Assembly: GCA_943736015.1 (NCBI GenBank)
Contig: OX031061.1
Location: 60,766,192-60,830,191, forward strand
DNA length: 64,000 nt
Reading direction: 5' to 3'
DNA from: Tridacna crocea
Lineage: Eukaryota; Mollusca; Bivalvia; Cardiida; Cardiidae
Numbering within the stretch: the stretch's first letter is position 1; each line of letters starts with the position of its first letter. Positions 1 through 64,000 of the stretch are shown in pieces. The notes under the pieces are model-generated. The model ran no database searches. It was not told the origin of the DNA and was given only the letters and a program-made list of their open reading frames with translations. A program made the position numbers and the translations under genes.

Positions 1-483
1 GTTCAAAAACCCGTCTACTTTATGATTGAGTCACATGCTTGAAAAAAAAGAATATTATGGATCCATAAAAAGTAATGCTTTGTTTGGTTCCGTCGATCAA
101 GGAGATGCATTAAGCACTCCTGTACCGGAGCATGACTGCAATATCTTTTAGTGTTATCACTCGCAGTGGGATTTTTATTTCATGTCACTAAAGGGATTAA
201 ACCGAATCACACCACTCTTAAGAGTTTTCGTTGCTTGAAACGCCATGAATTACTAAAATGACTCCAATCACAGAAAAAGTACCTGCGGTTTTTAATCTGT
301 ATGAAAGTGGACAATGAAATGAAAATTGAATGGACTTATCACAGAAATAACTTACAGATTTTATGTACGTATATTTCTATCTCTACACCTGAAATTTATA
401 GTCATTTTAAAAATGTACTATAGTGTTAACTTACTTTTCGAACACCCTGTACTTTCGGTTCGAAACCTTCCCTTCATTCATTC
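1..483. other. No recognisable gene or repeat
   Basis: AT-rich unique-looking sequence. I see no splice-bounded coding exon and no strong repeat. It presumably belongs to an upstream intron of the + strand receptor gene whose later exons begin at 2631. Confidence 0.4.
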
Positions 484-2446
484 ATTGCTTAGATTACGGT
501 CGATAGACAATCCATTTCGCTGATGTTTGCGGCCTTTCATGTAAACAGTCTCCTTGATATGTTTTTTTGCATGTTTTGATCCGATAGAGTATTCATCAAA
601 ATAGAACCGTATTTTCCAGACAATAGGCCACTGTATAGGCTGCACCATTTTAAATATAAAAAGTATCGCATAGGCCGCACCGGCACATAGGCTGCAGCCG
701 ATAGGATTGGTTAGTGTAAGAAAATTTCTTCAAAAAATACTTTTGGAACATGCACTAAAATGGCCCCCCATTGGGATATTGAAAACTGGTTTCCACTTAT
801 TTTCAGTTTTACAGGCCTAAATTTTAAAAAAATCATTTCGAAAAATGAAATTAACGTATAAGCCGCTTCGTCTTATAGGCCGCACCCTTGAACAGAATGA
901 CCCATTGATCATTTCTCTACGTAGAGGAATGACCCGGGTTATTCCTCTACGTAGTGAAATGACGTATGAGCTATTTCTTTACGTAGCGAAATGATCCATG
1001 GTCATTGTGTAGGGGAGGGTCATTTCTCTGGATGACACTAGCATTGTATTCAGTAAAGCAGACGGTTAAGGAAGTCTAAAACACCGGTGATGCATGGATA
1101 GGCTCTCTAGGCATGGTAACATAAATGTCCCCAATTGGGATATCGAAAACTGGTTTCCGCACCCTTGAACAGAATGACCCAATGGTCATTTCTGTACGTA
1201 GAGAAATGATCAATGGGTCATTCTGTTCAAGGGTGCGGCCTATAAGACGAAGAGGTGAAGTTCGAATTCGGTCAAGCTAAATAAGAGTTGGTGAAATGAC
1301 CTATGGGCCATCTCTCTACGTACAGAAATGACCAATGGGTCATTCTGTTCAAGGGTGTGGAAACCAGTTTTCGATATCCCAATGGGGGCCATTTATGTTA
1401 CCATGCTTAGAGAGCCTATCCATGCATCACCGGTGTTTTAAACTTCCCTAACCGTCTGCATTACTGAATACCATGCTAGTGTAATCCAGAGAAATGACCC
1501 TCCCCTACACAATGACCATGGATCATTTCGCTACGTAAAGAAATAGCCCATACGTCATTTCACTACGCAGAGGAATAACCCGGGTCATTCCTCTACGTAG
1601 AGAAATGATCAGTGGGTCATTCTGTTCAAGGGTGCGGCCTATAAGACGAAGAGGTATAGTTCAAATTCGGTCAAGCTAAATAAGAGTTGGTGAAATGACC
1701 TATGGGCCATCTCTCTACGTAGTGAAATGATCCATGGGTCATTGTGTAGGGGAGGGTCATTTCTCTGGATTACACCAGCATTGTATTCAGTAAAGCAGAC
1801 GGCTGGGGGAGTCTTCAACACCGGTGATTCATGAATAGGCTCTCTAGGCATGGTAACATGAACGAATTCAGACTGCAAACTGTCTTTACACACAAAAGAA
1901 ATTTCTTAAAAACGCCTTGGAGCACTTTGAATTAAAGATGCCCTTCTGCAGCCGGTGAGCAAAAACGCTGTTAAATTTCAAACAATTTACAACAGAAATC
2001 AGGCCTTTGTGTAAACATGGATAAATTGATGGCATATATGGTGTAAATGAAAAAGAGAAACACTGAGACTTTTATTAGAAACCCAACATTGGTCAGAAGA
2101 AAACTGTCTGACGATCGAAACTGTAAAAAAAGGTATCTCGAAAATTTATCTTTGGTTTCCGCCTAAAGTCAGTTACGGTATAATTTGCATATAGGCTGCG
2201 ACTTCCGTCTGAAAATCGAGAGTGTAACAGAGAATCCTCCATTTTCCATTGTTTACCTTGTTACACGCAGGGCGAAGGTCAAATACAGTCCCATGACAGA
2301 ATGCATGATCATCATACGCATCTACCTGAGTGTATAAAGGATATATCGAAAATCTTCGATTAAAAAACCGGTAACGACGAGTCTGTTTACATGAAAGGCC
2401 GCAACTCAGCGAAATGCATTGTCTATCGACCGTAATCTAAGCAACC
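484..2446. mobile_element. Non-autonomous DNA transposon with long terminal inverted repeats
   Basis: The left end (484-548) and right end (2380-2446) are reverse complements over about 65 bp with few mismatches, both beginning with TTGCTTAGATTACGG at the outside. No transposase frame is visible inside. The interior is filled with palindromic CTACGTAG-type repeats in both orientations, so it looks like a non-autonomous element that has taken in or amplified another repeat. A clear target-site duplication was not found. It lies just upstream of the first lectin-like exon. Confidence 0.7.
861..1890. repeat. Internal inverted and direct repeats with CTACGTAG cores (family E)
   Basis: About 861-1250 is the reverse complement of about 1330-1654; both arms share the tract beginning CACCGGTGATGCATGGATAG. 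In addition 1199-1322 is repeated directly at about 1597-1720, 398 bp away. The units carry the palindrome CTCTACGTAGAG and the self-complementary GACCCATGGGTC. Shorter copies recur at 7.0, 17.4, 32.8 and 39.7 kb. Confidence 0.75.
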
Positions 2447-2630
2447 TTGCAACCGTCAGGCCCAATATTTATATTGAAGATATAAGAATGACTATAGTTT
2501 GATAAAATAAGACAAAATGAGTTAAAACTGGCTGAAAATGTGTATATGGGCCTCTTTAACAAAATGTACATTTCATTTATTAAAGAGTAATAAAACAGTA
2601 TATTGCTTATTTTCCCTTTCTTTTGAACAG

Positions 2631-2753
2631 AACCACATGGTCAACGGGCCTCTACAGTGAGACAGTATGGATATGTGTACAATAGTGGGAACAAACTATA
2701 TCTTCGCTTTGCTAACAACACAGAAACAAAACCAAAGGCAATCTGTGATACAG
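2631..2753 (+). CDS. Exon: C-terminal half of a lectin-like domain (copy 1)
   Basis: Acceptor ctttcttttgaacag and donor ACAG|GTTATG bound a 123-nt exon open in one frame, phase 1 at both ends. It encodes 41 residues ending LYLRFANNTE then KAICDT. It is paralogous to the exon at 16673-16795: identical length and phase, about 65% protein identity by eye, and the same intron end (cttttgaacag|aa). The single cysteine near the end sits where the last CTLD cysteine would be, so I read it as the second half of a divergent CTLD. Its first half, the equivalent of 15221-15403, was not found; it should lie upstream, possibly left of the 484-2446 transposon. Confidence 0.7.
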
Positions 2754-4145
2754 GTTATGCACATTTATCATGATACAACCAAACTCCCTATGATACAATC
2801 AACAATAATATATATGTACATGTAATTTGTGCTCTGTGAAAAAGGAGTTTAATTTCCTGGATCCATAAATATGGTCAGTTTACTTCAAAAACTTTTTAAC
2901 TATAGCTTGAAAGAAACTGTAATTACGAGGTTTTTTAAGTAAACCTACGATATGTTGATTCGCTTTATATAATGCATCTTGTAGACGTTATGCCAGAACG
3001 GCACTACTATACATTTGAACAATGGAATACACCTCAATTTACCTCTGCTTATGGGTAATACATTATAGAGTTAATTCATGTTTTTGAGGTCGTTAACATT
3101 CGCAGAGGCCTGAAAAATGGTTAAACTCCCGAGTAAGAAGCACTGGGGTCTTTAAGTATTTTTTGGACCTCTGCGAATGTTGACGGCCGAAAGAAAACGT
3201 GAATTAATGCTATCATAGCATAAAGTAATTGTCTTTCAGCAATACTTTGCAACGACAGCAGAAATATTTCCATAGAAATGCAAATGCACCGGACCTCAAT
3301 AGGTCAAAAAAGTAAATCGGCCCAGAAGTTTTTGCTACGAGCAGTGGAGGGCCGTTAGTCCTAGATGCCACTTTTGATTTTCTCGGTATAAATTCTTTTT
3401 AAATGATCTTTAATACAAAATGGACTTTCGTGAGATGACCTTGTGCAAGTTTGCACAATTACATCTTGGATCGGTTATAAATTTGTCACTGAAAGATGTC
3501 AAAGGGATAGATCTATTTCAAGCCGAGGAATTGCCGATCACGTTAAAGAGTGGGTGGGATGTAGCTGGTAAAGAGTACATTTCAATGGTGATTTTTCGTT
3601 TAGATCTCGATAAAACTGAGATTCTGAGCAAAATTTTGTTTGTGGTATACTGACCACCAAAGACAAGGCATAAAGAGGATCAAATACGATACAGGTTCCC
3701 ACAATTTTATGGTCGAAAAATAGTAAACCTCTGACAAGCCCGGATCGAGGATATTGATAGTACAAAGCCTGGCGTTGAAGTCGCGTGAATTTACTAAATA
3801 ATACACGTTTTCTGCCGTTACCGCCCGATTATTTCCTCATTTTCACATGCTTACAACGGCCCAGAAAGGCACATTTTATGCAGTAATGTGCTATAATACA
3901 CCTCATGCAATTGAAGTAACAGGACACCATTGTTGTAAAAGGTAAGATTGCCAATATGCAATTATCTTTAATTTGGCTATGATGTTTTCTCATTTTCTTG
4001 ATGTTCATATCCATGGTGGGTTTCAATACTTTTAGAAGGTTTTTTTTTTCTTACATGTAAATAATCTGCTGTGAATTTGTTTCATGAGACAATGAATCAA
4101 GTTGTTTAAGACAACTGATGTTAATAGCTAAAACTTTTTTGATAG
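2754..4145 (+). other. Intron with two small inverted repeats
   Basis: 2878-2956 is a small hairpin with TACTTCAAAAAC near one end and TTTTTTAAGTAAA at the other; a relative lies at 50683-50768. 3060-3230 is an imperfect palindrome whose arms share ATTCGCAGAGG and an outer tract like TTAATTCATG. I see nothing recognisable from 3231 to 4145. Confidence 0.5.
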
Positions 4146-5015
4146 AAGAACTAAGCCCAGAAACCCTACCAAAAGTGACTAAAGCAGGTACAAAATTAAT
4201 AAAAGGAACAGCAACAACAGGAGCAACGTTGACAACACTACCACTAAACGCAACGACCAAAACGAAAACCATAGCAACAATAACAGCCATGACAACTAAA
4301 TCAACCACAGGTACAAAATCATGGACTACAACAACAGCAGCGACAACAACAGGAAGTATAGGTACAGCAGCAATAACTACAGGTATAGCAGCAACAATAA
4401 CTACAGGTATAGCAGCAACAGTAACTACAGGTATAGCAGCAACAACAACGACAGATATAGCAGCAGCGACACTAACAAAAACTATAAGTACAAAAGTAGC
4501 GACAACAACAAAGACAAGTGCAGCGACACTAACAAGAACAACAGGTTCAAAATCAGCGGCAACAATCACAGTAACAGCAGCAGCGAAATTAACAACAACT
4601 ACAGGTATAAAAGTAACTCTAACAACTACAAGTTCAGCAGCAGTGACAACAACAACTGCAGATACAAAAGAAGCATCAACAAAAGCAACTACCAGTGACC
4701 CAGCACCTCCTGCAACAACAGCGACTACAACAAGGACTGCAAATGCAAAAGCAGCGAAAACAAAAACAAAAACAACTACAATTATAAAGGCAGAGACGCC
4801 AAAAATAACTACAGGTTCATCAGCAAATACAGCAATAACAACATTTACCACAGGTCCACCATTGACAGCTGCAGCAGCTACAGTGCTACAACCAGTAATA
4901 AACAAGATTCCATCATCACCACAAACAGCAGCGACGAAGTCTTCAAAAGCAAAAACTTCTTTTGTCTTCAATCCAACAACGATACCAGTAACACATGACA
5001 ACGTAGATAGTTCAA
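4146..5015 (+). CDS. Exon: Thr/Ala-rich mucin-like stalk (290 residues)
   Basis: One 870-nt exon, phase 1 at both ends, with acceptor acttttttgatag and donor TTCAA|GTAAGT. It codes for about 290 residues dominated by Thr, Ala, Ile and Lys (for example TTGIAATITTGIAAT), without cysteines. The DNA is a degenerate ACA/GCA triplet repeat with a 24-nt periodic core around 4375-4460. Thr-rich extracellular stretches of this kind are usually heavily O-glycosylated stalks; that role is inferred. The opposite strand is also open over this interval because of the same biased composition and is not a gene. Length likely varies between alleles by repeat slippage. Confidence 0.75.
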
Positions 5016-6014
5016 GTAAGTTATTCTATTTGATGATATAGAATGGTCTGTTGACCTTAGCTTATAAAATTGGGAGGTTCAAGACTTCTCGATCAGTATT
5101 TAAACTGAGACAAGGGTCTCTAGAGGTGTTACAGCGGATACAGAAGAGCCCTTGAATATCCTAAAAATATGAAAAAACAATCTGGAGCCAAATTTATAAG
5201 TCTTAGATAAACAAAACGTGCTGTTAACGCTCTATAGTCTAGCCTTCTCAGTACGTAAAATATGACAATCGTGAAAAACCTGCTATCTTCTTCATTTTTA
5301 GATTCAAATGAAAAAAATTCAGGAAATTTCTGGGTTGCAGGAAATTTCTGCGTTGCTGTTTTTCATCCATGTACACGCCATTCTAAAAAACTAGAAAATT
5401 TCAATACACGGGTAATTGTAGGCTTGTTTTAAGGCATCAGGAACTTTAATTCTAGAGATGCAGCCATGTGGTTAAAAGAATATGATATGACTTTGCCTTT
5501 GAGGTAAACATTTTGCTGAACTCTTTGTTATTAAGTTCTCCAATACCTCGCTTCCAAAACATTTTTCGAGTCTACGCGGAGAGTAAAATCAGGAACCCGA
5601 ACTCAGATTGGCAAAAGAGAGACTGAGCTTGTACTATAACAAGTCGATTGATATTATTTCAAAAACCTCAAAGCTCCTTCAACCATTGTTGTAAGGCACA
5701 AAGTTAGTAGTAAACCTTTTTAGCGCTAAAGGCAAAACAGGAGCTTACAAATAGATGAAGTAAGATCAGACATCACAGATCATGCTACCTGATCAGAATC
5801 TATGCCGCAAGTCCAGGAAGTCACGTGTACGAGATACAAAATAATAGTAGATGGATTGGAAAATGTTATCGCGCAAAGAGTAGGAATTTTATTCGATACC
5901 CAAAACTAGTAACAGACAGAAGAAGTGCAGCTAAAATGAGCATCTCAATGCTTGAATGACAGTAGTGTCGGCAAAAAATGCCACTAAATGTTTAATGTAT
6001 GTTGAAAGTTTCAG
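5016..6014 (+). other. Intron containing an LTR relic
   Basis: 5627-5745 matches the outer part of the LTR at about 23628-23740 (shared blocks ATTATTTCAAAA/ACCTCA and AGGAGCTT) and is a fragment of a solo LTR. At 5296-5410 the acceptor-like ttcatttttag is followed by an open stretch containing GNFWVAGNFC, but no donor keeps phase with the neighbouring exons, so I do not call it an exon. Confidence 0.45.
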
Positions 6015-6236
6015 TTCAAAGTAACACTGTAACGAACGCAGGCCAATACAGACTTGAGACAGAAAAGAGCAGCTGGCAAGATGCGAAAGATTATTGTGAC
6101 TTGTCCATACCAGACATACAATTTGAGAAAGAAAAAATTATAATCAAACCTAGTGCAGCAATCTCTTCCTTACTTAAAGAAGGGGAGGAGGCTTGGATCG
6201 GTTACGTGAAAGACTTTATCTACGTAGAGCTGAAAG
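6015..6236 (+). CDS. Exon: N-terminal half of a C-type lectin-like domain
   Basis: Acceptor aagtttcag and donor CTGAAAG|GTAAAT enclose 222 nt, phase 1-1, 74 codons. The peptide has the first-half CTLD signature: YRLETEKSSWQDAKDYC (aromatic start, then W-x-x-A-x-x-x-C with the first conserved cysteine) and then AWIGYVKDF, matching the family WIGL motif. The exon stops just after the WIGL strand, where CTLD introns often lie. The sequence expected next (NW..P, C, W..C, C) is not in the adjacent intron but appears in phase at 13973-14104. The in-phase WSC exons sit between, so the CTLD is either interrupted by a WSC domain or the WSC exons are an optional cassette. Confidence 0.8.
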
Positions 6237-7456
6237 GTAAATTATAAAACATTTTTTGTGTGTGTTTTATGACCTTTCCAACACCTCTTTTATTTAAATA
6301 GTGTTTTATGTCGCTTCAAACATTACTGTAGTTAAGATAACAGCTTTAGCTAATTTATGGGTTTTTCTCATTTTTCTTGGTTCAGCAGTACTTACGGGTA
6401 CTATGGCGATTAATACTTTGGCTTTAATGAGCTTAAACCGAGGTAGCCTTGCTCACTATGCCAACACTTAAACAACTGAGCCACGCGAAACTTCTTGCTA
6501 TAAAGTAGAGCGTTTGTTACTGTGTCTCTCCTCGTGAAATATTTGACTTATATGTCACATTCGTCTTTCACGTTTACTTCCAGGCTCCTAATTTTTAACC
6601 ATTATTACAATACAGTCTGGTATGCATTCACTAAGCGTGATTCAATCAGCTGGCAAATCGCAAACCGGCCATTCAAGAACAAATACCCACAGGGATTTGA
6701 ATCTTGCACATTTCGATTCCTTGTCGGATACGTTAAACAGCTTTTACAGCCATATTTGTCTTGAGAAACAATTTTTCTTGTAAAATACAAAGACATTACG
6801 ATATATATATATATATATATATATATCTATACACACACACGAGGGTTGTCCCCCTATATTGTGCACTGAACTTTATGTTGAAAAAGTAACCAATATTCAA
6901 GCTTTCAGTTTTCATGTTTGTTTTATTCACTTATTTTGAGCATAAAAAATACAACAAAACACTTTGGAATAACACCTTTGTAAACACTATGAAAAATGGA
7001 TATACTTAAGCTGTTTTCACCGGTGTAATGCAGATAAATGACCCTCCCCTCCCCCACAAAATGACCCATGTGCCATTTCTCTATGTAGAGGAATGAACTG
7101 GGTCATTATTCTACGTAGAGAAATTACCAATGTGAGGTCGATCGCTGCAGTACCACGTTCTACAAAAACTTAAGTTGCACTGGTTGTGTGCTTTTAGTTT
7201 TATTGATATTGCCAATTTATTATCATTTATCAGTTCAGGGAACACAATAAGTAAATAATCGTTGAACTCTTGATCTGAAGGTTGTTCTTTGGTTGTTGTC
7301 AAACGATTTTTCGGTCAATGAAATATAAAAGAGGTCGGTTCAATTCACATCGATGTGATGATACGAACGATAGATCTTCCGATCGTCAGAGAAACAAACA
7401 GGCATATATTATTGTCGTCATCGGACAGCAATAGTCTGAAAAGTTCGGTTAGATCT

Positions 7457-7656
7457 GGGTCTGTACTCACCAACCATTCTTAAGAACGGTCTTTGTCTTA
7501 TTCTTCAAGATTTTCTGACTGTGAAAGTAACAGAACTTCTGACTGGCTAAGCCAAATAGTTTAGCCAATCAGAAGTTCTGTTACTTTCACATTGACGAAA
7601 TTCTGAAGAATAGGACTAGAAACGTTCTTAAGAATGGTAGGTGAATACGGACCCTG
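7457..7656. repeat. ~200-bp palindrome (family F)
   Basis: An almost perfect inverted repeat with outer ends like GTATTCACCAACCATTCTT and its complement, centred on TGGCTAAGCCAAATAGTTTAG. Relatives lie at 33086-33290 and 46548-46744. The arms are long enough to form a hairpin of about 95 bp. No coding capacity. Confidence 0.8.
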
Positions 7657-8736
7657 GTTGTATCAAATAATGAAGAAGCTTAAGTATAAAAAGTACTAGC
7701 ATGAAAATGATATTTCCTATGGAAAAAAGTAGTTACTTGTACGTGTAAATCATACTTTCCCTTTTAAAGGCCCAGATGAAGTGGTACATTAAAATAAAAC
7801 TGTCGATACGACTGCTTGTCTATTTGGTTGTGTGTCAGTTTGCACATCGGGAATAGTTTCTGCTATGTTACTCTGTCATTTCTTGACGTGTATTCATGGA
7901 ACTTTGTTAAAGCATTTGACTCCAGTAAGGAATATATCACGAGGAAGAGTATTTACCCTATCTTTAACGTTTATGTGTTATTGCCCTGTCACGAAAAAAA
8001 ACATTTTTTCTCTCTTAACTTTGTCATTTCTTGATGCATGTTCACAACAACTTCAGAAAATGTTAAAATACTACTAATAATAATACTCTTTTGTTGTAAG
8101 CTTTACTGCTTATTTTATGCTTTAGCAGTAGTATGAATCGTGTAACACCACATATATTTGTTTTGTATGAATTTGTATATGGCCCGCGTTTGTTGCCGGA
8201 ATGATAAATTGATCAATAATTATTGTACTTCTTTCTTTTTCAGATAAGCTAGTACGTTAATCTTCTTTTTTCTTTGAAAATTTGGAAAGAGAACTTCACC
8301 AGCTACCGGCTCTTAAAGTTTGAGTAAATTGTAGTATGCTGACTTGAGAAAATAAATGTTTTCAGGACAAAAGCCATAATGGCCAAAATACTGCTTAGTC
8401 ATTTCAAACAGCTACAACAACAGCTGCCACAAGATGTTATATGAGAAGAAATATTGAGCTTGTTTTTTAAGAAAATAAGATTGTTTATGCAACTTTTACT
8501 TAATCTCGTTATTATATGTAGCACAAAACTGAAAGTATTACACAATCCAACTGTGTAGATGTGAAGTCCGAATATATCCGTAACAGGTCATGTAATAAAT
8601 TATTGGATTGAGGAAAAAAGACGAAGTCGGTGGCCCCCATTTTTTCCATCAATAAACATCATACTACAAAATATTTTACAAATTCTGGTATTGAGAGAAA
8701 AAAAAATACTGTAAGGAACGCCAAGATACTGTTTAG

Positions 8737-9000
8737 TCAGCTTTAAAACTGAACGTTAACGAGTAAGCTACTGAGTACAAGTCTAGGGCTGAAACAGCAA
8801 TAAGGTTAAAGATATTGCAACATGATAATATAATTAATATAAAGCAACTATTCATGTAATAATCAGCTTTAAAACTGAACGTTAACGAGTAAGCTACTGA
8901 GTACAAGTCTAGGGCTGAAACAGCAATATCCTTGAATAAGGTTAAAGATATTGCAACATGATAATATAATTAATATAAAGCAACTATTCATGTAATAAAA
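8737..9000. repeat. Recent tandem duplication next to the WSC exon
   Basis: 8737-8862 and 8863-8998 are near-identical direct copies (126 and about 136 bp) beginning TCAGCTTTAAAACTGAACG. The second has a 12-bp insertion (ATCCTTGAATAA). The duplication ends about 20 bp before the acceptor of the first WSC exon. Confidence 0.85.
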
Positions 9001-9019
9001 CTAGTGAAAATAATTTCAG

Positions 9020-9132
9020 GTTGCACCATTTACAACGATGAGCCAATAATCATCGAGCCTAACATAACTAAACCGTATCAGTGTGCCTATGTTTGCAGAC
9101 ATGCTCGGTTTTTTGGGCTGAGAATGTTTAAG
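9020..9132 (+). CDS. Exon: WSC domain, first part
   Basis: Acceptor gaaaataatttcag, phase 1; donor TTTAAG|GTACGG, phase 0; 113 nt. It encodes GCTIYNDEP, then YQCAYVC and FFGLRMFK. This is the first half of a WSC carbohydrate-binding domain: leading G-C, a C-x-x-x-C pair, and the F-G-L motif. The next exon supplies the remaining cysteines in frame. WSC domains bind polysaccharide in fungal cell-wall sensors and occur in animal extracellular proteins; the ligand here is unknown. Confidence 0.8.
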
Positions 9133-10980
9133 GTACGGCTCTTTTGCTTATACAAGTCTTCATGTGACAATTTATTGACTTTACCGAACAAAGTGTGATC
9201 TGGTGCGAACAACTTAGCGAAGAAAAAACAAAGAAAGAAAACGAGACTAGTTTCCTTGAATAGCTTGAATAAGGATCCTTGAGACAAGTAGTTGCTCTTT
9301 CTGTCAATTGAAATTCGTCACAGGTAATCAAGCAGGGTCTACCTGAACGAACTGACCTATTTCATTGAATGATGTTTAACTCCCATATTAACACTACTTC
9401 ACTTATATCGCGGCTACAGTGTACTTGCATATGTGTTTCATTATAATCACAAGCATTAGGCCGGAGCACCGAGGTGCTTTGCGTAGAAATATTCTAACCG
9501 GTTCCGATCTTGAGGATAAAATCATGACCTCTGGCAAATCCAAAACTGCAACCACTGAGTCGTCCAAGACCCAAAGTTGATTGATGGAATAAGAGTTTTA
9601 TAAAATAATGGTACCATTTCTCCTAAAAAAAACAGCGCCTAATTTTCTCCAAAGTAGTTTGTAGTACAGAGATAATGTCGATATATCCCGTTAACTAGGT
9701 TACATGTGTAAGTATGAGCAAATGTTTTTGAAATTCCTCCACTGTACTGGTAGATGACAAAGAAATGTTATTCTTGTCACGAAAAAGATTATCAAATAAG
9801 CGCTCAAATGCTGTTGAAAACGTGGTAAATCATACCGTTTTTTTTTTATATTAAAAATGACTTCATTACTTACTATTTTCTCTATCATCTTTGACATTAA
9901 TCAAAAGCAGGATAAGGATCAAATTTGTTCATTTATTTATTTCACATTTCAACTGCGATTGCACAGTAGATATCGTCAAAATTGTCAATGAAAAGTATAG
10001 ATCCAATGCCCGATTCCTAGATTTCATTTATGCATCGACATTGGTGACTTTAAGAAGTGTCGACCAAGGGCAGTTTACATGTTCGTGTATTTTGATCGTG
10101 GTCTTAACACTGTCTGTATCCAAACTTGTGTCCAGAGAACACCTAATAAAATTAAAGACCGTGGCCTCTTCAGTCAGGAAGTTTTTTAAATCGAGTTTAA
10201 TTGCCTTGATTTTCAGATTTTATGGAATCAAAACAACGTTGAAATATTTTATTTGTGAAAAAACAATTTTAAATTGGTAAGCGCACGAAACACGTTTAAA
10301 GGTGTCTCAAAAAGGTAGAATTGTGACAGTTTCTCCTTTTGCCAAGGTGGTATTTATGATTACAAACCAGAAAAGATCTACGGAAATAACTGTATTACAT
10401 AATGCTGTAAGGCAACATTTTCCCCTTTTCCCACTCTGTTTTAAAAAGCCCGTAATCAAGGGTTTTGGTTAAATGTTTGTTTCTTAAATAATTTTAACAC
10501 ATTTAAACCATATTTCATTTATAATCACATTGAAAGCTCAGATAATTGTTTTCTTTGATTTTGTAATGTTTCTATTTTGGATTTACCAATGCAGGATAAG
10601 AGATCTGTAGAACCGTACTCATGGACATCTCCCTGAAAATTAGTACACTGGTCAGAACTGAACTTAGAACCTGTTGATTGCAAATCCTTGCCTTTCTTAT
10701 TTAGCAGACAATCCCTTCTAGTAACGATGGTTTGGAAGAAGGCTTATGAAAACATTTAGGATTAAAGTAAAAAGGAAAATTAATGCTTGATTCAGAATGT
10801 TTTCCTTTTCCCAGATATTCATTTCTTGCATTATCACTTGAGAACATTGCCCATTTTTGAGCCAAATTTATTTGTTATCTAAAAACAATTTAATTTGAAT
10901 AAGTCTAAAACTTGAGTTAACGACGCAGGAAACGCCATAATAAAAGCACATACCTATTGTAATGCTTTTCGCCTTTTCAG
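9133..10980 (+). other. Intron within the WSC domain, no genes seen
   Basis: AT-rich, with poly-T near 9838. An open stretch at 9891-10280 has no domain signature and no matching splice sites, so I treat it as chance. 10315-10450 has weak similarity to the small hairpins at 11455 and 34665. Confidence 0.45.
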
Positions 10981-11107
10981 GGAAACATGAGGTGTATCTG
11001 TCTCAATAATACTAGCAATAACTTGCTCGAAAAGCTTTGCACCACTACATGCCATGAGTCAGACCTTTTATGCGGCAGGAGAAAGAGATATGCTATATAC
11101 GAGGGCG
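10981..11107 (+). CDS. Exon: WSC domain, second part
   Basis: A strong acceptor (cttttcgccttttcag) opens a 127-nt exon, phase 0 to phase 1, ending GGGCG|GTTTGT. It reads GNMRCICLNN, then LCTTTCHESDLLCG and RYAIYE. Together with 9020-9132 this gives eight cysteines in the WSC order, including the C-x-C pair, C-x-x-x-C and the CG..R..IY end. The join FFGLRMFK-GNMRCIC closely fits the family pattern. The donor GTTTGT is weaker than consensus. Confidence 0.8.
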
Positions 11108-13972
11108 GTTTGTATTATGCTTTCCTATTCTTTTCTACTCTTTCGATAGAATCGCAGGCCTGAATGCATAGTCTGCTTCCCACAGGACATGTGATACCGG
11201 GATAGCAAGTTCGAATTCCATTTTTCCTTTTATCTTTAAATAACAGTGACGAGTGCGGTTGTCATCGTTTGGTTGGAATTTATTTGTCAGTGTAAATTCT
11301 TTATCGATGAAGGGACATCACTGTGTCAAAAGTATTTAAACGTTAACTACCTTAGCTTGAAAACTCAATATCTCTAGTAATAAGAGTAAAAGGAGAAAAA
11401 TGTGAGTTTTCGTCCTGACGCAATACGAAGACAGAACTATGACGAAAAGTTGTCAAAAGGGAAAGGTCCACGAAAATAACTCGTGCCTTACGGCATTCGT
11501 TATTTTCGCATTCCTTCCCTTTTTCGGCAAATATTTCCCCATATTAACCACAGGCTCATGAAATAAACTCTATGTGTTGAATATTGGGCTTTATTCTTTT
11601 TATCACTTTTACTGCAAGTCAACATTTCTAATTATTCAGATTATTTACTTTAAAGCTTTATGTAAAAATACTAGTTGCAATGCTTTTCTTTTAAGGATAG
11701 CGTAGATGAAAGATCAGACAGCACAGAACATGCAGTCTGATCTTGCATCTACATTTTCCAATATTCTTATTTCTTTTCCCACAAAGAAAAACTTTGAAAT
11801 TGCAATATTTTAGTTGAAATTTCCTTTGATTTATTTGCAGATCAAAGCTTTGCAAATTTCCTTCGAATGAAAAAATCTTAAAAATACAGTTTTCAAGAGT
11901 TCCTAAAGCCGGAAAAATATCTCACTGAAAAGTAGATCTATTACCAGAGTGCACGTTTTATGATTCGAATGTTGCAATCTGATGAGATGTTTTTAATCTG
12001 CTTTTGTGTGTGTATTTCATCACTTGTTGTTGTTGTTTTTTCCTTCATAAAAGGCTTAACTATAACGGCTTAACTGTTTACCATTAATTCCGACTTTTAA
12101 TTATCCCGGCGAAAACTTTGAAAACTGTGTGTAAACAGGAGAAAATTCTAGTAACCAGCATTTTCTCTTTTTTCATCAGTGTTCTTTTTTTTTGTACTAA
12201 GGATGCATGTCGTAATTCTAGCCTCAATTACTTTGTAATCTGCAAATGCTTCGAATTTGGGTTCGTCTGAAATGTCTTTTAGTAATGCATGAGTTTTACT
12301 GTCTGCGTATAACCAAAAAAGGCCAATCTTTAAAACGAAAACCCTTAACTTATGGCTAAAACACCTTTATTTTGGAAAAAAAAACAAAGAATATCTTCAA
12401 AATTGTTTTTTAAATGTTCTATCTTTCAGATTTTTCTTATATTTTTTTCTATGAATAATATTCAGGTACTAAACTAAAAGAATCAGACTTAAAACAAATA
12501 GGTCAGCAGTTTTATTTTTTCAGAAAATACATTTTAAAGTTGTGCATGGGCACTAACCAGAGAGTAAATGTAATGTTTGTCAAAGACTAGGACATACTAT
12601 GAAGTAAATTATCTCTTTTTTTCAGTAATACGACAACATTTATAACAATCAAGTTTGATGGTCATAATAAATAAATTCATAGCGTATGAATGTATTACTG
12701 ATCTTAGCATTTAACCACTTCTAAACCACTAATTTTAGACTCTTCTAAATTTGTTGCATTTGCATACGCTAAACCTAAACTGGTATTCATGTATTACAAA
12801 TCTTTGATTGGTCAGAAATCATTGTGGGAAAGGAAAAATCAGCCATTAGGGGTAATTTCTCCTTTTGATATCAATGTTTTCATCAATGGTGTCTGCTGCA
12901 GAATCATCAAGCTAAGGGATATATGTACAGCCCCTCGTTTTCTGCAAGTCTTTACCAAGTGACATAAATCTTGGACAAGATCAAACTGAAAGCATCTGCA
13001 TCTGAAAATATGTTTTAGCTCGACGATAGAGCGCTAGTAGTAGCATATGTGTCCATATTTCCGTTGACAGATGACGTTGTTTCTCAGTTAGGTGATTCAC
13101 TTTGACTTTCAGTCCGATCTTTTGAAACCGTAATTTTGGATTCTTGCATCGCATACAATTATTTGGCTTGATTCAAGTACTTCTAATTTCACTTTGCTTA
13201 CCTGAAACGACCGGATTTAGTTCTTGGTTTATTCATTCTGCAGACATTGAAAGGTGTTGCAAGATCGTTTGTGTTAGGTGGTCACAGTCTTTCGAGTAAA
13301 AGTTGAGCGTGATAGTTAAACGCAGCGTCGTTAAGTGTTTATCACATAATTTGTCCTCATTATATATGGCATACAACACGCCAAAATGGCCATTCAGACT
13401 TTTGCGTAAATTGTCGTCTTGGATCAGCATGCTACGTCTGCGCAGGCAAATTCGGGATGACACTTTCCGTTCCAATGTGATCCTCTGTTTTGGGGAAGTC
13501 TAATGTAGCACAAAATCTACTGTAGCCGTACAGTGCCAAATCGGATAAGCTTGCGCGGAATACAAAGGCAAATCCAAGATGACACTGTACGCAAATGCTT
13601 GAATGCCTCACTTTTTGTATGGATTGTTATATTCTGATTGTAATTTAGTAGTAAATTTATTTTAAGGATTCACTAAAATTTCCAGAATTTTAGTCTCTTC
13701 ATGGTCAGAGCAACATAAATCAACACATCCCCCTTAACCAAAAACATATTTTAGACTTTGGTTATGGGCTTAAGAAGCATTAGTAGGAATCAAAACAAAA
13801 GGTTGAGACAGCTTTGCCTGTAATGCTTGCTACAAATTATTTGTGATACATGGATAGGTGCATTTGGTCATTGTGCGATAATTGTAGCTTTATTTCAATC
13901 GTGGTCAGAGACTAGACGAATTTTGAAAAAAGTCAATTCATAGATAATCATCGTATGTTTGTTTCCATACAG
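11108..13972 (+). other. Intron, mostly without recognisable features
   Basis: 11455-11580 is a small hairpin repeat with CGAAAATAACTCGTG pairing with CGTTATTTTCG; a relative lies at 34665-34775. About 13300-13600 is a dispersed repeat containing TGCGTAAATTGTCGTCTTGG, related to 29310-29560 and 51005-51180. I searched for another CTLD first-half exon here and found none. Confidence 0.45.
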
Positions 13973-14104
13973 TATCCAATGAAGAAAAGCTGACTGGAGT
14001 CGTGTATAAAAATTGGAGAGAACCGAGTGCAAAGTGTCTAGCTAATCACAAATTTTTCTACAGGTGGGAGAACTGCAGTGTGCCTCTGCGACCAATTTGT
14101 TCAA
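13973..14104 (+). CDS. Exon: C-terminal half of a C-type lectin-like domain
   Basis: Acceptor gtttgtttccatacag, donor TTCAA|GTACGA, 132 nt, 44 codons, phase 1-1. The peptide contains YKNWREPSAKC followed by WENCSVPLRPIC. This is the canonical second half of a CTLD: N-W with P four residues later, a cysteine, W-x-x-C, and C-x7-C at the end. The positions of the EPN and WND calcium/sugar motifs read EPS and WEN, so calcium-dependent sugar binding is uncertain. It matches in phase the first-half exon at 6015-6236. Confidence 0.85.
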
Positions 14105-14529
14105 GTACGAAAAGTTTGTTTGTTTTTTTTTTTACATAATGTTGTAATATACGTTTATATGCATTGTATGTACAGTATATTTTTCCAATACCTTGGTTAT
14201 ATATTTTGGTGCTCTAAACCGGAATTATATGGTCTTTACTGCATGAAGACTGCTGCAATTATATGTAGAAAGTGTATGGCGTAAAATACCCTTCTTGAAA
14301 ACTGAACAACTTGTAGAATGTTCTTTCGACCTTTTCTCTTACTTGTACTAGAAAATTTGTAGTATGTCCTTTCGACCTTTTCTTTTGTTCTATAAATAGT
14401 TAAGCGCCGATCCTCAATTTTCCGGTTCCAAAACAAAATATAAATCAAATTACCGTTTGTAATAGTTATGTCATTTAATTGCAAACACTACTGTAATATA
14501 CACGTAACATACATGCAAGGAAATTTATT

Positions 14530-15065
14530 ATCGTGATATGATTGGATAATATGCCCTGATAATATATATCATGCTTACTGGGAAAACCAACGTAAAACAG
14601 TTTTCCTTTCTGGAGCCCAGTATACATTACTACACTTTCAGCACAACATCGAAAGTGGCGGCTTCTATCAAGATTAACATCAAGATTATGAGCTAAACTG
14701 CATGTTTTATCACGTTTAACAAGGTTTTAGTAACGTCAGTTACCAATGACGTCAGTTTTCATTAAATTGAGGCACATAGAAGGGATATTCTACATCGTAA
14801 GCGTTATCATTTTGTTGTTGTTGTTGTTGTTGTTTCTACACAAAAAAAAAAAACAGATGTAATTCGCTTTACTCACGTTGTAATGGTAAACGCCGCAGTA
14901 TGATAAATTAGTCGTATGGTCAGATGACAAGGGACATGGGAAGCTTGTTAACGGCTTTGATGAATCATGTCGCCACCTCGCTTTCAGCTCGGGGCAAAAT
15001 GATTCACCTCAGCCGTGAACAAATTTCCAAGTCCCCTGTCAGCTTACCGTACAATATGGGTTACG
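14530..15065. mobile_element. Family D element plus GTCAGGTGGCAGGGG hairpin
   Basis: A copy of a ~360-bp element (from GGATAATATGCCCTG to CGCAGTATGATAAATTA) followed by a hairpin in which AACGGCTTTGATGAATCATG pairs with TGATTCACCTCAGCCGTGAAC. The same pair of units recurs at 35815-36325, 41757-42245, 57136-58040 and 58041-58430. It includes CAATGACGTCAG, a CRE-like site, and (TTG)n near 14812. Confidence 0.75.
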
Positions 15066-15220
15066 ACACTGGTGGAATTTATTTCAATTTTGATGATGTG
15101 TAACTTGCAGGATATTATGTAAGATTTTATAGCCAATAATCATGGCCTACCTACATTCCTGGTTACTGAAAATAAAAGTTGCAGTTAACACCCCTAATAT
15201 TTTTTTATCTATTTTTCTAG

Positions 15221-15403
15221 AAGTCGGATTTCCCCCCATTGTACTGAAGCCGTCTAGAAAATGGTATGAAGCAGCTTTAAATTGTTTAAAAAGGAACCAT
15301 TCTATACAGCCTTACACGAAACACGTTATTCATGTAAACACAAAGACAAACGAATATCTGTGGACTGCTAATACTCGATTTATGCACGTATTTGGAGACA
15401 ACG
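15221..15403 (+). CDS. Exon: N-terminal half of second lectin-like domain
   Basis: An excellent acceptor (tttttttatctatttttctag), donor ACAACG|GTAGAT, 183 nt, 61 codons, phase 1-1. It reads SRKWYEAALNCLKRN (W-x-x-A-x-x-x-C as in the 6015 exon) and ends EYLWTANTRFMHVFGDN, which aligns with EEAWIGYVKDFIYVELKG of the first CTLD. The boundary falls at the same structural point. The WIGL motif is degenerate (LWTAN), and this lectin-like domain is divergent. Confidence 0.7.
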
Positions 15404-16672
15404 GTAGATTATAAAATGTTATCTTGTTACTACAGTTAATCTTTGCATCTTGCAAAAGTGTACACTTGAAAGGATTGTATTAAGGGGAAAAATACTCGTA
15501 GAGAGGGCTTTTCTGTTTTATTTTGTTTTTGGCAATGTATTCTCTTGCTTAAATGTATTACTTTCACTCTGTAAACGTTTCATTGTCAGTTTTTATTAAT
15601 GTTTGTGTTAAGGAATGAACAGGATTTTATTTTTTTCATGGAGGCATGAAAAAGAAACCTAACCACACTTCTTCGCGTTTTCATACAATGTGATTAGGCT
15701 TTTTTTTTTTTTTTTTTTTCATACCTGCATGAAAAAAGATAAAGTTCTCTTCATTCCTTATGATTTAATATTACAGACAACATCTCCCACTGAAATAAAT
15801 TCAACCTGCATTTATTTTCTTTAGTTTTAAATCTAATGTTGGAGTTTCTTGAGTCCCTTCCACTCATATTTGTATAGCGCAAGATTACGATAGGGAAGCA
15901 GTTTTCAGATCGCCAATACTGAAAATTAACAAAAAGAATAAAAGTAAATGAGCAAAGCAGTGTGTAGGACCTGCAAAAGTAACCTCCAGTAAAAGTTGTG
16001 CCGGCACAGGATGATTTTTTTTTTCAATGGAGCTATGAAAAATATCTGCCAATCAGAACTCGCCAATGTTCACGGAATCAACTGATATTAAATTATATTT
16101 TGGGATAGCCCGTTTAAAATCACGTAAAATCACGGGATAATGAAATACCCTACATAATTATGTTTATATTATCTCATCACGATTCTAGGTTTTAAAACTA
16201 TATTCCCAAAAACAAGCAATACTTAATAGTGTTGATGAAAGGTTTATCAAGTTGGATTTATACAGTAGTATGCAAACATTTATATTTAACTTGGATTTGT
16301 GTGTGTGTTTGTTTTTGTGTTGGGGGATGTTTTATTACTCTCTCTATCTCTCTCTCTCTATTTGTTGTGTAAAGTATTTAACAAAAGGTTCATAAAAGCA
16401 CCTTCACAAAAGAAATTATAATAATCTAATCTATCATTTTCGTTCTGAGAAAAAGAAGCCAATTACACCGAAACATCAATTAATAGCTAAAGCCAACATA
16501 GTATTCACCAAAACAGAACTTTGAAATAGAAATAATTGACTTTTAACTAAGTAATTGAAAATCTATCTTTATTTATTTAGCAGGATAAGGGTTAAAAAAG
16601 TGAGGTTTACATAAATGCGTAGCCTATCCTACCGTTCTGTAAAACTGCACACTGTTATTATCTTTTGAACAG
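15404..16672 (+). other. Intron with dispersed repeats
   Basis: 15609-15764 is a hairpin with ends AAGGAATGAA/TTCATTCCTTA and a long poly-T in its second half. 15880-16080 is a dispersed repeat, reverse complement of about 39690-39995. 16335-16365 is a CT-rich microsatellite. Confidence 0.5.
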
Positions 16673-16795
16673 AACGATATAGACAAAAGGCCTCTGCAGT
16701 TAGACAGTACGGATATGTGTTTAAAAGCAATAACACACTATATCTTCGATTTGCTGACAGCACGGAAACAAAACGCAAAGCCGTTTGTGATGAAG
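16673..16795 (+). CDS. Exon: C-terminal half of second lectin-like domain (copy 2)
   Basis: Acceptor atcttttgaacag, donor TGAAG|GTGAGG, 123 nt, phase 1-1. It encodes ASAVRQYGYVF, LYLRFADSTETK and KAVCDE. It is paralogous to 2631-2753. With 15221-15403 it makes one divergent CTLD keeping only the outer disulfide pair (NC near the start, VC at the end). Confidence 0.75.
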
Positions 16796-17966
16796 GTGAG
16801 GTATAATATCATGATACATATAAACTCTTAGTGATACAATAAGCAGTTTTATTTCATGTTTTCCGGTATCAAGAAATAGCAGTGAAAATATTTTTCGATC
16901 TTACACTTGTACCACTAGTGAAAATACAGATTTTCACGTTCTTGTTGCCTAGGTAAATTGCGCGTGCCTCCCAACCAGACGAGAAATATTACGTCATTTA
17001 CCTTACATTTCTCGCGCTTGACGTTATATTGTAATGCGTTGCTATGCGGAAGGGGTACGCCACGGGGAATAACGGAAAAGAACTGCTCTGGATTTTGATA
17101 AAGCTCCTCCCAGAAAGGGTCAAAAGCATGAAATAAATAGAATAGTTGGGGTTTTTTTTGTGAAAGATCGGGTGAACGCCATCGGAAATATTTTCACGAG
17201 TGGCGCCGCCACTCATGAAAATATTACCAATGGTGTCCACTCGATGAAATAAATTTTTGATCTTTCAACGAAAAAAACAAATATCCTGTATATAATTATG
17301 AGTCATGCTCCGTACAAAAAAGGGTTTAATGCATCTGTAAAAGGTATCAATTCAGAGAAATGACTTTCCCCTACAAAATGACCCAGGTCCTTATTCTATG
17401 AAGAGCAATGACCCCATGGGTCATTTCACAAAGTAGAGAAATGACCCCCATGTATTCATGATTTGATTCATGGTGTTTATAGGCGATTTAGAATTCTAAC
17501 ATGACACGTGAGTTCGGCTCTATAAACACAGTGCAACGAAAGCAGATAGAATCTATGTTATACTATATAAACTGACTTCGTTCCATGTAGAGTGACGTCA
17601 TTGTGTATAAAGTAAGTAAGTTATTCAATGGAACATGATGTTCATCCGCGTTTTACTCTTAGTATGAACTTCTTTTCCTTTCATCAAGAGTTGGTCATGT
17701 AAGAATGAAAACAATCATGTTTTTATCGTGGTTTATCGTTCAATAAACCACGTTGTGAGTTTTGAAGCTCACTGAATAACCCACTCGGCTGTCACCCTCA
17801 TGGATTATTTATTGTGCTTCATAACTCACAACTGTGGTTTATTGAACGATAAACCGCGATAGAAAAAAGATTATTTCTTAATTTTTTTGCTTTTGCTTAA
17901 TGAAATAAGATATATGTAACTCTTTCAAAGATGTAAAACTGCTTTTGACATTTTTAATAAACCCAG
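16796..17966 (+). other. Intron with three repeats
   Basis: 16845-17290 is a family G repeat (TTTCCGGTATCAAGAAATAG to the GATCTTTCAACGAAAA end), also at 31615-32240 and 37105-37560. 17335-17460 is a CTACGTAG-family copy. 17721-17768 and 17816-17865 are inverted arms sharing GTGGTTTATCGTTCAATAAA or its complement, forming a hairpin with a 47-bp loop. Confidence 0.6.
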
Positions 17967-18062
17967 TAATACCACCAAAACCAGTCACAAAAGTAACAAC
18001 ACAAATTACGACAGCAGAAACAACAGTCATAGCAGCAGAAACGACAGAAGAAGGAACAAGAA
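17967..18062 (+). CDS. Exon: short Thr-rich linker
   Basis: Acceptor aataaacccag, donor AAGAA|GTAAGT, 96 nt, 32 codons, phase 1-1. It encodes IPPKPVTKVTTQITTAETT and a further Thr/Glu-rich stretch. It is the second Thr-rich exon of this gene, placed after a lectin-like domain just as 4146-5015 is, which suggests a repeated unit of lectin-like domain plus linker. It probably forms the juxtamembrane stalk. Confidence 0.7.
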
Positions 18063-18667
18063 GTAAGTGATTTTAATATTTTGTGCGAGATAAAACTCTG
18101 TTAACGTTAACTTCAGCTTAATAAATTTGAATGTTCAAAATCATTTGATTCCTGTTTGGCATAGAATTACGGCACGAGTCTCTAAAGTGATAAGGAGGGA
18201 CACTGAATACATTGCAAAAAACCTGGGAAAAATGCTGAAGCTCAACTCTGAAATGGTAATATTCTGCCATGTTGGATACGGCCACTTATGATAGACTTCT
18301 GCTAAAAGTTATTTTGTAAGAGGTAGACTCCAAGCTAAAGACTTTCAATTAAAAAAACCCGAGTTTTTATTGTTGTTACTGTCACTTTTATAACATGCAT
18401 CTAACACAAATGACATTGAAGACCAATAATATTGAAGAAGTATTTCATTTTTGTTTGTATGTAACACCCCTATGATAGACTAAGAAGAAAAAATATACTT
18501 TTGAAAGCCTTCACTTTTTTAAGTTGAATCAATAGACGAATATTGATAATAGTTAAGAGCTCTTTAGTTTGACAATATTCATCAATATGCCCTTGATATT
18601 TGTAAAATAGGCCGTAAGCCTACATGTCTGATTTATCATGTTCCATTATTATCTTTTTTATATATTA
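18063..18667 (+). other. Intron, nothing recognised
   Basis: Unique-looking AT-rich sequence up to the boundary of the LTR retrotransposon. No splice-bounded exon in phase was seen. Confidence 0.4.
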
Positions 18668-18673
18668 GGTTTC

Positions 18674-18990
18674 TGTTACGAGCCATGCGTAACGAGAAAG
18701 AAAACCAGTAAAAAGCCTATAACAATTAACAATATTTATTAATGAACAAAGACAAAATAGTACAATAGTTAAAATTGAATGAAATTTGATAATTTTTAAA
18801 GTTGGAGCAAGAAATAGAATAAGTCCCTCAAAATTAAGAATTAGGGTTAGATTAAATAACGAATGAAACTTATGGTTCCTAAAACCTAAATTAACGATAG
18901 TTGAACTTGCAAGTAGATATGAGCAACCTGTTTAAAATAAAGTAATTCCAACTTACAGATCTAAAATCCAAGTTAAATCCAACACTTTTC
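18674..18990 (-). repeat. LTR remnant, 3' side relative to the element
   Basis: Matches 23316-23620 through several blocks (AATAAGTCCCTCAAAATTAA, GGTTCCTAAAACCTAAATTA, AATTCCAACTTACAG). Similarity ends near 18990, after which AT-rich sequence replaces the rest of the LTR. Confidence 0.75.
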
Positions 18991-19295
18991 ACTATTTCTA
19001 GATCCTCCCAGCCACAAATCTAAGTTCAAGTCCAAAATCATCTAGTAAGTCATTCCTATTTATATCCGTAATTAAAATTTAATTAATTGTAATAAATTAT
19101 AGCATTTCTGTTATTTTAAAGTAATTGGTAATTAATGTAAAAATGAATTACTTTAAATGAAAATAATTATTGAAAGAACATAATAGGTAAATAATTAACA
19201 ATATTAAATTAAATTACTTTTCAATTACATGTAGCAAACAATGTAACAAAGAAACCCTTCGTTGAAAAGACAGGTTTATTATGCGGTGATTATTT

Positions 19296-19880
19296 TTACC
19301 TTGGAGTAAAATTTTTTTCCTTGGTCATCTCCGAAAAAGGTGTTGCCAGACCATTCACGGATAATAAACAGTTGAAATGGAAACATCCGGTACCAGAACT
19401 GTCAAAATAGTAAGACCTTTCAGAGGTCAAATTGAATGTTTGCTCAAGTGCTGGAACTTGTCTGTAAAAGGGTAGAAAACATTGTGGAAAAAGATGAAAA
19501 AGCCAATATTTTCTATTTTCCCACAATGTTTTCAAAAGCTGTGTGTTTCAGGGTCGTTGAAAGTCAGGATTGTATAGAAAAGGATTGTTTGACAAAGAAG
19601 TAACCAGTGGTACATTCATCATACCTGTGTTTTTTACATTTTATCGAATAAAAAGATCTACTTCGTTCTTTATTTATTTACCAAACTAACAAAAATTGGA
19701 ATCTAACAAAATAAAAGTATATGCAGGTGATAGAACTAATGAAGCCCGAATGAAACTTTGTCTTTGATAAAGTAGGAAACATTGGAAGGAAAGGGGAAAA
19801 TACCAGTAACCGTCATTTTTTCCTTACCTTGCAATGTTCTCTGAGGCTTTATCTTTCAGGATCATTAGCGCTTGGGCTTG
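19296..19880. repeat. Two diverged copies of the family A hairpin
   Basis: About 19435-19560 (GGTAGAAAACATTGTGG ... CCCACAATGTTTTC) and about 19760-19880 (GAGGAAACATT-like ... GCAATGTTCTCTG) are worn copies of the hairpin MITE that is abundant after 26 kb. They lie inside the retrotransposon region. Confidence 0.6.
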
Positions 19881-20039
19881 TATGTTTCCTAGAGTTTCAT
19901 TGTCTATGTATAAATGTAATACCAAATGATAAAAAAAAAAACGTTTTTGATTCATTTACTTTTATAGAAAGCAAATTATTATAATCTTAATTGAAACATT
20001 TCTATTTTAATTGTAATTTATTAATTACTTTAATCCAAG

Positions 20040-20380
20040 TCTGGTCACATTTTATGTAGTTGACCCTATTAGGAAATTACTGTAGTTGACCGTATGAATG
20101 TATTAAAAACTATGATTTAGTAAGGTCAATAACGGTTAACGACTGTTTACTACGTTCAAACTACGGTCACAGTACTGTCACAACAATGTAGTTAACCGTA
20201 ACAAATTTTTGAACATGTTTGATAATATTGTGCTTAGTACAGGCAAAACGGAAGTTCAAACTACGTTTATTACTACGTTGAACTACGGTTAACTACGTGT
20301 AACTACGTTCAAATACGTTCGATACGTTTAACTACGGCAATCTACGGTCATTCCCCACTACGATCAACTACGTTAGGTGA
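20040..20380. repeat. Cluster of AACTACG heptamers
   Basis: More than a dozen near-copies of AACTACG, TTCAAACTACG and GTTAACTACG are scattered at irregular spacing, densest from 20265 to 20370. It occupies the place where the RT body of the retrotransposon should be. Not a standard microsatellite because the spacers vary. Confidence 0.6.
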
Positions 20381-20389
20381 GACCATAGC

Positions 20390-20980
20390 TTAAGATGCTC
20401 CAATTTCTTGGGATTTATTCGATATGGATGTTGTTTCACTGGTTTTGAATTTTCAAGGTCAACATCATGATATATTGTATTTGTCGTGTTGTCGTGTTAT
20501 CCGGGAACAGGTGCTCATATTCAGAAATTGACTTTTTAATACATCGTTTTGATGATTATCTAAATGTGTTAGTTTTTGTTCTAAATTTCTTAAAATATCA
20601 AAATTTTGAAGCTTTGACAAATAGGGTTAGACTTACCAAAGCTCATTTCTTTTGATTTTGAGGGACTCAGGAAACTGCATTCATCGGGGAAACATTTGAA
20701 TTATCCCTATCAACATATTCTTTTAACATATTGGTATGACATAATTGCTTTTGCTTTCGCCTGTCAGGAGTTATTGTCACATAATTCCAGTCACTGACCT
20801 TTTTCTCTACAGAATACACACAACAATATTTTGCTTGTACAGGCCTACCAGAAATTGGTAGAAGAGCTAAAATATCTTTCTTTAACTTAACGTTGAGTTT
20901 TCTCTATATTATTATGAATTTTGTAATAGGTTTTATTGATACCTAAATGAGATGTTACATATGCTAAGCTTAATATTTCT
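20390..20980 (-). pseudogene. Retroelement integrase fragments and start of RT region
   Basis: Read on the - strand with frameshifts. About 20955-20915 gives HLGINKTYYKI, the integrase zinc-binding start. About 20800-20720 gives TPDRRKQKQLCHTNMLK, the conserved post-integrase segment. About 20475-20395 gives DLENSKPVKQHPYR, the segment before RT palm motifs in Gypsy-class elements. The integrase core is deleted and RT stops right after its lead-in. Confidence 0.65.
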
Positions 20981-21389
20981 AATTAAAAGATTTAGGAACG
21001 ACAACTTGATGATTGACAGCCCACTCATCATCAACAGAGACTTTGGGAGGGAGCCACTTTCTCATTAATGTTCCATTTTTGGTATAAGAATATACAGGTT
21101 CCTGTGAAAAATCAGTTTCACTGACAGCTTTTTGAAATAAATGTGATATTTCTGGATCGTTGTATTGGTTTTCACTTAGTTTTGACCTTGACTTTGTATC
21201 ATGGCCATTTTTAACTAAAGGTGAAGACGTGTAATCCGATTTTGATGAACTAAGTTTAGAATTAGTCTGACTTTCAGACGGGATTTGTGAAGTGGGCCTC
21301 TTAATTTCATTTTTAAATAAACGACCCAACAAAGAATCAGATAAGTAAGTACCAGACTGATTTTCAGTCGAAATGACTTTCTTTGCCAT
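20979..21389 (-). pseudogene. Retroelement spacer between protease and integrase
   Basis: Open frame of 136 codons containing YSYTKNGTLMRKWLPPKV and AVNHQVVVPKSF. In related Gypsy elements a segment of the form LMRKW..P....W..VHQ.VVPK. directly precedes the integrase zinc finger. That integrase start does follow here after a stop. Confidence 0.7.
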
Positions 21390-21479
21390 AGCTCTAATGA
21401 CTCTGCATGAAGAGTAAAGATCAGGAATTTCTTCCTCAATCGGATCGGGTGATTGATCCGTGCAAGGTGTGTCATTTAG

Positions 21480-21890
21480 AAGTGGATTAAAATTACCACA
21501 TCTCCGGCTAAATCATTGCCTGCTAACAAAGAAACACGTTTTTTTTTCTCATAGTACCTGCAGTCACTGGACCATTAATTAAGTCTGAAGACAAATACAT
21601 GTTATGAAGCGGAACATTAACAAATCCACATTCTACAACCTGAATAAAGACACCTGTCCCAGAAGAAGTCTTCTCAGAAAAAAAGCAGGAAATCTGCTAA
21701 AATAAGAGAATGAGAAGCTCCAGTATCATGTAAAATTTTAATAGGGTAGGCTGCGTAAACTCACTTTTTAGTGACTCAAAACCATCTGATAAGAATGTTT
21801 CATAAATCTACAAAACAGTATCAGTCTTAGGTACTTTGGTCTGGACAAAAGTTTCTTCTTTAAAACATGAGTGAGGTGTAGATTTTCATG
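21480..21890 (-). pseudogene. Retroviral-type aspartic protease remnant
   Basis: On the - strand 21727-21711 encodes DTGAS, followed by HSLILAD, the active-site motif of retroelement proteases. The frame is broken by stops and an A/T tract near 21540. No protease function is expected. Confidence 0.65.
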
Positions 21891-22570
21891 AAGTAAAGCC
21901 TGTAGGCTCAAAACTTTCTTGTTTTTCACTTTTTCTTTTTAAAACAGGACATTTAGAAATAATATGACCTACATGTAATCCTTTGCAATAATTACAAGTA
22001 GGTCGAGATGAGGAATTTTGACATTTGCCTTCATAAGGAGACTTGGGTTTGGGACTGTTCTGATTGGAATTGTCATAAAGTTGATTAAAATTTGGTTTAG
22101 GACCAGTAGATGAATAAAAAGTTTTTCGATGGTTTGATTTATTCATGAAAGAGACCTTATGCGTCAAGGCGAAGTTGTCTGCTAAACAAGCAGCTTCTTC
22201 TAAAGTTTCAACTTCTTTCTCGTCTAGGAAAGTTTTTTACATCTAAATTAATGCACCTTTTAAATTCTTCAACTAACAGAAGTTGTCTAAGATTTTCATA
22301 TGAACCTATTTTCTTTGAATTGTACCAACTATTTTCTTTTTTTTTTTTTTTTTTGTGTTAGCAAATTCAATACGGGTTTACCATTTCTTTTCTGCAATTC
22401 CTAAATATTTGTATATATGCTTCAAGTGCCAATTCATAAGCTTTTATAATCAATTCCTTAACATTATCATAGGTAGAAAGCTGCTCATTATTTAGTTTGG
22501 AAAAATATCGCAATCCTTTCCTATTACAACGCTTTGCAAAAGTAAGGTCCGGTGTTCTTTTTGTCATTCG
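21886..22570 (-). pseudogene. Retroelement gag remnant with zinc knuckle
   Basis: 22567-22367 reads KELIIKAYELALEAYIQIFR, resembling the gag of SCAN-like Gypsy elements. After a poly-A tract and frame changes, LRQLLLVEEFKRC and LEEAACLADNFALTHK continue the capsid-like part. 22000-21945 gives CNYCKGLHVGHIISKC, a variant C-x2-C-x6-H-x4-C knuckle. The piece is broken by at least two frameshifts. Confidence 0.7.
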
Positions 22571-22679
22571 AATTTTCGGCTAATCTTTCAAAATGTGAAA
22601 AGTATCTATCAACTTTCTGTTCTTGAAATGGCGGAACAAGGGTCTGAGAGTTTTGTTATGTCAAAGTCATTAACCACAT

Positions 22680-22990
22680 GCAGAGATGGGTTTTTCTTCA
22701 TTTTCTATTTCTATTTCTTTCTTTCTGATCTGAAATTGCTTATCGTTTTTCTCTATTTTTTAATTCAGCATACTAGTAATTTTTTTCTTTTTCTAACTCC
22801 AATTCTTTTTCTTTCATTTTTTTTTTTTTTTTTTTGTTTTTTGTTCTTGCTCTAATTTTAATTTCAATTCTTTTTCCTCTTGCTCTGATCTTAATTTTAA
22901 TTCTTTTTCTTTCATTCTTTCTTTTTTTCCCATTTGTAGTTGTAATTTTCCTAATTCATTATTCCCTTTAATGTCTGTCTGAGACAGAAG
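22680..22990. repeat. T/C-rich low-complexity tract
   Basis: Long TTTCTTTTTC-type tract with an 18-bp poly-T near 22820. On the - strand this is an A/G-rich Lys/Glu segment of the retroelement's gag region rather than a gene. Confidence 0.55.
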
Positions 22991-23315
22991 TTTACGAGAC
23001 TGAAAAAACGAGTTATGTATATCTTCATCAACTAAAAACTGAATAATAAAAGTCTTAAAAATTCATGCTTTAACATAGTACCTTTAATGGCAGTCAATTT
23101 ATAATGAGAAGCAAGCTCTATAACAAAGCAGACTTCCTTGCCAACTTCAAACAACTCCTGTATTCGCTCAGCAATATTTTTTTCAAGATCAAAAGACATG
23201 ATTGCTTTTTGCTGGTCAAGTAGAATACAATCTTTTTTTCCCCAAAAAACTTTTACACTGTAACAATTTCGACATAACTTTAAAGTATATCCAAAGTGAC
23301 CAGAAGATCAGTCCC

Positions 23316-23770
23316 GGACGAGCCAAGCGTAACGAGAAAGAAAGCAAGCATCAAGCCTTGAACAGTTAACAATGTTTATTAATGAACAAAGACAAAAGAG
23401 TACAATAAGACTTAAGATTTAATTAAATTTGACAATGTTCAGTCTTAGATCTAGAAATAGAATAAGTCCCTCAAAATTAAGAGTTAAGTTTAGATTACAA
23501 AAAGAATTGAATTTCTGGTTCCTAAAACCTAAATTAACAATAGTTTAACTTGCAAGTGCAACCTGCTCAAAAAATAAAGTAATTCCAACTTACAGATATA
23601 AAGTCCAAGTTAAATCCAAAACTGTATACTTTAACAAGCCGAGTAACATTATTTTCAAAACCTCAGAGCTCCCGTAGAGAGTCTGTAAGGTACAAGACCA
23701 ATCGTAGAAGACATTTTGACTAGCGTAAGACAAAATAGGAGCTTTCCTAGGGTATAAATTGTGCAGTTTA
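23316..23770 (-). repeat. LTR, 5' side relative to the element
   Basis: The more complete LTR copy. Its outer part (23628-23740) is also present as a fragment at 5627-5745. The exact outer end is uncertain because no target duplication is visible. Confidence 0.65.
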
Positions 23771-23861
23771 ATCATGGATATACATATATTTGGCTTGATT
23801 ACTTAATCAAACCTTTAAAACTCAATTCTTTCTGAGTTCAACTTGACTGTGCTTTTTTTAG

Positions 23862-23915
23862 CCGTCGAAGAGGTCGAAATTGTATACATGTATTCGGCTT
23901 TGGAGAGCTTAAGAT
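23862..23915 (+). CDS. Possible juxtamembrane exon
   Basis: A strong acceptor (gactgtgctttttttag) is followed by an open stretch. A weak donor AAGAT|GTATCA would give a 54-nt exon, phase 1-1, encoding VEEVEIVYMYSALESLR just before the membrane span. The phase fits both neighbours. The weak donor and lack of a domain keep this tentative. Confidence 0.35.
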
Positions 23916-24032
23916 GTATCAATTCAAATTCCGACAAGGCTACGATTCTTGCTGAAGATCTAGACTCTCTGTCCTATCTTATATAATACTTTTTTCTGCA
24001 TCTTGTCTTCGATTTCGGTTTTTATATTACAG

Positions 24033-24114
24033 ATGGCCATTCCAACTCTGTTACCATGATAATGTTGCTGATTGTGGTGCTCGTGATTTTGCCGACAGTA
24101 GCGGGTTCTGTATG
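24033..24114 (+). CDS. Exon: transmembrane segment
   Basis: Acceptor tttttatattacag, phase 1; donor TATG|GTAAAA, phase 2; 82 nt. It encodes GHSNS followed by VTMIMLLIVVLVILPTVAGS, a clear hydrophobic membrane span. Splicing to 25204 completes a Trp codon and continues FIMKWKYGRNSK, giving the positive residues expected on the cytoplasmic side. This orients the product as type I, with lectin and WSC domains outside. Confidence 0.8.
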
Positions 24115-24163
24115 GTAAAACCGATAAAATTGCCCTAAGATAGAGTGTTAACCCTTATTCTAC

Positions 24164-24377
24164 TTAACCCTTATTCTGCCGTTCGCGACCATGGATAACT
24201 TTTGCGGAGAGTGTAAAGCAAGATCAGCCTGCACATACGTGCAGTCTGATCTTGCTCTACACCCTCCGCTGCTTTATCGGTAGTTTGGATCATATAAGCC
24301 CAGCCCAATGACCGTACATTTAGCAAATAGTTTTTGTGAAATCGTCAACAATTTTTATTTGGCAAGATAAGGGTTAA
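24164..24377. mobile_element. Family C hairpin MITE
   Basis: TTAACCCTTATTCTGC at the left and GCAAGATAAGGGTTAA at the right are inverted ends. The centre GATCAGCCTGCAC/GTGCAGTCTGATC forms the hairpin. TTAA at each end is the likely piggyBac-type target duplication. Confidence 0.8.
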
Positions 24378-24568
24378 TAACTTATTTGAAACTTTTGATT
24401 CAATAGTAAAAACCCAAATATTGCAATTTCAAAGTTATGGTTTGGGGATGATATCTCTTTATCGGGGAGTGTAGATCGAAGATCAGATTGCACGATCTGT
24501 GCAGTCTGATCTTGATATACACTGCCCGCAAAAGGTCAGTGAGTTTCGCTTACCAGCCTAAGGGTTAA
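24374..24568. mobile_element. Second family C copy sharing its TTAA with the first
   Basis: Starts at the TTAA that ends the previous copy and finishes CCTAAGGGTTAA. The centre is GATCAGATTGCACG and CTGTGCAGTCTGATC. Confidence 0.7.
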
Positions 24569-25203
24569 TGCTAGAAACTCATTGAAATCTCAAATTCTCG
24601 GAATTGCAATTACAAGGGCAAAAGGACACCGACGATTGGCTGGTTTGCTAATAGCCTGACTGACTGGATGGCCGGCTAGTCGCCTGGCTACCTGCCTGCT
24701 GGCAGGTTAAGTGACCGACCGACCAAATGACCGACAAAATAGAAGGCTGGCAAAACTGAAAGCTATTATCGAATACAGAATTCAATTAAATGTGACTGAA
24801 CTGATGCCATTAACGCAGAGAAATTTAGATTCGTCGGATGTTTCTTTTCCTGTTTTTTGCATGTACATGTATTGGAGTTTAACGCCATTCTAACAGCTTA
24901 GGTCATATCATGGAGGTCATTGGCGCACCCATGTGTTTCCTAGCTTTCCCTCACTAGTACTGACACAACTTTCTGTCTAAAGACACTGGCCACTTTTCTC
25001 ACATGCATCAGAAGTGACAGGCAAAAAATTGCCAGAAAGAAAGTTCGCCGCAACTTCCAGGTCACGAGTCAGATACACTAACCACTGAGTTATCCGGCCA
25101 TGCGTGCCTTTTCTGAAAACTAAATATTAGCCTACTAAGTGCAAATTGCTTGTTTAATAGAGGTGGCAAGCAAGACAGGCTACGTTGTACACTACATTTT
25201 TAG
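24569..25203. other. Intron with a tRNA-like SINE head
   Basis: 25035-25110 read on the - strand gives GGATAACTCAGTGGTTAG (A-box like) followed by a CTCGTGACCTGGAAGTTG-type B-box remnant, as in tRNA-derived SINEs. 24640-24720 is a GGCTGGCTGACTGACTGG-like short-period repeat. Confidence 0.5.
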
Positions 25204-26167
25204 GTTTATTATGAAGTGGAAATATGGTAGAAATTCAAAACCGGGCGATAAGGAGGAAATTCCACTGGACAATCAATTTGTTAAAACAGCAGAGGAACCC
25301 GAGGAGGATGTGGAGTATGAAGAGATAGATTTTGATTACTTAATAGGAAATACGTGTAACCAAGCTGTTGCTTCGATACAAGTTAACGTTGAAACTGAAA
25401 TAAGAGATAATCTCAATTATACTGACCTCACATGTGGTGAGGGAAATGCGTCAGTAAATTATTTCATTCCTGAAAAAAATAAACCAACAGATAAAGATGA
25501 TACGAAAATGGTAGGCATGAGCAATGTCACGTGTGGTGAGAGAAATGTTTCAGCAAATTCTTTTATTCTGGAAAAGAATAAATTAGCAAAAGGAGGGGAT
25601 ACTAAAATCGCCGGTTTGAGCAATGTCATGTGGATCGAGGGAAATGCTGCTGCAAATGATTTCATTCCTGAAAAGAACGAACCAGCAAATGGAAATGATA
25701 CTAAAATGGCAGGTATGAGCAGTGTCACAAATGGTGAGAGAAATGTTTCCGCTTCTGCAAACTATTTTATCCTGGAAAAGAATGAACTCACAAATGAAGA
25801 CCGAATGGAATTGGCAGCCAAGTCCTGTATTGACGTTACAAGTAGCCAACTTCATATCTACGACAAGACAGGCGGATGGAACAGTAACGAACACTATGAT
25901 GTAATCGGAAAGATAAATAAAATCGCTCTAGATGAACAACAAAACCCATATGATACTACAAAAAATGTCGCTCTTCGTTATAACTCCGAAAATAGGACAA
26001 AGGCCATGACTGATGCTGTAAAAGATAAAGTAGATAACAGTGATTATAACGAAGTCGATATAACTTACGATAAAGGTAACCCTAAAGGTGCTGGGCAAGA
26101 ATTAAGCGACTCTGGGGACATTGAAGACATAGTCCAGGCTACACATAATATGCAGACTGATCTTTGA
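25204..26167 (+). CDS. Terminal exon: cytoplasmic tail with tyrosine motifs and 99-bp repeats
   Basis: Acceptor tacactacatttttag, phase 2. The exon is open to a TGA at 26165-26167 and encodes 320 residues starting FIMKWKYGRNSKPGD. The tail is acidic near the membrane and holds VEYEEIDFDYLIG; Y-E-E-I is the preferred ligand of Src-family SH2 domains. It also has HYDVI, NYFIL and DYNEV as further Y-x-x-hydrophobic sites. Residues about 75-208 are four repeats of 33-35 residues of the form T.GE.N.S.N.FI.EKN. The C-terminus MQTDL has a T-x-L end that fits a class I PDZ ligand, but its DNA resembles a family C transposon end. Signalling is inferred from motifs only. Confidence 0.8.
25427..25828 (+). 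repeat. Four tandem 99-bp coding repeats
   Basis: The phase-setting Thr or Met codons fall at 25430, 25529, 25628 and 25727, exactly 99 bp apart. Each unit encodes a variant of TCGERNVSAN, FILEKN and DTKMAGMSN. The fourth unit carries a two-residue insertion. Confidence 0.85.
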
Positions 26168-27160
26168 TTGATGCTGTCCGAATTTTATGACTAAAAAGCC
26201 TTGAAAACGAAATACATAAGTAGCACTCTGACAAAAGGGGGTTTAATACATCCTTGTGATAAGTTATACCAAGTTAGCCTTTTGTAATTATGGATATATA
26301 GGTACATATACATCATATATTCCGTTCTGTCAAACAACAGACTGAATCATGAGGTAGACTGGTCCTTTGACATGCAGAAAAATGACCAATAGCAAAAACA
26401 TGGGTCAATACTTTTTGCAGATGCTTTAAACCCCCGCTTTACAGAGCATAACTCATATGTATATAGTCAAAGTTTAGTTCTAAAATATGGATTTCCGAAT
26501 GAAGCGTCAGGGAAAGAACTTTTAACCGGTTGGTTGACGAGCCAAGATAATTGTACGAGTATACGTGATTTCTTCTTCCTTACGCCTTTATTCCTCAAAT
26601 ATTAATCTTCAGGAAGACGATAAAAGTGCAGAAAGTATTGCATTGAAGGTTTAAATAACCGTTTACCACACAATGACGATTTTTAATGCCCCTGAGAATG
26701 AAGCCTTTCGAAAACATTTTGAGAAAAGGAGAAAATGCTGGTAACCAGTATTATCTCCTTTTCCTATAATGTCTTTATTCTACAAAAGAAAAGTTGCACC
26801 TTTTGAGCCACAATGAAATTGTCGTCTGCAAATGCTTTCATTTTGGACAAGTCTGGAATTTTGTTGTCTGGTAAAGGGCTAAAAGTTTCAATGATGCTTT
26901 TGTCAATACTCATCATTATCGACGTCATCGTCGTCGTCGTCATCATCGTTGTTGTCTTACGCTATCTACTCCTATACCTACGGCATGTAAATCTATTTGT
27001 AAATATTTCATGTTTTAAAACCCACTAGCAACCAAAATATCGGTTAAGCCCCCTGCCGCGGTGACATAATTCGCCACAGCCGTGAACAAGTTCCCATGTT
27101 CCCGGCCACCTGACCGTACATCTAATATAGTCAGATGTATCGTCCGCAGTACAGTTAATA
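26168..27160. repeat. 3' flank with worn repeats
   Basis: 26140-26200 looks like a family C end. 26220-26450 is a decayed copy of the bivalve hairpin family whose ends read GGGGGTTTAATGCATC (family B). 26690-26830 is a family A core (GGTAACCAGTATTATCTCC centre). 26890-26955 is an imperfect (TCG/TCA)n microsatellite. 27045-27130 is half of the family D hairpin. No certain polyadenylation signal was identified for the receptor gene. Confidence 0.5.
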
Positions 27161-27167
27161 ACATTTC

Positions 27168-27395
27168 TGATTAACCCATTACCACACAGTCCCTACTTTT
27201 GACCCCCCCCCCCTGAAAAAGAAGCCTTTAGGAAACATTGTGGGAAAAGGAGAAAATGCTGGTAACCAGCATTTTCTCCTTTTTCCCACAATATTTTTTA
27301 CCCTTCACAAAACAAATTTGAAATTTTCAGTCACTTGTATTTTGTCGTCTGCAAATGCTTTCTATTTGAACAAGCCTAAAACATTGTCGTTTGGT
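27168..27395. mobile_element. Family A hairpin MITE
   Basis: Starts TTAACCCATTACCACACAG and ends TGTCGTTTGGTAATGAGTTAA. The core AAATGCTGGTAACCAGCATTT is flanked by complementary TGGGAAAAGGAGA arms. Confidence 0.85.
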
Positions 27396-28910
27396 AATGA
27401 GTTAAGGGACTTGAAGGTTGGGCCCAAACTAGTGGTGCCGTTCAAGTGAGAGTTTCCCTGCGCAGGGAACTGAAAGGCTCAAGCTTTTACAGGTGCAACC
27501 CAGGCTCTTCATTAGCTCTTGAGCTACCAAGATTGACCCAAGATATTTTTTCGGACAGTATTTATCAAGATCAGACTGCACAGATAGTGCAGTTTGATCT
27601 TGGATTTAAAGTTTTTTAAATGATGACATTTTTCGACAAAAAGAACTTCGAGTTTGACATATCTAACTTTTAAACATTGACTGGAAATTCTTTTTCAGTT
27701 CATTCAATTGATTTATCCAGATATGTTTTAAAGTGGTGTGCAACCCATCTGTAAACAAATCATGTTATTTGTATATAATGTTTTGTCATGTGTTTGTTTC
27801 TTAGAATTTTGACACAATAACACTCTATATTTATGTTAATTAACTCATCAACAAACGACAAAAGTTTTAGACTGGTTCAAATTGAAAGTATTTGCAGACT
27901 ACAATTAAATACTACTCAAATAGCAAAAAACTCATCTTTGATAGGATACAAAACATTGTGAGAAAAGGAGAAAATGCTGGTTGCCAGCATTTTCTCCTTT
28001 TCTCGAAATGTTTTAAAAACTTTTTCAGTCTGAATTTGTTCAAACACAATGTTGATTTGGTAGTTTTGATATTTGTACAGCCTTAATAAAATAATTCTTT
28101 TCTTTCTCATCGTTGTTTTATGTACATGTAATACCATTGCCTCCTTACCACCATGTCTGAAAGCCAGAAAGTCAAGACGGTAGTACACAAGGCGTATCAT
28201 GCAGAATTTGCTATGAAAAATGCAAAGCTTGGCCGAACTGTTTTCAAAAATTGAAAACAGTCATTGCAATATACATGTAATTTGAATCTTTTTCTATGAA
28301 AATGGGTTTTGATGCTTTTGCGAAAGCCTTGCAGGCTGACCTATGTCGACCCAGGTCAATTTTTTTATATCACTTTTGATTTGTAGAAATGGGATTTTAT
28401 GCAGCTGCACAATCCGCGCATACAGGTTGACCAAGGTTGACTTTTATGCAACATGGCTGAGGCCATTGATCGTGTAAATACTAAATTTTTATTGAAAATA
28501 GCTTTAACCGGTCATAGCCTTCTATTGACGCAATTATATACACAAAATTTGTTTACTGATCGCTTGGGCCTGGGCTTTTTCGTTCGTAAATTAGTTCGTA
28601 CTTGGCTTGTTCGTCCCATAATTGCGCCAAGCTCCATATGATTGTGCATGAATATTTATAGATCGGAATAATTGTTTGTAATGTTGGAATTAAATTTTTA
28701 TGGCCAAAGATATCTCAAAATCATAGTTTTTAGGTACAAACTTGATTTTAATATATATATTTACATCGCTTCTCTCTCTATCTGTCAGGCACTCTACTTG
28801 CAAGGGACGTTTTTCCACGGCTCTTCCTAATGATCAAAGGGATACCACCTATTCAAAAATATGTGTAAATTTGCCATGAGTACTCTCACTCCAACCAAAA
28901 AGTTATCCAT
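27396..28910. repeat. Mixed repeat fragments
   Basis: 27545-27610 is a family C core. 27840-28016 is a truncated family A copy. 28280-28440 is a family B fragment (GCAGGCTGACCTATGTCGACC). 28445-28680 is a fragment of the inverted-repeat element at 53.5-54.7 kb (GGCTGAGGCCATTGATCGTG onward). No gene is seen. Confidence 0.6.
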
Positions 28911-28913
28911 TTG

Positions 28914-29045
28914 CTAAGTAGGATGACTTTTAAACAAATATTTGAATAATATTTCTCTCTTTTTTCCAAATGATTGATTCCACACAAAGACTTCAGTGAC
29001 AAATACCACACCAACGTTTTCAATGCTTTGATTTGTCTTTGCGGA
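28914..29045 (-). pseudogene. Candidate tail exon related to the 53.1-kb terminal exon
   Basis: On the - strand, after gaggatattcag, the frame reads GFSAKTNQSIENVGVVFVTE and ends at a stop at 28914. NQSIENVGVVFVTE matches DQSVQNAEVVFVQE of the exon at 53114-53277. It could be the last exon of the - strand gene starting at 49205 or a duplicated relic; the phase could not be tied to an upstream exon. Confidence 0.35.
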
Positions 29046-29109
29046 AAAACCACTGAATATCCTCAAATGAATATCATTCTTTACAGGTAAATAAAAATAA
29101 TTAGTGTCC

Positions 29110-29610
29110 ATATATATATATATATAAACACCCTGAAATGAATTTTGATTTTGTTGAGTTTTAAAAGATATGAGAAAAAAAAGGAATAAATTAAAATACA
29201 ATCATTCAATACTTTTATTTGAAGTTAGTTGCATGTTATGCACATTTCATAAAAAATACACGCTAAGAACAAGCAATACACACTGTTATATGACTTGCAA
29301 CAAGTGAAAGGGGGCATACGGACATCTGCGTAAAGTGTTGTCTTGGATCAGCCTGCGCAGCCCGCGCAGGTTAATCTGAGACGGCATTTTACGACTACCT
29401 TAGATTTTGTGCTACAGAAGATTTGTGCAAAACAGAAAACTACATAACAACGGACAGTGTCTTTTCGGATAAGCCTGCAAGGACTGTGCGGGCTGGTCCG
29501 AGACGACACTTTACACAAATGTTCGAACGCCCTTTTGGCATGTTGCAGGTCAAACAATATCTATCCATTCCCGATATACCCTTTTCTGCGCCTAGTGTAT
29601 GTACAATGCT
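29110..29610. repeat. AT microsatellite and dispersed repeat
   Basis: 29110-29128 is (AT)n. 29310-29560 is a dispersed repeat with two related blocks (TGTCTTGGATCAGCCTGCGC and ATAAGCCTGCAAGGACTGTG), also seen at 13.3-13.6 and 51.0-51.2 kb. Confidence 0.5.
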
Positions 29611-29613
29611 TTG

Positions 29614-29839
29614 TTAACTTTACCAAACTAAAAAATTTCGGATTGTTCCAAACCGAAAGCCTTTGAAGACGACAAAATCAATGTGACACATAGATTGGAT
29701 TTTCTAGTGGGAAGGGTAGGAAACATTGTTGGAAAAGGAAAAAATGCTGGTTACCAGCATTTTTTCCGTTTTCCACAATGTTTTCTAAAGGCCTCTTTCT
29801 CAGGGTCGTCAAAAGTACGGATTGTGTGGTAATGGGTTA
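29614..29839. mobile_element. Family A hairpin MITE
   Basis: Left end TTAACTTTACCAAAC, right end GTGTGGTAATGGGTTAA, core AATGCTGGTTACCAGCATT. Confidence 0.8.
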
Positions 29840-30099
29840 ACTGAACAAACCAACGGTACAGATCTGAGCCATCTTCTGTAAAAATGGGGCTCCATACATT
29901 TGCGAAAAGTATCGACTCAGATCAGCTTGCGCAGTTCGCACAGCCTGACCTGGACCGAAACTCTGCGCTTTTGATCAATTTTTTGCATGTCGAAGGACCA
30001 GAGCATCTCATGATTCTTTTCAATCAGTTGTTGTACAAAATGTTTTTTTTTTTTATGTCTTACGAACAAATTCCGTAACAAACAAAGAAACAGATGAAC

Positions 30100-30169
30100 A
30101 CATGCATGGCAGAAATAAGGGACTGCCTAGGATTCGAACCTTAGAACGCCCGGACGAAAGGCCGATACC
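30100..30169 (-). repeat. tRNA-like SINE head
   Basis: On the - strand, GGTATCGGCCTTTCGTCC and the B-box GGTTCGAATCC resemble a tRNA-derived SINE. The family A copy starts right at its end. Confidence 0.5.
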
Positions 30170-30399
30170 TTAACCCATTACCACACAATCCCTACTTCTG
30201 ACGCCCCTGAGAAAGAAGCCTTTAGAAAACATTTTGGGAAAAGGAGAAAATGCTGGTAACCAGCATTTTCTCCTTTTCCCACAATGTTTTCTACCTATTC
30301 ACAAAACAAATTTCAAATTTTCAGTTACTTTAATTTTGACGTCTGCAAATGCTTTCAATTTGGACCAGTCTAAAATATTATCGTTTGGTAATGGGTTAA
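30170..30399. mobile_element. Family A hairpin MITE, intact
   Basis: A well-preserved 230-bp copy: TTAA, then terminal repeats CCCATTACCA and TGGTAATGGG, then TTAA. It is asymmetric outside the core: one side carries ACACAATCCCTACTTCTGACG and the other CAAATGCTTTCAATTTGGAC. Confidence 0.9.
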
Positions 30400-30529
30400 C
30401 TACTGAGCTAAAGGGATATCTCCCCTACGCAGTTGTTAGGTATTGTATTTAAATCGGGATGAAGCCATGCATGAAGGAGTGGCCTCCCATAACAAATGAT
30501 CTTAAATACTGTCATGACTTGCAACGTAT

Positions 30530-31290
30530 CATGTATCACGTAGATGCATTAAGCCCCCTTTTACCAGAACATTGCTCATTTTCTTTTTTTTTTTTTTTTT
30601 TTTTTTTATTGGAACGCACGTTCTGTGCAGTCTGATCTTGATCTTAGATGTCAGGAAAAGCATCTGTCAAATTTGCAGCAGACGACTGTTGAAAAAAAAA
30701 CTGATTGACTCTTTACCAAACGACAATTTTTTTAAAGGGACCAAGTTCAAAGCTTCTGCAGACAACAAATTAAGTATTATTAATATGATGATTTCTGAGT
30801 TTGATAGGGATAAAAATATTGTAGGAAAAGGGGAAAGGGAAATGCTGGTTACCAGCATTTTCTTCTTTTCCAACATTGTTTTCAAATGGCTTCTTTCTTG
30901 GGGTTGTTAAAAGTAGGGTGGTAGAAAGTTAACCTTTTATTATGTAATAGCGACTTTTAATGATTCAGAGCGAAAAAAAGCCTCTTAAAACAATGTTGGA
31001 AAAGCAGAAAATTCTGGTACCCTACATATTCCCTCTTCTACAATCTTTCATAGAAAAAATACCATGCCTTGAGCAATATTAAATTTGTCGTCTCCGAGTA
31101 CTATACTTTCAATATGAACAAGCCCAAATTTTTGCTTGGCCGAAAGTTAAATGTCCTCAAACATGATTTATCAAGACTTGATATACTAAAACCCATTAAT
31201 ACATTTAAAAACATTGCAGTAAAAGACGAAAACTAGTTGCTACTAACTTTTCCTATTGTTTTCTGAAGTAGTCTGCTGCGTAACAAATAT
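30530..31290. repeat. Poly-T, family A copies of different age
   Basis: 30530-30640 is a family B fragment interrupted by a 24-bp poly-T. 30702-30935 is a family A copy. 30940-31160 and 31200-31290 are two more degraded ones. Confidence 0.6.
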
Positions 31291-31614
31291 TTCGTCTGCA
31301 GGCGGGTCACATGTTAGTACATTTCAGTCACACAAAGTAAATATAAAAAATGTCAACATTTACTACTAGACACGCAAAGAAGAATAAGTTCTTTTTAAGA
31401 AACTTGGATACATTTGAATCTAAAAGTGATTTAATTAACAACTTAATCGTGATTTCGATTTTCGACCGTCAATTTCACTCAGGAACCTAGGTCAACTTTG
31501 TTTTAGACATGATGCTTATAACTGCGATGTTAACGAATACAGCACTATTTTCCTACCTCCCATATATGAGAGACATAAAATACCGGTATATAACCGAAAA
31601 AATAAACCTAGATA
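31291..31614. other. No recognisable feature
   Basis: Unique-looking AT-rich sequence between repeat clusters. No splice-bounded reading frame was seen on either strand. Confidence 0.4.
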
Positions 31615-32240
31615 ATCTATTTATTTCATGCTTTTAACCCCGTCCGGGAGAAACCTTTTCAAAATCTAGTTCGGTTCTTTTCAGTTATCCCCCGTGGAGT
31701 ACCCCCACCGCATAGTAAGGTATAACAATGTTACGCCAAGCGCGAGAAATGTAAGGTAGATGACGTCTTATTTCATGCTTTCCGGTAGGATATCGAGAAA
31801 TAGCAGTGAAAATATTTTTCGATCTTACACTGGTACCACCAGTGAAAATACCGATTTTCACGTTCTTGTTGCCTAGGTAAATTGCGCGTGCCTAACAACC
31901 AGATGGGAAATATGACGTCATATACCTTACATTTCTCGTGCTCCTCCCAGAAAGGGTTAAAAGCATGAAATAAATAGAATATTTGGGTTTTTTCTTTTCG
32001 GTGAAAGATCGAAATTTATTACATCGAGTGAATACCATCGGTAATATTTTCACGAGTGGCGTACAATATCCTCTATATATTTCCATCTAGGTGTGAGTCA
32101 CGTTTATTTTACCTAGGTCACTGGAATATAAAAATCGATATTCTCACTGGTTGTAACCATGAAATATCGAAAAAGTATTTCACCGATATTTCTCGCTAAT
32201 CTACCGGAGAGCATGAAATAAATGACTGTATTACACTGAA
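31615..32240. repeat. Family G dispersed repeat
   Basis: Shares blocks such as CTTGTTGCCTAGGTAAATTG, ATCGAGAAATAGCAGTGAAA and GGTACGCCACGGGG-like sequence with 16845-17290 and 37105-37560, in both orientations. No coding. Confidence 0.65.
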
Positions 32241-33080
32241 AACAATGCGAATGATGTGATAAAATACAGGATATAAAAGTTCCAGCGTCTGGTGGAAGAT
32301 TCAATCCTAAAACTAGAATCAGAATGACCAGTCTTAATTGTAGCAGCTTGCAGAAAGGGTAAGCCTAAAATTAGAGTTAAGCTGTGCAATACAAACTCTA
32401 CTTTGAAAAAAATGGTCTGCAGGCCACTTAAAATTTGACAGACTGCACACTTTCCACACGACAAAAAGTTACACCTTTCCTTATAGAAAGCATACTCAGA
32501 CGACATTTTCAGAGTGGGTCCAACGACTCAAGTTTTCTTTGATGGGGGTTGAAAACTTTGTGGGAAAAGGAGAAAATGCTGGTTACCAGCATTTTCTCCT
32601 TTTCCCACAATGTTTTCAAACAGCATATTTCTAAGGGTCGTTAAAAGTTGTAACTGTGTGGTTAAGGATAAATGCATCGTAACACTGGTATGAGTTAATT
32701 TTTCCTGCATATCTTACTTCAGCATTGTTTACATTTGGCAATAAGAGGGTCTTTAATGAAAAAAAGGAGAAATGGGCTGTAGAGCAGCTCTGCCCGTGCT
32801 AACTGTTTCCGGTGTAATGTGAAAAAAAATGAACCCCCCTACAACCTGACCCATGGGTCATTTCACTACGTAGAGGAATGACCCGGGTCATTGTTCTACG
32901 TAGGAAAATCACCCCAGAATGTAGAGAAAAGAACTCCCGTCTATCTGTAGTACAATGAGCCCCTCATGAAAAGAAAGGATCTCCATGGAGAAATTACCCC
33001 CCCTTTTTTTTCCTGTAACATTGTTGTTGCTGCTGATGCTGATACTACTACTACCATTACTACTACTACTACGTAGTGAA
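32241..33080. repeat. Family A half-copy and CTACGTAG repeat
   Basis: 32549-32617 is a perfect family A core with its right side to about 32670. 32812-32940 is a family E palindrome. 33020-33070 is an imperfect (CTA)n tract. The rest, 32241-32530, is unrecognised. Confidence 0.6.
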
Positions 33081-33085
33081 ATGAC

Positions 33086-33290
33086 CCAGGCCTGTATTCA
33101 CCAACTATTCTTGAGAATATTTCAGGTCTTAATCTCCAAGATTTTCTATGTTTGTAAGTAACATAACTTCTGATTGGCTAAACCGAATGGTTTAGCCAAT
33201 CAGAAGTTATGTTATTTTCAAGAACAGAAAATTCTGGAGAATATAAGACAAAGAACGTTCTTAAGAATAGTTGGTGAATACGAGCCCCAT
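33086..33290. repeat. ~200-bp palindrome (family F)
   Basis: Inverted arms beginning GTATTCACCAACTATTCTTG and centred on CTAAACCGAATGGTTTAG. The same family as 7457 and 46548. Confidence 0.8.
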
Positions 33291-34376
33291 TGGTCATTTT
33301 GTAGCCTGGCATTCAGGCCCTGCATTTCAGTCATTGTAATAAACAAGGTACACAACTACAGCAAAGTCACAGAAATGCGTGTTGTTACTTGCCCTTCTTC
33401 TTAAATCAGACATTCAGAACATTGAGAACACAGAGTTTTCGTTTTGCAGTTTTACTTGATGACTTTCTTTAATGAAAAGGCTCTATTTAAGGGACTGACA
33501 CCAGTCTAGTCATTTTGTAGTGGAGGGTTATTTCTCTGCATTACTCCGGCGAGAAACAGACAGGACCTTTTAATTTATTTACAAATATCTTTTAACAATT
33601 AGCTGCTGCTGCTTCACTATTTTTCTTGTGAAAAAAACATCTGTCATAAAATATCTAATAACTAAGGACCTTGAAGTTTAATATGTACATCACTGTCTTA
33701 GAGTCTTAGGAAAGTTCTTTTTTCTCTGTGATTTTTTCCATCATATTACTTCGATAATTCGAATCAATTTCTCGTAATACCTCAAATATTCGTATAATCG
33801 AATCATGATCACCGGTTATTGGGAAATATTCTAATATCGATACTCGGAATGCCTTGTCTTCCCCTATTTCTCAGCATATCCACAAAAATTTCATATCCGG
33901 GTCCTTTTTTACTGATTTTGTCTTCAACGTAATACGCCATTTTGTGTGGAAGTGTGGGCGTGGTTTTTTCCGATTCCGTCACAGTCTGTATCTGTAGTAA
34001 TAAATAATTACATTATACGTCATGTGGCTATTTTTAGAAATGTTATGGGTAAAGAAATGTCGTAATTTAAGCTAGGAAAGGGTGCTATTTTCCCGTCACA
34101 TTGAATATTTTTCTCCTTCCGAAAATCTGGAACTACTTTTTTTCTTAAATATAGGTTATCCGGTTAATGAGGGTCATTCTTCAATCATTTCCCTTGATTC
34201 TTCTCCAGAATTACGTTGGTCCTGATAAGAGAATGACTTGGATTTTATCCTTGATTTTCTTGCACTGAACAGCTATGTTCTTGAGATAATATTACGAGTA
34301 TATTTAGTTAGATTGTTTTACAAATCAATGTATGCGTAGTTCCTGATGATTTAGAAAAAGATTTGTATTGAATTAC
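33291..34376. other. No recognisable gene
   Basis: 33490-33560 is a worn CTACGTAG-family end. 33700-34350 is unique-looking AT-rich sequence. Confidence 0.4.
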
Positions 34377-34506
34377 ATGCCGACTTTAAACAAACATAAT
34401 AAATCATTGTTATATTTATCGCAACATCCCCAAGGGAACCAAGGATAAAAACAAAGGAATACAGGTAAAAGGACCAATCAATTATTTGGATACCTTCAGT
34501 GTTTAT
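34377..34506 (-). CDS. Possible transmembrane exon of the - strand gene
   Basis: On the - strand an acceptor with a good pyrimidine tract (ttatttcccttgccag) opens in phase 0, matching the phase-0 end of the Thr-rich exon at 36739-36804. It reads INTEGIQIIDWSFYLYSFVF then ILGSLGDVAINITMIYYVCLK. The end is uncertain: GCAT|GTAATT would give 130 nt, phase 1. The segment is only moderately hydrophobic, so it is tentative. Confidence 0.35.
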
Positions 34507-34664
34507 CTGGCAAGGGAAATAATCTATTTTCCAAGAATGGCACCCCATTGACTTGAGATCACCAGATTTAAAAGTGACATTCGTTGACAAATAATCACAG
34601 TAAATATAATATATGATTAATTTCATCAGCTTGTGGTTAATATGAGGGAATATTAATTTGCCTC

Positions 34665-34775
34665 AAAAGGGAAAGGTCTGCGAAAACTCGTGCTTTACGA
34701 CACTTATTATTTTCGCATACCTTCTCCTTTTTCGGCAAATATTTACCCATATTAACCACAAAGCTCATGAAATAT
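34665..34775. repeat. Small hairpin repeat
   Basis: Relative of 11455-11580: CGAAAACTCGTGCTTTACGA and ATTATTTTCGCA arms, followed by the shared tract TTTTTCGGCAAATATTT. Confidence 0.6.
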
Positions 34776-34788
34776 TAGTAAACTCTAT

Positions 34789-35018
34789 TTAACTCTTTAC
34801 CAAACGACAAAATTTTAGACTTGTCCAAATTGAAAGCATTTGCAGACGACAATATAAAAGTGACTTTAAATTTGAAATTTGCCTTGTGAAGGGTAGAAAA
34901 CATTGTGGGAAAAGGAGAAAATGCTGGTTACCAGCATTTTCTCCTTTTACCACAATGTTTTCAAAAGGCTTCTTTCTCAGGGTCGTCAAAAGTCGGGATT
35001 GTGTGGTAAAGAGTTTAC
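34789..35018. mobile_element. Family A hairpin MITE
   Basis: Begins TTAACTCTTTACCAAACGAC and ends GTGTGGTAAAGAGTTTA. The core AATGCTGGTTACCAGCATT is intact. Confidence 0.85.
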
Positions 35019-35254
35019 TCATTACTTTTGATTGATTGATTGTTCGATGCTTCACGCCGTTTTCAACGTTATCTAAGTCGTATCGTAGCGGCCAGTTCAC
35101 CTATCCATGCTTTCCTGCCGTCTTTTTTAACCAGTACTCCGCAATATTTTTCTCTCCAAGCCACTGGCTGCTTTCCCACATAAGCATCGTCGAAATAAAA
35201 TATTCAGAGGTGGGAAAGAAATGAATCCTGTCGCAAAGACTATCATCAATCCTC

Positions 35255-35335
35255 GGAAGGAGCCAGGGATCGAACCCTGGACTCCCTGTTGTCAAGTCCA
35301 GCAGGATACCGACTGAGCCACTGGGGCCCAGGAAC
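35255..35335 (-). repeat. tRNA-derived SINE head
   Basis: The - strand gives CAGTGGCTCAGTCGGTATCC (A box) and CCAGGGTTCGATCCCTGG (B box, T-arm). It resembles a tRNA but is followed by non-tRNA sequence and has no matched acceptor stem that I can see, so it is called a SINE. Confidence 0.6.
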
Positions 35336-35374
35336 TCCTTATCAAATTACACAATTTTAAATGACGATTTTTTT

Positions 35375-35810
35375 CCAAGAATGGTTAGAAAACATTATGG
35401 GAAAATGAAGAAAATGCTGGTTCCGAGCATTTTCTTCTTATTCCCCACAGTGCAGACAGACAGAGACAGACAGACTATACATTAACTGTATATGTGTGTT
35501 TTGTGTGTCACTTGTATGAGATACAAAACGAGGGATGTGGGTATATTTCCCATATGCCACAGCACGAGATTTTCTGTCTACCTTTTAGACCACGTGACCA
35601 TTAATGTCATGTCATAATTATGTACATGTATAAATATGATAAAAAGTGTGTTACAAGAAGAGGTCGCCGTGGTGGTAAAAATGAATTATTGCATCTGATT
35701 CGTAAGAAGCAAATTTCAGGTAGAGTGTTTATCAAATTACTCAGTTATTTGTTTCATTTCGCTTATTTAACAGGTTAGGGTTAAAACTTATTACAAACAA
35801 TACAATATTA
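35375..35810. other. Family A fragment, then unrecognised sequence
   Basis: 35375-35455 is a family A core with a CAGACAGACAGA run after it. 35460-35810 shows nothing recognisable. Confidence 0.5.
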
Positions 35811-35814
35811 GTTG

Positions 35815-36460
35815 TACAGTCAGGTGACAAGGGACATGGAAACTTGTTCATGACTGTGGTGAATCATGTCGGGCCAAGAGCTGAAGACAAGGTGGCGACA
35901 TGATTCACCAAAGCCGTGAACAAGTTTCCAAGTCCCCTGTCACCGTGGCCGTACAACTAATTTATCATACTGCAAAGTTTTGCCCTTTCAAAGCGCGTTA
36001 AGCGAAATTTTCCTTTATTATAATCTCACGAATCAAGTATGCTGACGAAATAGAAATTCCCTTCAGAGTGCCCCGATTCAATGAAAACTGACGTCACTGG
36101 AAAGTGACGTCACTAAAACGTGCAGTTTGGTGCATAAATGTGCAGTCTGGTCATCGATCGACGTCGCCATTTAGGATGTAGTGTTGCACGTGTAGTGATG
36201 TTGACGGGGCACACAAAAGGGAAACTGGCTTTACGTGTTTTTTGCCAGGGAACATGACATATACGTTTCCGGCATGTTAGCCAATCAGATTACCAGAAAT
36301 TTCTTTGCAGTATAATAGGTACGTATGAGTAGGTGCATTGACCGCCGCATACTAGGCTCCCAAAAAGGAAACTGGTTTTACGTTTGTTTTGCCAGTGTAC
36401 ATGATATATATGTTCGGGGTATATTATCCAATCAGATCAAGAGAATTTTCTTTGCAGCAT
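35815..36460. mobile_element. Family D hairpin and element, reverse orientation
   Basis: 35815-35960 is the hairpin with arms around TTGTTCATGACTGTGGTGAA and its complement. 35962-36318 is the ~360-bp element with ends TTATCATACTGCAAAG and CTTTGCAGTATAATA. It carries two adjacent CRE-like sites (ACTGACGTCACT and AGTGACGTCACT). 36319-36460 is part of another copy. Confidence 0.75.
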
Positions 36461-36738
36461 GATCAAGTTTTTTGTCCTACCTGTAGCCTTATTTTTCTAC
36501 TTCCAAAACCACACTCCACTGAAGAGGTTGCTTTAGTGAATCGATAGATTAGTGCAATTTTAATTTAAACATAATTGTCGAAATTCACATGCGTGATGTA
36601 CTAGCATTGTATATACAACTGCGGAAGTTGTATATTCAATACCGTATATACTTTTGAAATACTGATCCCTGATTGGTCAACTCGCTACGTACGTGGTCTA
36701 AGTAAACGCTTTACAGCAAGTTTCAAAATGCAGTTTAC

Positions 36739-36804
36739 CTTTGAAGTCGCATGAGTATTGACAGTGTCGGGCTGATTTTCAGTAGTTGTTTCTGCGTTTG
36801 TGCT
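36739..36804 (-). CDS. Exon: Thr-rich linker of the - strand gene
   Basis: On the - strand, acceptor ttccatacatttcag and donor TCAAAG|GTAAAC bound 66 nt, phase 0-0, encoding STNAETTTENQPDTVNTHAT then SK. The phase matches the preceding cysteine-rich exon, which ends in phase 0. It is likely an extracellular linker. Confidence 0.65.
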
Positions 36805-36874
36805 CTGAAATGTATGGAAAGTAAAAACTATGATTAGAAATGTCTGTTAAATAGGGGATATTTGTTTACCTCGG

Positions 36875-37100
36875 TTAAGTCTTTCCCAAACAAGCCCTGG
36901 TTTTTACGTCTGCAGTAAAAGTCTTTTGAAAACACTATGGAAAAAGGAGAAATTGCTCGTAACGAGCAATTTCTCCTTTTCCCACACTGTTTTCTACCCT
37001 TTAGGAGAACTTTCGACCATATTCGTCCAATCTAGAATTATTGTCTGCAAACTCTGTCAGTTTGGAAGGGTCTATAATTTGTCGTTTGGGAAAGGGTTAA
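36875..37100. mobile_element. Family A MITE, GCTCGTAACGAGC core variant
   Basis: Ends TTAAGTCTTTCCCAAAC and GTTTGGGAAAGGGTTAA. The core reads AAATTGCTCGTAACGAGCAA instead of the usual ATGCTGGTAACCAGCAT. The same subtype occurs at 45030 and about 54930. Confidence 0.85.
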
Positions 37101-37104
37101 AGAT

Positions 37105-37560
37105 CGAAATTGATTTCATGCTTTCCGGTAGGATATCGAGAAATAGCAGTGAAAATCTTACATTGGTACCACCAGTGAAAATACCGATTTTCACGTGCTT
37201 GTTGCCTAGGTAAATTGCGGGTGCCTAACAACCAGATGGGAAATATGACGTCAGATACTTACATTTCTCGCGCTTGACGTAATATTGTAATGCGTTGCAA
37301 TGCGGGAGGGGTACGCCACGGGGAATAACGGAAAAAAACTAATGGATTTTGATAAAGCTCTTCAAAGAAAGGGTTAACAGCATGATATAAATAGAATATT
37401 TGTTTTCTTCGGTGAAAGATCGAAATTTGTTTAATCTCGTGAACACCATCGGCAATATTTTCACTCGTGGCTGTGCCACTCTTGCAAATATTACCGACGG
37501 TGTTCACTCGATGAAATAAATTTCGATCTTTCAACGAAAAATACAAATATCCTCTATTTA
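37105..37560. repeat. Family G dispersed repeat
   Basis: Begins CGAAATTGATTTCATGC and runs to GATCTTTCAACGAAAA. Related to 16845 and 31615. Confidence 0.65.
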
Positions 37561-37821
37561 TTTTATGGAGTGAATATTGTTTGTTATATTTTTGCGAGTG
37601 GTGCAGCTTGATCTTGATCTATACTGTCCTCAAAAGCAACTATAGTCATGGGAGAAGCTTTATAGGATTTACCAAGTTTGAGGACTTCGTTACAGGTCAA
37701 ATATCAGGCTGTGCAGCCTGATCTTAATCTATACTGACCGCGATGACACCTGGGGCCCGTTCCACCAAGGTAGTTTCGAACAAATTCTGCGTAAGATTTA
37801 CCTAACTTTAGTACAGTGACA

Positions 37822-38182
37822 TTAAGGTATTACCAACCTAACGCTTCTAGTGCAGCATGGAAAAAAAATCTTGTTTGTTAATAAATATGGTTTTGTACTG
37901 ATATAATAGTCTTCTACATTTCAAATCGACCAGAAATTTCTTTGATGTCCATCTTGACATTCATTGTTGTTATTTTTGTCAGTTTTCTGAGAAGGGAGGT
38001 AATTATTATCTCCCTTTGGAATGAAAAAAGAGTTGCCCTAGATTTATAAATGAAATTCTAACAAGAAAAAACATGAAAAAAGTTGGCCAGGTCAAAGTAG
38101 TACAATAATACTCATTTTCAATCAAAGCAACTGTTTTAGGATAATATTACAGCTGTTTTTCATTAGAATGGTCCTACCTTAA
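37822..38182. mobile_element. Family I TTAA element
   Basis: 361 bp between TTAAGGTA and TACCTTAA, with weaker inverted similarity inside. Relatives: 48760-49121, 55922-56350 and 57300-57680. All contain a block with AGGGAGGTAATTATTATCTC or its complement. No coding capacity. Confidence 0.75.
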
Positions 38183-38356
38183 TCTGCCACGAGACACATG
38201 AAAACTATCATGATAATGTTCATGCACCTCGTAGACGATTATTGCCACTGTACAATAGTTGCGTAAAACTTACGCAATTTTTTTTTTCGTAAATACCTTA
38301 GTGAAACGGGGACCTGTACACATAATCGTGAAAGACGCGTTATAGGGTCTACTTAC

Positions 38357-38538
38357 ATTGAGGACTGTCTGACAGGTTTTGCAACACAACTGATAATTGT
38401 CTTCGTTACACCAAAACATCCTTTCCTTGTATGCTCCGTAAATATGGTTTAGGGGGTGGTCTGGATGTAGCAATGCACTACAGTCCACCGCACCAAGTGG
38501 AGAGAGGCCATAATCTTCGCAGTCGTCCGTAGTCGTAG
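38357..38538 (-). CDS. Exon: six-cysteine (ShK-like) extracellular module
   Basis: On the - strand, acceptor acaatacttacatttcag (phase 1) and donor CTCAAT|GTAAGT (phase 0) bound 182 nt, 60 codons. It reads TTTDDCEDYG, AVDCSALLHP, YKERMFWCNEDNYQLCCKTC and QTVLN. Six cysteines, an early C-x-D and a final CC-x-x-C recall ShKT-type modules, but the spacing (12, 23, 7, 0, 2) is unusual, so I give only a resemblance. It splices in frame to the signal-peptide exon, making a Thr run before the first cysteine. Confidence 0.7.
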
Positions 38539-38932
38539 CTGAAATGTAAGTATTGTTAACTAAAAGCCGATAAACTGTTTGAAAACATGACCTCTCCTGG
38601 CTTCTTTTGTAAAGAAACCAACTTGTATACTATATTATTAATTAACTATTGGATATATAGAAGTTATTCATGGAAACCGGTCCACGCGATACCAGTCACA
38701 TTTCTGATTTCGTATAGTACACAGATCGTGACCCCGGCTTAATACGACTTGACCTCCTATCAATACAGTTGACTTCGCATCAATATTAATGACCCGCGAC
38801 CAATACAGAAATCCTTGAACGTGATTGGTCAAAAGTTCAGTGGCGTGAGCGTCTGCGCTTACTTTTAGCCAATCACGTTCAAGGAGGCGGCAAAGTAAAC
38901 ATAACCCAAAAATTGATATTTATTTCCAGCAC
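38539..38932. repeat. Short inverted repeat
   Basis: 38810-38884 is a hairpin with arms CCTTGAACGTGATTGG and CCAATCACGTTCAAGG. The remainder is unrecognised intron sequence. Confidence 0.55.
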
Positions 38933-39054
38933 GGTAGAAAACATTGTGGGAAAAAGGAGAAAATGCTGGCATTTTCTCCTTTTCTCACAATATTTTCAGA
39001 AGGCTTCTTTTTCAGGGTGGTAAAAACCAGAGATTGTTTGGTAAAGGGTTAATT
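38933..39054. mobile_element. Family A fragment ending at TTAA
   Basis: Core shortened to AAATGCTGGCATTT (the loop ATCC/GGTTACC part is lost), right end TTGTTTGGTAAAGGGTTAA. The next palindrome starts at the same TTAA. Confidence 0.7.
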
Positions 39055-39206
39055 AATAAAATTGTCATTAATCAAGTGATTTCGTATTGGCCCAGTTACA
39101 GGTCCGAGGTCTGCCGAATTGGCCCTCGGCCTTCGGCCTCGGGCCAATACGGCTGACCTCGGACCTGTAACTGGGCCAATACGAAATCACTTGATTAATA
39201 ACATTA
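39051..39206. repeat. ~150-bp near-perfect palindrome
   Basis: Arms begin ATCAAGTGATTTCGTATTGG and contain CAGTTACAGGTCCGAGGTC; the centre is GGCCTTCGGCC. Arm identity is nearly complete, implying recent origin or conversion. Confidence 0.85.
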
Positions 39207-39395
39207 TAGTATTGACCTTATCGAAAGTACGGCCGTCAGGTAGAAAGGTGAAGGTTAATAAAGATGCTAAGTGCAACACTAACATCTAAAACGAAGTCAA
39301 GTTCAGTTTGCAAGCGTATATTAATGCTTATTTGAGTTTTCGATTCAGTGCACCTTTAATCGATTTTCACGGGTAGGCCATTGAAACTTCCATGG

Positions 39396-39637
39396 TTAAC
39401 TCTTTACCAAACGACAAAATTTTAGACTGATCCAAATTGAAAGCATTTGCAGACAACAAAATAAGAGTGACTGGAAATTTGAAATTCCTTTTGGGAAGGG
39501 AAGAAAACATTGTTGGAAAAGGAGAAAATGCTGGATTAAAATGCTGGTTTCCAGCACTTTCTCATTTTCCCACAATGTTTTCAGAAGGCGTCTTTCTCAG
39601 GGTCGTTAAAAGGAGGGATTATGTGGTAAAGAGTTAA
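39396..39637. mobile_element. Family A MITE with small duplication at its centre
   Basis: TTAA to TTAA, 242 bp. AAAATGCTGG occurs twice at the core (with GATTA between), making the copy about 14 bp longer than others. Confidence 0.85.
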
Positions 39638-39689
39638 TAATTTAATATTGGTAGTTTTCGTGAACATTGGCGAAATCTGATTGGCTGTT

Positions 39690-40040
39690 TCTTTTTTTCA
39701 TAGCTCCATGAAAAGAAAAAACTCATTGCGCCTGTGTAATGCAGTGAAATGACCCTCCCTACAAAATTACCCATGTGACATTTCACTACGTAGAGGAATG
39801 ACCCGGGTCATTTCTCTACGTAGTAAAATGACCCATGGGTCATTTCGTAGGGGAGGGTCATTTCTCTGCATTACACCGAAACTACTTCGCTAGAGGATAC
39901 TTTTGCGGGTCCTACACACTGCTTTGCTCATTTTCTTTAGTTCTATTGGTTAATTTTCAGTATTGGGGATCTGAAAACGGCTTCCCTATTGTATTCTTGC
40001 GCCAGACAAATATGACTGGAAAGGGGCATTAGAAATTCCA
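39690..40040. repeat. CTACGTAG repeat and dispersed repeat
   Basis: 39730-39888 is a nearly symmetric family E palindrome (GACCCGGGTC and GACCCATGGGTC centres). 39690-39995 as a whole is reverse-complementary to 15880-16080. Confidence 0.6.
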
Positions 40041-40439
40041 ACGTTAGATTTAAAAATAAAGAAAATGAATTATTTCCTCGGGTGTGTGTTGTCTGCAAAA
40101 TTATAAGGAATACATTTGAGCTGCACAGCATAGCAGGTATAGTACAGTAACAAGGAAATTGTTGTATGGCCGCGCCATTTGACACGTGTAGGTTGGTAAA
40201 CATCAAATGCAACCTTGCAAGGAAAAATAAAATAAAGTCAAGTTTTATTTGAATTTTAACGCATATTTGATTTTCGACTCGGCGCAAATTTTGTGACCCG
40301 TCACGCGAAAAGAGATCATCTGGGAACATCTCAATTCTAATAGTTTAGTTTAAACATATTTATTTTACATTGATTGAGAAACAAGTTTTAACAACTTACT
40401 CTAATCTCTCTCGATTCTGCTTCCTGGGAACTACACCAG

Positions 40440-40560
40440 TACTCGCGCCGAATGTGTGGGGCAATGAAAAATCCCGAAGTTGACACCCGCTTCCGGGTAT
40501 CGAACTCAGGACCTTTAGGTTATGAGGCCGACGCTCTACCTCACGACCACGGACACCACT
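40440..40560 (-). repeat. tRNA-derived SINE head
   Basis: The - strand reads CGTGAGGTAGAGCGTCGG (A box) and CTGAGTTCGATACCCGG (B box). The acceptor stem is not tRNA-like. A truncated family A copy follows at 40560-40605. Confidence 0.6.
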
Positions 40561-40605
40561 TGCTCTGGGACGGGTAGAAAATATTGTGGGAAAAGGAGAA
40601 AATAC

Positions 40606-40984
40606 TCAATTCTATTTGTTGTTGTTGTTGTGTCGGAAAAATTTCGATCCTAGTAAGCCTTCGCGAACTGCAAGTTTTTCATTAACTTCCTTTTATAGAA
40701 TATGGCCCGTATCTGTTTCATTTCTAAAATTAATTTCCCTGGTACAAGGATTTATTTTGCATAAATTTTGAAAACTGATCTTGTATGACTGTCAAGGCCA
40801 TTGGGTCGAGGACGAAATTCAGTTATTGACGTGGTACAAAATTTGACAAAAAAAGATAGAAAAAGAAAGATGATACCAGCTGTCATCTGCATGTGTTCGC
40901 ACGACGATGAGAGTTTTTTGTGACATGAGCAAGGATGAATGGAAGATATGAATTTTGTTCCCAAAGAAATCTAGAATATAATTA
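40606..40984. other. No recognisable feature
   Basis: A short (TTG)n at 40615, otherwise unique-looking sequence with no splice-bounded frame. Confidence 0.4.
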
Positions 40985-41226
40985 CATAGGCGTCATGTTT
41001 TGGTAAAAGGGGACTCGATGCCTCTCCGTGGTACAATGTCATGATAGCAAGAAAGTTATTCCAATATTACGGATCCTTAACAACCGCTTTTTAAAAGAGT
41101 TAATCATGAGGTAGAATGGTGGTCCTTGAACATACAGAAAATTGACCACTAGCGAAAAGTTTCGGCCCAGGTCAGCCTGCGCGGACTGCGCAGGCTGAGC
41201 TGGGTCGATACTTTTCGCAGATCTAT
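40985..41226. repeat. Family B hairpin repeat
   Basis: Contains the hairpin CAGCCTGCGCGGACTGCGCA with GGTCGATACTTTTCGC on one side and GCGAAAAGTTTCGG on the other. Related copies are at 50085-50320, 55455-55690 and 56494-56745. Confidence 0.75.
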
Positions 41227-41441
41227 TAACTCTTTACCAAACGACAAAATTTTCGACTTGACCAAATTGAAGGCATTTGCAGACAACAAAATTCATGTGG
41301 CTCAAATATCGAAGTTTGCTCTGGGACGGGTAGAAACATTGTGGGAAAAGGTGAAAATACTGGTTACCAGCGTTTTCTCCTTTTCCACAATGATTTTAAA
41401 AGGCTTTTCCGTGAAAATCACGGATTATTAGGTGAAGGTTA
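41226..41441. mobile_element. Family A hairpin MITE
   Basis: Starts TTAACTCTTTACCAAACGAC; the right end is diverged (TTAGGTGAAGGTTAA). It abuts the family B repeat. Confidence 0.75.
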
Positions 41442-41689
41442 AGCCCTTTTTTTTTTTTTTTTTCAAAGAATATGCATCATATCAATTTTGGTGTCAAAAC
41501 CTATTTGTGTGAAATATTCGGATACCATGTTTAGTACAAGATTCGATATCGAAAGTTGATATTTCGTTACTGTTTAAGTTGACCCCCTTGACCTCTGTAT
41601 CGTGTGAAACTGACACACAGTTTTTAATGTGAGAAGAATAGCACACCATCTACCGGCTAGGTATGGGAAACTATTTTTGACAAATATCA

Positions 41690-42250
41690 AATATCGGGTA
41701 GTGTAGACTTAGATCAGGTTGCACGTTCTGTGCAATCTGATCTTAAACTACATTATTATACTGCAAAGAAAGTTCTCATGATCTGAACGGAAAATATATC
41801 CCGAATATATATATATCATGTACACTGGCAAAACCAACGCAAAAGAATTTTCCCTTTCGGGAGCCTCGTACACATAACTACACTATCAACGCAACATCCA
41901 AAATGGCGGCATCGATCAAGATTAACATCAAAATTGCGCGCCAAACTCTGCGTTTTAGCGCATATTACCAAGGTTCCAGTGACGTCATTTCCAAGAGACG
42001 TCAGTTTTTATTTAACTACGGCGCTCAGAAGGGAAATTATACTTCGTCAGTGTATTGTTTTTCTTTAACCAAAAAAAACAGATAAAATTCGCTTACAAAC
42101 TTAAGATGGTAAAACTTTGTAGTATAATAAATTCGTTACACGGTCAGGTGGCAGGGGACTTTGAAACTTGTTAGGGCTGTGGTGAACCATGTCGCCCTGA
42201 GTCAAAGGCTTTGGCTCGGGGCGACAAGATTCAACACAGCCGTGCAGTCT
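41690..42250. mobile_element. Family C core followed by family D element
   Basis: 41690-41760 is a family C hairpin core (GTGTAGACTTAGATCAGGTT). 41755-42135 is a family D element with AGTGACGTCATTTCC. 42140-42245 is its hairpin. Family D ends in a stretch of C-type sequence (GCAGTCTAATCTTG). Confidence 0.65.
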
Positions 42251-42591
42251 AATCTTGTATTTATACCGTCCGATTGAGTTTAGAAACCCTTTCAGAGATT
42301 TCTTTTTCGGAGAAGCAGCATGTGCCTGCTTTTGACCTCCTTTCTTAGGTATTGATAACGAATGAATAAATAGATATTTGCGATTGGTAGAAAAATGAAG
42401 ACATGTTTATTTTAAAGGTCCCTGACTATTGTCTAGCAAAATTAAGCTGTCTCTATCTTATAAAGATATTTCTTGGGTTTTTTTTTTTGTGGGTTATAAC
42501 TTTAACCGTCGAGTTTGTATTAGCACTGTACTAGCATCACAGGAGTATTTCTAGCCTGTAGATCTAGCATTAAAAGTTAGCTGCAAGTGGC

Positions 42592-43604
42592 TTAACTCTT
42601 TCCTACACTATCCCGACTTTTGGCGACCCTGGAGCAGAGGCCTTTTGAAAACATTGTTGGAAAAGGAGAAAATGCTGGTAACAATCATTTTCTCCTTTTT
42701 CAACAATGTTTCCTACCTTGTCACAGGCAAATTCCAATATTTAAGTACCCATTATCTATATATTATCAGACTAAGTTTATTAAATACTGGATAAGACTTT
42801 TGTATATGGAAGTAACTAGATACCCCAAAAATTGTTATAATATGCTTAAAAGATTAGATGGTTGTGGCAAAACGAATTGGTTCTCAAAAGTAAGACAATT
42901 TTTATTCTCGCACGGATTCGGTATTGTTTGGATATCTCAAGAAATAGGCAATCCATCTCAGTTTATTGGTGATTTAAAACAAAGATTGAAAGACTGCAGT
43001 TTACAAACATGGCATAATGATATGCTGGATTCAACACGATGTGATTTTTACAAGAATTTCAAAAGTCTTTTAAATGTAGAGAGTTATCTTACTTTAAACA
43101 TACCCTTTCGGCAAAAACGCTCATTATCTCGATTTCGCTGTTCAAGCCATAAATTAAATATAGAATACGGTCGGCATTTCAATGTAAACAGGGAAGATAG
43201 AGTTTGTACTCACTGTTTCATGCATCATGATGTTTTGGTATTAGAAGATGAATATCACGCTTTCTTTGTTTGCGAAAAATTTAAGGCAATTCGTGAAATT
43301 TACTTATTCTCTTGGTTTAAACTTAACGCTAGCAGGGAAAACTTACATCGTTTATTCCAGAGTGAGAATCCCGAAAAAATCAAAAGATTAGCTTTATATG
43401 TTACTAAATTAATGGAATGTATATAGAATTTGGCACATTGCTATTTGTTAAAATGTGAAAACTATATTATCTGTATTGTGGGCCAGAGGCCTTATTACGC
43501 TAATTAATAAAGATTGTATTGTATTGTAGTCACATTTAATATGTAGTCTGCAAAAGCTTTCAACTTTAACAAGTCTAAAATTTTGTCGTTTGGTAAAGAT
43601 TTAA
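42592..43604. mobile_element. Family A MITE split by a LINE insertion
   Basis: The left half runs from TTAACTCTTTCC through the hairpin core to about 42745. The right half resumes at about 43530 (GTCACATTTAATATGTAGTC) and ends TGTCGTTTGGTAAAGATTTAA. Joined, the halves match other copies. Confidence 0.8.
42746..43527 (+). pseudogene. 5'-truncated LINE, C-terminal ORF2 fragment
   Basis: The open frame to 43426 encodes the region after reverse transcriptase in LINEs: FRQKRSLSRFRCSSHKLNIE, then CTHCFMHHDV and EDEYHAFFVC, a C-x2-C ... H-x4-C zinc-like motif typical of the LINE C-terminal domain. After the stop is a short 3' UTR ending in a (TTGTA)n tail near 43510-43527. No RT core is present. 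It appears young because the frame is intact. Confidence 0.75.
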
Positions 43605-44130
43605 AGCCATAGAATATTATACGTTATAGATATCGTACGAAAATCTGTTTTGGATAACATAAGAATTTATCTTTATCAATTTAAGCAGATTTACCAGATT
43701 TGATCATCTTCAGGGCAATTTAGATAAGTTGTGTCAATAACTGCGCAATGTTTAATGACTGTATCGATATTTGATCTTTTAGTCATCTATCACAGTAAAA
43801 TCATGCCAGAGCGAATGAAAAAATGATAGCTTTTTTAAAAATGATGAAAAGAAGCAATTCGCGTTCCTCAGAAATATCTTTTATTACTCAACAATATCTT
43901 TTTTTTCTTCGACGAGTTTCTTTTTCTGAATGTTCTTATCGTTTTTGTGGTATTTGTCGAAGACAATACCGCTAAGATTTCACCAATGAATTTTAAAGAC
44001 ATGATATATCGTATATTGTGCAAAGCCGAAGGAAATTAGCACAATATTTTTTTTTTCTGGCAAATGAGTTTTTCGGTAGCACTCAGATTAAAATTGGAAA
44101 CGGCATGTTAAAATACATAATAACATTTTA
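43605..44130. repeat. Fragment of the 53.5-54.7 kb inverted-repeat family
   Basis: 43870-44110 shares GTGGTATTTGTCGAAGACAA and TTGTGCAAAGCCGAA with both arms of that element. 43605-43870 is unrecognised. Confidence 0.6.
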
Positions 44131-44196
44131 TTAGTTCCACACAATGGCTTCCTCGACAAATACCACTGCAGCGTTCTCAACACTTTGATTTTTCTT
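44131..44196 (-). pseudogene. Relic of a receptor-tail exon
   Basis: On the - strand the frame NQSVENAAVVFVEEAIVWN then stop resembles the tails at 53.2 and 29.0 kb. An in-frame TGA precedes it and no membrane span is attached, so it is a relic. Confidence 0.45.
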
Positions 44197-44204
44197 TCAT
44201 TTTA

Positions 44205-44275
44205 GCCGAACCCCGATAGCTCAGTCGGTAGCGTGCAGGACTTCAGAACACGGCTTCAGGGTTCGATTCTGTAGA
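44205..44275 (+). repeat. tRNA-derived SINE head
   Basis: CCCCGATAGCTCAGTCGGTAG (A-box region) followed 38 bp later by AGGGTTCGATTCTG (B box). It is followed by GT-rich and (TTG)n(ATG)n repeats at 44277-44370. Confidence 0.6.
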
Positions 44276-45029
44276 TGGCATTGTTGTTGTAGTCGTCGTT
44301 TTTTTTTTTTTTTTGTTTTTGTTTTGTTGTTGTTGTTGTTGTTGTTGTTGATGATGATGATGATGATTGCAAAGGGCAAGGGCCATGGCGTCGTTGTCTT
44401 CATTGTCGTTTTTGATCAAGCAGGGATTGTGACGGCTGCGGTGGTTGTCGCGTCGTCATGACCGTTGTTGTCGGTATTGTCGGTTATTGTTTTCCTATTT
44501 GAATGCGGTCGAATTACCAAAATCTAGCCTCAAATGGCCTTGGGGTCAGAGGGTCGACTGAAGTTATTTCGGGTTTTTTTATACGAAAGTCAAATAGACG
44601 ATTGAATTACCAGACGGGGTTAAAAGGTCTCATATGGCCTCTTGATACGTGTATTTTTGTCTTGTATTTATTTGCTTGTCCTTTCAGTCCACAGCGTAAA
44701 GTACTGTTGCGGATACTGTAGATAAAGATCAGACTGCACAGAAGGTGGTGCAGTCTGATCTTCGATCTACACTGTCTCACTCTTTCTCTTTCTCACGGTC
44801 AAGAAAAGTCTTTTTATCGCAATGTTTAGATCGTGTCAACTGCATGTACATGAAAATCAAGTTTGCATTTAACCCTTTGGCTGCTAAGCGACACTCGCGT
44901 ACCTTCGGCGGACAGTGTAGATCAAGATCAGACTGCACAGAACTTGCAGTCTGATCTTTGATCTACACTGTCCGACAAGGAGATCCTATTTCCCAAAAAC
45001 ATAACTTTGAAGGAGCAATATTTGGGTTA
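44276..45029. repeat. Microsatellites and family C copies
   Basis: 44277-44370 is (GTT)n/(GAT)n. 44695-44785 is a family C core. 44869-45033 is a short family C copy with TTAACCCTTTGG at the left whose right TTAA is also the left TTAA of the next family A copy. Confidence 0.65.
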
Positions 45030-45257
45030 TTAACCCTTTCCCAAACCACAAATTTTGGACTCTTCCAAACCAAATGAGTTTGTACACGACAATTTTAGAT
45101 TTTGAGAAAATGGCATAAAGTCCTCAAAAAAGGTAGAAAACACTGTGGAAAAAGGAGAAATTGCTCGTTACGAGCAATTTCTTCTTTTCCCACATTGTGT
45201 TCATAAGACTTTTACTGCAGACACGTAAAAACCAGGGCTTGTTTGGGAAAGGGTTAA
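45030..45257. mobile_element. Family A MITE, GCTCGTTACGAGC core variant
   Basis: 228 bp, TTAACCCTTTCCCAAACCAC to TGTTTGGGAAAGGGTTAA. Confidence 0.85.
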
Positions 45258-45676
45258 TATCAAATTGAAAATTTAGTTTTAGTTAAATGGCAGGATAAGG
45301 GTTTTAAAAAAAGAAAGTCGCAGGTACTAAGTTTACAGTACAAATACTTAACTGTGTACATAGCTTTCAGCTTTTATGTTGTTGTTTTTTTATACCGTAA
45401 CATGTCCAAAGCATACATTTCTGATAGCAAAAAGGAAATAAAAAACATTTCGTTCAGACTGCTGGTGTTCGATGTAAAATGAATTACTGATAAGGAAAAA
45501 ATGTCAAGAAAAAATTTAAAATTGTACGCATGTCAATTCTGATTCTGCTCCGAGATTCTTCGGAAATACAAACCACCGACATGTAGGGAAAGTAAAAAAT
45601 CCAAGGTAAAGAAGTCAAATAGAACATAAACTTTACATTTAGTTAATCACAAAACAAATACGAACTCATTGTCACC
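45258..45676. other. No recognisable feature
   Basis: Unique-looking AT-rich sequence. Confidence 0.4.
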
Positions 45677-45885
45677 TGAACCCAATTCCACACAGTCCCT
45701 ACTTTTGACGACCCTGAGAAAGAAGGCTTTAGAAAACATTGTGAGAAAAGGAGAAAATGCTGGTAACCAGCATTTTTTTCCTTCTCCCACAATGTTTTCT
45801 ACACCTTTGACTCGGGGCGACATGATTCACCACAGCCATGAACAAGTGTCCAAGTCCCCTGCCACCTGACCGTACAACTAATAAA
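45677..45885. repeat. Chimera of family A and family D
   Basis: Family A runs from CCAATTCCACACAGTCCC to TTTTCTACACC, then switches without a gap to the family D hairpin (TTTGACTCGGGGCGACATG) and ends CACCTGACCGTACAAC. Each half is cut. Confidence 0.7.
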
Positions 45886-46547
45886 GTATCGATACATGTC
45901 AACATGCGCGGACTGTACAGCCTGACTTAGTGTCACACTTTTTTGCGGGTGCATTAAGCCCCCTTTTTACAGAGCGTGTACTGATACTTTTCCTCTGCTC
46001 AAACACTCGATAGACGTTCCAGTCTCTTTTACAAAGATAAAAAAATAGTAAGTCTAAGATCAGACTGCACAATGTCATATCATGCTGTTGGATCTTTGAC
46101 CTACACTGATCTCCGAAATCGACTGAAATTGTAACTCGAACTCAGGTATTTACCCACGGAGGCTGTTATACGTCATTTCACGTGTGACCTCAAAAATGTC
46201 ATTTAGAAATAAATATAAAATAGTGTACTTTAAATAAATTGCTTTTCCGTAATAAATCATTCATCTATTTTTAGTCAAAAAGGATTTAGTACAAAAAAGT
46301 TAACTAATATCAGTACAGTGACTTTTTAGTTCATTGAACATGGCGCAAAAATCTTTTATTTGACTCTCTGCTCCGCTGTCTTTCACGTAACGGTTTATTC
46401 TAGGGAAATGTCTCTTTATTAGGTGTAATTTAGAAAGTTACTTTGAGAAATTGGCGTTTTGCTTTAACCCACCCCCACCCCACACGCCCCCACCCCTTTT
46501 GAAAGAAACATCCCACCGGTAGATTTCAGTACACACAGAGATCCGGG
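45886..46547. repeat. Family B and C fragments
   Basis: 45895-45975 resembles family B. 46050-46115 is a family C core. 46120-46540 is unrecognised apart from a C-rich CCCACCCCCACCCC tract near 46470. Confidence 0.5.
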
Positions 46548-46744
46548 TCCGTATTCACCAACCATTCTTGAGAATATTCTTAATCTTATTCCCTAATGTT
46601 TTCTAAATTTGTAAGTAACATAACTTCTGATTGACTAAACCGAATGGTTCAGCCAATCAGAAGTTGTGTTACTTACAAATGTAGCAAATTCTGGAGGGTA
46701 AGACAAAGAACGTTCTTAAGAATGGTTGGTGAATACGGGCCCCG
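46548..46744. repeat. ~197-bp palindrome (family F)
   Basis: GTCCGTATTCACCAACCATT at the left and its complement at the right, centred on CTAAACCGAATGGTTCAG. Nearly perfect pairing. Confidence 0.85.
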
Positions 46745-47464
46745 TACTAGTTGTAGCCAACGATTCTTTAATTGGTAGTGGGGACTGAATAGTTTCCAAG
46801 AAAGAGCAAAATTCCGACCAGTTTTCCAGTTTTCAGGCAAATAACCCCTTTAACTTCAAAAATATCTCTTAAACCCCGTTAATCTATACTATAGTCTATC
46901 GTTTTACCTTATTCCTCATTACTTATAAAATTTGCAAATAAACAGTTTACAAGACGACCAAAGTTGCAGAAGGTAATAAAAAGGTATTTCAAAAAGGTAC
47001 ATTTTTCTTTTCTTTTTAGAAAAAAAAATATATATTTTAAAAAGAAGACAATCATTTCGTTCTTTTCCGACAGTACTTCCGAAGGCCTTTTACACCATGT
47101 TCATTAAAACAGTTTTTTTAGCAAATGGGTGCATTCTGCACTGTATAACATCCGACCGTTTAGACAATGGAATATAATTACTGATGACAGAGTGTGAAAG
47201 ACAATGTATTGGAGTAAGTTAGTGCTTTACCTGCACAGTATTCCGCAGTATTATTTAATTTCTACCCATTATATCAATAGAACAAGTTTAAAACAAAATC
47301 AACTGTCAAAATTGCAATCACTATGCTTCCATCAATTTGTCATGTATTCCCAAGTGAACCTTCAAAATTGCTATCACCATTCTCACATCTTTTTGTTCTT
47401 TTTTTCCAGATAAGGTACTAATCAAGATCTGAAGATGTCATGTAAGTTACGGTTTTTTCTGATT
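46745..47464. other. No recognisable gene; one short splice-bounded exon candidate
   Basis: 47410-47441 lies between ttctttttttccag and GTAAGT but has stops in all three frames. It contains ATGTCAT at its end and could only be a 5' untranslated exon. The rest is unrecognised. Confidence 0.3.
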
Positions 47465-47676
47465 AACACTTCTCCTGCTGAATGAATTAAATGAAACTTT
47501 TCAGGCCAATAGTAAAAACCCAAACGAAGCTATTTCAGATGAATTCTGTAAAAGAAAAAGGACTCCATATCGGATAGTGTAGATCCAAGATCAGACTGCA
47601 CGTTCTGTGCAGTCTGATCTTGATCTACGCTGTCCGCAAAAGGTCAGCAAGTCGCGATAAGCAGGATAAAGGTTAA
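47465..47676. mobile_element. Family C hairpin MITE
   Basis: TTAACACTTCTCCTGC at the left, GCAGGATAAAGGTTAA at the right, with the hairpin GATCAGACTGCACG/TGCAGTCTGATC and a CTGTCCGCAAAAGG flank. Confidence 0.75.
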
Positions 47677-48014
47677 GATCATTTTATAACCTGTTTTGTA
47701 TTTCCCTTGGATAAAAACATCTTCACTTCGCCATGCTTCGACCGGTAAGACAAGGATACTATGGTTTGGCATGTAGGAATGTTTTAAGCAATATCTCGGT
47801 TATATCATGGCTTCTGTTTTATCTATATTTCATCAGTGCTTCACACTAAAATCTACTTTTAAACATTTCCTAAATTTTCCATGTTCTATGGTTAACATAC
47901 CCCAGAGCAATTAGTTATTATACAAGTATACATGTATGCCTTACTCTTGCATGTTTAAGCTAGAGAATACTTTGATTTTACATCTGCATCGCATATGAGG
48001 AATTTTAAACCCGC
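47677..48014. other. No recognisable feature
   Basis: Unique-looking intron sequence of the - strand gene. Confidence 0.4.
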
Positions 48015-48243
48015 TTAACCCTTTCCCAAACGACAAACTTTTGGACTAGACCAAATTGAAAACATTTGCAGCCGACAATTCAACTCTTGCTGAAAAGATT
48101 ATTTCTGTCTATGATAGGGTAGAAAACATTGTGGGAAAAGGAGAAAATGCTGGTTACCAGCATTTTCTCCTTTTCCCACAATGTTTTCAAAAGGCTACTA
48201 TTCCAGACCCGTAAAAACCATGGATTGTTTGGGAAAGGGTTAA
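48015..48243. mobile_element. Family A hairpin MITE, reference-quality copy
   Basis: 229 bp between TTAA sites. Terminal repeats CCCTTTCCCAAAC and GTTTGGGAAAGGG are perfect, and the central stem from GAAAACATTGTGGGAAAAGG to its complement is unbroken. Confidence 0.9.
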
Positions 48244-48759
48244 TTCATAATCCAGCACAAAAACGGTTTTCACAACTTTCAGTCCTTTGATTTTTAATAG
48301 CTGTGTTAATAAGAATATACTATTTCAGTCAAATCATCATCATCATTGTCGTCGTCGTTATCATCATCGTCATCATCACTATCATCATCATCATCATCAT
48401 CATCATCATTTTTCTTCTTAGTTTAAGTAGTTGTTGCTGTAGTAGTAGTAGTAGTAATATTTTAAGTAATACCGATACAAGTAAGTAGGAAACAAGTAAG
48501 TAATTACAGAGTTGAACAACGAGAAAATCCTGTCAATGCTATATCAACGCTTTCCAAAGGAAACATTTCTAGAAAGAAGATTTTTTTAAGGTTGGGGTAG
48601 GGTGGGGGTATTTTTCACCTCAAAAATATGAAAACACATTTTTTATGGTTAATAATTTGGTTATTTATTTGTTAATTTTCATCACCTCATCTCGCCCCCT
48701 AACGAAATTACGGAAGACATCTTTTAAAATCATTGTTGGCAAAAAAGAGTGGTAAAGGG
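48244..48759. repeat. (ATC)n microsatellite region
   Basis: 48333-48415 is an imperfect (ATC/GTC)n tract, then (GTA)n at 48440-48455. About 48715-48763 ends like a family A right terminus. Confidence 0.6.
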
Positions 48760-49121
48760 TTAAGGTAGTGGACCCGTAATAGAAAACAGCTATTTCCACT
48801 ATAACATTATTCTGCAAAAATTGCTATGATTAAAAATGAGTTTTATTGTCCTACTTTAACCGAGCCACCTTTTTTTTTTTACTTTCTTAGAATTATAATT
48901 TATAAATCTATAACAATTATATTCTCATTACAAAGGGAGATAATAATTACCTCCCTTTTTTGGAAAACTAATAACAGTATCAACAAATAATTTCAAGATA
49001 GACATCAAAGGAATTTCTGGTCGGTTAAAAATGTCTTATATCTGTATAAATCCTTATTTATCAACTATCAAGAAATTTTATGCCATGCTGCCCTAGAAGT
49101 GTTACAGTCTTACTACCTTAA
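48760..49121. mobile_element. Family I TTAA element in intron 1 of the - strand gene
   Basis: 362 bp with ends TTAAGGTAGTGG and TACTACCTTAA. Its right end is 9 bp from the intron 1 donor (ACTTAC at 49130-49135 on the + strand). Confidence 0.8.
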
Positions 49122-49135
49122 AACTCCACACTTAC

Positions 49136-49205
49136 TTGTTATCGGAGCAGCCTGTATAGTTACAAACAGTGCGAAACAAAGGCTTCCTCTAAGTATGTGA
49201 TCCAT
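49136..49205 (-). CDS. First coding exon: signal peptide
   Basis: On the - strand an ATG (49205-49203) opens MDHILRGSLCFALFVTIQAA and PIT, a short basic start followed by a hydrophobic core and an Ala-Ala-Pro cleavage-like end. After 23 codons plus one base the donor is AACAA|GTAAGT, phase 1. That matches the phase-1 start of the cysteine-rich exon at 38538 and gives a Thr-rich mature start. It marks the 5' end of the - strand gene's coding region. No TATA-like promoter was assigned upstream. Confidence 0.7.
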
Positions 49206-49363
49206 TGTCCAAATACAACAATACAATACAGCAGGTCAAATATAAAATCAGGAAACGAAACACGAACCGTCTTACTTGTCGAACTTTTGATAAATGATTG
49301 CAGACAAGCGAGTGACACCCTTTTATATACCTTTGACAACCCTTTGTGCATTAAGTCTTTATA

Positions 49364-49583
49364 TTAACTCTCTTAAAATTTTGCACTTGTCTAATTTGAA
49401 AACATTTGCAGAGGGCAACTGGTATGTGGATCAAAAGACGGAATTTGTCTTTGATAGGGTAGAAAACACTGTGGGAAAATGAGAAAATGCTGGTTACCAG
49501 CATTTTCTCCTTTTCCCATAATGTTCTCAAAAGCCTTCTTTTCCAGGGGTGTAAGAAGTCGGAATTGTGTCGTCAAGGGTTAA
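49364..49583. mobile_element. Family A hairpin MITE upstream of the - strand gene
   Basis: TTAACTCTCTTAAAATTTTG to GTCAAGGGTTAA with an intact CTGGTTACCAG core. It lies about 160 bp upstream of the start codon and could overlap the promoter or 5' UTR. Confidence 0.8.
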
Positions 49584-50084
49584 GATTTATTTTGTCGCGA
49601 ATGTAACTGCATATTGCTGAATGTAGATTTAAAAAAAAAAAAACCTCTGGACTATCAATCCTGAGGCCGGATGTTCGATACCCGACCCAACCAGGACCTT
49701 TCTATGATACCTTGTGTCTCCCACCCAGCTATAGGTGAACTGGTTTGGAACCCAGAGGTAACCTCGCGTGTATCGGTGCTTTACACCGGGCATGTTTAAG
49801 AACCAAGGAAATCTATTCGAAAAAGAGCTAGGTGGCACGGAATTCCTTGTATCCGATTCTTTCTCTCTAATGGTCCATACCATATACTCGTATACCTAGA
49901 GCACGGAGGGACCTTAATCCTTCAAAGTCATCGTCGTTTAGTAATAGCGCGGACGTTACCGAAAGCAGCTCGAACCTTGGCGAAAGCACCTTTGGCCCAT
50001 ATAGAAAGCACCTAACTATAAGCAATTTAACCCTTAGCCTACAAAGTCATCATCATATTTGAGCCACGCCCCCGCCAAAGGGGG
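49584..50084. repeat. tRNA-like SINE remnant
   Basis: 49650-49720 carries a B-box-like GATGTTCGATACCCGACC. The remainder is unrecognised. Confidence 0.4.
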
Positions 50085-50320
50085 CTTAATGCATCTGCCT
50101 TGTACATGATGCCAGCCCAATTCATCACCTAATAATGGAACTGTAAGAGCTACTTTCTGTAATCACCGACTCTATCACGAGGTAGACTGGTCCAATAACA
50201 TACAGAAAATTTGACCGACAGCGAAAAGTTTCGGCCCAGGTCAGCCTGCGCGGACTGCGCAGGACGACCTGGGTCGATACTCCTCGCCCATGCATTAAGC
50301 CCCCTTTTCACAGAGAGCAG
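50085..50320. repeat. Family B repeat, fairly complete
   Basis: Ends AAAGGGGGCTTAATGCATC and ATGCATTAAGCCCCCTTTT are inverted repeats. The core is CAGCCTGCGCGGACTGCGCA. Confidence 0.75.
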
Positions 50321-51211
50321 TTCATTTATTTTAGGTTTCAGGATGCGGTATGTCTTTTACGCGTCATGACGTTACTATGACAGCTAATGCGTTACAGAAA
50401 AAAATGTGACCCTGTACCAAATATTAAAATTTCACTCGCGGCAGAATTGAAACTTGTAGCAGACTGCATATATATCAAATGTGTTACAAAACGAAGGAAT
50501 TCGACTATGAAATGGAACGAAAACATTGTAGACAAAGGAGAAAATGCTGGTAACCAGCATTTTCTCCTTTGCCCACAATGTTTTCGTGAGCCGTTTTCAT
50601 CGGGGTCGCAATGTTAAGATTTTGATTGATATAAACTAAAATAGAGCACCCGAAACTTGTAAACGATTGGGTTGAGATATCGTCGGTTTACTTCAAAAAC
50701 CTAGTAACTATAGCTTGAAAGAAGCTGTGGTTACGGGGTTTTTGAAGTAAAACGACGATATGTATCTTGGGCTATATTCGTGATTGAAAAAAGATGTGCA
50801 TAATTTATACAATCAATATAATTTTTACGCAAGTAAAGATATTTTGAGAAAGATGCAAATGTTATCTAATTCCTCATCAGTTTATCAGATATCTTGTTTT
50901 CGTCAAAAATCCTCCTCATTGAAAGTATTTTTAAGTGTTATTTTTTTCCTAAAAAGGGCCCATTCAGGTTTTCATTACGCAAACAAAAATTTCTTGTAAA
51001 CACCCATAATTACATCTTACGGAGTTTGGCAGTGTGGCTTGCAACACGCAAAACAGGAGTATCAGGACATTTGCGTAAAGTGCCGTTTCGGATCAATCCG
51101 AAACGACATTTCTGTTTTTGTGTAATTTTCTGTTTTGCACAAGTCTACTGTATTTTATGTAGTCATTTCGTCTGACTCGTTCATTCATTCATTCATTCAT
51201 TCATTCATTCA
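50321..51211. repeat. Family A half-copy, hairpin and microsatellite
   Basis: 50515-50610 is a family A core without ends. 50683-50768 is the hairpin related to 2878-2956. 51005-51180 is a dispersed repeat. 51180-51210 is (ATTC)n. Confidence 0.6.
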
Positions 51212-52862
51212 CATCTCACCAAATTATATATATATATATCATTGACATCAATATGAAAAAATTACCAACAATGAAGAATCATAAAATTACAAAAAGAAAT
51301 TGATGGCGTTCCCTTAAAAGGCCACGTAGCCTCTTAAGATACTTTTTTAGATTACGAGCCAGAAATAAAAAAAAAAGCATTGTGGGAATGTCAAGTGACT
51401 GGCACGTGACTAATGACGCTTAGATTACATGAAACATGTAATTATTTTCCATCATGTCTTCTTCGGACGTTGTGCTTGAAGCTTTGTCGGTGTATTTCCG
51501 GTATGTAAATGAGCGAGTTGCTCATGTAAAAATAGACTGTGTTTCCCGTTGGTGTCGACGTGGGCCGTAGTAAATCTTTAATTTGTCTTGTTGTCTCGGA
51601 TGGTTTTCGACTACTGGGGTTTTGTCAATGAAAATAAAAAGGCTTTGGGAGTAAAGGGATGATTTTTTTTTTCGTCCAAAATCTGAAAGGCCACCTTTAA
51701 AAGACACCTCATCATTTGATGTGTTATCTGCAAATGTTAGACGGTTCTTAATCTTTTCCTTTCGGTAAGGATTTAATTCTTGTAAAATCTCTGTAATCAG
51801 TCAGTTTTAATAGTGATAAAGATTTCTATCATAAACAAACCATGTCTGATTGCTTTATTACCTTACTGTATCTTTCTCGAGATAAAATTCTTTGTGTGGC
51901 CCGTAGGGAGTTGTAAAACAATCATCCCCTTGGGATTCGAGATCTCATTAAGGCCTATCAAATGAATATCTGTGTTAAGGGTTTCCCGAGCCTACCTAGA
52001 AAAATGTTGCCGATCTTAACCCTTTCCCAAACGACAAACTTTTGGACTTGACCAAATTGAAAGCATTTGCAGACGGCAATTTAACTCTTGCTGAAAAGAT
52101 GATTTCTGTCTATGATAGGGTAGAAAACTTTGTGGGAAAAGGAGAAAATGCCGGTTTCCAGCATTTGCTCCTTTTCCCACGATGTTTTCTAAAGGCTTCT
52201 ATTCTAGACCTGTAAAAACCAGGGAATCCTTCGGTTTTGATTTGATTGATTGACTTCTTGTTTATTTATCGTCGCCATCTGTTTCCCATATGTGCGACAC
52301 CTCCTAAAGGCTGTTAGTATTGTTACGGAGGAGAGAGTGCAGATACAAGAAGAAACCCATCCTAAGTTTCGGCTGGGTCTTTAAAGATGGCCCTTTAGAT
52401 TTTGGGAAGAAAATTTTACAAAATTGCAAAAAAATCATCCTTATACTCCCAAAGCCTTTTAATTTAAGAAATTAAGATGTTTTACTACGGCCAGGTTGAC
52501 ACCAACGGGAGACAGGTTCTATTTTTAGATGATCAATTGGCTCATTTACTTACAGGAATACACAGAAGAAGCTTCAAACATAGCGTCCGAAGAAGACATT
52601 ATGGAAAATAATTATTACATGTTTGTTATGAAAGGGAATTTAAGCGTTATGAGTCACGTGCTAGTCACTTGACATTCCCATAATGCTTTATTGAGTTTTG
52701 GCGCGAAATCTAAAAATAGCTTAAGAAGCTGCGTAGCCTTTTAAAGGAATACCATCAAAAAAAATCTTTTTTGTAATTTTATAAATCTTAATTATTGATG
52801 ATTTGTATTATTTCTTCATATGAATTTCAGTGATATATATATTTTTTAATTTGGTGAGATGT
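51212..52862. mobile_element. Large inverted-repeat element (~1.65 kb)
   Basis: The left arm, about 51212-51712, is the reverse complement of the right arm, about 52366-52862, ending CATCTCACCAAATT and its complement. The arms include ATGTCTTCTTCGGACG, CTGAAAGGCCACCTTTAAAAG-type and CCCAAAGCC blocks. The centre holds a later family A insertion. A partial single arm is at 60490-60800. No transposase is visible. Confidence 0.75.
52016..52230. mobile_element. Family A MITE nested in the inverted-repeat element
   Basis: Starts TTAACCCTTTCCCAAACGAC; the right end is cut after CAGGGAATCC. Confidence 0.8.
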
Positions 52863-52964
52863 AAAAATTCTAAATACCCACCTTTAACGTATTCGGTGTA
52901 TAGGTCCGTCACACGGGACCGCGGTTTAACGTCTCATCCGAAAGACTAAGAAAAAGTAATTTTA

Positions 52965-53045
52965 GAAGGCCATTCGTGGGAACAGAACCCACAACCTCAT
53001 GGTCACCAGTCCAACGCTCTACCAACTGGCCTATGCGGACTGGTC
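52965..53045 (-). repeat. tRNA-derived SINE head
   Basis: The - strand gives ATAGGCCAGTTGGTAGAGCG (A box) and GTTGTGGGTTCTGTTCCCAC (T-arm/B box). It lies just before the terminal exon at 53114. Confidence 0.55.
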
Positions 53046-53113
53046 CGGTTGTGATTTCGGTACATGGTCCACGTAAAACGGTTTCTCTCTGGCTCGACCA
53101 ATTCCTTTCCTAG

Positions 53114-53277
53114 GATTAATGATAGTCATTGCGGCAGGATTTATTCTTCTCCCAACGCTGGCCATGATGGCTTATGTGCAGCGAGTGACTTGGAAAGATC
53201 AAAGCGTTCAGAACGCTGAAGTGGTATTTGTCCAGGAAAGTCAACCAACTAAGCAAATGAATACCTTTTTTGATTGA
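53114..53277 (+). CDS. Terminal exon: membrane span and short tail (partial gene)
   Basis: Acceptor gaccaattcctttcctag, phase 1. It reads LMIVIAAGFILLPTLAMMAY, VQRVTWKDQSVQNAEVVFVQ and ESQPTKQMNTFFD before TGA. A hydrophobic span is followed by a basic residue and a 31-residue hydrophilic tail, the standard type I C-terminus. No upstream + strand exon could be joined to it. The tail recurs at 29.0 and 44.1 kb. It could be the last exon of another receptor or a stranded duplicate. Confidence 0.55.
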
Positions 53278-53509
53278 AGGTAGAGTACTCATGACAAAGT
53301 TAGGAATATTGTTTATTGGTGGTTTTCCCTTTGATCATAAGGAGGAGTAAAGTCCCTAGACAGTACTATATGATGGGTAGAAAGAGAAACTATGTGAATT
53401 TATCGATGAAATTAATTTTGTACCTGAAAACTATATTTTTGAAATATCTTTTGGCTTTAACATTTCATTCCCAACATTACAATGATTTTTTTTTTTTTTT
53501 TTTTTCCGA

Positions 53510-54720
53510 TCTATAAATATTCATGACAAATCAAATGGAGTAGCGCGCAATCATAGGAGGAACTTGCCATTGGATGAAATGGTTTTGGAACGAAAAAGCC
53601 CCGGACTAAGCGATCGGTAGACAAATTTTGTATCATTGCGCCAGTACAAGGCTATGAGGGAGTGAAGCTATTTTCAAAAAATAGATAAGTACTTCTTGGA
53701 TTGAAAACCTCACACAGCGTTTTCTAAAATGCCATGTTCAATTACATAACTGAGTACTACCGAAAAAGTCATTTGCCTGAAGAAAACTGAATTTAATTGG
53801 GTTCATTTCCTTCGGCTTTGCACAAAATACGATACATGGTCTTCAAAATTCAGTCTTGAACTCATAGTGATATTGTCTTCGACAAATACCACAAAAATTG
53901 TACTGAGTAATGGTAAAAGAGACTCAAGGAAAGCATATATAGGTGCACTGGCCGCTTCGAAAGAACTGTAATGATGTTGAAAACGGCGTTGAATGCCATA
54001 CAACATATCACACAAGCAATCGATCAAGTAAAAAGTTTATGGGAAAAAATGCTTCCCAGCCTGCCTACAGCATCTAGGACCGAAAGCCTAAACACAATTT
54101 CTGTTTTTGTTTGGCCTTACTCAAACGTCCAGTCACGGTAAAACCCTTTACCAAACAGTCCCTGGTATACACGACCCTGGGAAAGAAGACTTTTGAAAAC
54201 ATTGTGGGAAAAGGAGAAAATGCTGGTTTATTTTATTGTCTGCAAATGCTTTCAATTTGGACAAGAGTAAATGTTTTGTCGTTTGAGGAAAAGTTAAAAA
54301 CTTATCCTGCCAAATAATACAAATGAAATTTTGATTTTTGTGGTATTTGTCGAAGACAACACCACTATGAGTTCTATATTAAAATATGAAGACCATAATT
54401 CGTATTTTGTGCAAAGCCGAATAAAATAAACCCAATTAACCTAAATCATAATTTGCAGACAAATGCGTTTTTTCCGTGGCTCTCAGATATTTAATTCGAA
54501 ATGGTATTTTAAAATATATTGGCTGAGGCCATCGATTGTGGACATACTAATTTTTGATTGAAAATAGCTTCACTCTCTCGTAGCCTTCTATAGGTGCAAT
54601 GATACAAAGTTTGTCTATTGATCGCTTCGTCCTGTTTTTTTTTCGTTCCAAAACCAGTCCGTCATCCTACGAGTGGGCGCTACTCCATTTGATTGGAAAT
54701 GAATATTCATAGCTCGAAAA
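53510..54720. mobile_element. Large inverted-repeat element (~1.2 kb) carrying coding-like arms
   Basis: Arms: about 53510-53900 and about 54335-54720 in reverse orientation, sharing AAATATTCAT, TGGTTTTGGAACGAAAAA and TTCGGCTTTGCACAAAATAC. Both arms keep an open frame reading VVFVEDN, MSS and SYFVQSR before a stop. A damaged family A copy is in the centre. Partial relatives: 28445-28680 and 43870-44110. Confidence 0.7.
54137..54297. mobile_element. Family A MITE with one hairpin arm deleted
   Basis: The left side reaches GAGAAAATGCTGG and then jumps to TTTATTTTATTGTCTGCAAA, losing the second half of the stem. Confidence 0.75.
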
Positions 54721-54929
54721 ACACGTAATTGATTTGGATATAAAGAATTAATTTTTAACGGATTTTTCATATACATGAGGAAAAATAGTGAAAAACGTCA
54801 ACTAATAACCTAAGACAACTGGGTCCAGAGGACATATGGGTGCAAATGTTGGATTGAATATAGGTGAGAAATATAATGTGCTTGAACAGTTTAACCATTT
54901 ACTCCATGGATACTCATTTCTACGCATTG

Positions 54930-55120
54930 CTTGTAGAAGCTTTTGGAAAATATTGTGGCAAAAGGTGAAATTGCTCGTGACGAGCAGTTTCACCTTTTGC
55001 CACAATGTTTTCTATGCTAATAAAAGGTGTCATATACACATAAGAAACAGCTTCATCCTTGCTGTTATTTAGGGTCAATTAGAGATACCTTAGAAATGCC
55101 TTATGGGGTAAAGGGTTAAA
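54930..55120. mobile_element. Family A MITE, GCTCGTGACGAGC core variant
   Basis: Core TGAAATTGCTCGTGACGAGC. The right end is GGGTAAAGGGTTAA; the left end is unclear. Confidence 0.65.
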
Positions 55121-55921
55121 TAGTAAATTTACCCGAGCGCTTTCGGCATACTACCTTCTTTAGGGGTTTGAAATTAACTAATAAGCCAAAATAGCTTCAG
55201 TGTGTAAGCGTTTTTATCTATACTAAGCTTAGACAAAGTGGCTTTGTCTAAAAATAGGATAGACAGCTGATTTGATTTACTGGAATACACTCGAGTGTTC
55301 TGGAAGTCTAGCGTTTTGTCAGAAAATGGGTTAGCATATATAGGTTTCTAGAGTTGGTAAGCATTTAGGATTGCTTATTTGATGTAGGTCTAAAATTAGC
55401 CTGGTGACTTTTTTAGAGTTATGATACCTGTTCTCTAAAAAAAGTGGGGGGGGGGGGGGGTAAATGCATCTTCGAAACGTATTGACCCTGGGCAGGCTGA
55501 CCCTGGGTGGAAACTTTTCGCTATCGGTCAGTTTTTGGTACATCCGAACACCAGTCCACTTCAAAATTAGGTCGGTTGTTAAAAAAGTGACTGTTATGGG
55601 TCTGTTATGGGTCTGTGATTATATGAATGCTTGACTGGTATCATGATATCACGGAGATGCATTTAGCCTCCTTTTGCCAGAGCATAGCACGTTTATGTAA
55701 TATCACGCTTCAGTGCCTTTTTAATAATTTTCGTTAACGAATTGCGTTTTAAAAGTAGATCTATGTAAAAAACGTAAACTTGAACTTCAGGTCAGCTGTG
55801 TCCTTGATTTTTGTGCTTGGTTTGCCAAATCTATCGCAATGTTAAGGTAAACTTAAGGTAATAGATCTTTAAAGTTATTGCCGGTTTCATATTTGAGTTG
55901 TGGTCTGTGAAAAGTATAGGC
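55121..55921. repeat. Family B copy and unrecognised sequence
   Basis: 55455-55690 is a family B copy in reverse order with a poly-G run (17 G) at 55443-55460. The rest is unrecognised. Confidence 0.5.
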
Positions 55922-56350
55922 TTAAGGTAGTGGACCCGTTAAAGAAAACGGCTATTTCCAAAATAAAAATTATCCTAAAAAGTTTGCAGTGATTAGAAAT
56001 AAGTACTATTTTACTACTTTCACCGAGTCACTTTTTCCCTTTTTTCCTTTCTAAGAATTATCATTTATCGATAAAGAACCTCTATATTCTCATTACAAAC
56101 AGAGATAATAATTACCTCCCTTTTTCGGACACTGACATAAGTATCAACAAATACTTTCAAGATGGACACGAAAGGAATTTCTGGTCGATTAAAAATGCTC
56201 AAAAGTATTTTGTTATTTAAGGAATGAAGAGATTTTTTTTTTTTTGTTTTCATGGAGGTATGATGAAAAACTAATCACACTGTATGAAACCGCGGAGCAA
56301 GAAATTTCATCCCATGTTGCACTAGAAGTGTTACGGGTGCACTACCTTAA
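55922..56350. mobile_element. Family I TTAA element with nested insert
   Basis: TTAAGGTAGTGGACC to GCACTACCTTAA. About 56217-56290 is an extra AAGGAATGAAGAG ... poly-T segment like the 15609 hairpin, accounting for the longer size (429 bp). Confidence 0.75.
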
Positions 56351-56493
56351 GTATGAAAAAACTTAACCTTGACCTTCACGTCAGCTGTGTCCTTGAGGTG
56401 CGTGTCCCGTTTGTCAAGATCTATCGCAATCTGAAGTTTCATAAACTTAAGGTAATAGATCGTTAAATTTATCATATGGTTATAATCATATTT

Positions 56494-56745
56494 GAACCGT
56501 GAAAAGAGGGCTTGATATATCTGCGAAAAGTATCGACCCAGGTCAGCCTGAGCAGTCCGCGCAGGCTGACCTGGGTCGAAACTTTTCGCTATTGGTCAAT
56601 TTTCTGTATGTCAAATTACCTGTCTACCTCAGAATATAGTCGGCTGTTTCAAAAATTCGGCTGTTATGGTTTCATAATTATGAGACGACATGCCGGGTAT
56701 TTTTATTGAACGGACTTGCATTAAGTCCCCTTTTGCCAAAGCTTG
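56494..56745. repeat. Family B hairpin repeat
   Basis: Core GTCAGCCTGAGCAGTCCGCG with GGTCGAAACTTTTCGC. The right end is TTAAGTCCCCTTTTGCC. Confidence 0.75.
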
Positions 56746-57135
56746 GGTCATTTATTTTTTGACAATTTTAGCAACGGTGATACTGATCGCTATCTGAAGC
56801 CGTAAAACGAAAATGATGTCATAAACAGCAATTAATAGTGATTAATTGTGTGTTTAAGTATATGATCGAAAATTTACTTTCCATCGAGGAGAAAAGCCAA
56901 GGCTATAATGGTCACGAGGGGTGAAGCCACGTGTTAAAATGATGGCCTTGAATTTTCAAGAGATGAAAGAAATTTCGATGGTACACCGAAACAAACAATT
57001 ATCCTATTTCTTTTTGCTCTTCACTCTAACCATCTGTTCATTTCAAATGTTTGCTAATTGTTAAGAATTATTTCACGGTGATAGTTTACAAATCAATTTT
57101 TTTTTACTGATACTAACCGAAGACAGTGCTACTTA
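56746..57135. other. No recognisable feature
   Basis: Unique-looking sequence. Confidence 0.4.
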
Positions 57136-58040
57136 TTATACTGCAAAGAAATGTCTTGTGATTTGATTGGATAATATGCCCCGAACATATATATCATGTA
57201 CACTGGCAAAACCATCGTAAAAGCAGTTTCCCTTTCGGGAGCCCCGTATACATGACCACACTATCAACACAACATGCCAAATGGCGGCGTCGATCAATAT
57301 TAAGGTAAGACCTGTGTAATGGAAAACAGCTATTTCCACTAAAATATCATCCTGCAAATTTAGCTATAATTAAAAATGACTATTATTGAAATACTTTCAC
57401 CTTTTCATTTTTTCCATTTTTTCCTTCTTTGAATTATCATTTATAAATCTAAAACCACTATATTCTCAATTCCAAAAGAGATGATAATTACCTCCCTTTT
57501 TAGAAAACAAACAAAAGTATCAAAAAATAGTTCCAAGATAGACATAAACAGAATTTCTGATCCATTAGAAATGTGCAAAAATATTATTTCTGCCTAAATC
57601 CTTATTTATCTTTATTTATCAACCAATTTGAATTTTTGCCCAATGTTCACCGGAAGTGCATTACACAGGTCTTACCTTAACATCAAGATTAGGCGTCAAG
57701 CTGTACGTTTTAGCAGGTATTACCAAGGTTAAAGTGATGTCATTTCCCAGTGGCGTCAGTTTTCATTGCATTCGGGCACTCAGAAGGGAAATTCTACTTC
57801 GTCAGCATACTCAATTTTTGAAACAAAAAAAAAAACAGGTAAAATTCGCTTGACAAATGTTGGAATGTTAAAACGTTGCAGTACAATGAATTCGTTGTAC
57901 AGTCAGGTGGCAGGGGGACTTGGAAACTTGTTTACGGCTGTGGTGAATCATGTCGCCACCTTGCCTTTGGCTAGGGGCAACATGATTCTTCACAGCCGTG
58001 AACACGTTTCCAAGTCCCCTGCCACCTGACCATACAACCA
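57136..58040. mobile_element. Family D element with nested family I insertion and hairpin
   Basis: ATTATACTGCAAAGAAATGT begins the element. It is interrupted at 57300-57680 by a family I copy and resumes at ACATCAAGATTAGGCG. The hairpin 57895-58040 follows. Confidence 0.8.
57300..57680. mobile_element. Family I TTAA element nested in family D
   Basis: TTAAGGTAAGACCTGTGTAA and its complement are the ends. The host sequence is GATCAATA-TTAA-CATCAAG, matching the uninterrupted ATTAACATCAAGATT of other D copies, so a single TTAA became two. Confidence 0.85.
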
Positions 58041-58430
58041 ATATTATTATACTGCAAAGAAATTTCTCGTGATCTGATTGGTTAACATGCCGGGAACATA
58101 ATATCATGTTCCCTGGCAAAAACCACGTAAAACTAGTTTCCCTTTTGAGTGCCCCGTAAACATCACTATACGTGCAATACATCATCCAAAATGGCGACGT
58201 CGATCGATCACCAGACTGCACATTTATTCACCAAACTGCACGTTTTAGTGACGTCAGTTTCCAGTGACGTCACTTTTCATTGAATTGGAGCACTAAGAAG
58301 GGAATTTCTATTTCGTCAACATACTCGATTCGTGAAATTATAAAACAGGAAAATTTCGATTAACGGGCTTTTAAAGGGTAAAACTTTGCAGTATAATAAA
58401 TTTGTTGTACGGTCAGGTGGCAGGGGACTT
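58041..58430. mobile_element. Family D element
   Basis: Ends TTATTATACTGCAAAG and CTTTGCAGTATAATAAA. It carries CAGTGACGTCAC and AGTGACGTCAG-type sites and AAAATGGCGACGTCG. Confidence 0.8.
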
Positions 58431-58553
58431 GAAAACATTGTGGGAAAAGGAGAAAATGCTGGTTACCAGCATTTTCTTCTTTTCCTACAATGTTTTCTAA
58501 AGGCTTCTTTCGCAGGGGTGTCAAAAGTAGGGATTGTGTGGTAATGGGTTAAT
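58405..58553. repeat. Chimera of family D hairpin and family A
   Basis: CGGTCAGGTGGCAGGGGACTT (family D, to about 58430) runs directly into GAAAACATTGTGGGAAAAGG (family A), which continues to its normal end GTGTGGTAATGGGTTAA. Confidence 0.75.
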
Positions 58554-58853
58554 ACAAATGTAGAAGTATTCTTGGCTCAATGTATGTTGAAAACTAAATA
58601 GTCTGTACCATTTAACTGACGATGATTTTTCAGTTATCATTATATAAATATTTGTTGATCAGCAATACTTGAGATTTTACTAGCTATAGGCTTTAAAGTT
58701 TCATTTCATTTAGCAGAATTAGGGTGAATTGAGTATTGCCTGTACCCAGGCTAGAATTACCCCCATCAGGCAAGGCTGTCTTTGGCTCGAGAATTTTTCT
58801 GTCTTCTTTTTTTATATCTGTTTTACCCAGGGTCACCATTTGAAAGACTTTTG
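58554..58853. other. No recognisable feature
   Basis: Unique-looking sequence. An open frame on the - strand has no splice sites or motif. Confidence 0.4.
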
Positions 58854-59082
58854 TTAACTCTTTACCAAACGACAAAAGATTAGACTGGTCCAAATTGAAA
58901 GGATTTGCAGACGATAAATTATACGTTACTGAAATAATGATTTTTGCTTTGGATTGGAGAGAAAACATTGTGAGAAAAGGAGAAAATGCTGGTTACCAGC
59001 ATTTTCTCCTTTTCTCGCAATATTTTCAAATGGCTTCTTTTTCAGAGTCATTAAAAGTAGGGACTGTGTGGTAATGGGTTAA
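58854..59082. mobile_element. Family A hairpin MITE
   Basis: TTAACTCTTTACCAAACGAC to GTGTGGTAATGGGTTAA, 229 bp. Confidence 0.85.
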
Positions 59083-59635
59083 AAAAAAAGAAACATTATG
59101 CTATATTTCAAAAGCCAACTCTGTGAGTGTTTATATGCCTTTGTTAGCATCAGCTTTCCTGGTTATAACAGAGTAATCTCTGTCCATAACAGTTTCATTT
59201 TCTCAATGTTTCTTTTTGATTTAAGACCGTCATTTCGTGATTTAATTGTACTAGACTAGAAAATCTTATACATAGCAATATTGTAAGTGTATACAGGCTA
59301 CAAAATTAATGTTGTTGAAGAGATCGGATTGTCTTTCAAAGATTATTTCAACGGTATTTTGTTGGGGAAAAAAAAGAAAAAAATGCTGCTTATTAGCATT
59401 TTGCTTTTTTTTTTTTTTCTTTTCTGGCAATGGGTTTTGGAGCCTTCTACCTCAAAATCTGAAAGACGACGATTTTCAAAATAGATTGGGGATTGGGACT
59501 AATAGGTCTATATGTTAAAACCAATAACTTGGAAATTAAGTCTAAACAGGGCAAAATACTACTGTGAAAAACCCTATATAAAATTCAGGTAGTTGCCTCC
59601 CTTACATGATGTTGTGACGCGTGTAGTAGTTTGCT
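59083..59635. repeat. Degraded family A and unrecognised sequence
   Basis: 59365-59420 keeps AATGCTGCTTATTAGCATT from a decayed family A hairpin, with a poly-T. The rest is unrecognised. Confidence 0.45.
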
Positions 59636-59680
59636 TGCCTCTCGCCTCTCTCTCTCTCTCTCTGAGCGATACTTCTCACA

Positions 59681-59718
<38 letters not shown>

Positions 59719-59915
59719 TTCTGAAAGATACCTCTCTCTCTCACTCTCTCTCTCTCTCTCTCGCTTCTCTTCTCTCTTTCTCTCTCTCGTCTCTCTCCTG
59801 TCTCCTCTCTCTCTCTCTCTCACTCTCGCCTCTTTCTCTCTCGCCTCTCTCATCTCCTCTCTCTCGTCTCTCTCGCCTCTCTCTCTCTCTCTCTCTCTCT
59901 CTTTGAGCGATACTT
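59636..59915. repeat. (CT)n microsatellite
   Basis: About 280 bp of CT/CTCT with interruptions. The block TGAGCGATACTTCTCA occurs at both sides (59662 and 59902), suggesting a longer tandem unit. Open frames in it on both strands are artefacts. Confidence 0.9.
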
Positions 59916-59926
59916 CTCATCTAAAT

Positions 59927-60256
59927 TAACCCTTATTCTGCTAAATAACTTAAATGAAATTTTGTAAAACCCAAAACTGATACTGCCATTTCAAAGTTAT
60001 GATTTTGGGAATAATATCCCCGTATCGGACAGTGTAGATCCAAGATCAGACTGCATGTTCTGTCCAAATCGAAAGCACTTGCATATGACAAATTAAACCT
60101 ATCTCAAAAATCAAAATTTGTTTCAAGCAGAGTAGAAAACATTGTGGGAAAAGGAGAAAATGCTGGTTACCAGCATTTTCTCCTTTTCCCACAATGTTTT
60201 CAAAAGGCTTCTTTCTCAGAGCCGTAAAAACCAGGGCTTGTATGGGAAAGGGTTAA
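59927..60256. repeat. Chimera of family C and family A
   Basis: Family C from TTAACCCTTATTCTGC to GATCAGACTGCATGTTCTGT at about 60062, then family A from CCAAATCGAAAGCAC to the end GGGAAAGGGTTAA. Confidence 0.75.
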
Positions 60257-60489
60257 ATCGAGACGAAGCTATGCATGAGGGAGTGGTCTCCCGTAACAAC
60301 TGAATCAGAAATAGAAGGCTTTTGAAGACAAATGTTAGTCGCAGGCAGACAAAACAAAAGAATTTCAAAATCAGACAAAAAGTAAACAAAGGACAATGGA
60401 CGAAGCTACCTGGTAGGTTTTAACCTAGTTTTAAAATTAATTTCTCTATCAGCAACTAACGCTTGGACCGACTATGTAATGATAGATTG

Positions 60490-60800
60490 TCATCGTCACA
60501 ATAATTTTCATACTTTTAGAGGTGGCCTTTCAGATTTTGGGACGAAAATTTTACAAAAATACAAAAGAAAAATCATCCTTATAGCCCCAAAGCCTTATAG
60601 TTTTCATTCATTAAACCTCAATGGTCGAAAACCATCTGACAACAAGAGAAATATGAGATTAACTACGGCCCAGGTCAACATCGACGGGAAACACGGTCTT
60701 TTTTAACAGGAGCAACTCGCTCATTTACATACCGGAAATACACAGCCGAAGCTTCAAGCATAGCGTCCGAAGAAGACATTATGGAAAACAAGAGAAAAAG
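60490..60800. repeat. Single arm of the 51.2-52.9 kb element
   Basis: Shares GGTGGCCTTTCAGATTTTGG, AGCATAGCGTCCGAAGAAGA and CCCAAAGCCTTATAG with those arms. No opposing arm nearby. Confidence 0.65.
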
Positions 60801-61440
60801 AAGACGCAAGGGCGTCAAGGTCGCCCGAAAATGATTTTTTTCCCCATTATTAAACTGAGAAATATGTAGACAACAGAATTGATCTGACTCCAATTTTTTC
60901 AGTTATTTTTCATTTGTGATAAAAATAGCTAGATCTATTGTTTTCCAATGAAATTGACATGACAATAGTGACCTACAATGTCATAAATTTGTTATATGAC
61001 CAACTGTCAAAATAAAGTATGGGCTTTCACACTGCAAAACGTTCAAATGCCCGATTTACATTTTATTCTACTTTTATGCCAGTATTCAATTTCGCCATCT
61101 GAGAATAACTGCATAATTAAAAAAATGCTACAAATACATTTTTTTCAGCCATGAGTGCAAAAATATTGTATTTCGTTTATAATTGGAGATACATGTATAC
61201 CTTATAATTGGTCTATGATTACAAAATATACATGTGGTTACTAAATAGTTTGTTTTACAACTTACATTCAAGTTATATTTCCCTTGTAAAGTTTCTTTTT
61301 CCATTGCGCTGGTCCCGTGCAATGGTAATTTAGAAGAAGTTTAATTATCTGAGTACTCAATAGGTATGGGGGAAAAAAGTTTCAGCTTATTTAACTTATA
61401 ACTTATCAAGTAATATCAACTTTATTATATATATTATCAA
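60801..61440. other. No recognisable feature
   Basis: Unique-looking AT-rich sequence before the LINE fragment. Confidence 0.4.
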
Positions 61441-62022
61441 CCATAAACTCATTCTTTTTTTCAAAATGGTCAGTGGTCTAGTTCCAAACTACCTATGCTC
61501 TCTTGTCCCGCCCTCTATTGGAAGTAACACGACGTATAATCTTCGTAATTCTAATGACTTGGCAAACATAGTTTGTAGAACTAGCGTTTATATGAATTCC
61601 TTTCTGCAATCAGGTGTAAACGCATGGAACTCTTTGCCACAAGCTACAAGAGAAACTGACTCTCTCTCGTCATTTAAACGTTTGCTGAACATAGACAAAA
61701 CCACTCCTTGTAAACTGTATTTTTATGGGGAAAGAAAAATGCAAACTATTCATACTCGACTTAGAAATAACTGTAGCGATCTAAAACAACATCTCTTCTG
61801 GAAAAATATTGTGGCTTCTCCTCTTTGTCGTTGCGGGGAAGTTGAATCTAATACACACTACTTCTTTGAATGCAGATTTTATCATTCGAACAACACTCGG
61901 ACAACATATTAGTGCAAAATCTGCTTTTAATATTGATACAGTTCTTTTTGGAGACAATGAACCCTCCCTTGTCGAAAACAAACAGATCTTCAATGCAGTG
62001 ATACATTGATAAAAGCAAGACA
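61441..62022 (+). pseudogene. 5'-truncated CR1/L2-like LINE, end of ORF2
   Basis: MVSGLVPNYLCSLVPP, YNLRNSNDL, YMNSFLQSGVNAWNSLPQAT, RLRNNCSDLKQHLF and CRCGEVESNTHYFFEC are the conserved post-RT segment of CR1/L2-type LINEs. Near 61880 a frameshift moves the rest (FGDNEPSLVENKQIFNAVIH) to another frame, and a second shift follows at about 61998. It is dead. Confidence 0.75.
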
Positions 62023-62920
62023 TTCTCTTAGTTTTAATCCAATACATTAAAAGTCCTCTTTTTTGACAATGTAGCACGTTACTGTCGAGAACATATAAAT
62101 TATATACAGGTGCAAGTATAATTTTGTATCTTTTGTTGCCACTCTGCTCAATCATTCAATCACCAATCACCATTCCTTTTTTCTTTTTACTTTTTCAGAT
62201 AATGAAGCCTTTTTATTCTTTACATTCATTACTTTCTGTTTTTTACGATAATCTTTTCTCTTCTTGATATTATTTGATAGTATTGGCGTATCATGTGATT
62301 TAGCTTGGGGAGGGGAACTATATGAGCAATATGCTTTCATCCCGATCCTTTTCACATTTATTTCTTGTATTATCTATGTATAGCCAATACAAAATACAGT
62401 CTAACAAGATATGCAAGACATGAGAAAAGACAAAAATGCATGTTTATCAGTATATTTTTGAAAAATAAGTGTGTGTCTGCATTACATGAAATACTTCATG
62501 TTTTCCGAAGGAATAATGGAAAAGATAATTACAAATTACGTTGTTTACGTTGAAAAAACAAAAACCGTTGACATACAAGAATTCAAACATCACCAAAACT
62601 ATCTGCTGCTGAGCGCGCCTAAATATGGTATCACAAATGTTGTGCATCAGGACCAGACAGCACGCAATGTGCATTTTGATCGCTAATCCACAAAGTCTGA
62701 AAATTAACGATTCGAACTACTCAATCTTCAGCTTTTCAATCCTGAAAAATTTTCAATTACATTCATAAATACGAGGAAAGTCTGATAACATTTCGAATAT
62801 CTGAAATTAAAATAGAAAGATTTCATGTACAATGTACATTTATACAAATAATCAACTCCGAATGATAAAAAATATACATGTATACTGATAATTGTAACCA
62901 AATTCTGTAGGTGAAGTTTC
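62023..62920. other. No recognisable feature
   Basis: Unique-looking AT-rich sequence. Short open frames on both strands lack motifs and splice context. Confidence 0.4.
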
Positions 62921-62924
62921 TGAG

Positions 62925-63312
62925 GTCAGTGTAGATTAAGACCAGTCTTACAAGAAATGCTCTCTGATCCTAGATCTACACAGTCCAATACACTGATCAA
63001 CACGCTGAACTACGTACATGTATATGAATTCATATATAACCTGACAAAATAAGTAATAATTACGGATATTGCTCAACATGTAAGCTGGCATGTAAACTGA
63101 TTAATGTAACCAAAGCCAGTCAGTGAAATATCTGAGGACGGTGTAGATCAAGATCAGACTTACTAAAATTACAATCTGATCCTAGATTCACGCAATCTAA
63201 TGTATATAAGACGATACATGTAACCAAAGCCGATCAGTGAAATATCTGAAGAGGGTGTAGATCAAGATCAGACTTACCAAAATTGAAGTCTGATCCTAGA
63301 TTCTAGCAGTCT
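62925..63312. repeat. Three tandemly arranged family C-like hairpins
   Basis: Cores at 62930-62992, 63135-63197 and 63245-63307, all of the form GTGTAGATCAAGATCAGACT ... TCTGATCCTAGAT. Each follows GTGAAATATCTGA(A/G)GA-like sequence, so the unit is a degenerate tandem repeat of about 110-200 bp. Confidence 0.7.
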
Positions 63313-63656
63313 AATGCATGTAAGCTGATATTTAAATCAAGTTATTTTCCATTTTAAAATTCAATCTGAACTTTAAGACCTGTGTTGGGTGCATTATATT
63401 GTACTTGTTCGAACTTGGTAATTTTTACATTTCCCCTTCTGAGATTACCTGCTTAAAGAAGATAATATTGCTACAAATATATTTTTTAACAGTAAAAACT
63501 TTATTTTTCAATATTCCTGTAGATATACCCTAGGAAAGATAAATGAGTACAAATACACACGTTTGAAATCATACATATTTACTTTATATAGTAACAAATG
63601 TATAATGTCTATTGCGTACTTTCTTTTCCATTGCGCCAGTCCCGCACAAAGGAAAT

Positions 63657-63884
63657 TTAACCCTTTCCCAAACAATCCCTGGTTTTTACGGATCTAGAAT
63701 AGTAGCCTTTTGAAAACATTGTGGGAAAAAAAGAAAATGCTGGTACCCAGCATTTTCTGCTTTTCCCACAATGTTTTCTACCCTATCATAGACAAAAATC
63801 ATCTTTTCAGCAAGAGTTGAAATTTCGTCTGCTAATGCTTTCAATTTGGTCTAGTCCAAAAGTTTGTCGTTTGGAAAGGGTTAA
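63657..63884. mobile_element. Family A hairpin MITE
   Basis: TTAACCCTTTCCCAAACAAT to TGTCGTTTGGAAAGGGTTAA, 228 bp. Opposite orientation to the 48015 copy. Confidence 0.85.
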
Positions 63885-64000
63885 AAGGTTTTAGCATTTG
63901 TACTTATAAGCATAAAGGAATTCTAATCATTTTCTTCAATTAACTACCCATAAGAAAATACATTAAAGACCTGTAACACTTTAGGTACAATACTATTGGT

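Follow-up and report, generated by a model that had tools for sequence, protein, structure and literature searches.

A CTLD apparently interrupted by a WSC-like module in a tandem family of candidate receptor genes of Tridacna crocea

CTLD and WSC domains in described proteins

CTLD and WSC domains have been described together before. Both are present in hPKD1 (PMC1934368) and they are reported, in general terms, to be combined in bivalve-specific CTLDcps (PMC10140915). In CTLDs, the position downstream of the WIGL motif has been described as an intron site (PMC514892). WSC proteins, Kremen and the fungal Wsc sensors among them (PF01822), have eight cysteines in a set order and spacing, a CG and a terminal aromatic residue.

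The stretch of Tridacna crocea DNA analysed here, referred to as the window, is 64,000 nucleotides long. At least four related genes follow one another in tandem on the same strand of the host genome (1.05 Gb), and the window sits at one end of this cluster. On balance, we think that these genes form a tandem family of type I receptors in which the CTLD is interrupted by a WSC-like module, and that the copy in the window is a fusion of two units. This reading is drawn from sequence, at which level the exon order, phases, paralogy, intact frame and missing exons of the upstream unit (unit 3) are shown directly.

A first-pass annotation of the window had proposed an architecture without a named family, which holds in part. 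The bivalve-specific CTLDcps, which can be compared with our receptor by description only, likewise combine a CTLD with a WSC domain within a single, uncharacterised protein of a bivalve, and the combination is already in print; however, the accessible portions of that source describe no nesting, tyrosine tail or gene cluster (PMC10140915), and no WSC module nested in a CTLD was met in the accessible text of the open literature searched, subscription papers lying outside its scope. The pairing is also common to our receptor and hPKD1 (PMC1934368), but the model here differs from polycystin-1 and the sea urchin REJ proteins in having one membrane span and a WSC-like module within the CTLD, and Pfam gave no match to PKD repeats, REJ, GPS or PLAT in the protein of the first-pass annotation or that of gene 2. 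Like CTLDcps (PF00059), the receptor has a Lectin_C match (exons 3 and 6 joined) and the post-WIGL intron site, although its coding sequence is interrupted at that site by the WSC-like module and the Ca2+ site-2 motifs are not conserved. Its module resembles WSC proteins in the eight-cysteine order and spacing, the CG and the terminal aromatic, but falls below Pfam detection and lies inside another domain's gene segment. Protein-database searches with the ectodomain region, the tail region and a three-gene alignment gave no homologue at E<=1 and, because the database is of uncertain bivalve coverage, we draw no conclusion on rarity.

A single open frame across two units

Eleven exons had been joined with consistent phase in the first-pass annotation, all on the forward strand, and this is borne out by usable splice sites at borders checked in the sequence with paralogues as a guide; of the internal borders, 9132/10981 is phase 0, 24114/25204 is phase 2 and the rest are phase 1. 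The proposed type I membrane protein with a Thr/Ala stalk and one membrane span is also supported by the exon model and hydropathy. Gene 2 is the standard member of the cluster, its complete model of 713 aa giving the order signal peptide, CTLD with the WSC-like module inside, second CTLD-like module, Thr-rich stalk, membrane span and long tail. A signal peptide, one span and a tail are predicted for both gene 2 and the fused gene (hydropathy and exon model, no dedicated predictor).

In outline the eleven exons are genuine, but they do not amount to one simple gene. Exons 1 and 2 are the remainder of unit 3, which has its signal peptide and its first three domain exons outside the window, 0.5-11.7 kb to the left. 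Exon 1 (2631..2753) encodes an exon 8-type, C-half module whose paralogues are 16673-16795 and exon 8 in each of genes 1 and 2, with DNA likeness extending into the flanking introns. Exon 2 (4146..5015) encodes, by composition, a Thr/Ala-rich stalk (98 T, 49 A, 21 S and 14 P among 290 residues), and its 3′ end together with the next intron is colinear with the stalk and stalk-TM intron of gene 2. Past 5015 there is an in-frame stop at 5041.

One open frame of 15 exons and 1181 aa spans unit 3 and the unit that follows in the window (the window unit). It begins with the signal peptide, ~11.7 kb to the left of the window, and closes with the stop at 26167. Comparison with paralogues shows that exons 6-7 and the membrane and tail exons are missing from unit 3; for the window unit, no exon encoding a signal peptide came to light. 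The fusion intron (5016..6014) has no recognisable TM, tail or signal-peptide exon, a scan of it giving nothing signal-peptide-like; its segments 5046-5194 and 5397-5508 match the stalk-TM intron of gene 2, here truncated, and after 5508 it carries a fragment resembling 23627-23672. Within 244 kb, gene 2 and unit 3 are the only units preceded by matches along the whole of the signal-peptide-exon block. For gene 1 and the further paralogue, gene Y, no such exon could be located either, and for this reason its absence before the window unit is weaker evidence than it seems. A deletion fusion, the simplest reading of the single frame, is likely, whereby unit 3 would have lost exons 6-7 and its membrane and tail exons, and the window unit its signal-peptide exon, with one frame joining both. 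An assembly deletion could mimic such a fusion.

Concatenated ectodomain exons compared with those of the window unit gave pS/pN values of 0.619/0.352 for gene 1, 0.398/0.256 for gene 2 and 0.307/0.212 for unit 3, and since pN is below pS in each comparison the exons appear to be coding. Constraint is weak, the concatenated exons reaching a dN/dS of 0.63 and exon 4 alone, between unit 3 and the window unit, one of 1.03. It is possible, though we consider it doubtful, that unit 3 is a decaying remnant and that the functional product consists of the window unit by itself, either spliced directly from the signal-peptide exon of unit 3 to 6015, a join that keeps phase, or initiated at a start not recognised here. 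The exons missing from unit 3 and its weak constraint would suit such decay, the joins concerned are all phase 1, so that skipping stays in frame, and the pyrimidine tract of the acceptor at 6015 is poor, crude scoring placing this acceptor below another at 6042. Against this reading, six exons of unit 3 have open frames and usable splice sites, and pN remains below pS.

The cytoplasmic tail

The 3′ part of the fused gene comprises a short Thr-rich stalk (exon 9, 17967..18062), a transmembrane exon (exon 10, 24033..24114) that ends in phase 2, like its counterparts in genes 1 and 2, and a cytoplasmic tail (exon 11, 25204..26167; stop 26165-26167), the last two with borders set by paralogues. 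A splice choice of 24109/25163 was dropped for 24114/25204, as genes 1 and 2 share this phase-2 join, and the ~320-aa tail that results is the length first proposed. An 'exon' picked by eye at 19002-19045 was also dropped, as it adjoins a 310-bp direct repeat of a retroelement-like insert.

The tail, which carries ~33-aa repeats at 25428-25749, does contain the YEEI and other Y-x-x-hydrophobic sites claimed for it, namely YEEI, YTDL, YFIL, YDVI and YNEV in the window unit. Its tyrosines are more conserved than its other residues, with invariant columns numbering 7/11 for tyrosine versus 52/205 in a comparison of three genes (P 0.0067) and 5/9 versus 22/186 in one of four (P 0.0014). The pattern [SILV]xYxx[ILV] occurs three times in the window unit, twice in each of genes 2 and 1 and once in gene Y, counts that stand against shuffles at 11/2000, 62/2000, 92/2000 and 672/2000, respectively; ITIM-like enrichment by this measure is clear only in the window unit; genes 2 and 1 show it weakly and gene Y does not show it. 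The ITIM-like sites [VI]xYxxI and SxYxxV are common to genes 1, 2 and the window unit, and these three tails have neither ITAM pairs nor NPxY.

Vertebrate ITIM-bearing C-type lectin-like and Ig receptors are clustered and fast-evolving, with ITIM-like tail motifs. The receptors described here share all three features but would be type I rather than type II, with their own form of CTLD and a long tail. We propose that the CTLD/WSC head would bind ligand at the cell surface and that the tail, once tyrosine-phosphorylated, may recruit SH2 proteins through its ITIM-like motifs. A less probable function, which we rate well short of even, is that of an endocytic or adaptor tail whose Yxx-hydrophobic sites engage AP-2, in a scavenger receptor or adhesion mucin without phosphotyrosine signalling. 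The conserved sites YF[IV]LEK and YDx[IL]G are both Yxx-hydrophobic, Ca2+-sugar motifs are absent and the stalks are Thr-rich, all compatible with such a role; two other tail sites, however, fit the ITIM consensus in three of four genes, and the acidic YEEI is nearer an SH2 ligand than an AP-2 signal.

The apparently interrupted CTLD and its neighbours

Exon 3 (6015..6236) encodes a CTLD N-terminal half with a W..A...C helix and WIG motif, and exon 6 (13973..14104) a C-terminal half (NW.EP..C ... W.NC ... ICS). In natural exon order the first-pass protein matched no Pfam family at E<=10, nor did the intact ectodomain, and the gene 2 protein had no CTLD or WSC profile match in Pfam. When exons 3 and 6 are joined with exons 4-5 left out, the window unit scores 23.8 bits for Lectin_C (PF00059), above the Pfam cut-off of 22.6 bits, while the same join falls under it in gene 1 (20.5 bits, E 0.00081) and gene 2 (18.9 bits, E 0.0027); no Lectin_C match was given by the gene Y join or by joins 3+8, 7+6 and 7+8. 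With a local CTLD HMM, exon 3 plus shuffled exon 6 equalled the real join in 8/2000 (window unit), 27/2000 (gene 1) and 10/2000 (gene 2) cases, and profile-profile comparison of the join gave P 5e-7. W..[AVI]...C is found in five of six exon-3 copies, W[IV]G in all six, and the final Cys of exon 6 in 3/3 copies. Against the PDB, the CTLD-join profile found four mannose-receptor-2 CTLD chains (E 0.034-1.1) and then three Klotho chains (1.9), while the hits of the full three-gene profile were limited to a CTLD of a mannose receptor (E 1.4) and one unrelated chain; the first-pass ectodomain found nothing relevant.

Because Lectin_C appears only on joining exons 3 and 6 without exons 4-5, the WSC-like eight-cysteine module appears to be encoded inside the CTLD. 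Exon 3 ends in a phase-1 intron 13 residues past the WIG Trp, and the module is likely nested after the WIGL motif, such that two exons would interrupt the CTLD coding sequence at this point; genes 1 and 2 have the same exon order, as probably does gene Y. The CTLD had originally been placed as a block beside the WSC domain, an arrangement that must be given up as its halves lie on either side of the WSC-like exons. Glycan sensing, also proposed, is weakened, since the Ca2+ site-2 motifs (EPN/QPD, WND) read by eye as EPS and WEN in the window unit, genes 1 and 2 have no EPx, and WET/WEN replaces WND; at sequence level, the motifs for Ca2+-dependent sugar binding are not conserved.

The nested module consists of exon 4 (9020..9132; Cys 1-3) and exon 5 (10981..11107; Cys 4-8), conserved in genes 1, 2 and unit 3. 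Eight cysteines in WSC order and spacing are present in 4/4 units (genes 1, 2, unit 3 and the window unit), the CG and final aromatic also match WSC, and gene Y, in which exon borders are not fixed, has lost two in exon 5 to leave six. None of the four units, nor gene Y, matches Pfam WSC (PF01822). The refuting outcome named in the first-pass annotation, a profile search matching neither domain, is what its protein gives as written; the CTLD is recovered without exons 4-5, and WSC at no point becomes significant. The WSC domain first proposed stands as a framework of cysteines below the Pfam threshold. Against a seven-sequence WSC HMM the window unit scores 17.5 bits, equalled by 0/999 free shuffles, the scores of the module beating nearly all such shuffles, and a profile comparison was equalled by 0/100 column permutations, or 2/100 with Cys fixed. 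Exons 4-5 are likely a WSC domain on this evidence.

Since exons 4-5 are symmetric (phase 1-1) and the Lectin_C match returns once they are left out, they might instead be an alternative cassette, giving an ordinary CTLD when skipped and loss of the CTLD fold when included. We regard this as improbable, as genes 1, 2, unit 3 and the window unit all retain the module with its eight cysteines (gene Y likely has it with six), and constant inclusion is equally possible. That the module is unrelated to WSC except in cysteine spacing is the least probable alternative, for although Pfam WSC does not match, a four-sequence profile finds nothing in the PDB at E<=10, and Cys-preserving shuffles reach the HMM score in 7/1000 (window unit), 2/1000 (gene 1), 94/1000 (gene 2) and 32/1000 (unit 3) cases, the order and spacing of all eight cysteines, the CG and the final aromatic match WSC, and nearly all free shuffles are beaten.

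If the nesting is real, a whole disulfide-rich domain has been shuffled into an intron beside the ligand loop of a lectin domain, and it escapes profile annotation because neither half nor whole matches. More speculatively, a WSC domain nested in the ligand-loop region of the CTLD may form a composite binding head, created when exon shuffling placed it in the post-WIGL intron ahead of the expansion of the cluster, and borne by a small, fast-evolving cluster of inhibitory-type mollusc receptors that takes new forms through unit loss and fusion. The fusion copy would show how such receptors can gain units, and clustered receptors with conserved tyrosine tails would open phosphotyrosine-coupled recognition in an invertebrate lineage to testing.

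More than one lectin-like domain had been proposed; exons 3 and 6 match Lectin_C, but the second, CTLD-like module, exon 7 (15221..15403; W..A...C, LWTAN) and exon 8 (16673..16795; C-terminal half by paralogue comparison), has no Pfam CTLD match. We do not accept it as a proven CTLD given this and the shuffle controls, which reach the local CTLD HMM score in 16/966 cases and, in a second run, in 6/475 (window unit), 84/475 (gene 1) and 126/489 (gene 2); controls also reach the exon 7 versus exon 3 profile score in 18/200. The intron of exon 7 lies 13 residues past its W, and the exon 7+8 profile finds one NKG2-D chain in the PDB at E 1.8.

Gene models and the tandem cluster

The window (C6:60766192-60830191, in a genome of 1,048,827,098 bases and 31 contigs) was examined together with 140 kb of sequence on its left and 40 kb on its right, 244 kb in all; positions to its left are negative window coordinates, the base preceding window base 1 being 0. 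The first-pass annotation had read 2631..26167 as one eleven-exon lectin/WSC/mucin-like receptor, and its exons were borne out with consistent phase when rebuilt using splice sites and phases. Every internal border is phase 1-1 apart from two: the one that divides the WSC-like module (phase 0) and the one between membrane and tail (phase 2). A 24109/25163 splice at the latter was ruled out, as the paralogous genes 1 and 2, left of the window, join there in phase 2. Because both use an acceptor equivalent to window position 25204, we adopted this acceptor, which gives a continuous membrane span and then a basic stretch.

Exon peptides searched against the 244 kb matched, all on the window strand, gene Y, gene 1, gene 2, unit 3 and the receptor gene of the window itself (window unit, 6015-26167). 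For gene Y this search placed exon 3 at -131093 and exon 8 near -108950; HMM and motif scans added exon 4 at -122978, exons 5, 6 and 7 near -121900, -120972 and -117423, the membrane exon near -93292 and the tail near -92301, most borders being approximate. Gene 1 extends from exon 3 at -80746 to the end of its tail at -60414, and gene 2, which is complete, from -54404 to -21794. Unit 3 has its signal peptide at -11731 and exons 3, 4 and 5 at -11102, -8466 and -671, continuing inside the window with an exon at 2631-2753 and a stalk at 4146-5015. An exon 8 relic that contains a stop and is left over from a further unit lies on the minus strand at -85089 to -85006.

Genome-wide, where only the best candidates are scored and counts are lower bounds, the window ectodomain gave at least 24 matches at E<=10. 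At least 20 had E<0.01, all in the cluster among the matches listed, and two further cluster sites had E 0.0106 and 0.0537; outside it, the matches listed were at C6:15.67 Mb (E 0.24) and on contig C17 (E 3.6). The tail gave at least five matches, all in the cluster among those listed. At the 15.67 Mb site an exon-3 HMM finds a match with E 8.7e-8 in a locus of 3 kb, and C6:15671411-15671563, 45 Mb off, is an exon-3-like CTLD half. Because this match comes with a phase-1 donor where expected, at the same 13-residue spacing, a distant relative exists there.

Ectodomain dN/dS (concatenated, six pairs) ranged from 0.24 to 0.63, and was 1.03 for exon 4 alone between unit 3 and the window unit, which fits rapid evolution under net purifying selection. 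Bivalve-only proteins combining WSC and CTLD are already in print, without detail in the text available (PMC10140915), and both domains occur in hPKD1 (PMC1934368, likewise from partial text). In the results of the literature searches, the nesting, cluster, tyrosine tail and fusion described here were not found.

A CTLD probably interrupted by a WSC-like module

Profile matches to CTLD and WSC had been proposed as a check. The whole annotated protein matched 0 Pfam families at E<=10, but a CTLD appeared once exons 4-5 were omitted: joining exon 3 (N-terminal half) to exon 6 (C-terminal half) of the window unit gave Lectin_C at 23.8 bits (cut-off 22.6; E 7.8e-5; profile 2-105 of 107). In Pfam searches Lectin_C was absent for exon 3 alone, exon 6 alone, exons 7+8, the joins 3+8 and 7+6, and the natural order 3-4-5-6; the join 3+6+7+8 scored 21.6 bits. 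The 3+6 join reached 20.5 bits in gene 1 and 18.9 in gene 2 with no match in gene Y. Of the four natural pairs, then, only that of the window unit exceeds the cut-off; those of genes 1 and 2 stay under it, at E<0.003, and that of gene Y fails. Pairing exon 3 of unit 3 with exon 6 of the window unit gave 20.8 bits. Because the join was picked after the exons had been seen, shuffle and paralogue tests outweigh the first hit. Under a local HMM trained on 14 PDB-chain CTLDs, joins of exon 3 to a shuffled exon 6 reached the score of the true join in 8/2000 (window unit), 27/2000 (gene 1) and 10/2000 (gene 2) trials.

In all six exon-3 copies the intron falls 13 residues past the WIGL-type Trp, and a known CTLD intron site is described, in the text available, downstream of WIGL (PMC514892). 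The canonical sugar site of CTLDs is in the long loop region, according to the accessible part of PMC7618208; the EPN and WND motifs, as given there, are by eye not conserved in this family. In exons 7-8 the intron lies 13 residues past the corresponding Trp in four of four exon-7 copies, and this second module is a putative CTLD by gene structure and a W..A...C helix motif, without profile support.

All eight cysteines of exons 4-5 are retained in gene 1, gene 2, unit 3 and the window unit. Their scores with a seven-sequence WSC HMM were, in that order, 22.4, 12.1, 13.9 and 17.5 bits, equalled by 0/1000, 0/999, 1/1000 and 0/999 full shuffles and by 2, 94, 32 and 7 of 1000 shuffles with cysteines fixed. 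A profile comparison score of 24.4 was equalled by 0/100 column permutations (2/100 with cysteines fixed). With an earlier model of four sequences, one a typed consensus, 0/1995 free and 15/500 cysteine-keeping shuffles reached the window unit's score; in a second run free shuffles did so, in the above order of units, in 0/499, 0/500, 1/500 and 1/499, and the profile comparison had P 0.0047. Pfam WSC matched no unit searched. The module is likely a WSC domain, its signal mostly the cysteine pattern.

Unit 3 and a possible gene fusion

The first two annotated exons belong to unit 3: exon 1, 68% identical over 40 residues to 16673-16795, is the unit-3 copy of exon 8, and exon 2 is that unit's stalk. 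Joined, unit 3 and the window unit form a 15-exon frame of 1181 residues that no stop interrupts. The signal peptides of unit 3 (MARNSISVPFLFVFIL) and gene 2 (MARNSILTSFLFVFIL) are nearly identical; across the 244 kb the block bearing them has full-length matches only before these two, its first 60 bases also matching a dispersed repeat. A scan of 5016-6014 turned up nothing resembling a signal-peptide exon that ends in a phase-1 donor. Genes 1 and Y likewise yielded no definite signal-peptide exon, which counts against this argument for fusion. In the intron after 5015, 5046-5194 and 5397-5508 match the stalk-membrane intron of gene 2, and beyond 5508 this similarity ends; from 6012 on, the sequence resembles that at exon 3 of unit 3.

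The simplest account of this arrangement is that two neighbouring genes were fused by deletion. A gap in the assembly could possibly mimic the same junction, and unit 3, which is without an exon 6 or 7 copy and in which membrane and tail exons were not recognised, is possibly decaying. If fusion by deletion occurred, a retroelement may have been involved: 5632-5677, close to the fusion point, is similar to 23627-23672, which borders a retroelement-like insert, and a weaker match comes next at 5707-5746. This insert, in the stalk-membrane intron, has minus-strand ORFs (e.g. 21886-22236) with a gag-like CCHC knuckle, between direct repeats at 18678-18986 and 23318-23623 (83% alike).

Cytoplasmic tail and other features

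The proposed tyrosine-motif tail held for its Yxx-hydrophobic sites and for tyrosines kept above other residues, but enrichment over shuffles is uneven among genes. The window unit has five Yxx-hydrophobic sites (shuffle mean 2.57; five or more in 166/2000) and three ITIM-like sites (mean 0.44; reached in 11/2000). The corresponding counts are seven (1/2000) and two (92/2000) in gene 1, four (98/2000) and two (62/2000) in gene 2, and five (239/2000) and one (672/2000) in gene Y. Conserved columns comprise 7/11 tyrosines vs 52/205 other residues across three genes, and 5/9 vs 22/186 across four; [VI]xYxxI and SxYxxV are common to three genes, YF[IV]LEK and YDx[IL]G to four. Our best guess from these motifs is that the tail would couple through phosphotyrosine and SH2 domains, the main rival being that it is an AP-2 endocytosis signal. 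The gene Y tail ORF (-92301; about 7700-8450 in locus L018) ends in seven YDHT repeats.

Elsewhere in the window, a 119-residue Cys-rich ORF (..YQLCCKTC..) at 38270-38629, minus strand, looks like a candidate exon of another secreted protein. A family of short repeats built around an inverted-repeat core is scattered over the window in either orientation, with numerous copies (one of them at 26656-26883), and at 63104-63324 a 114-bp unit is repeated 1.9 times with 87% matches.
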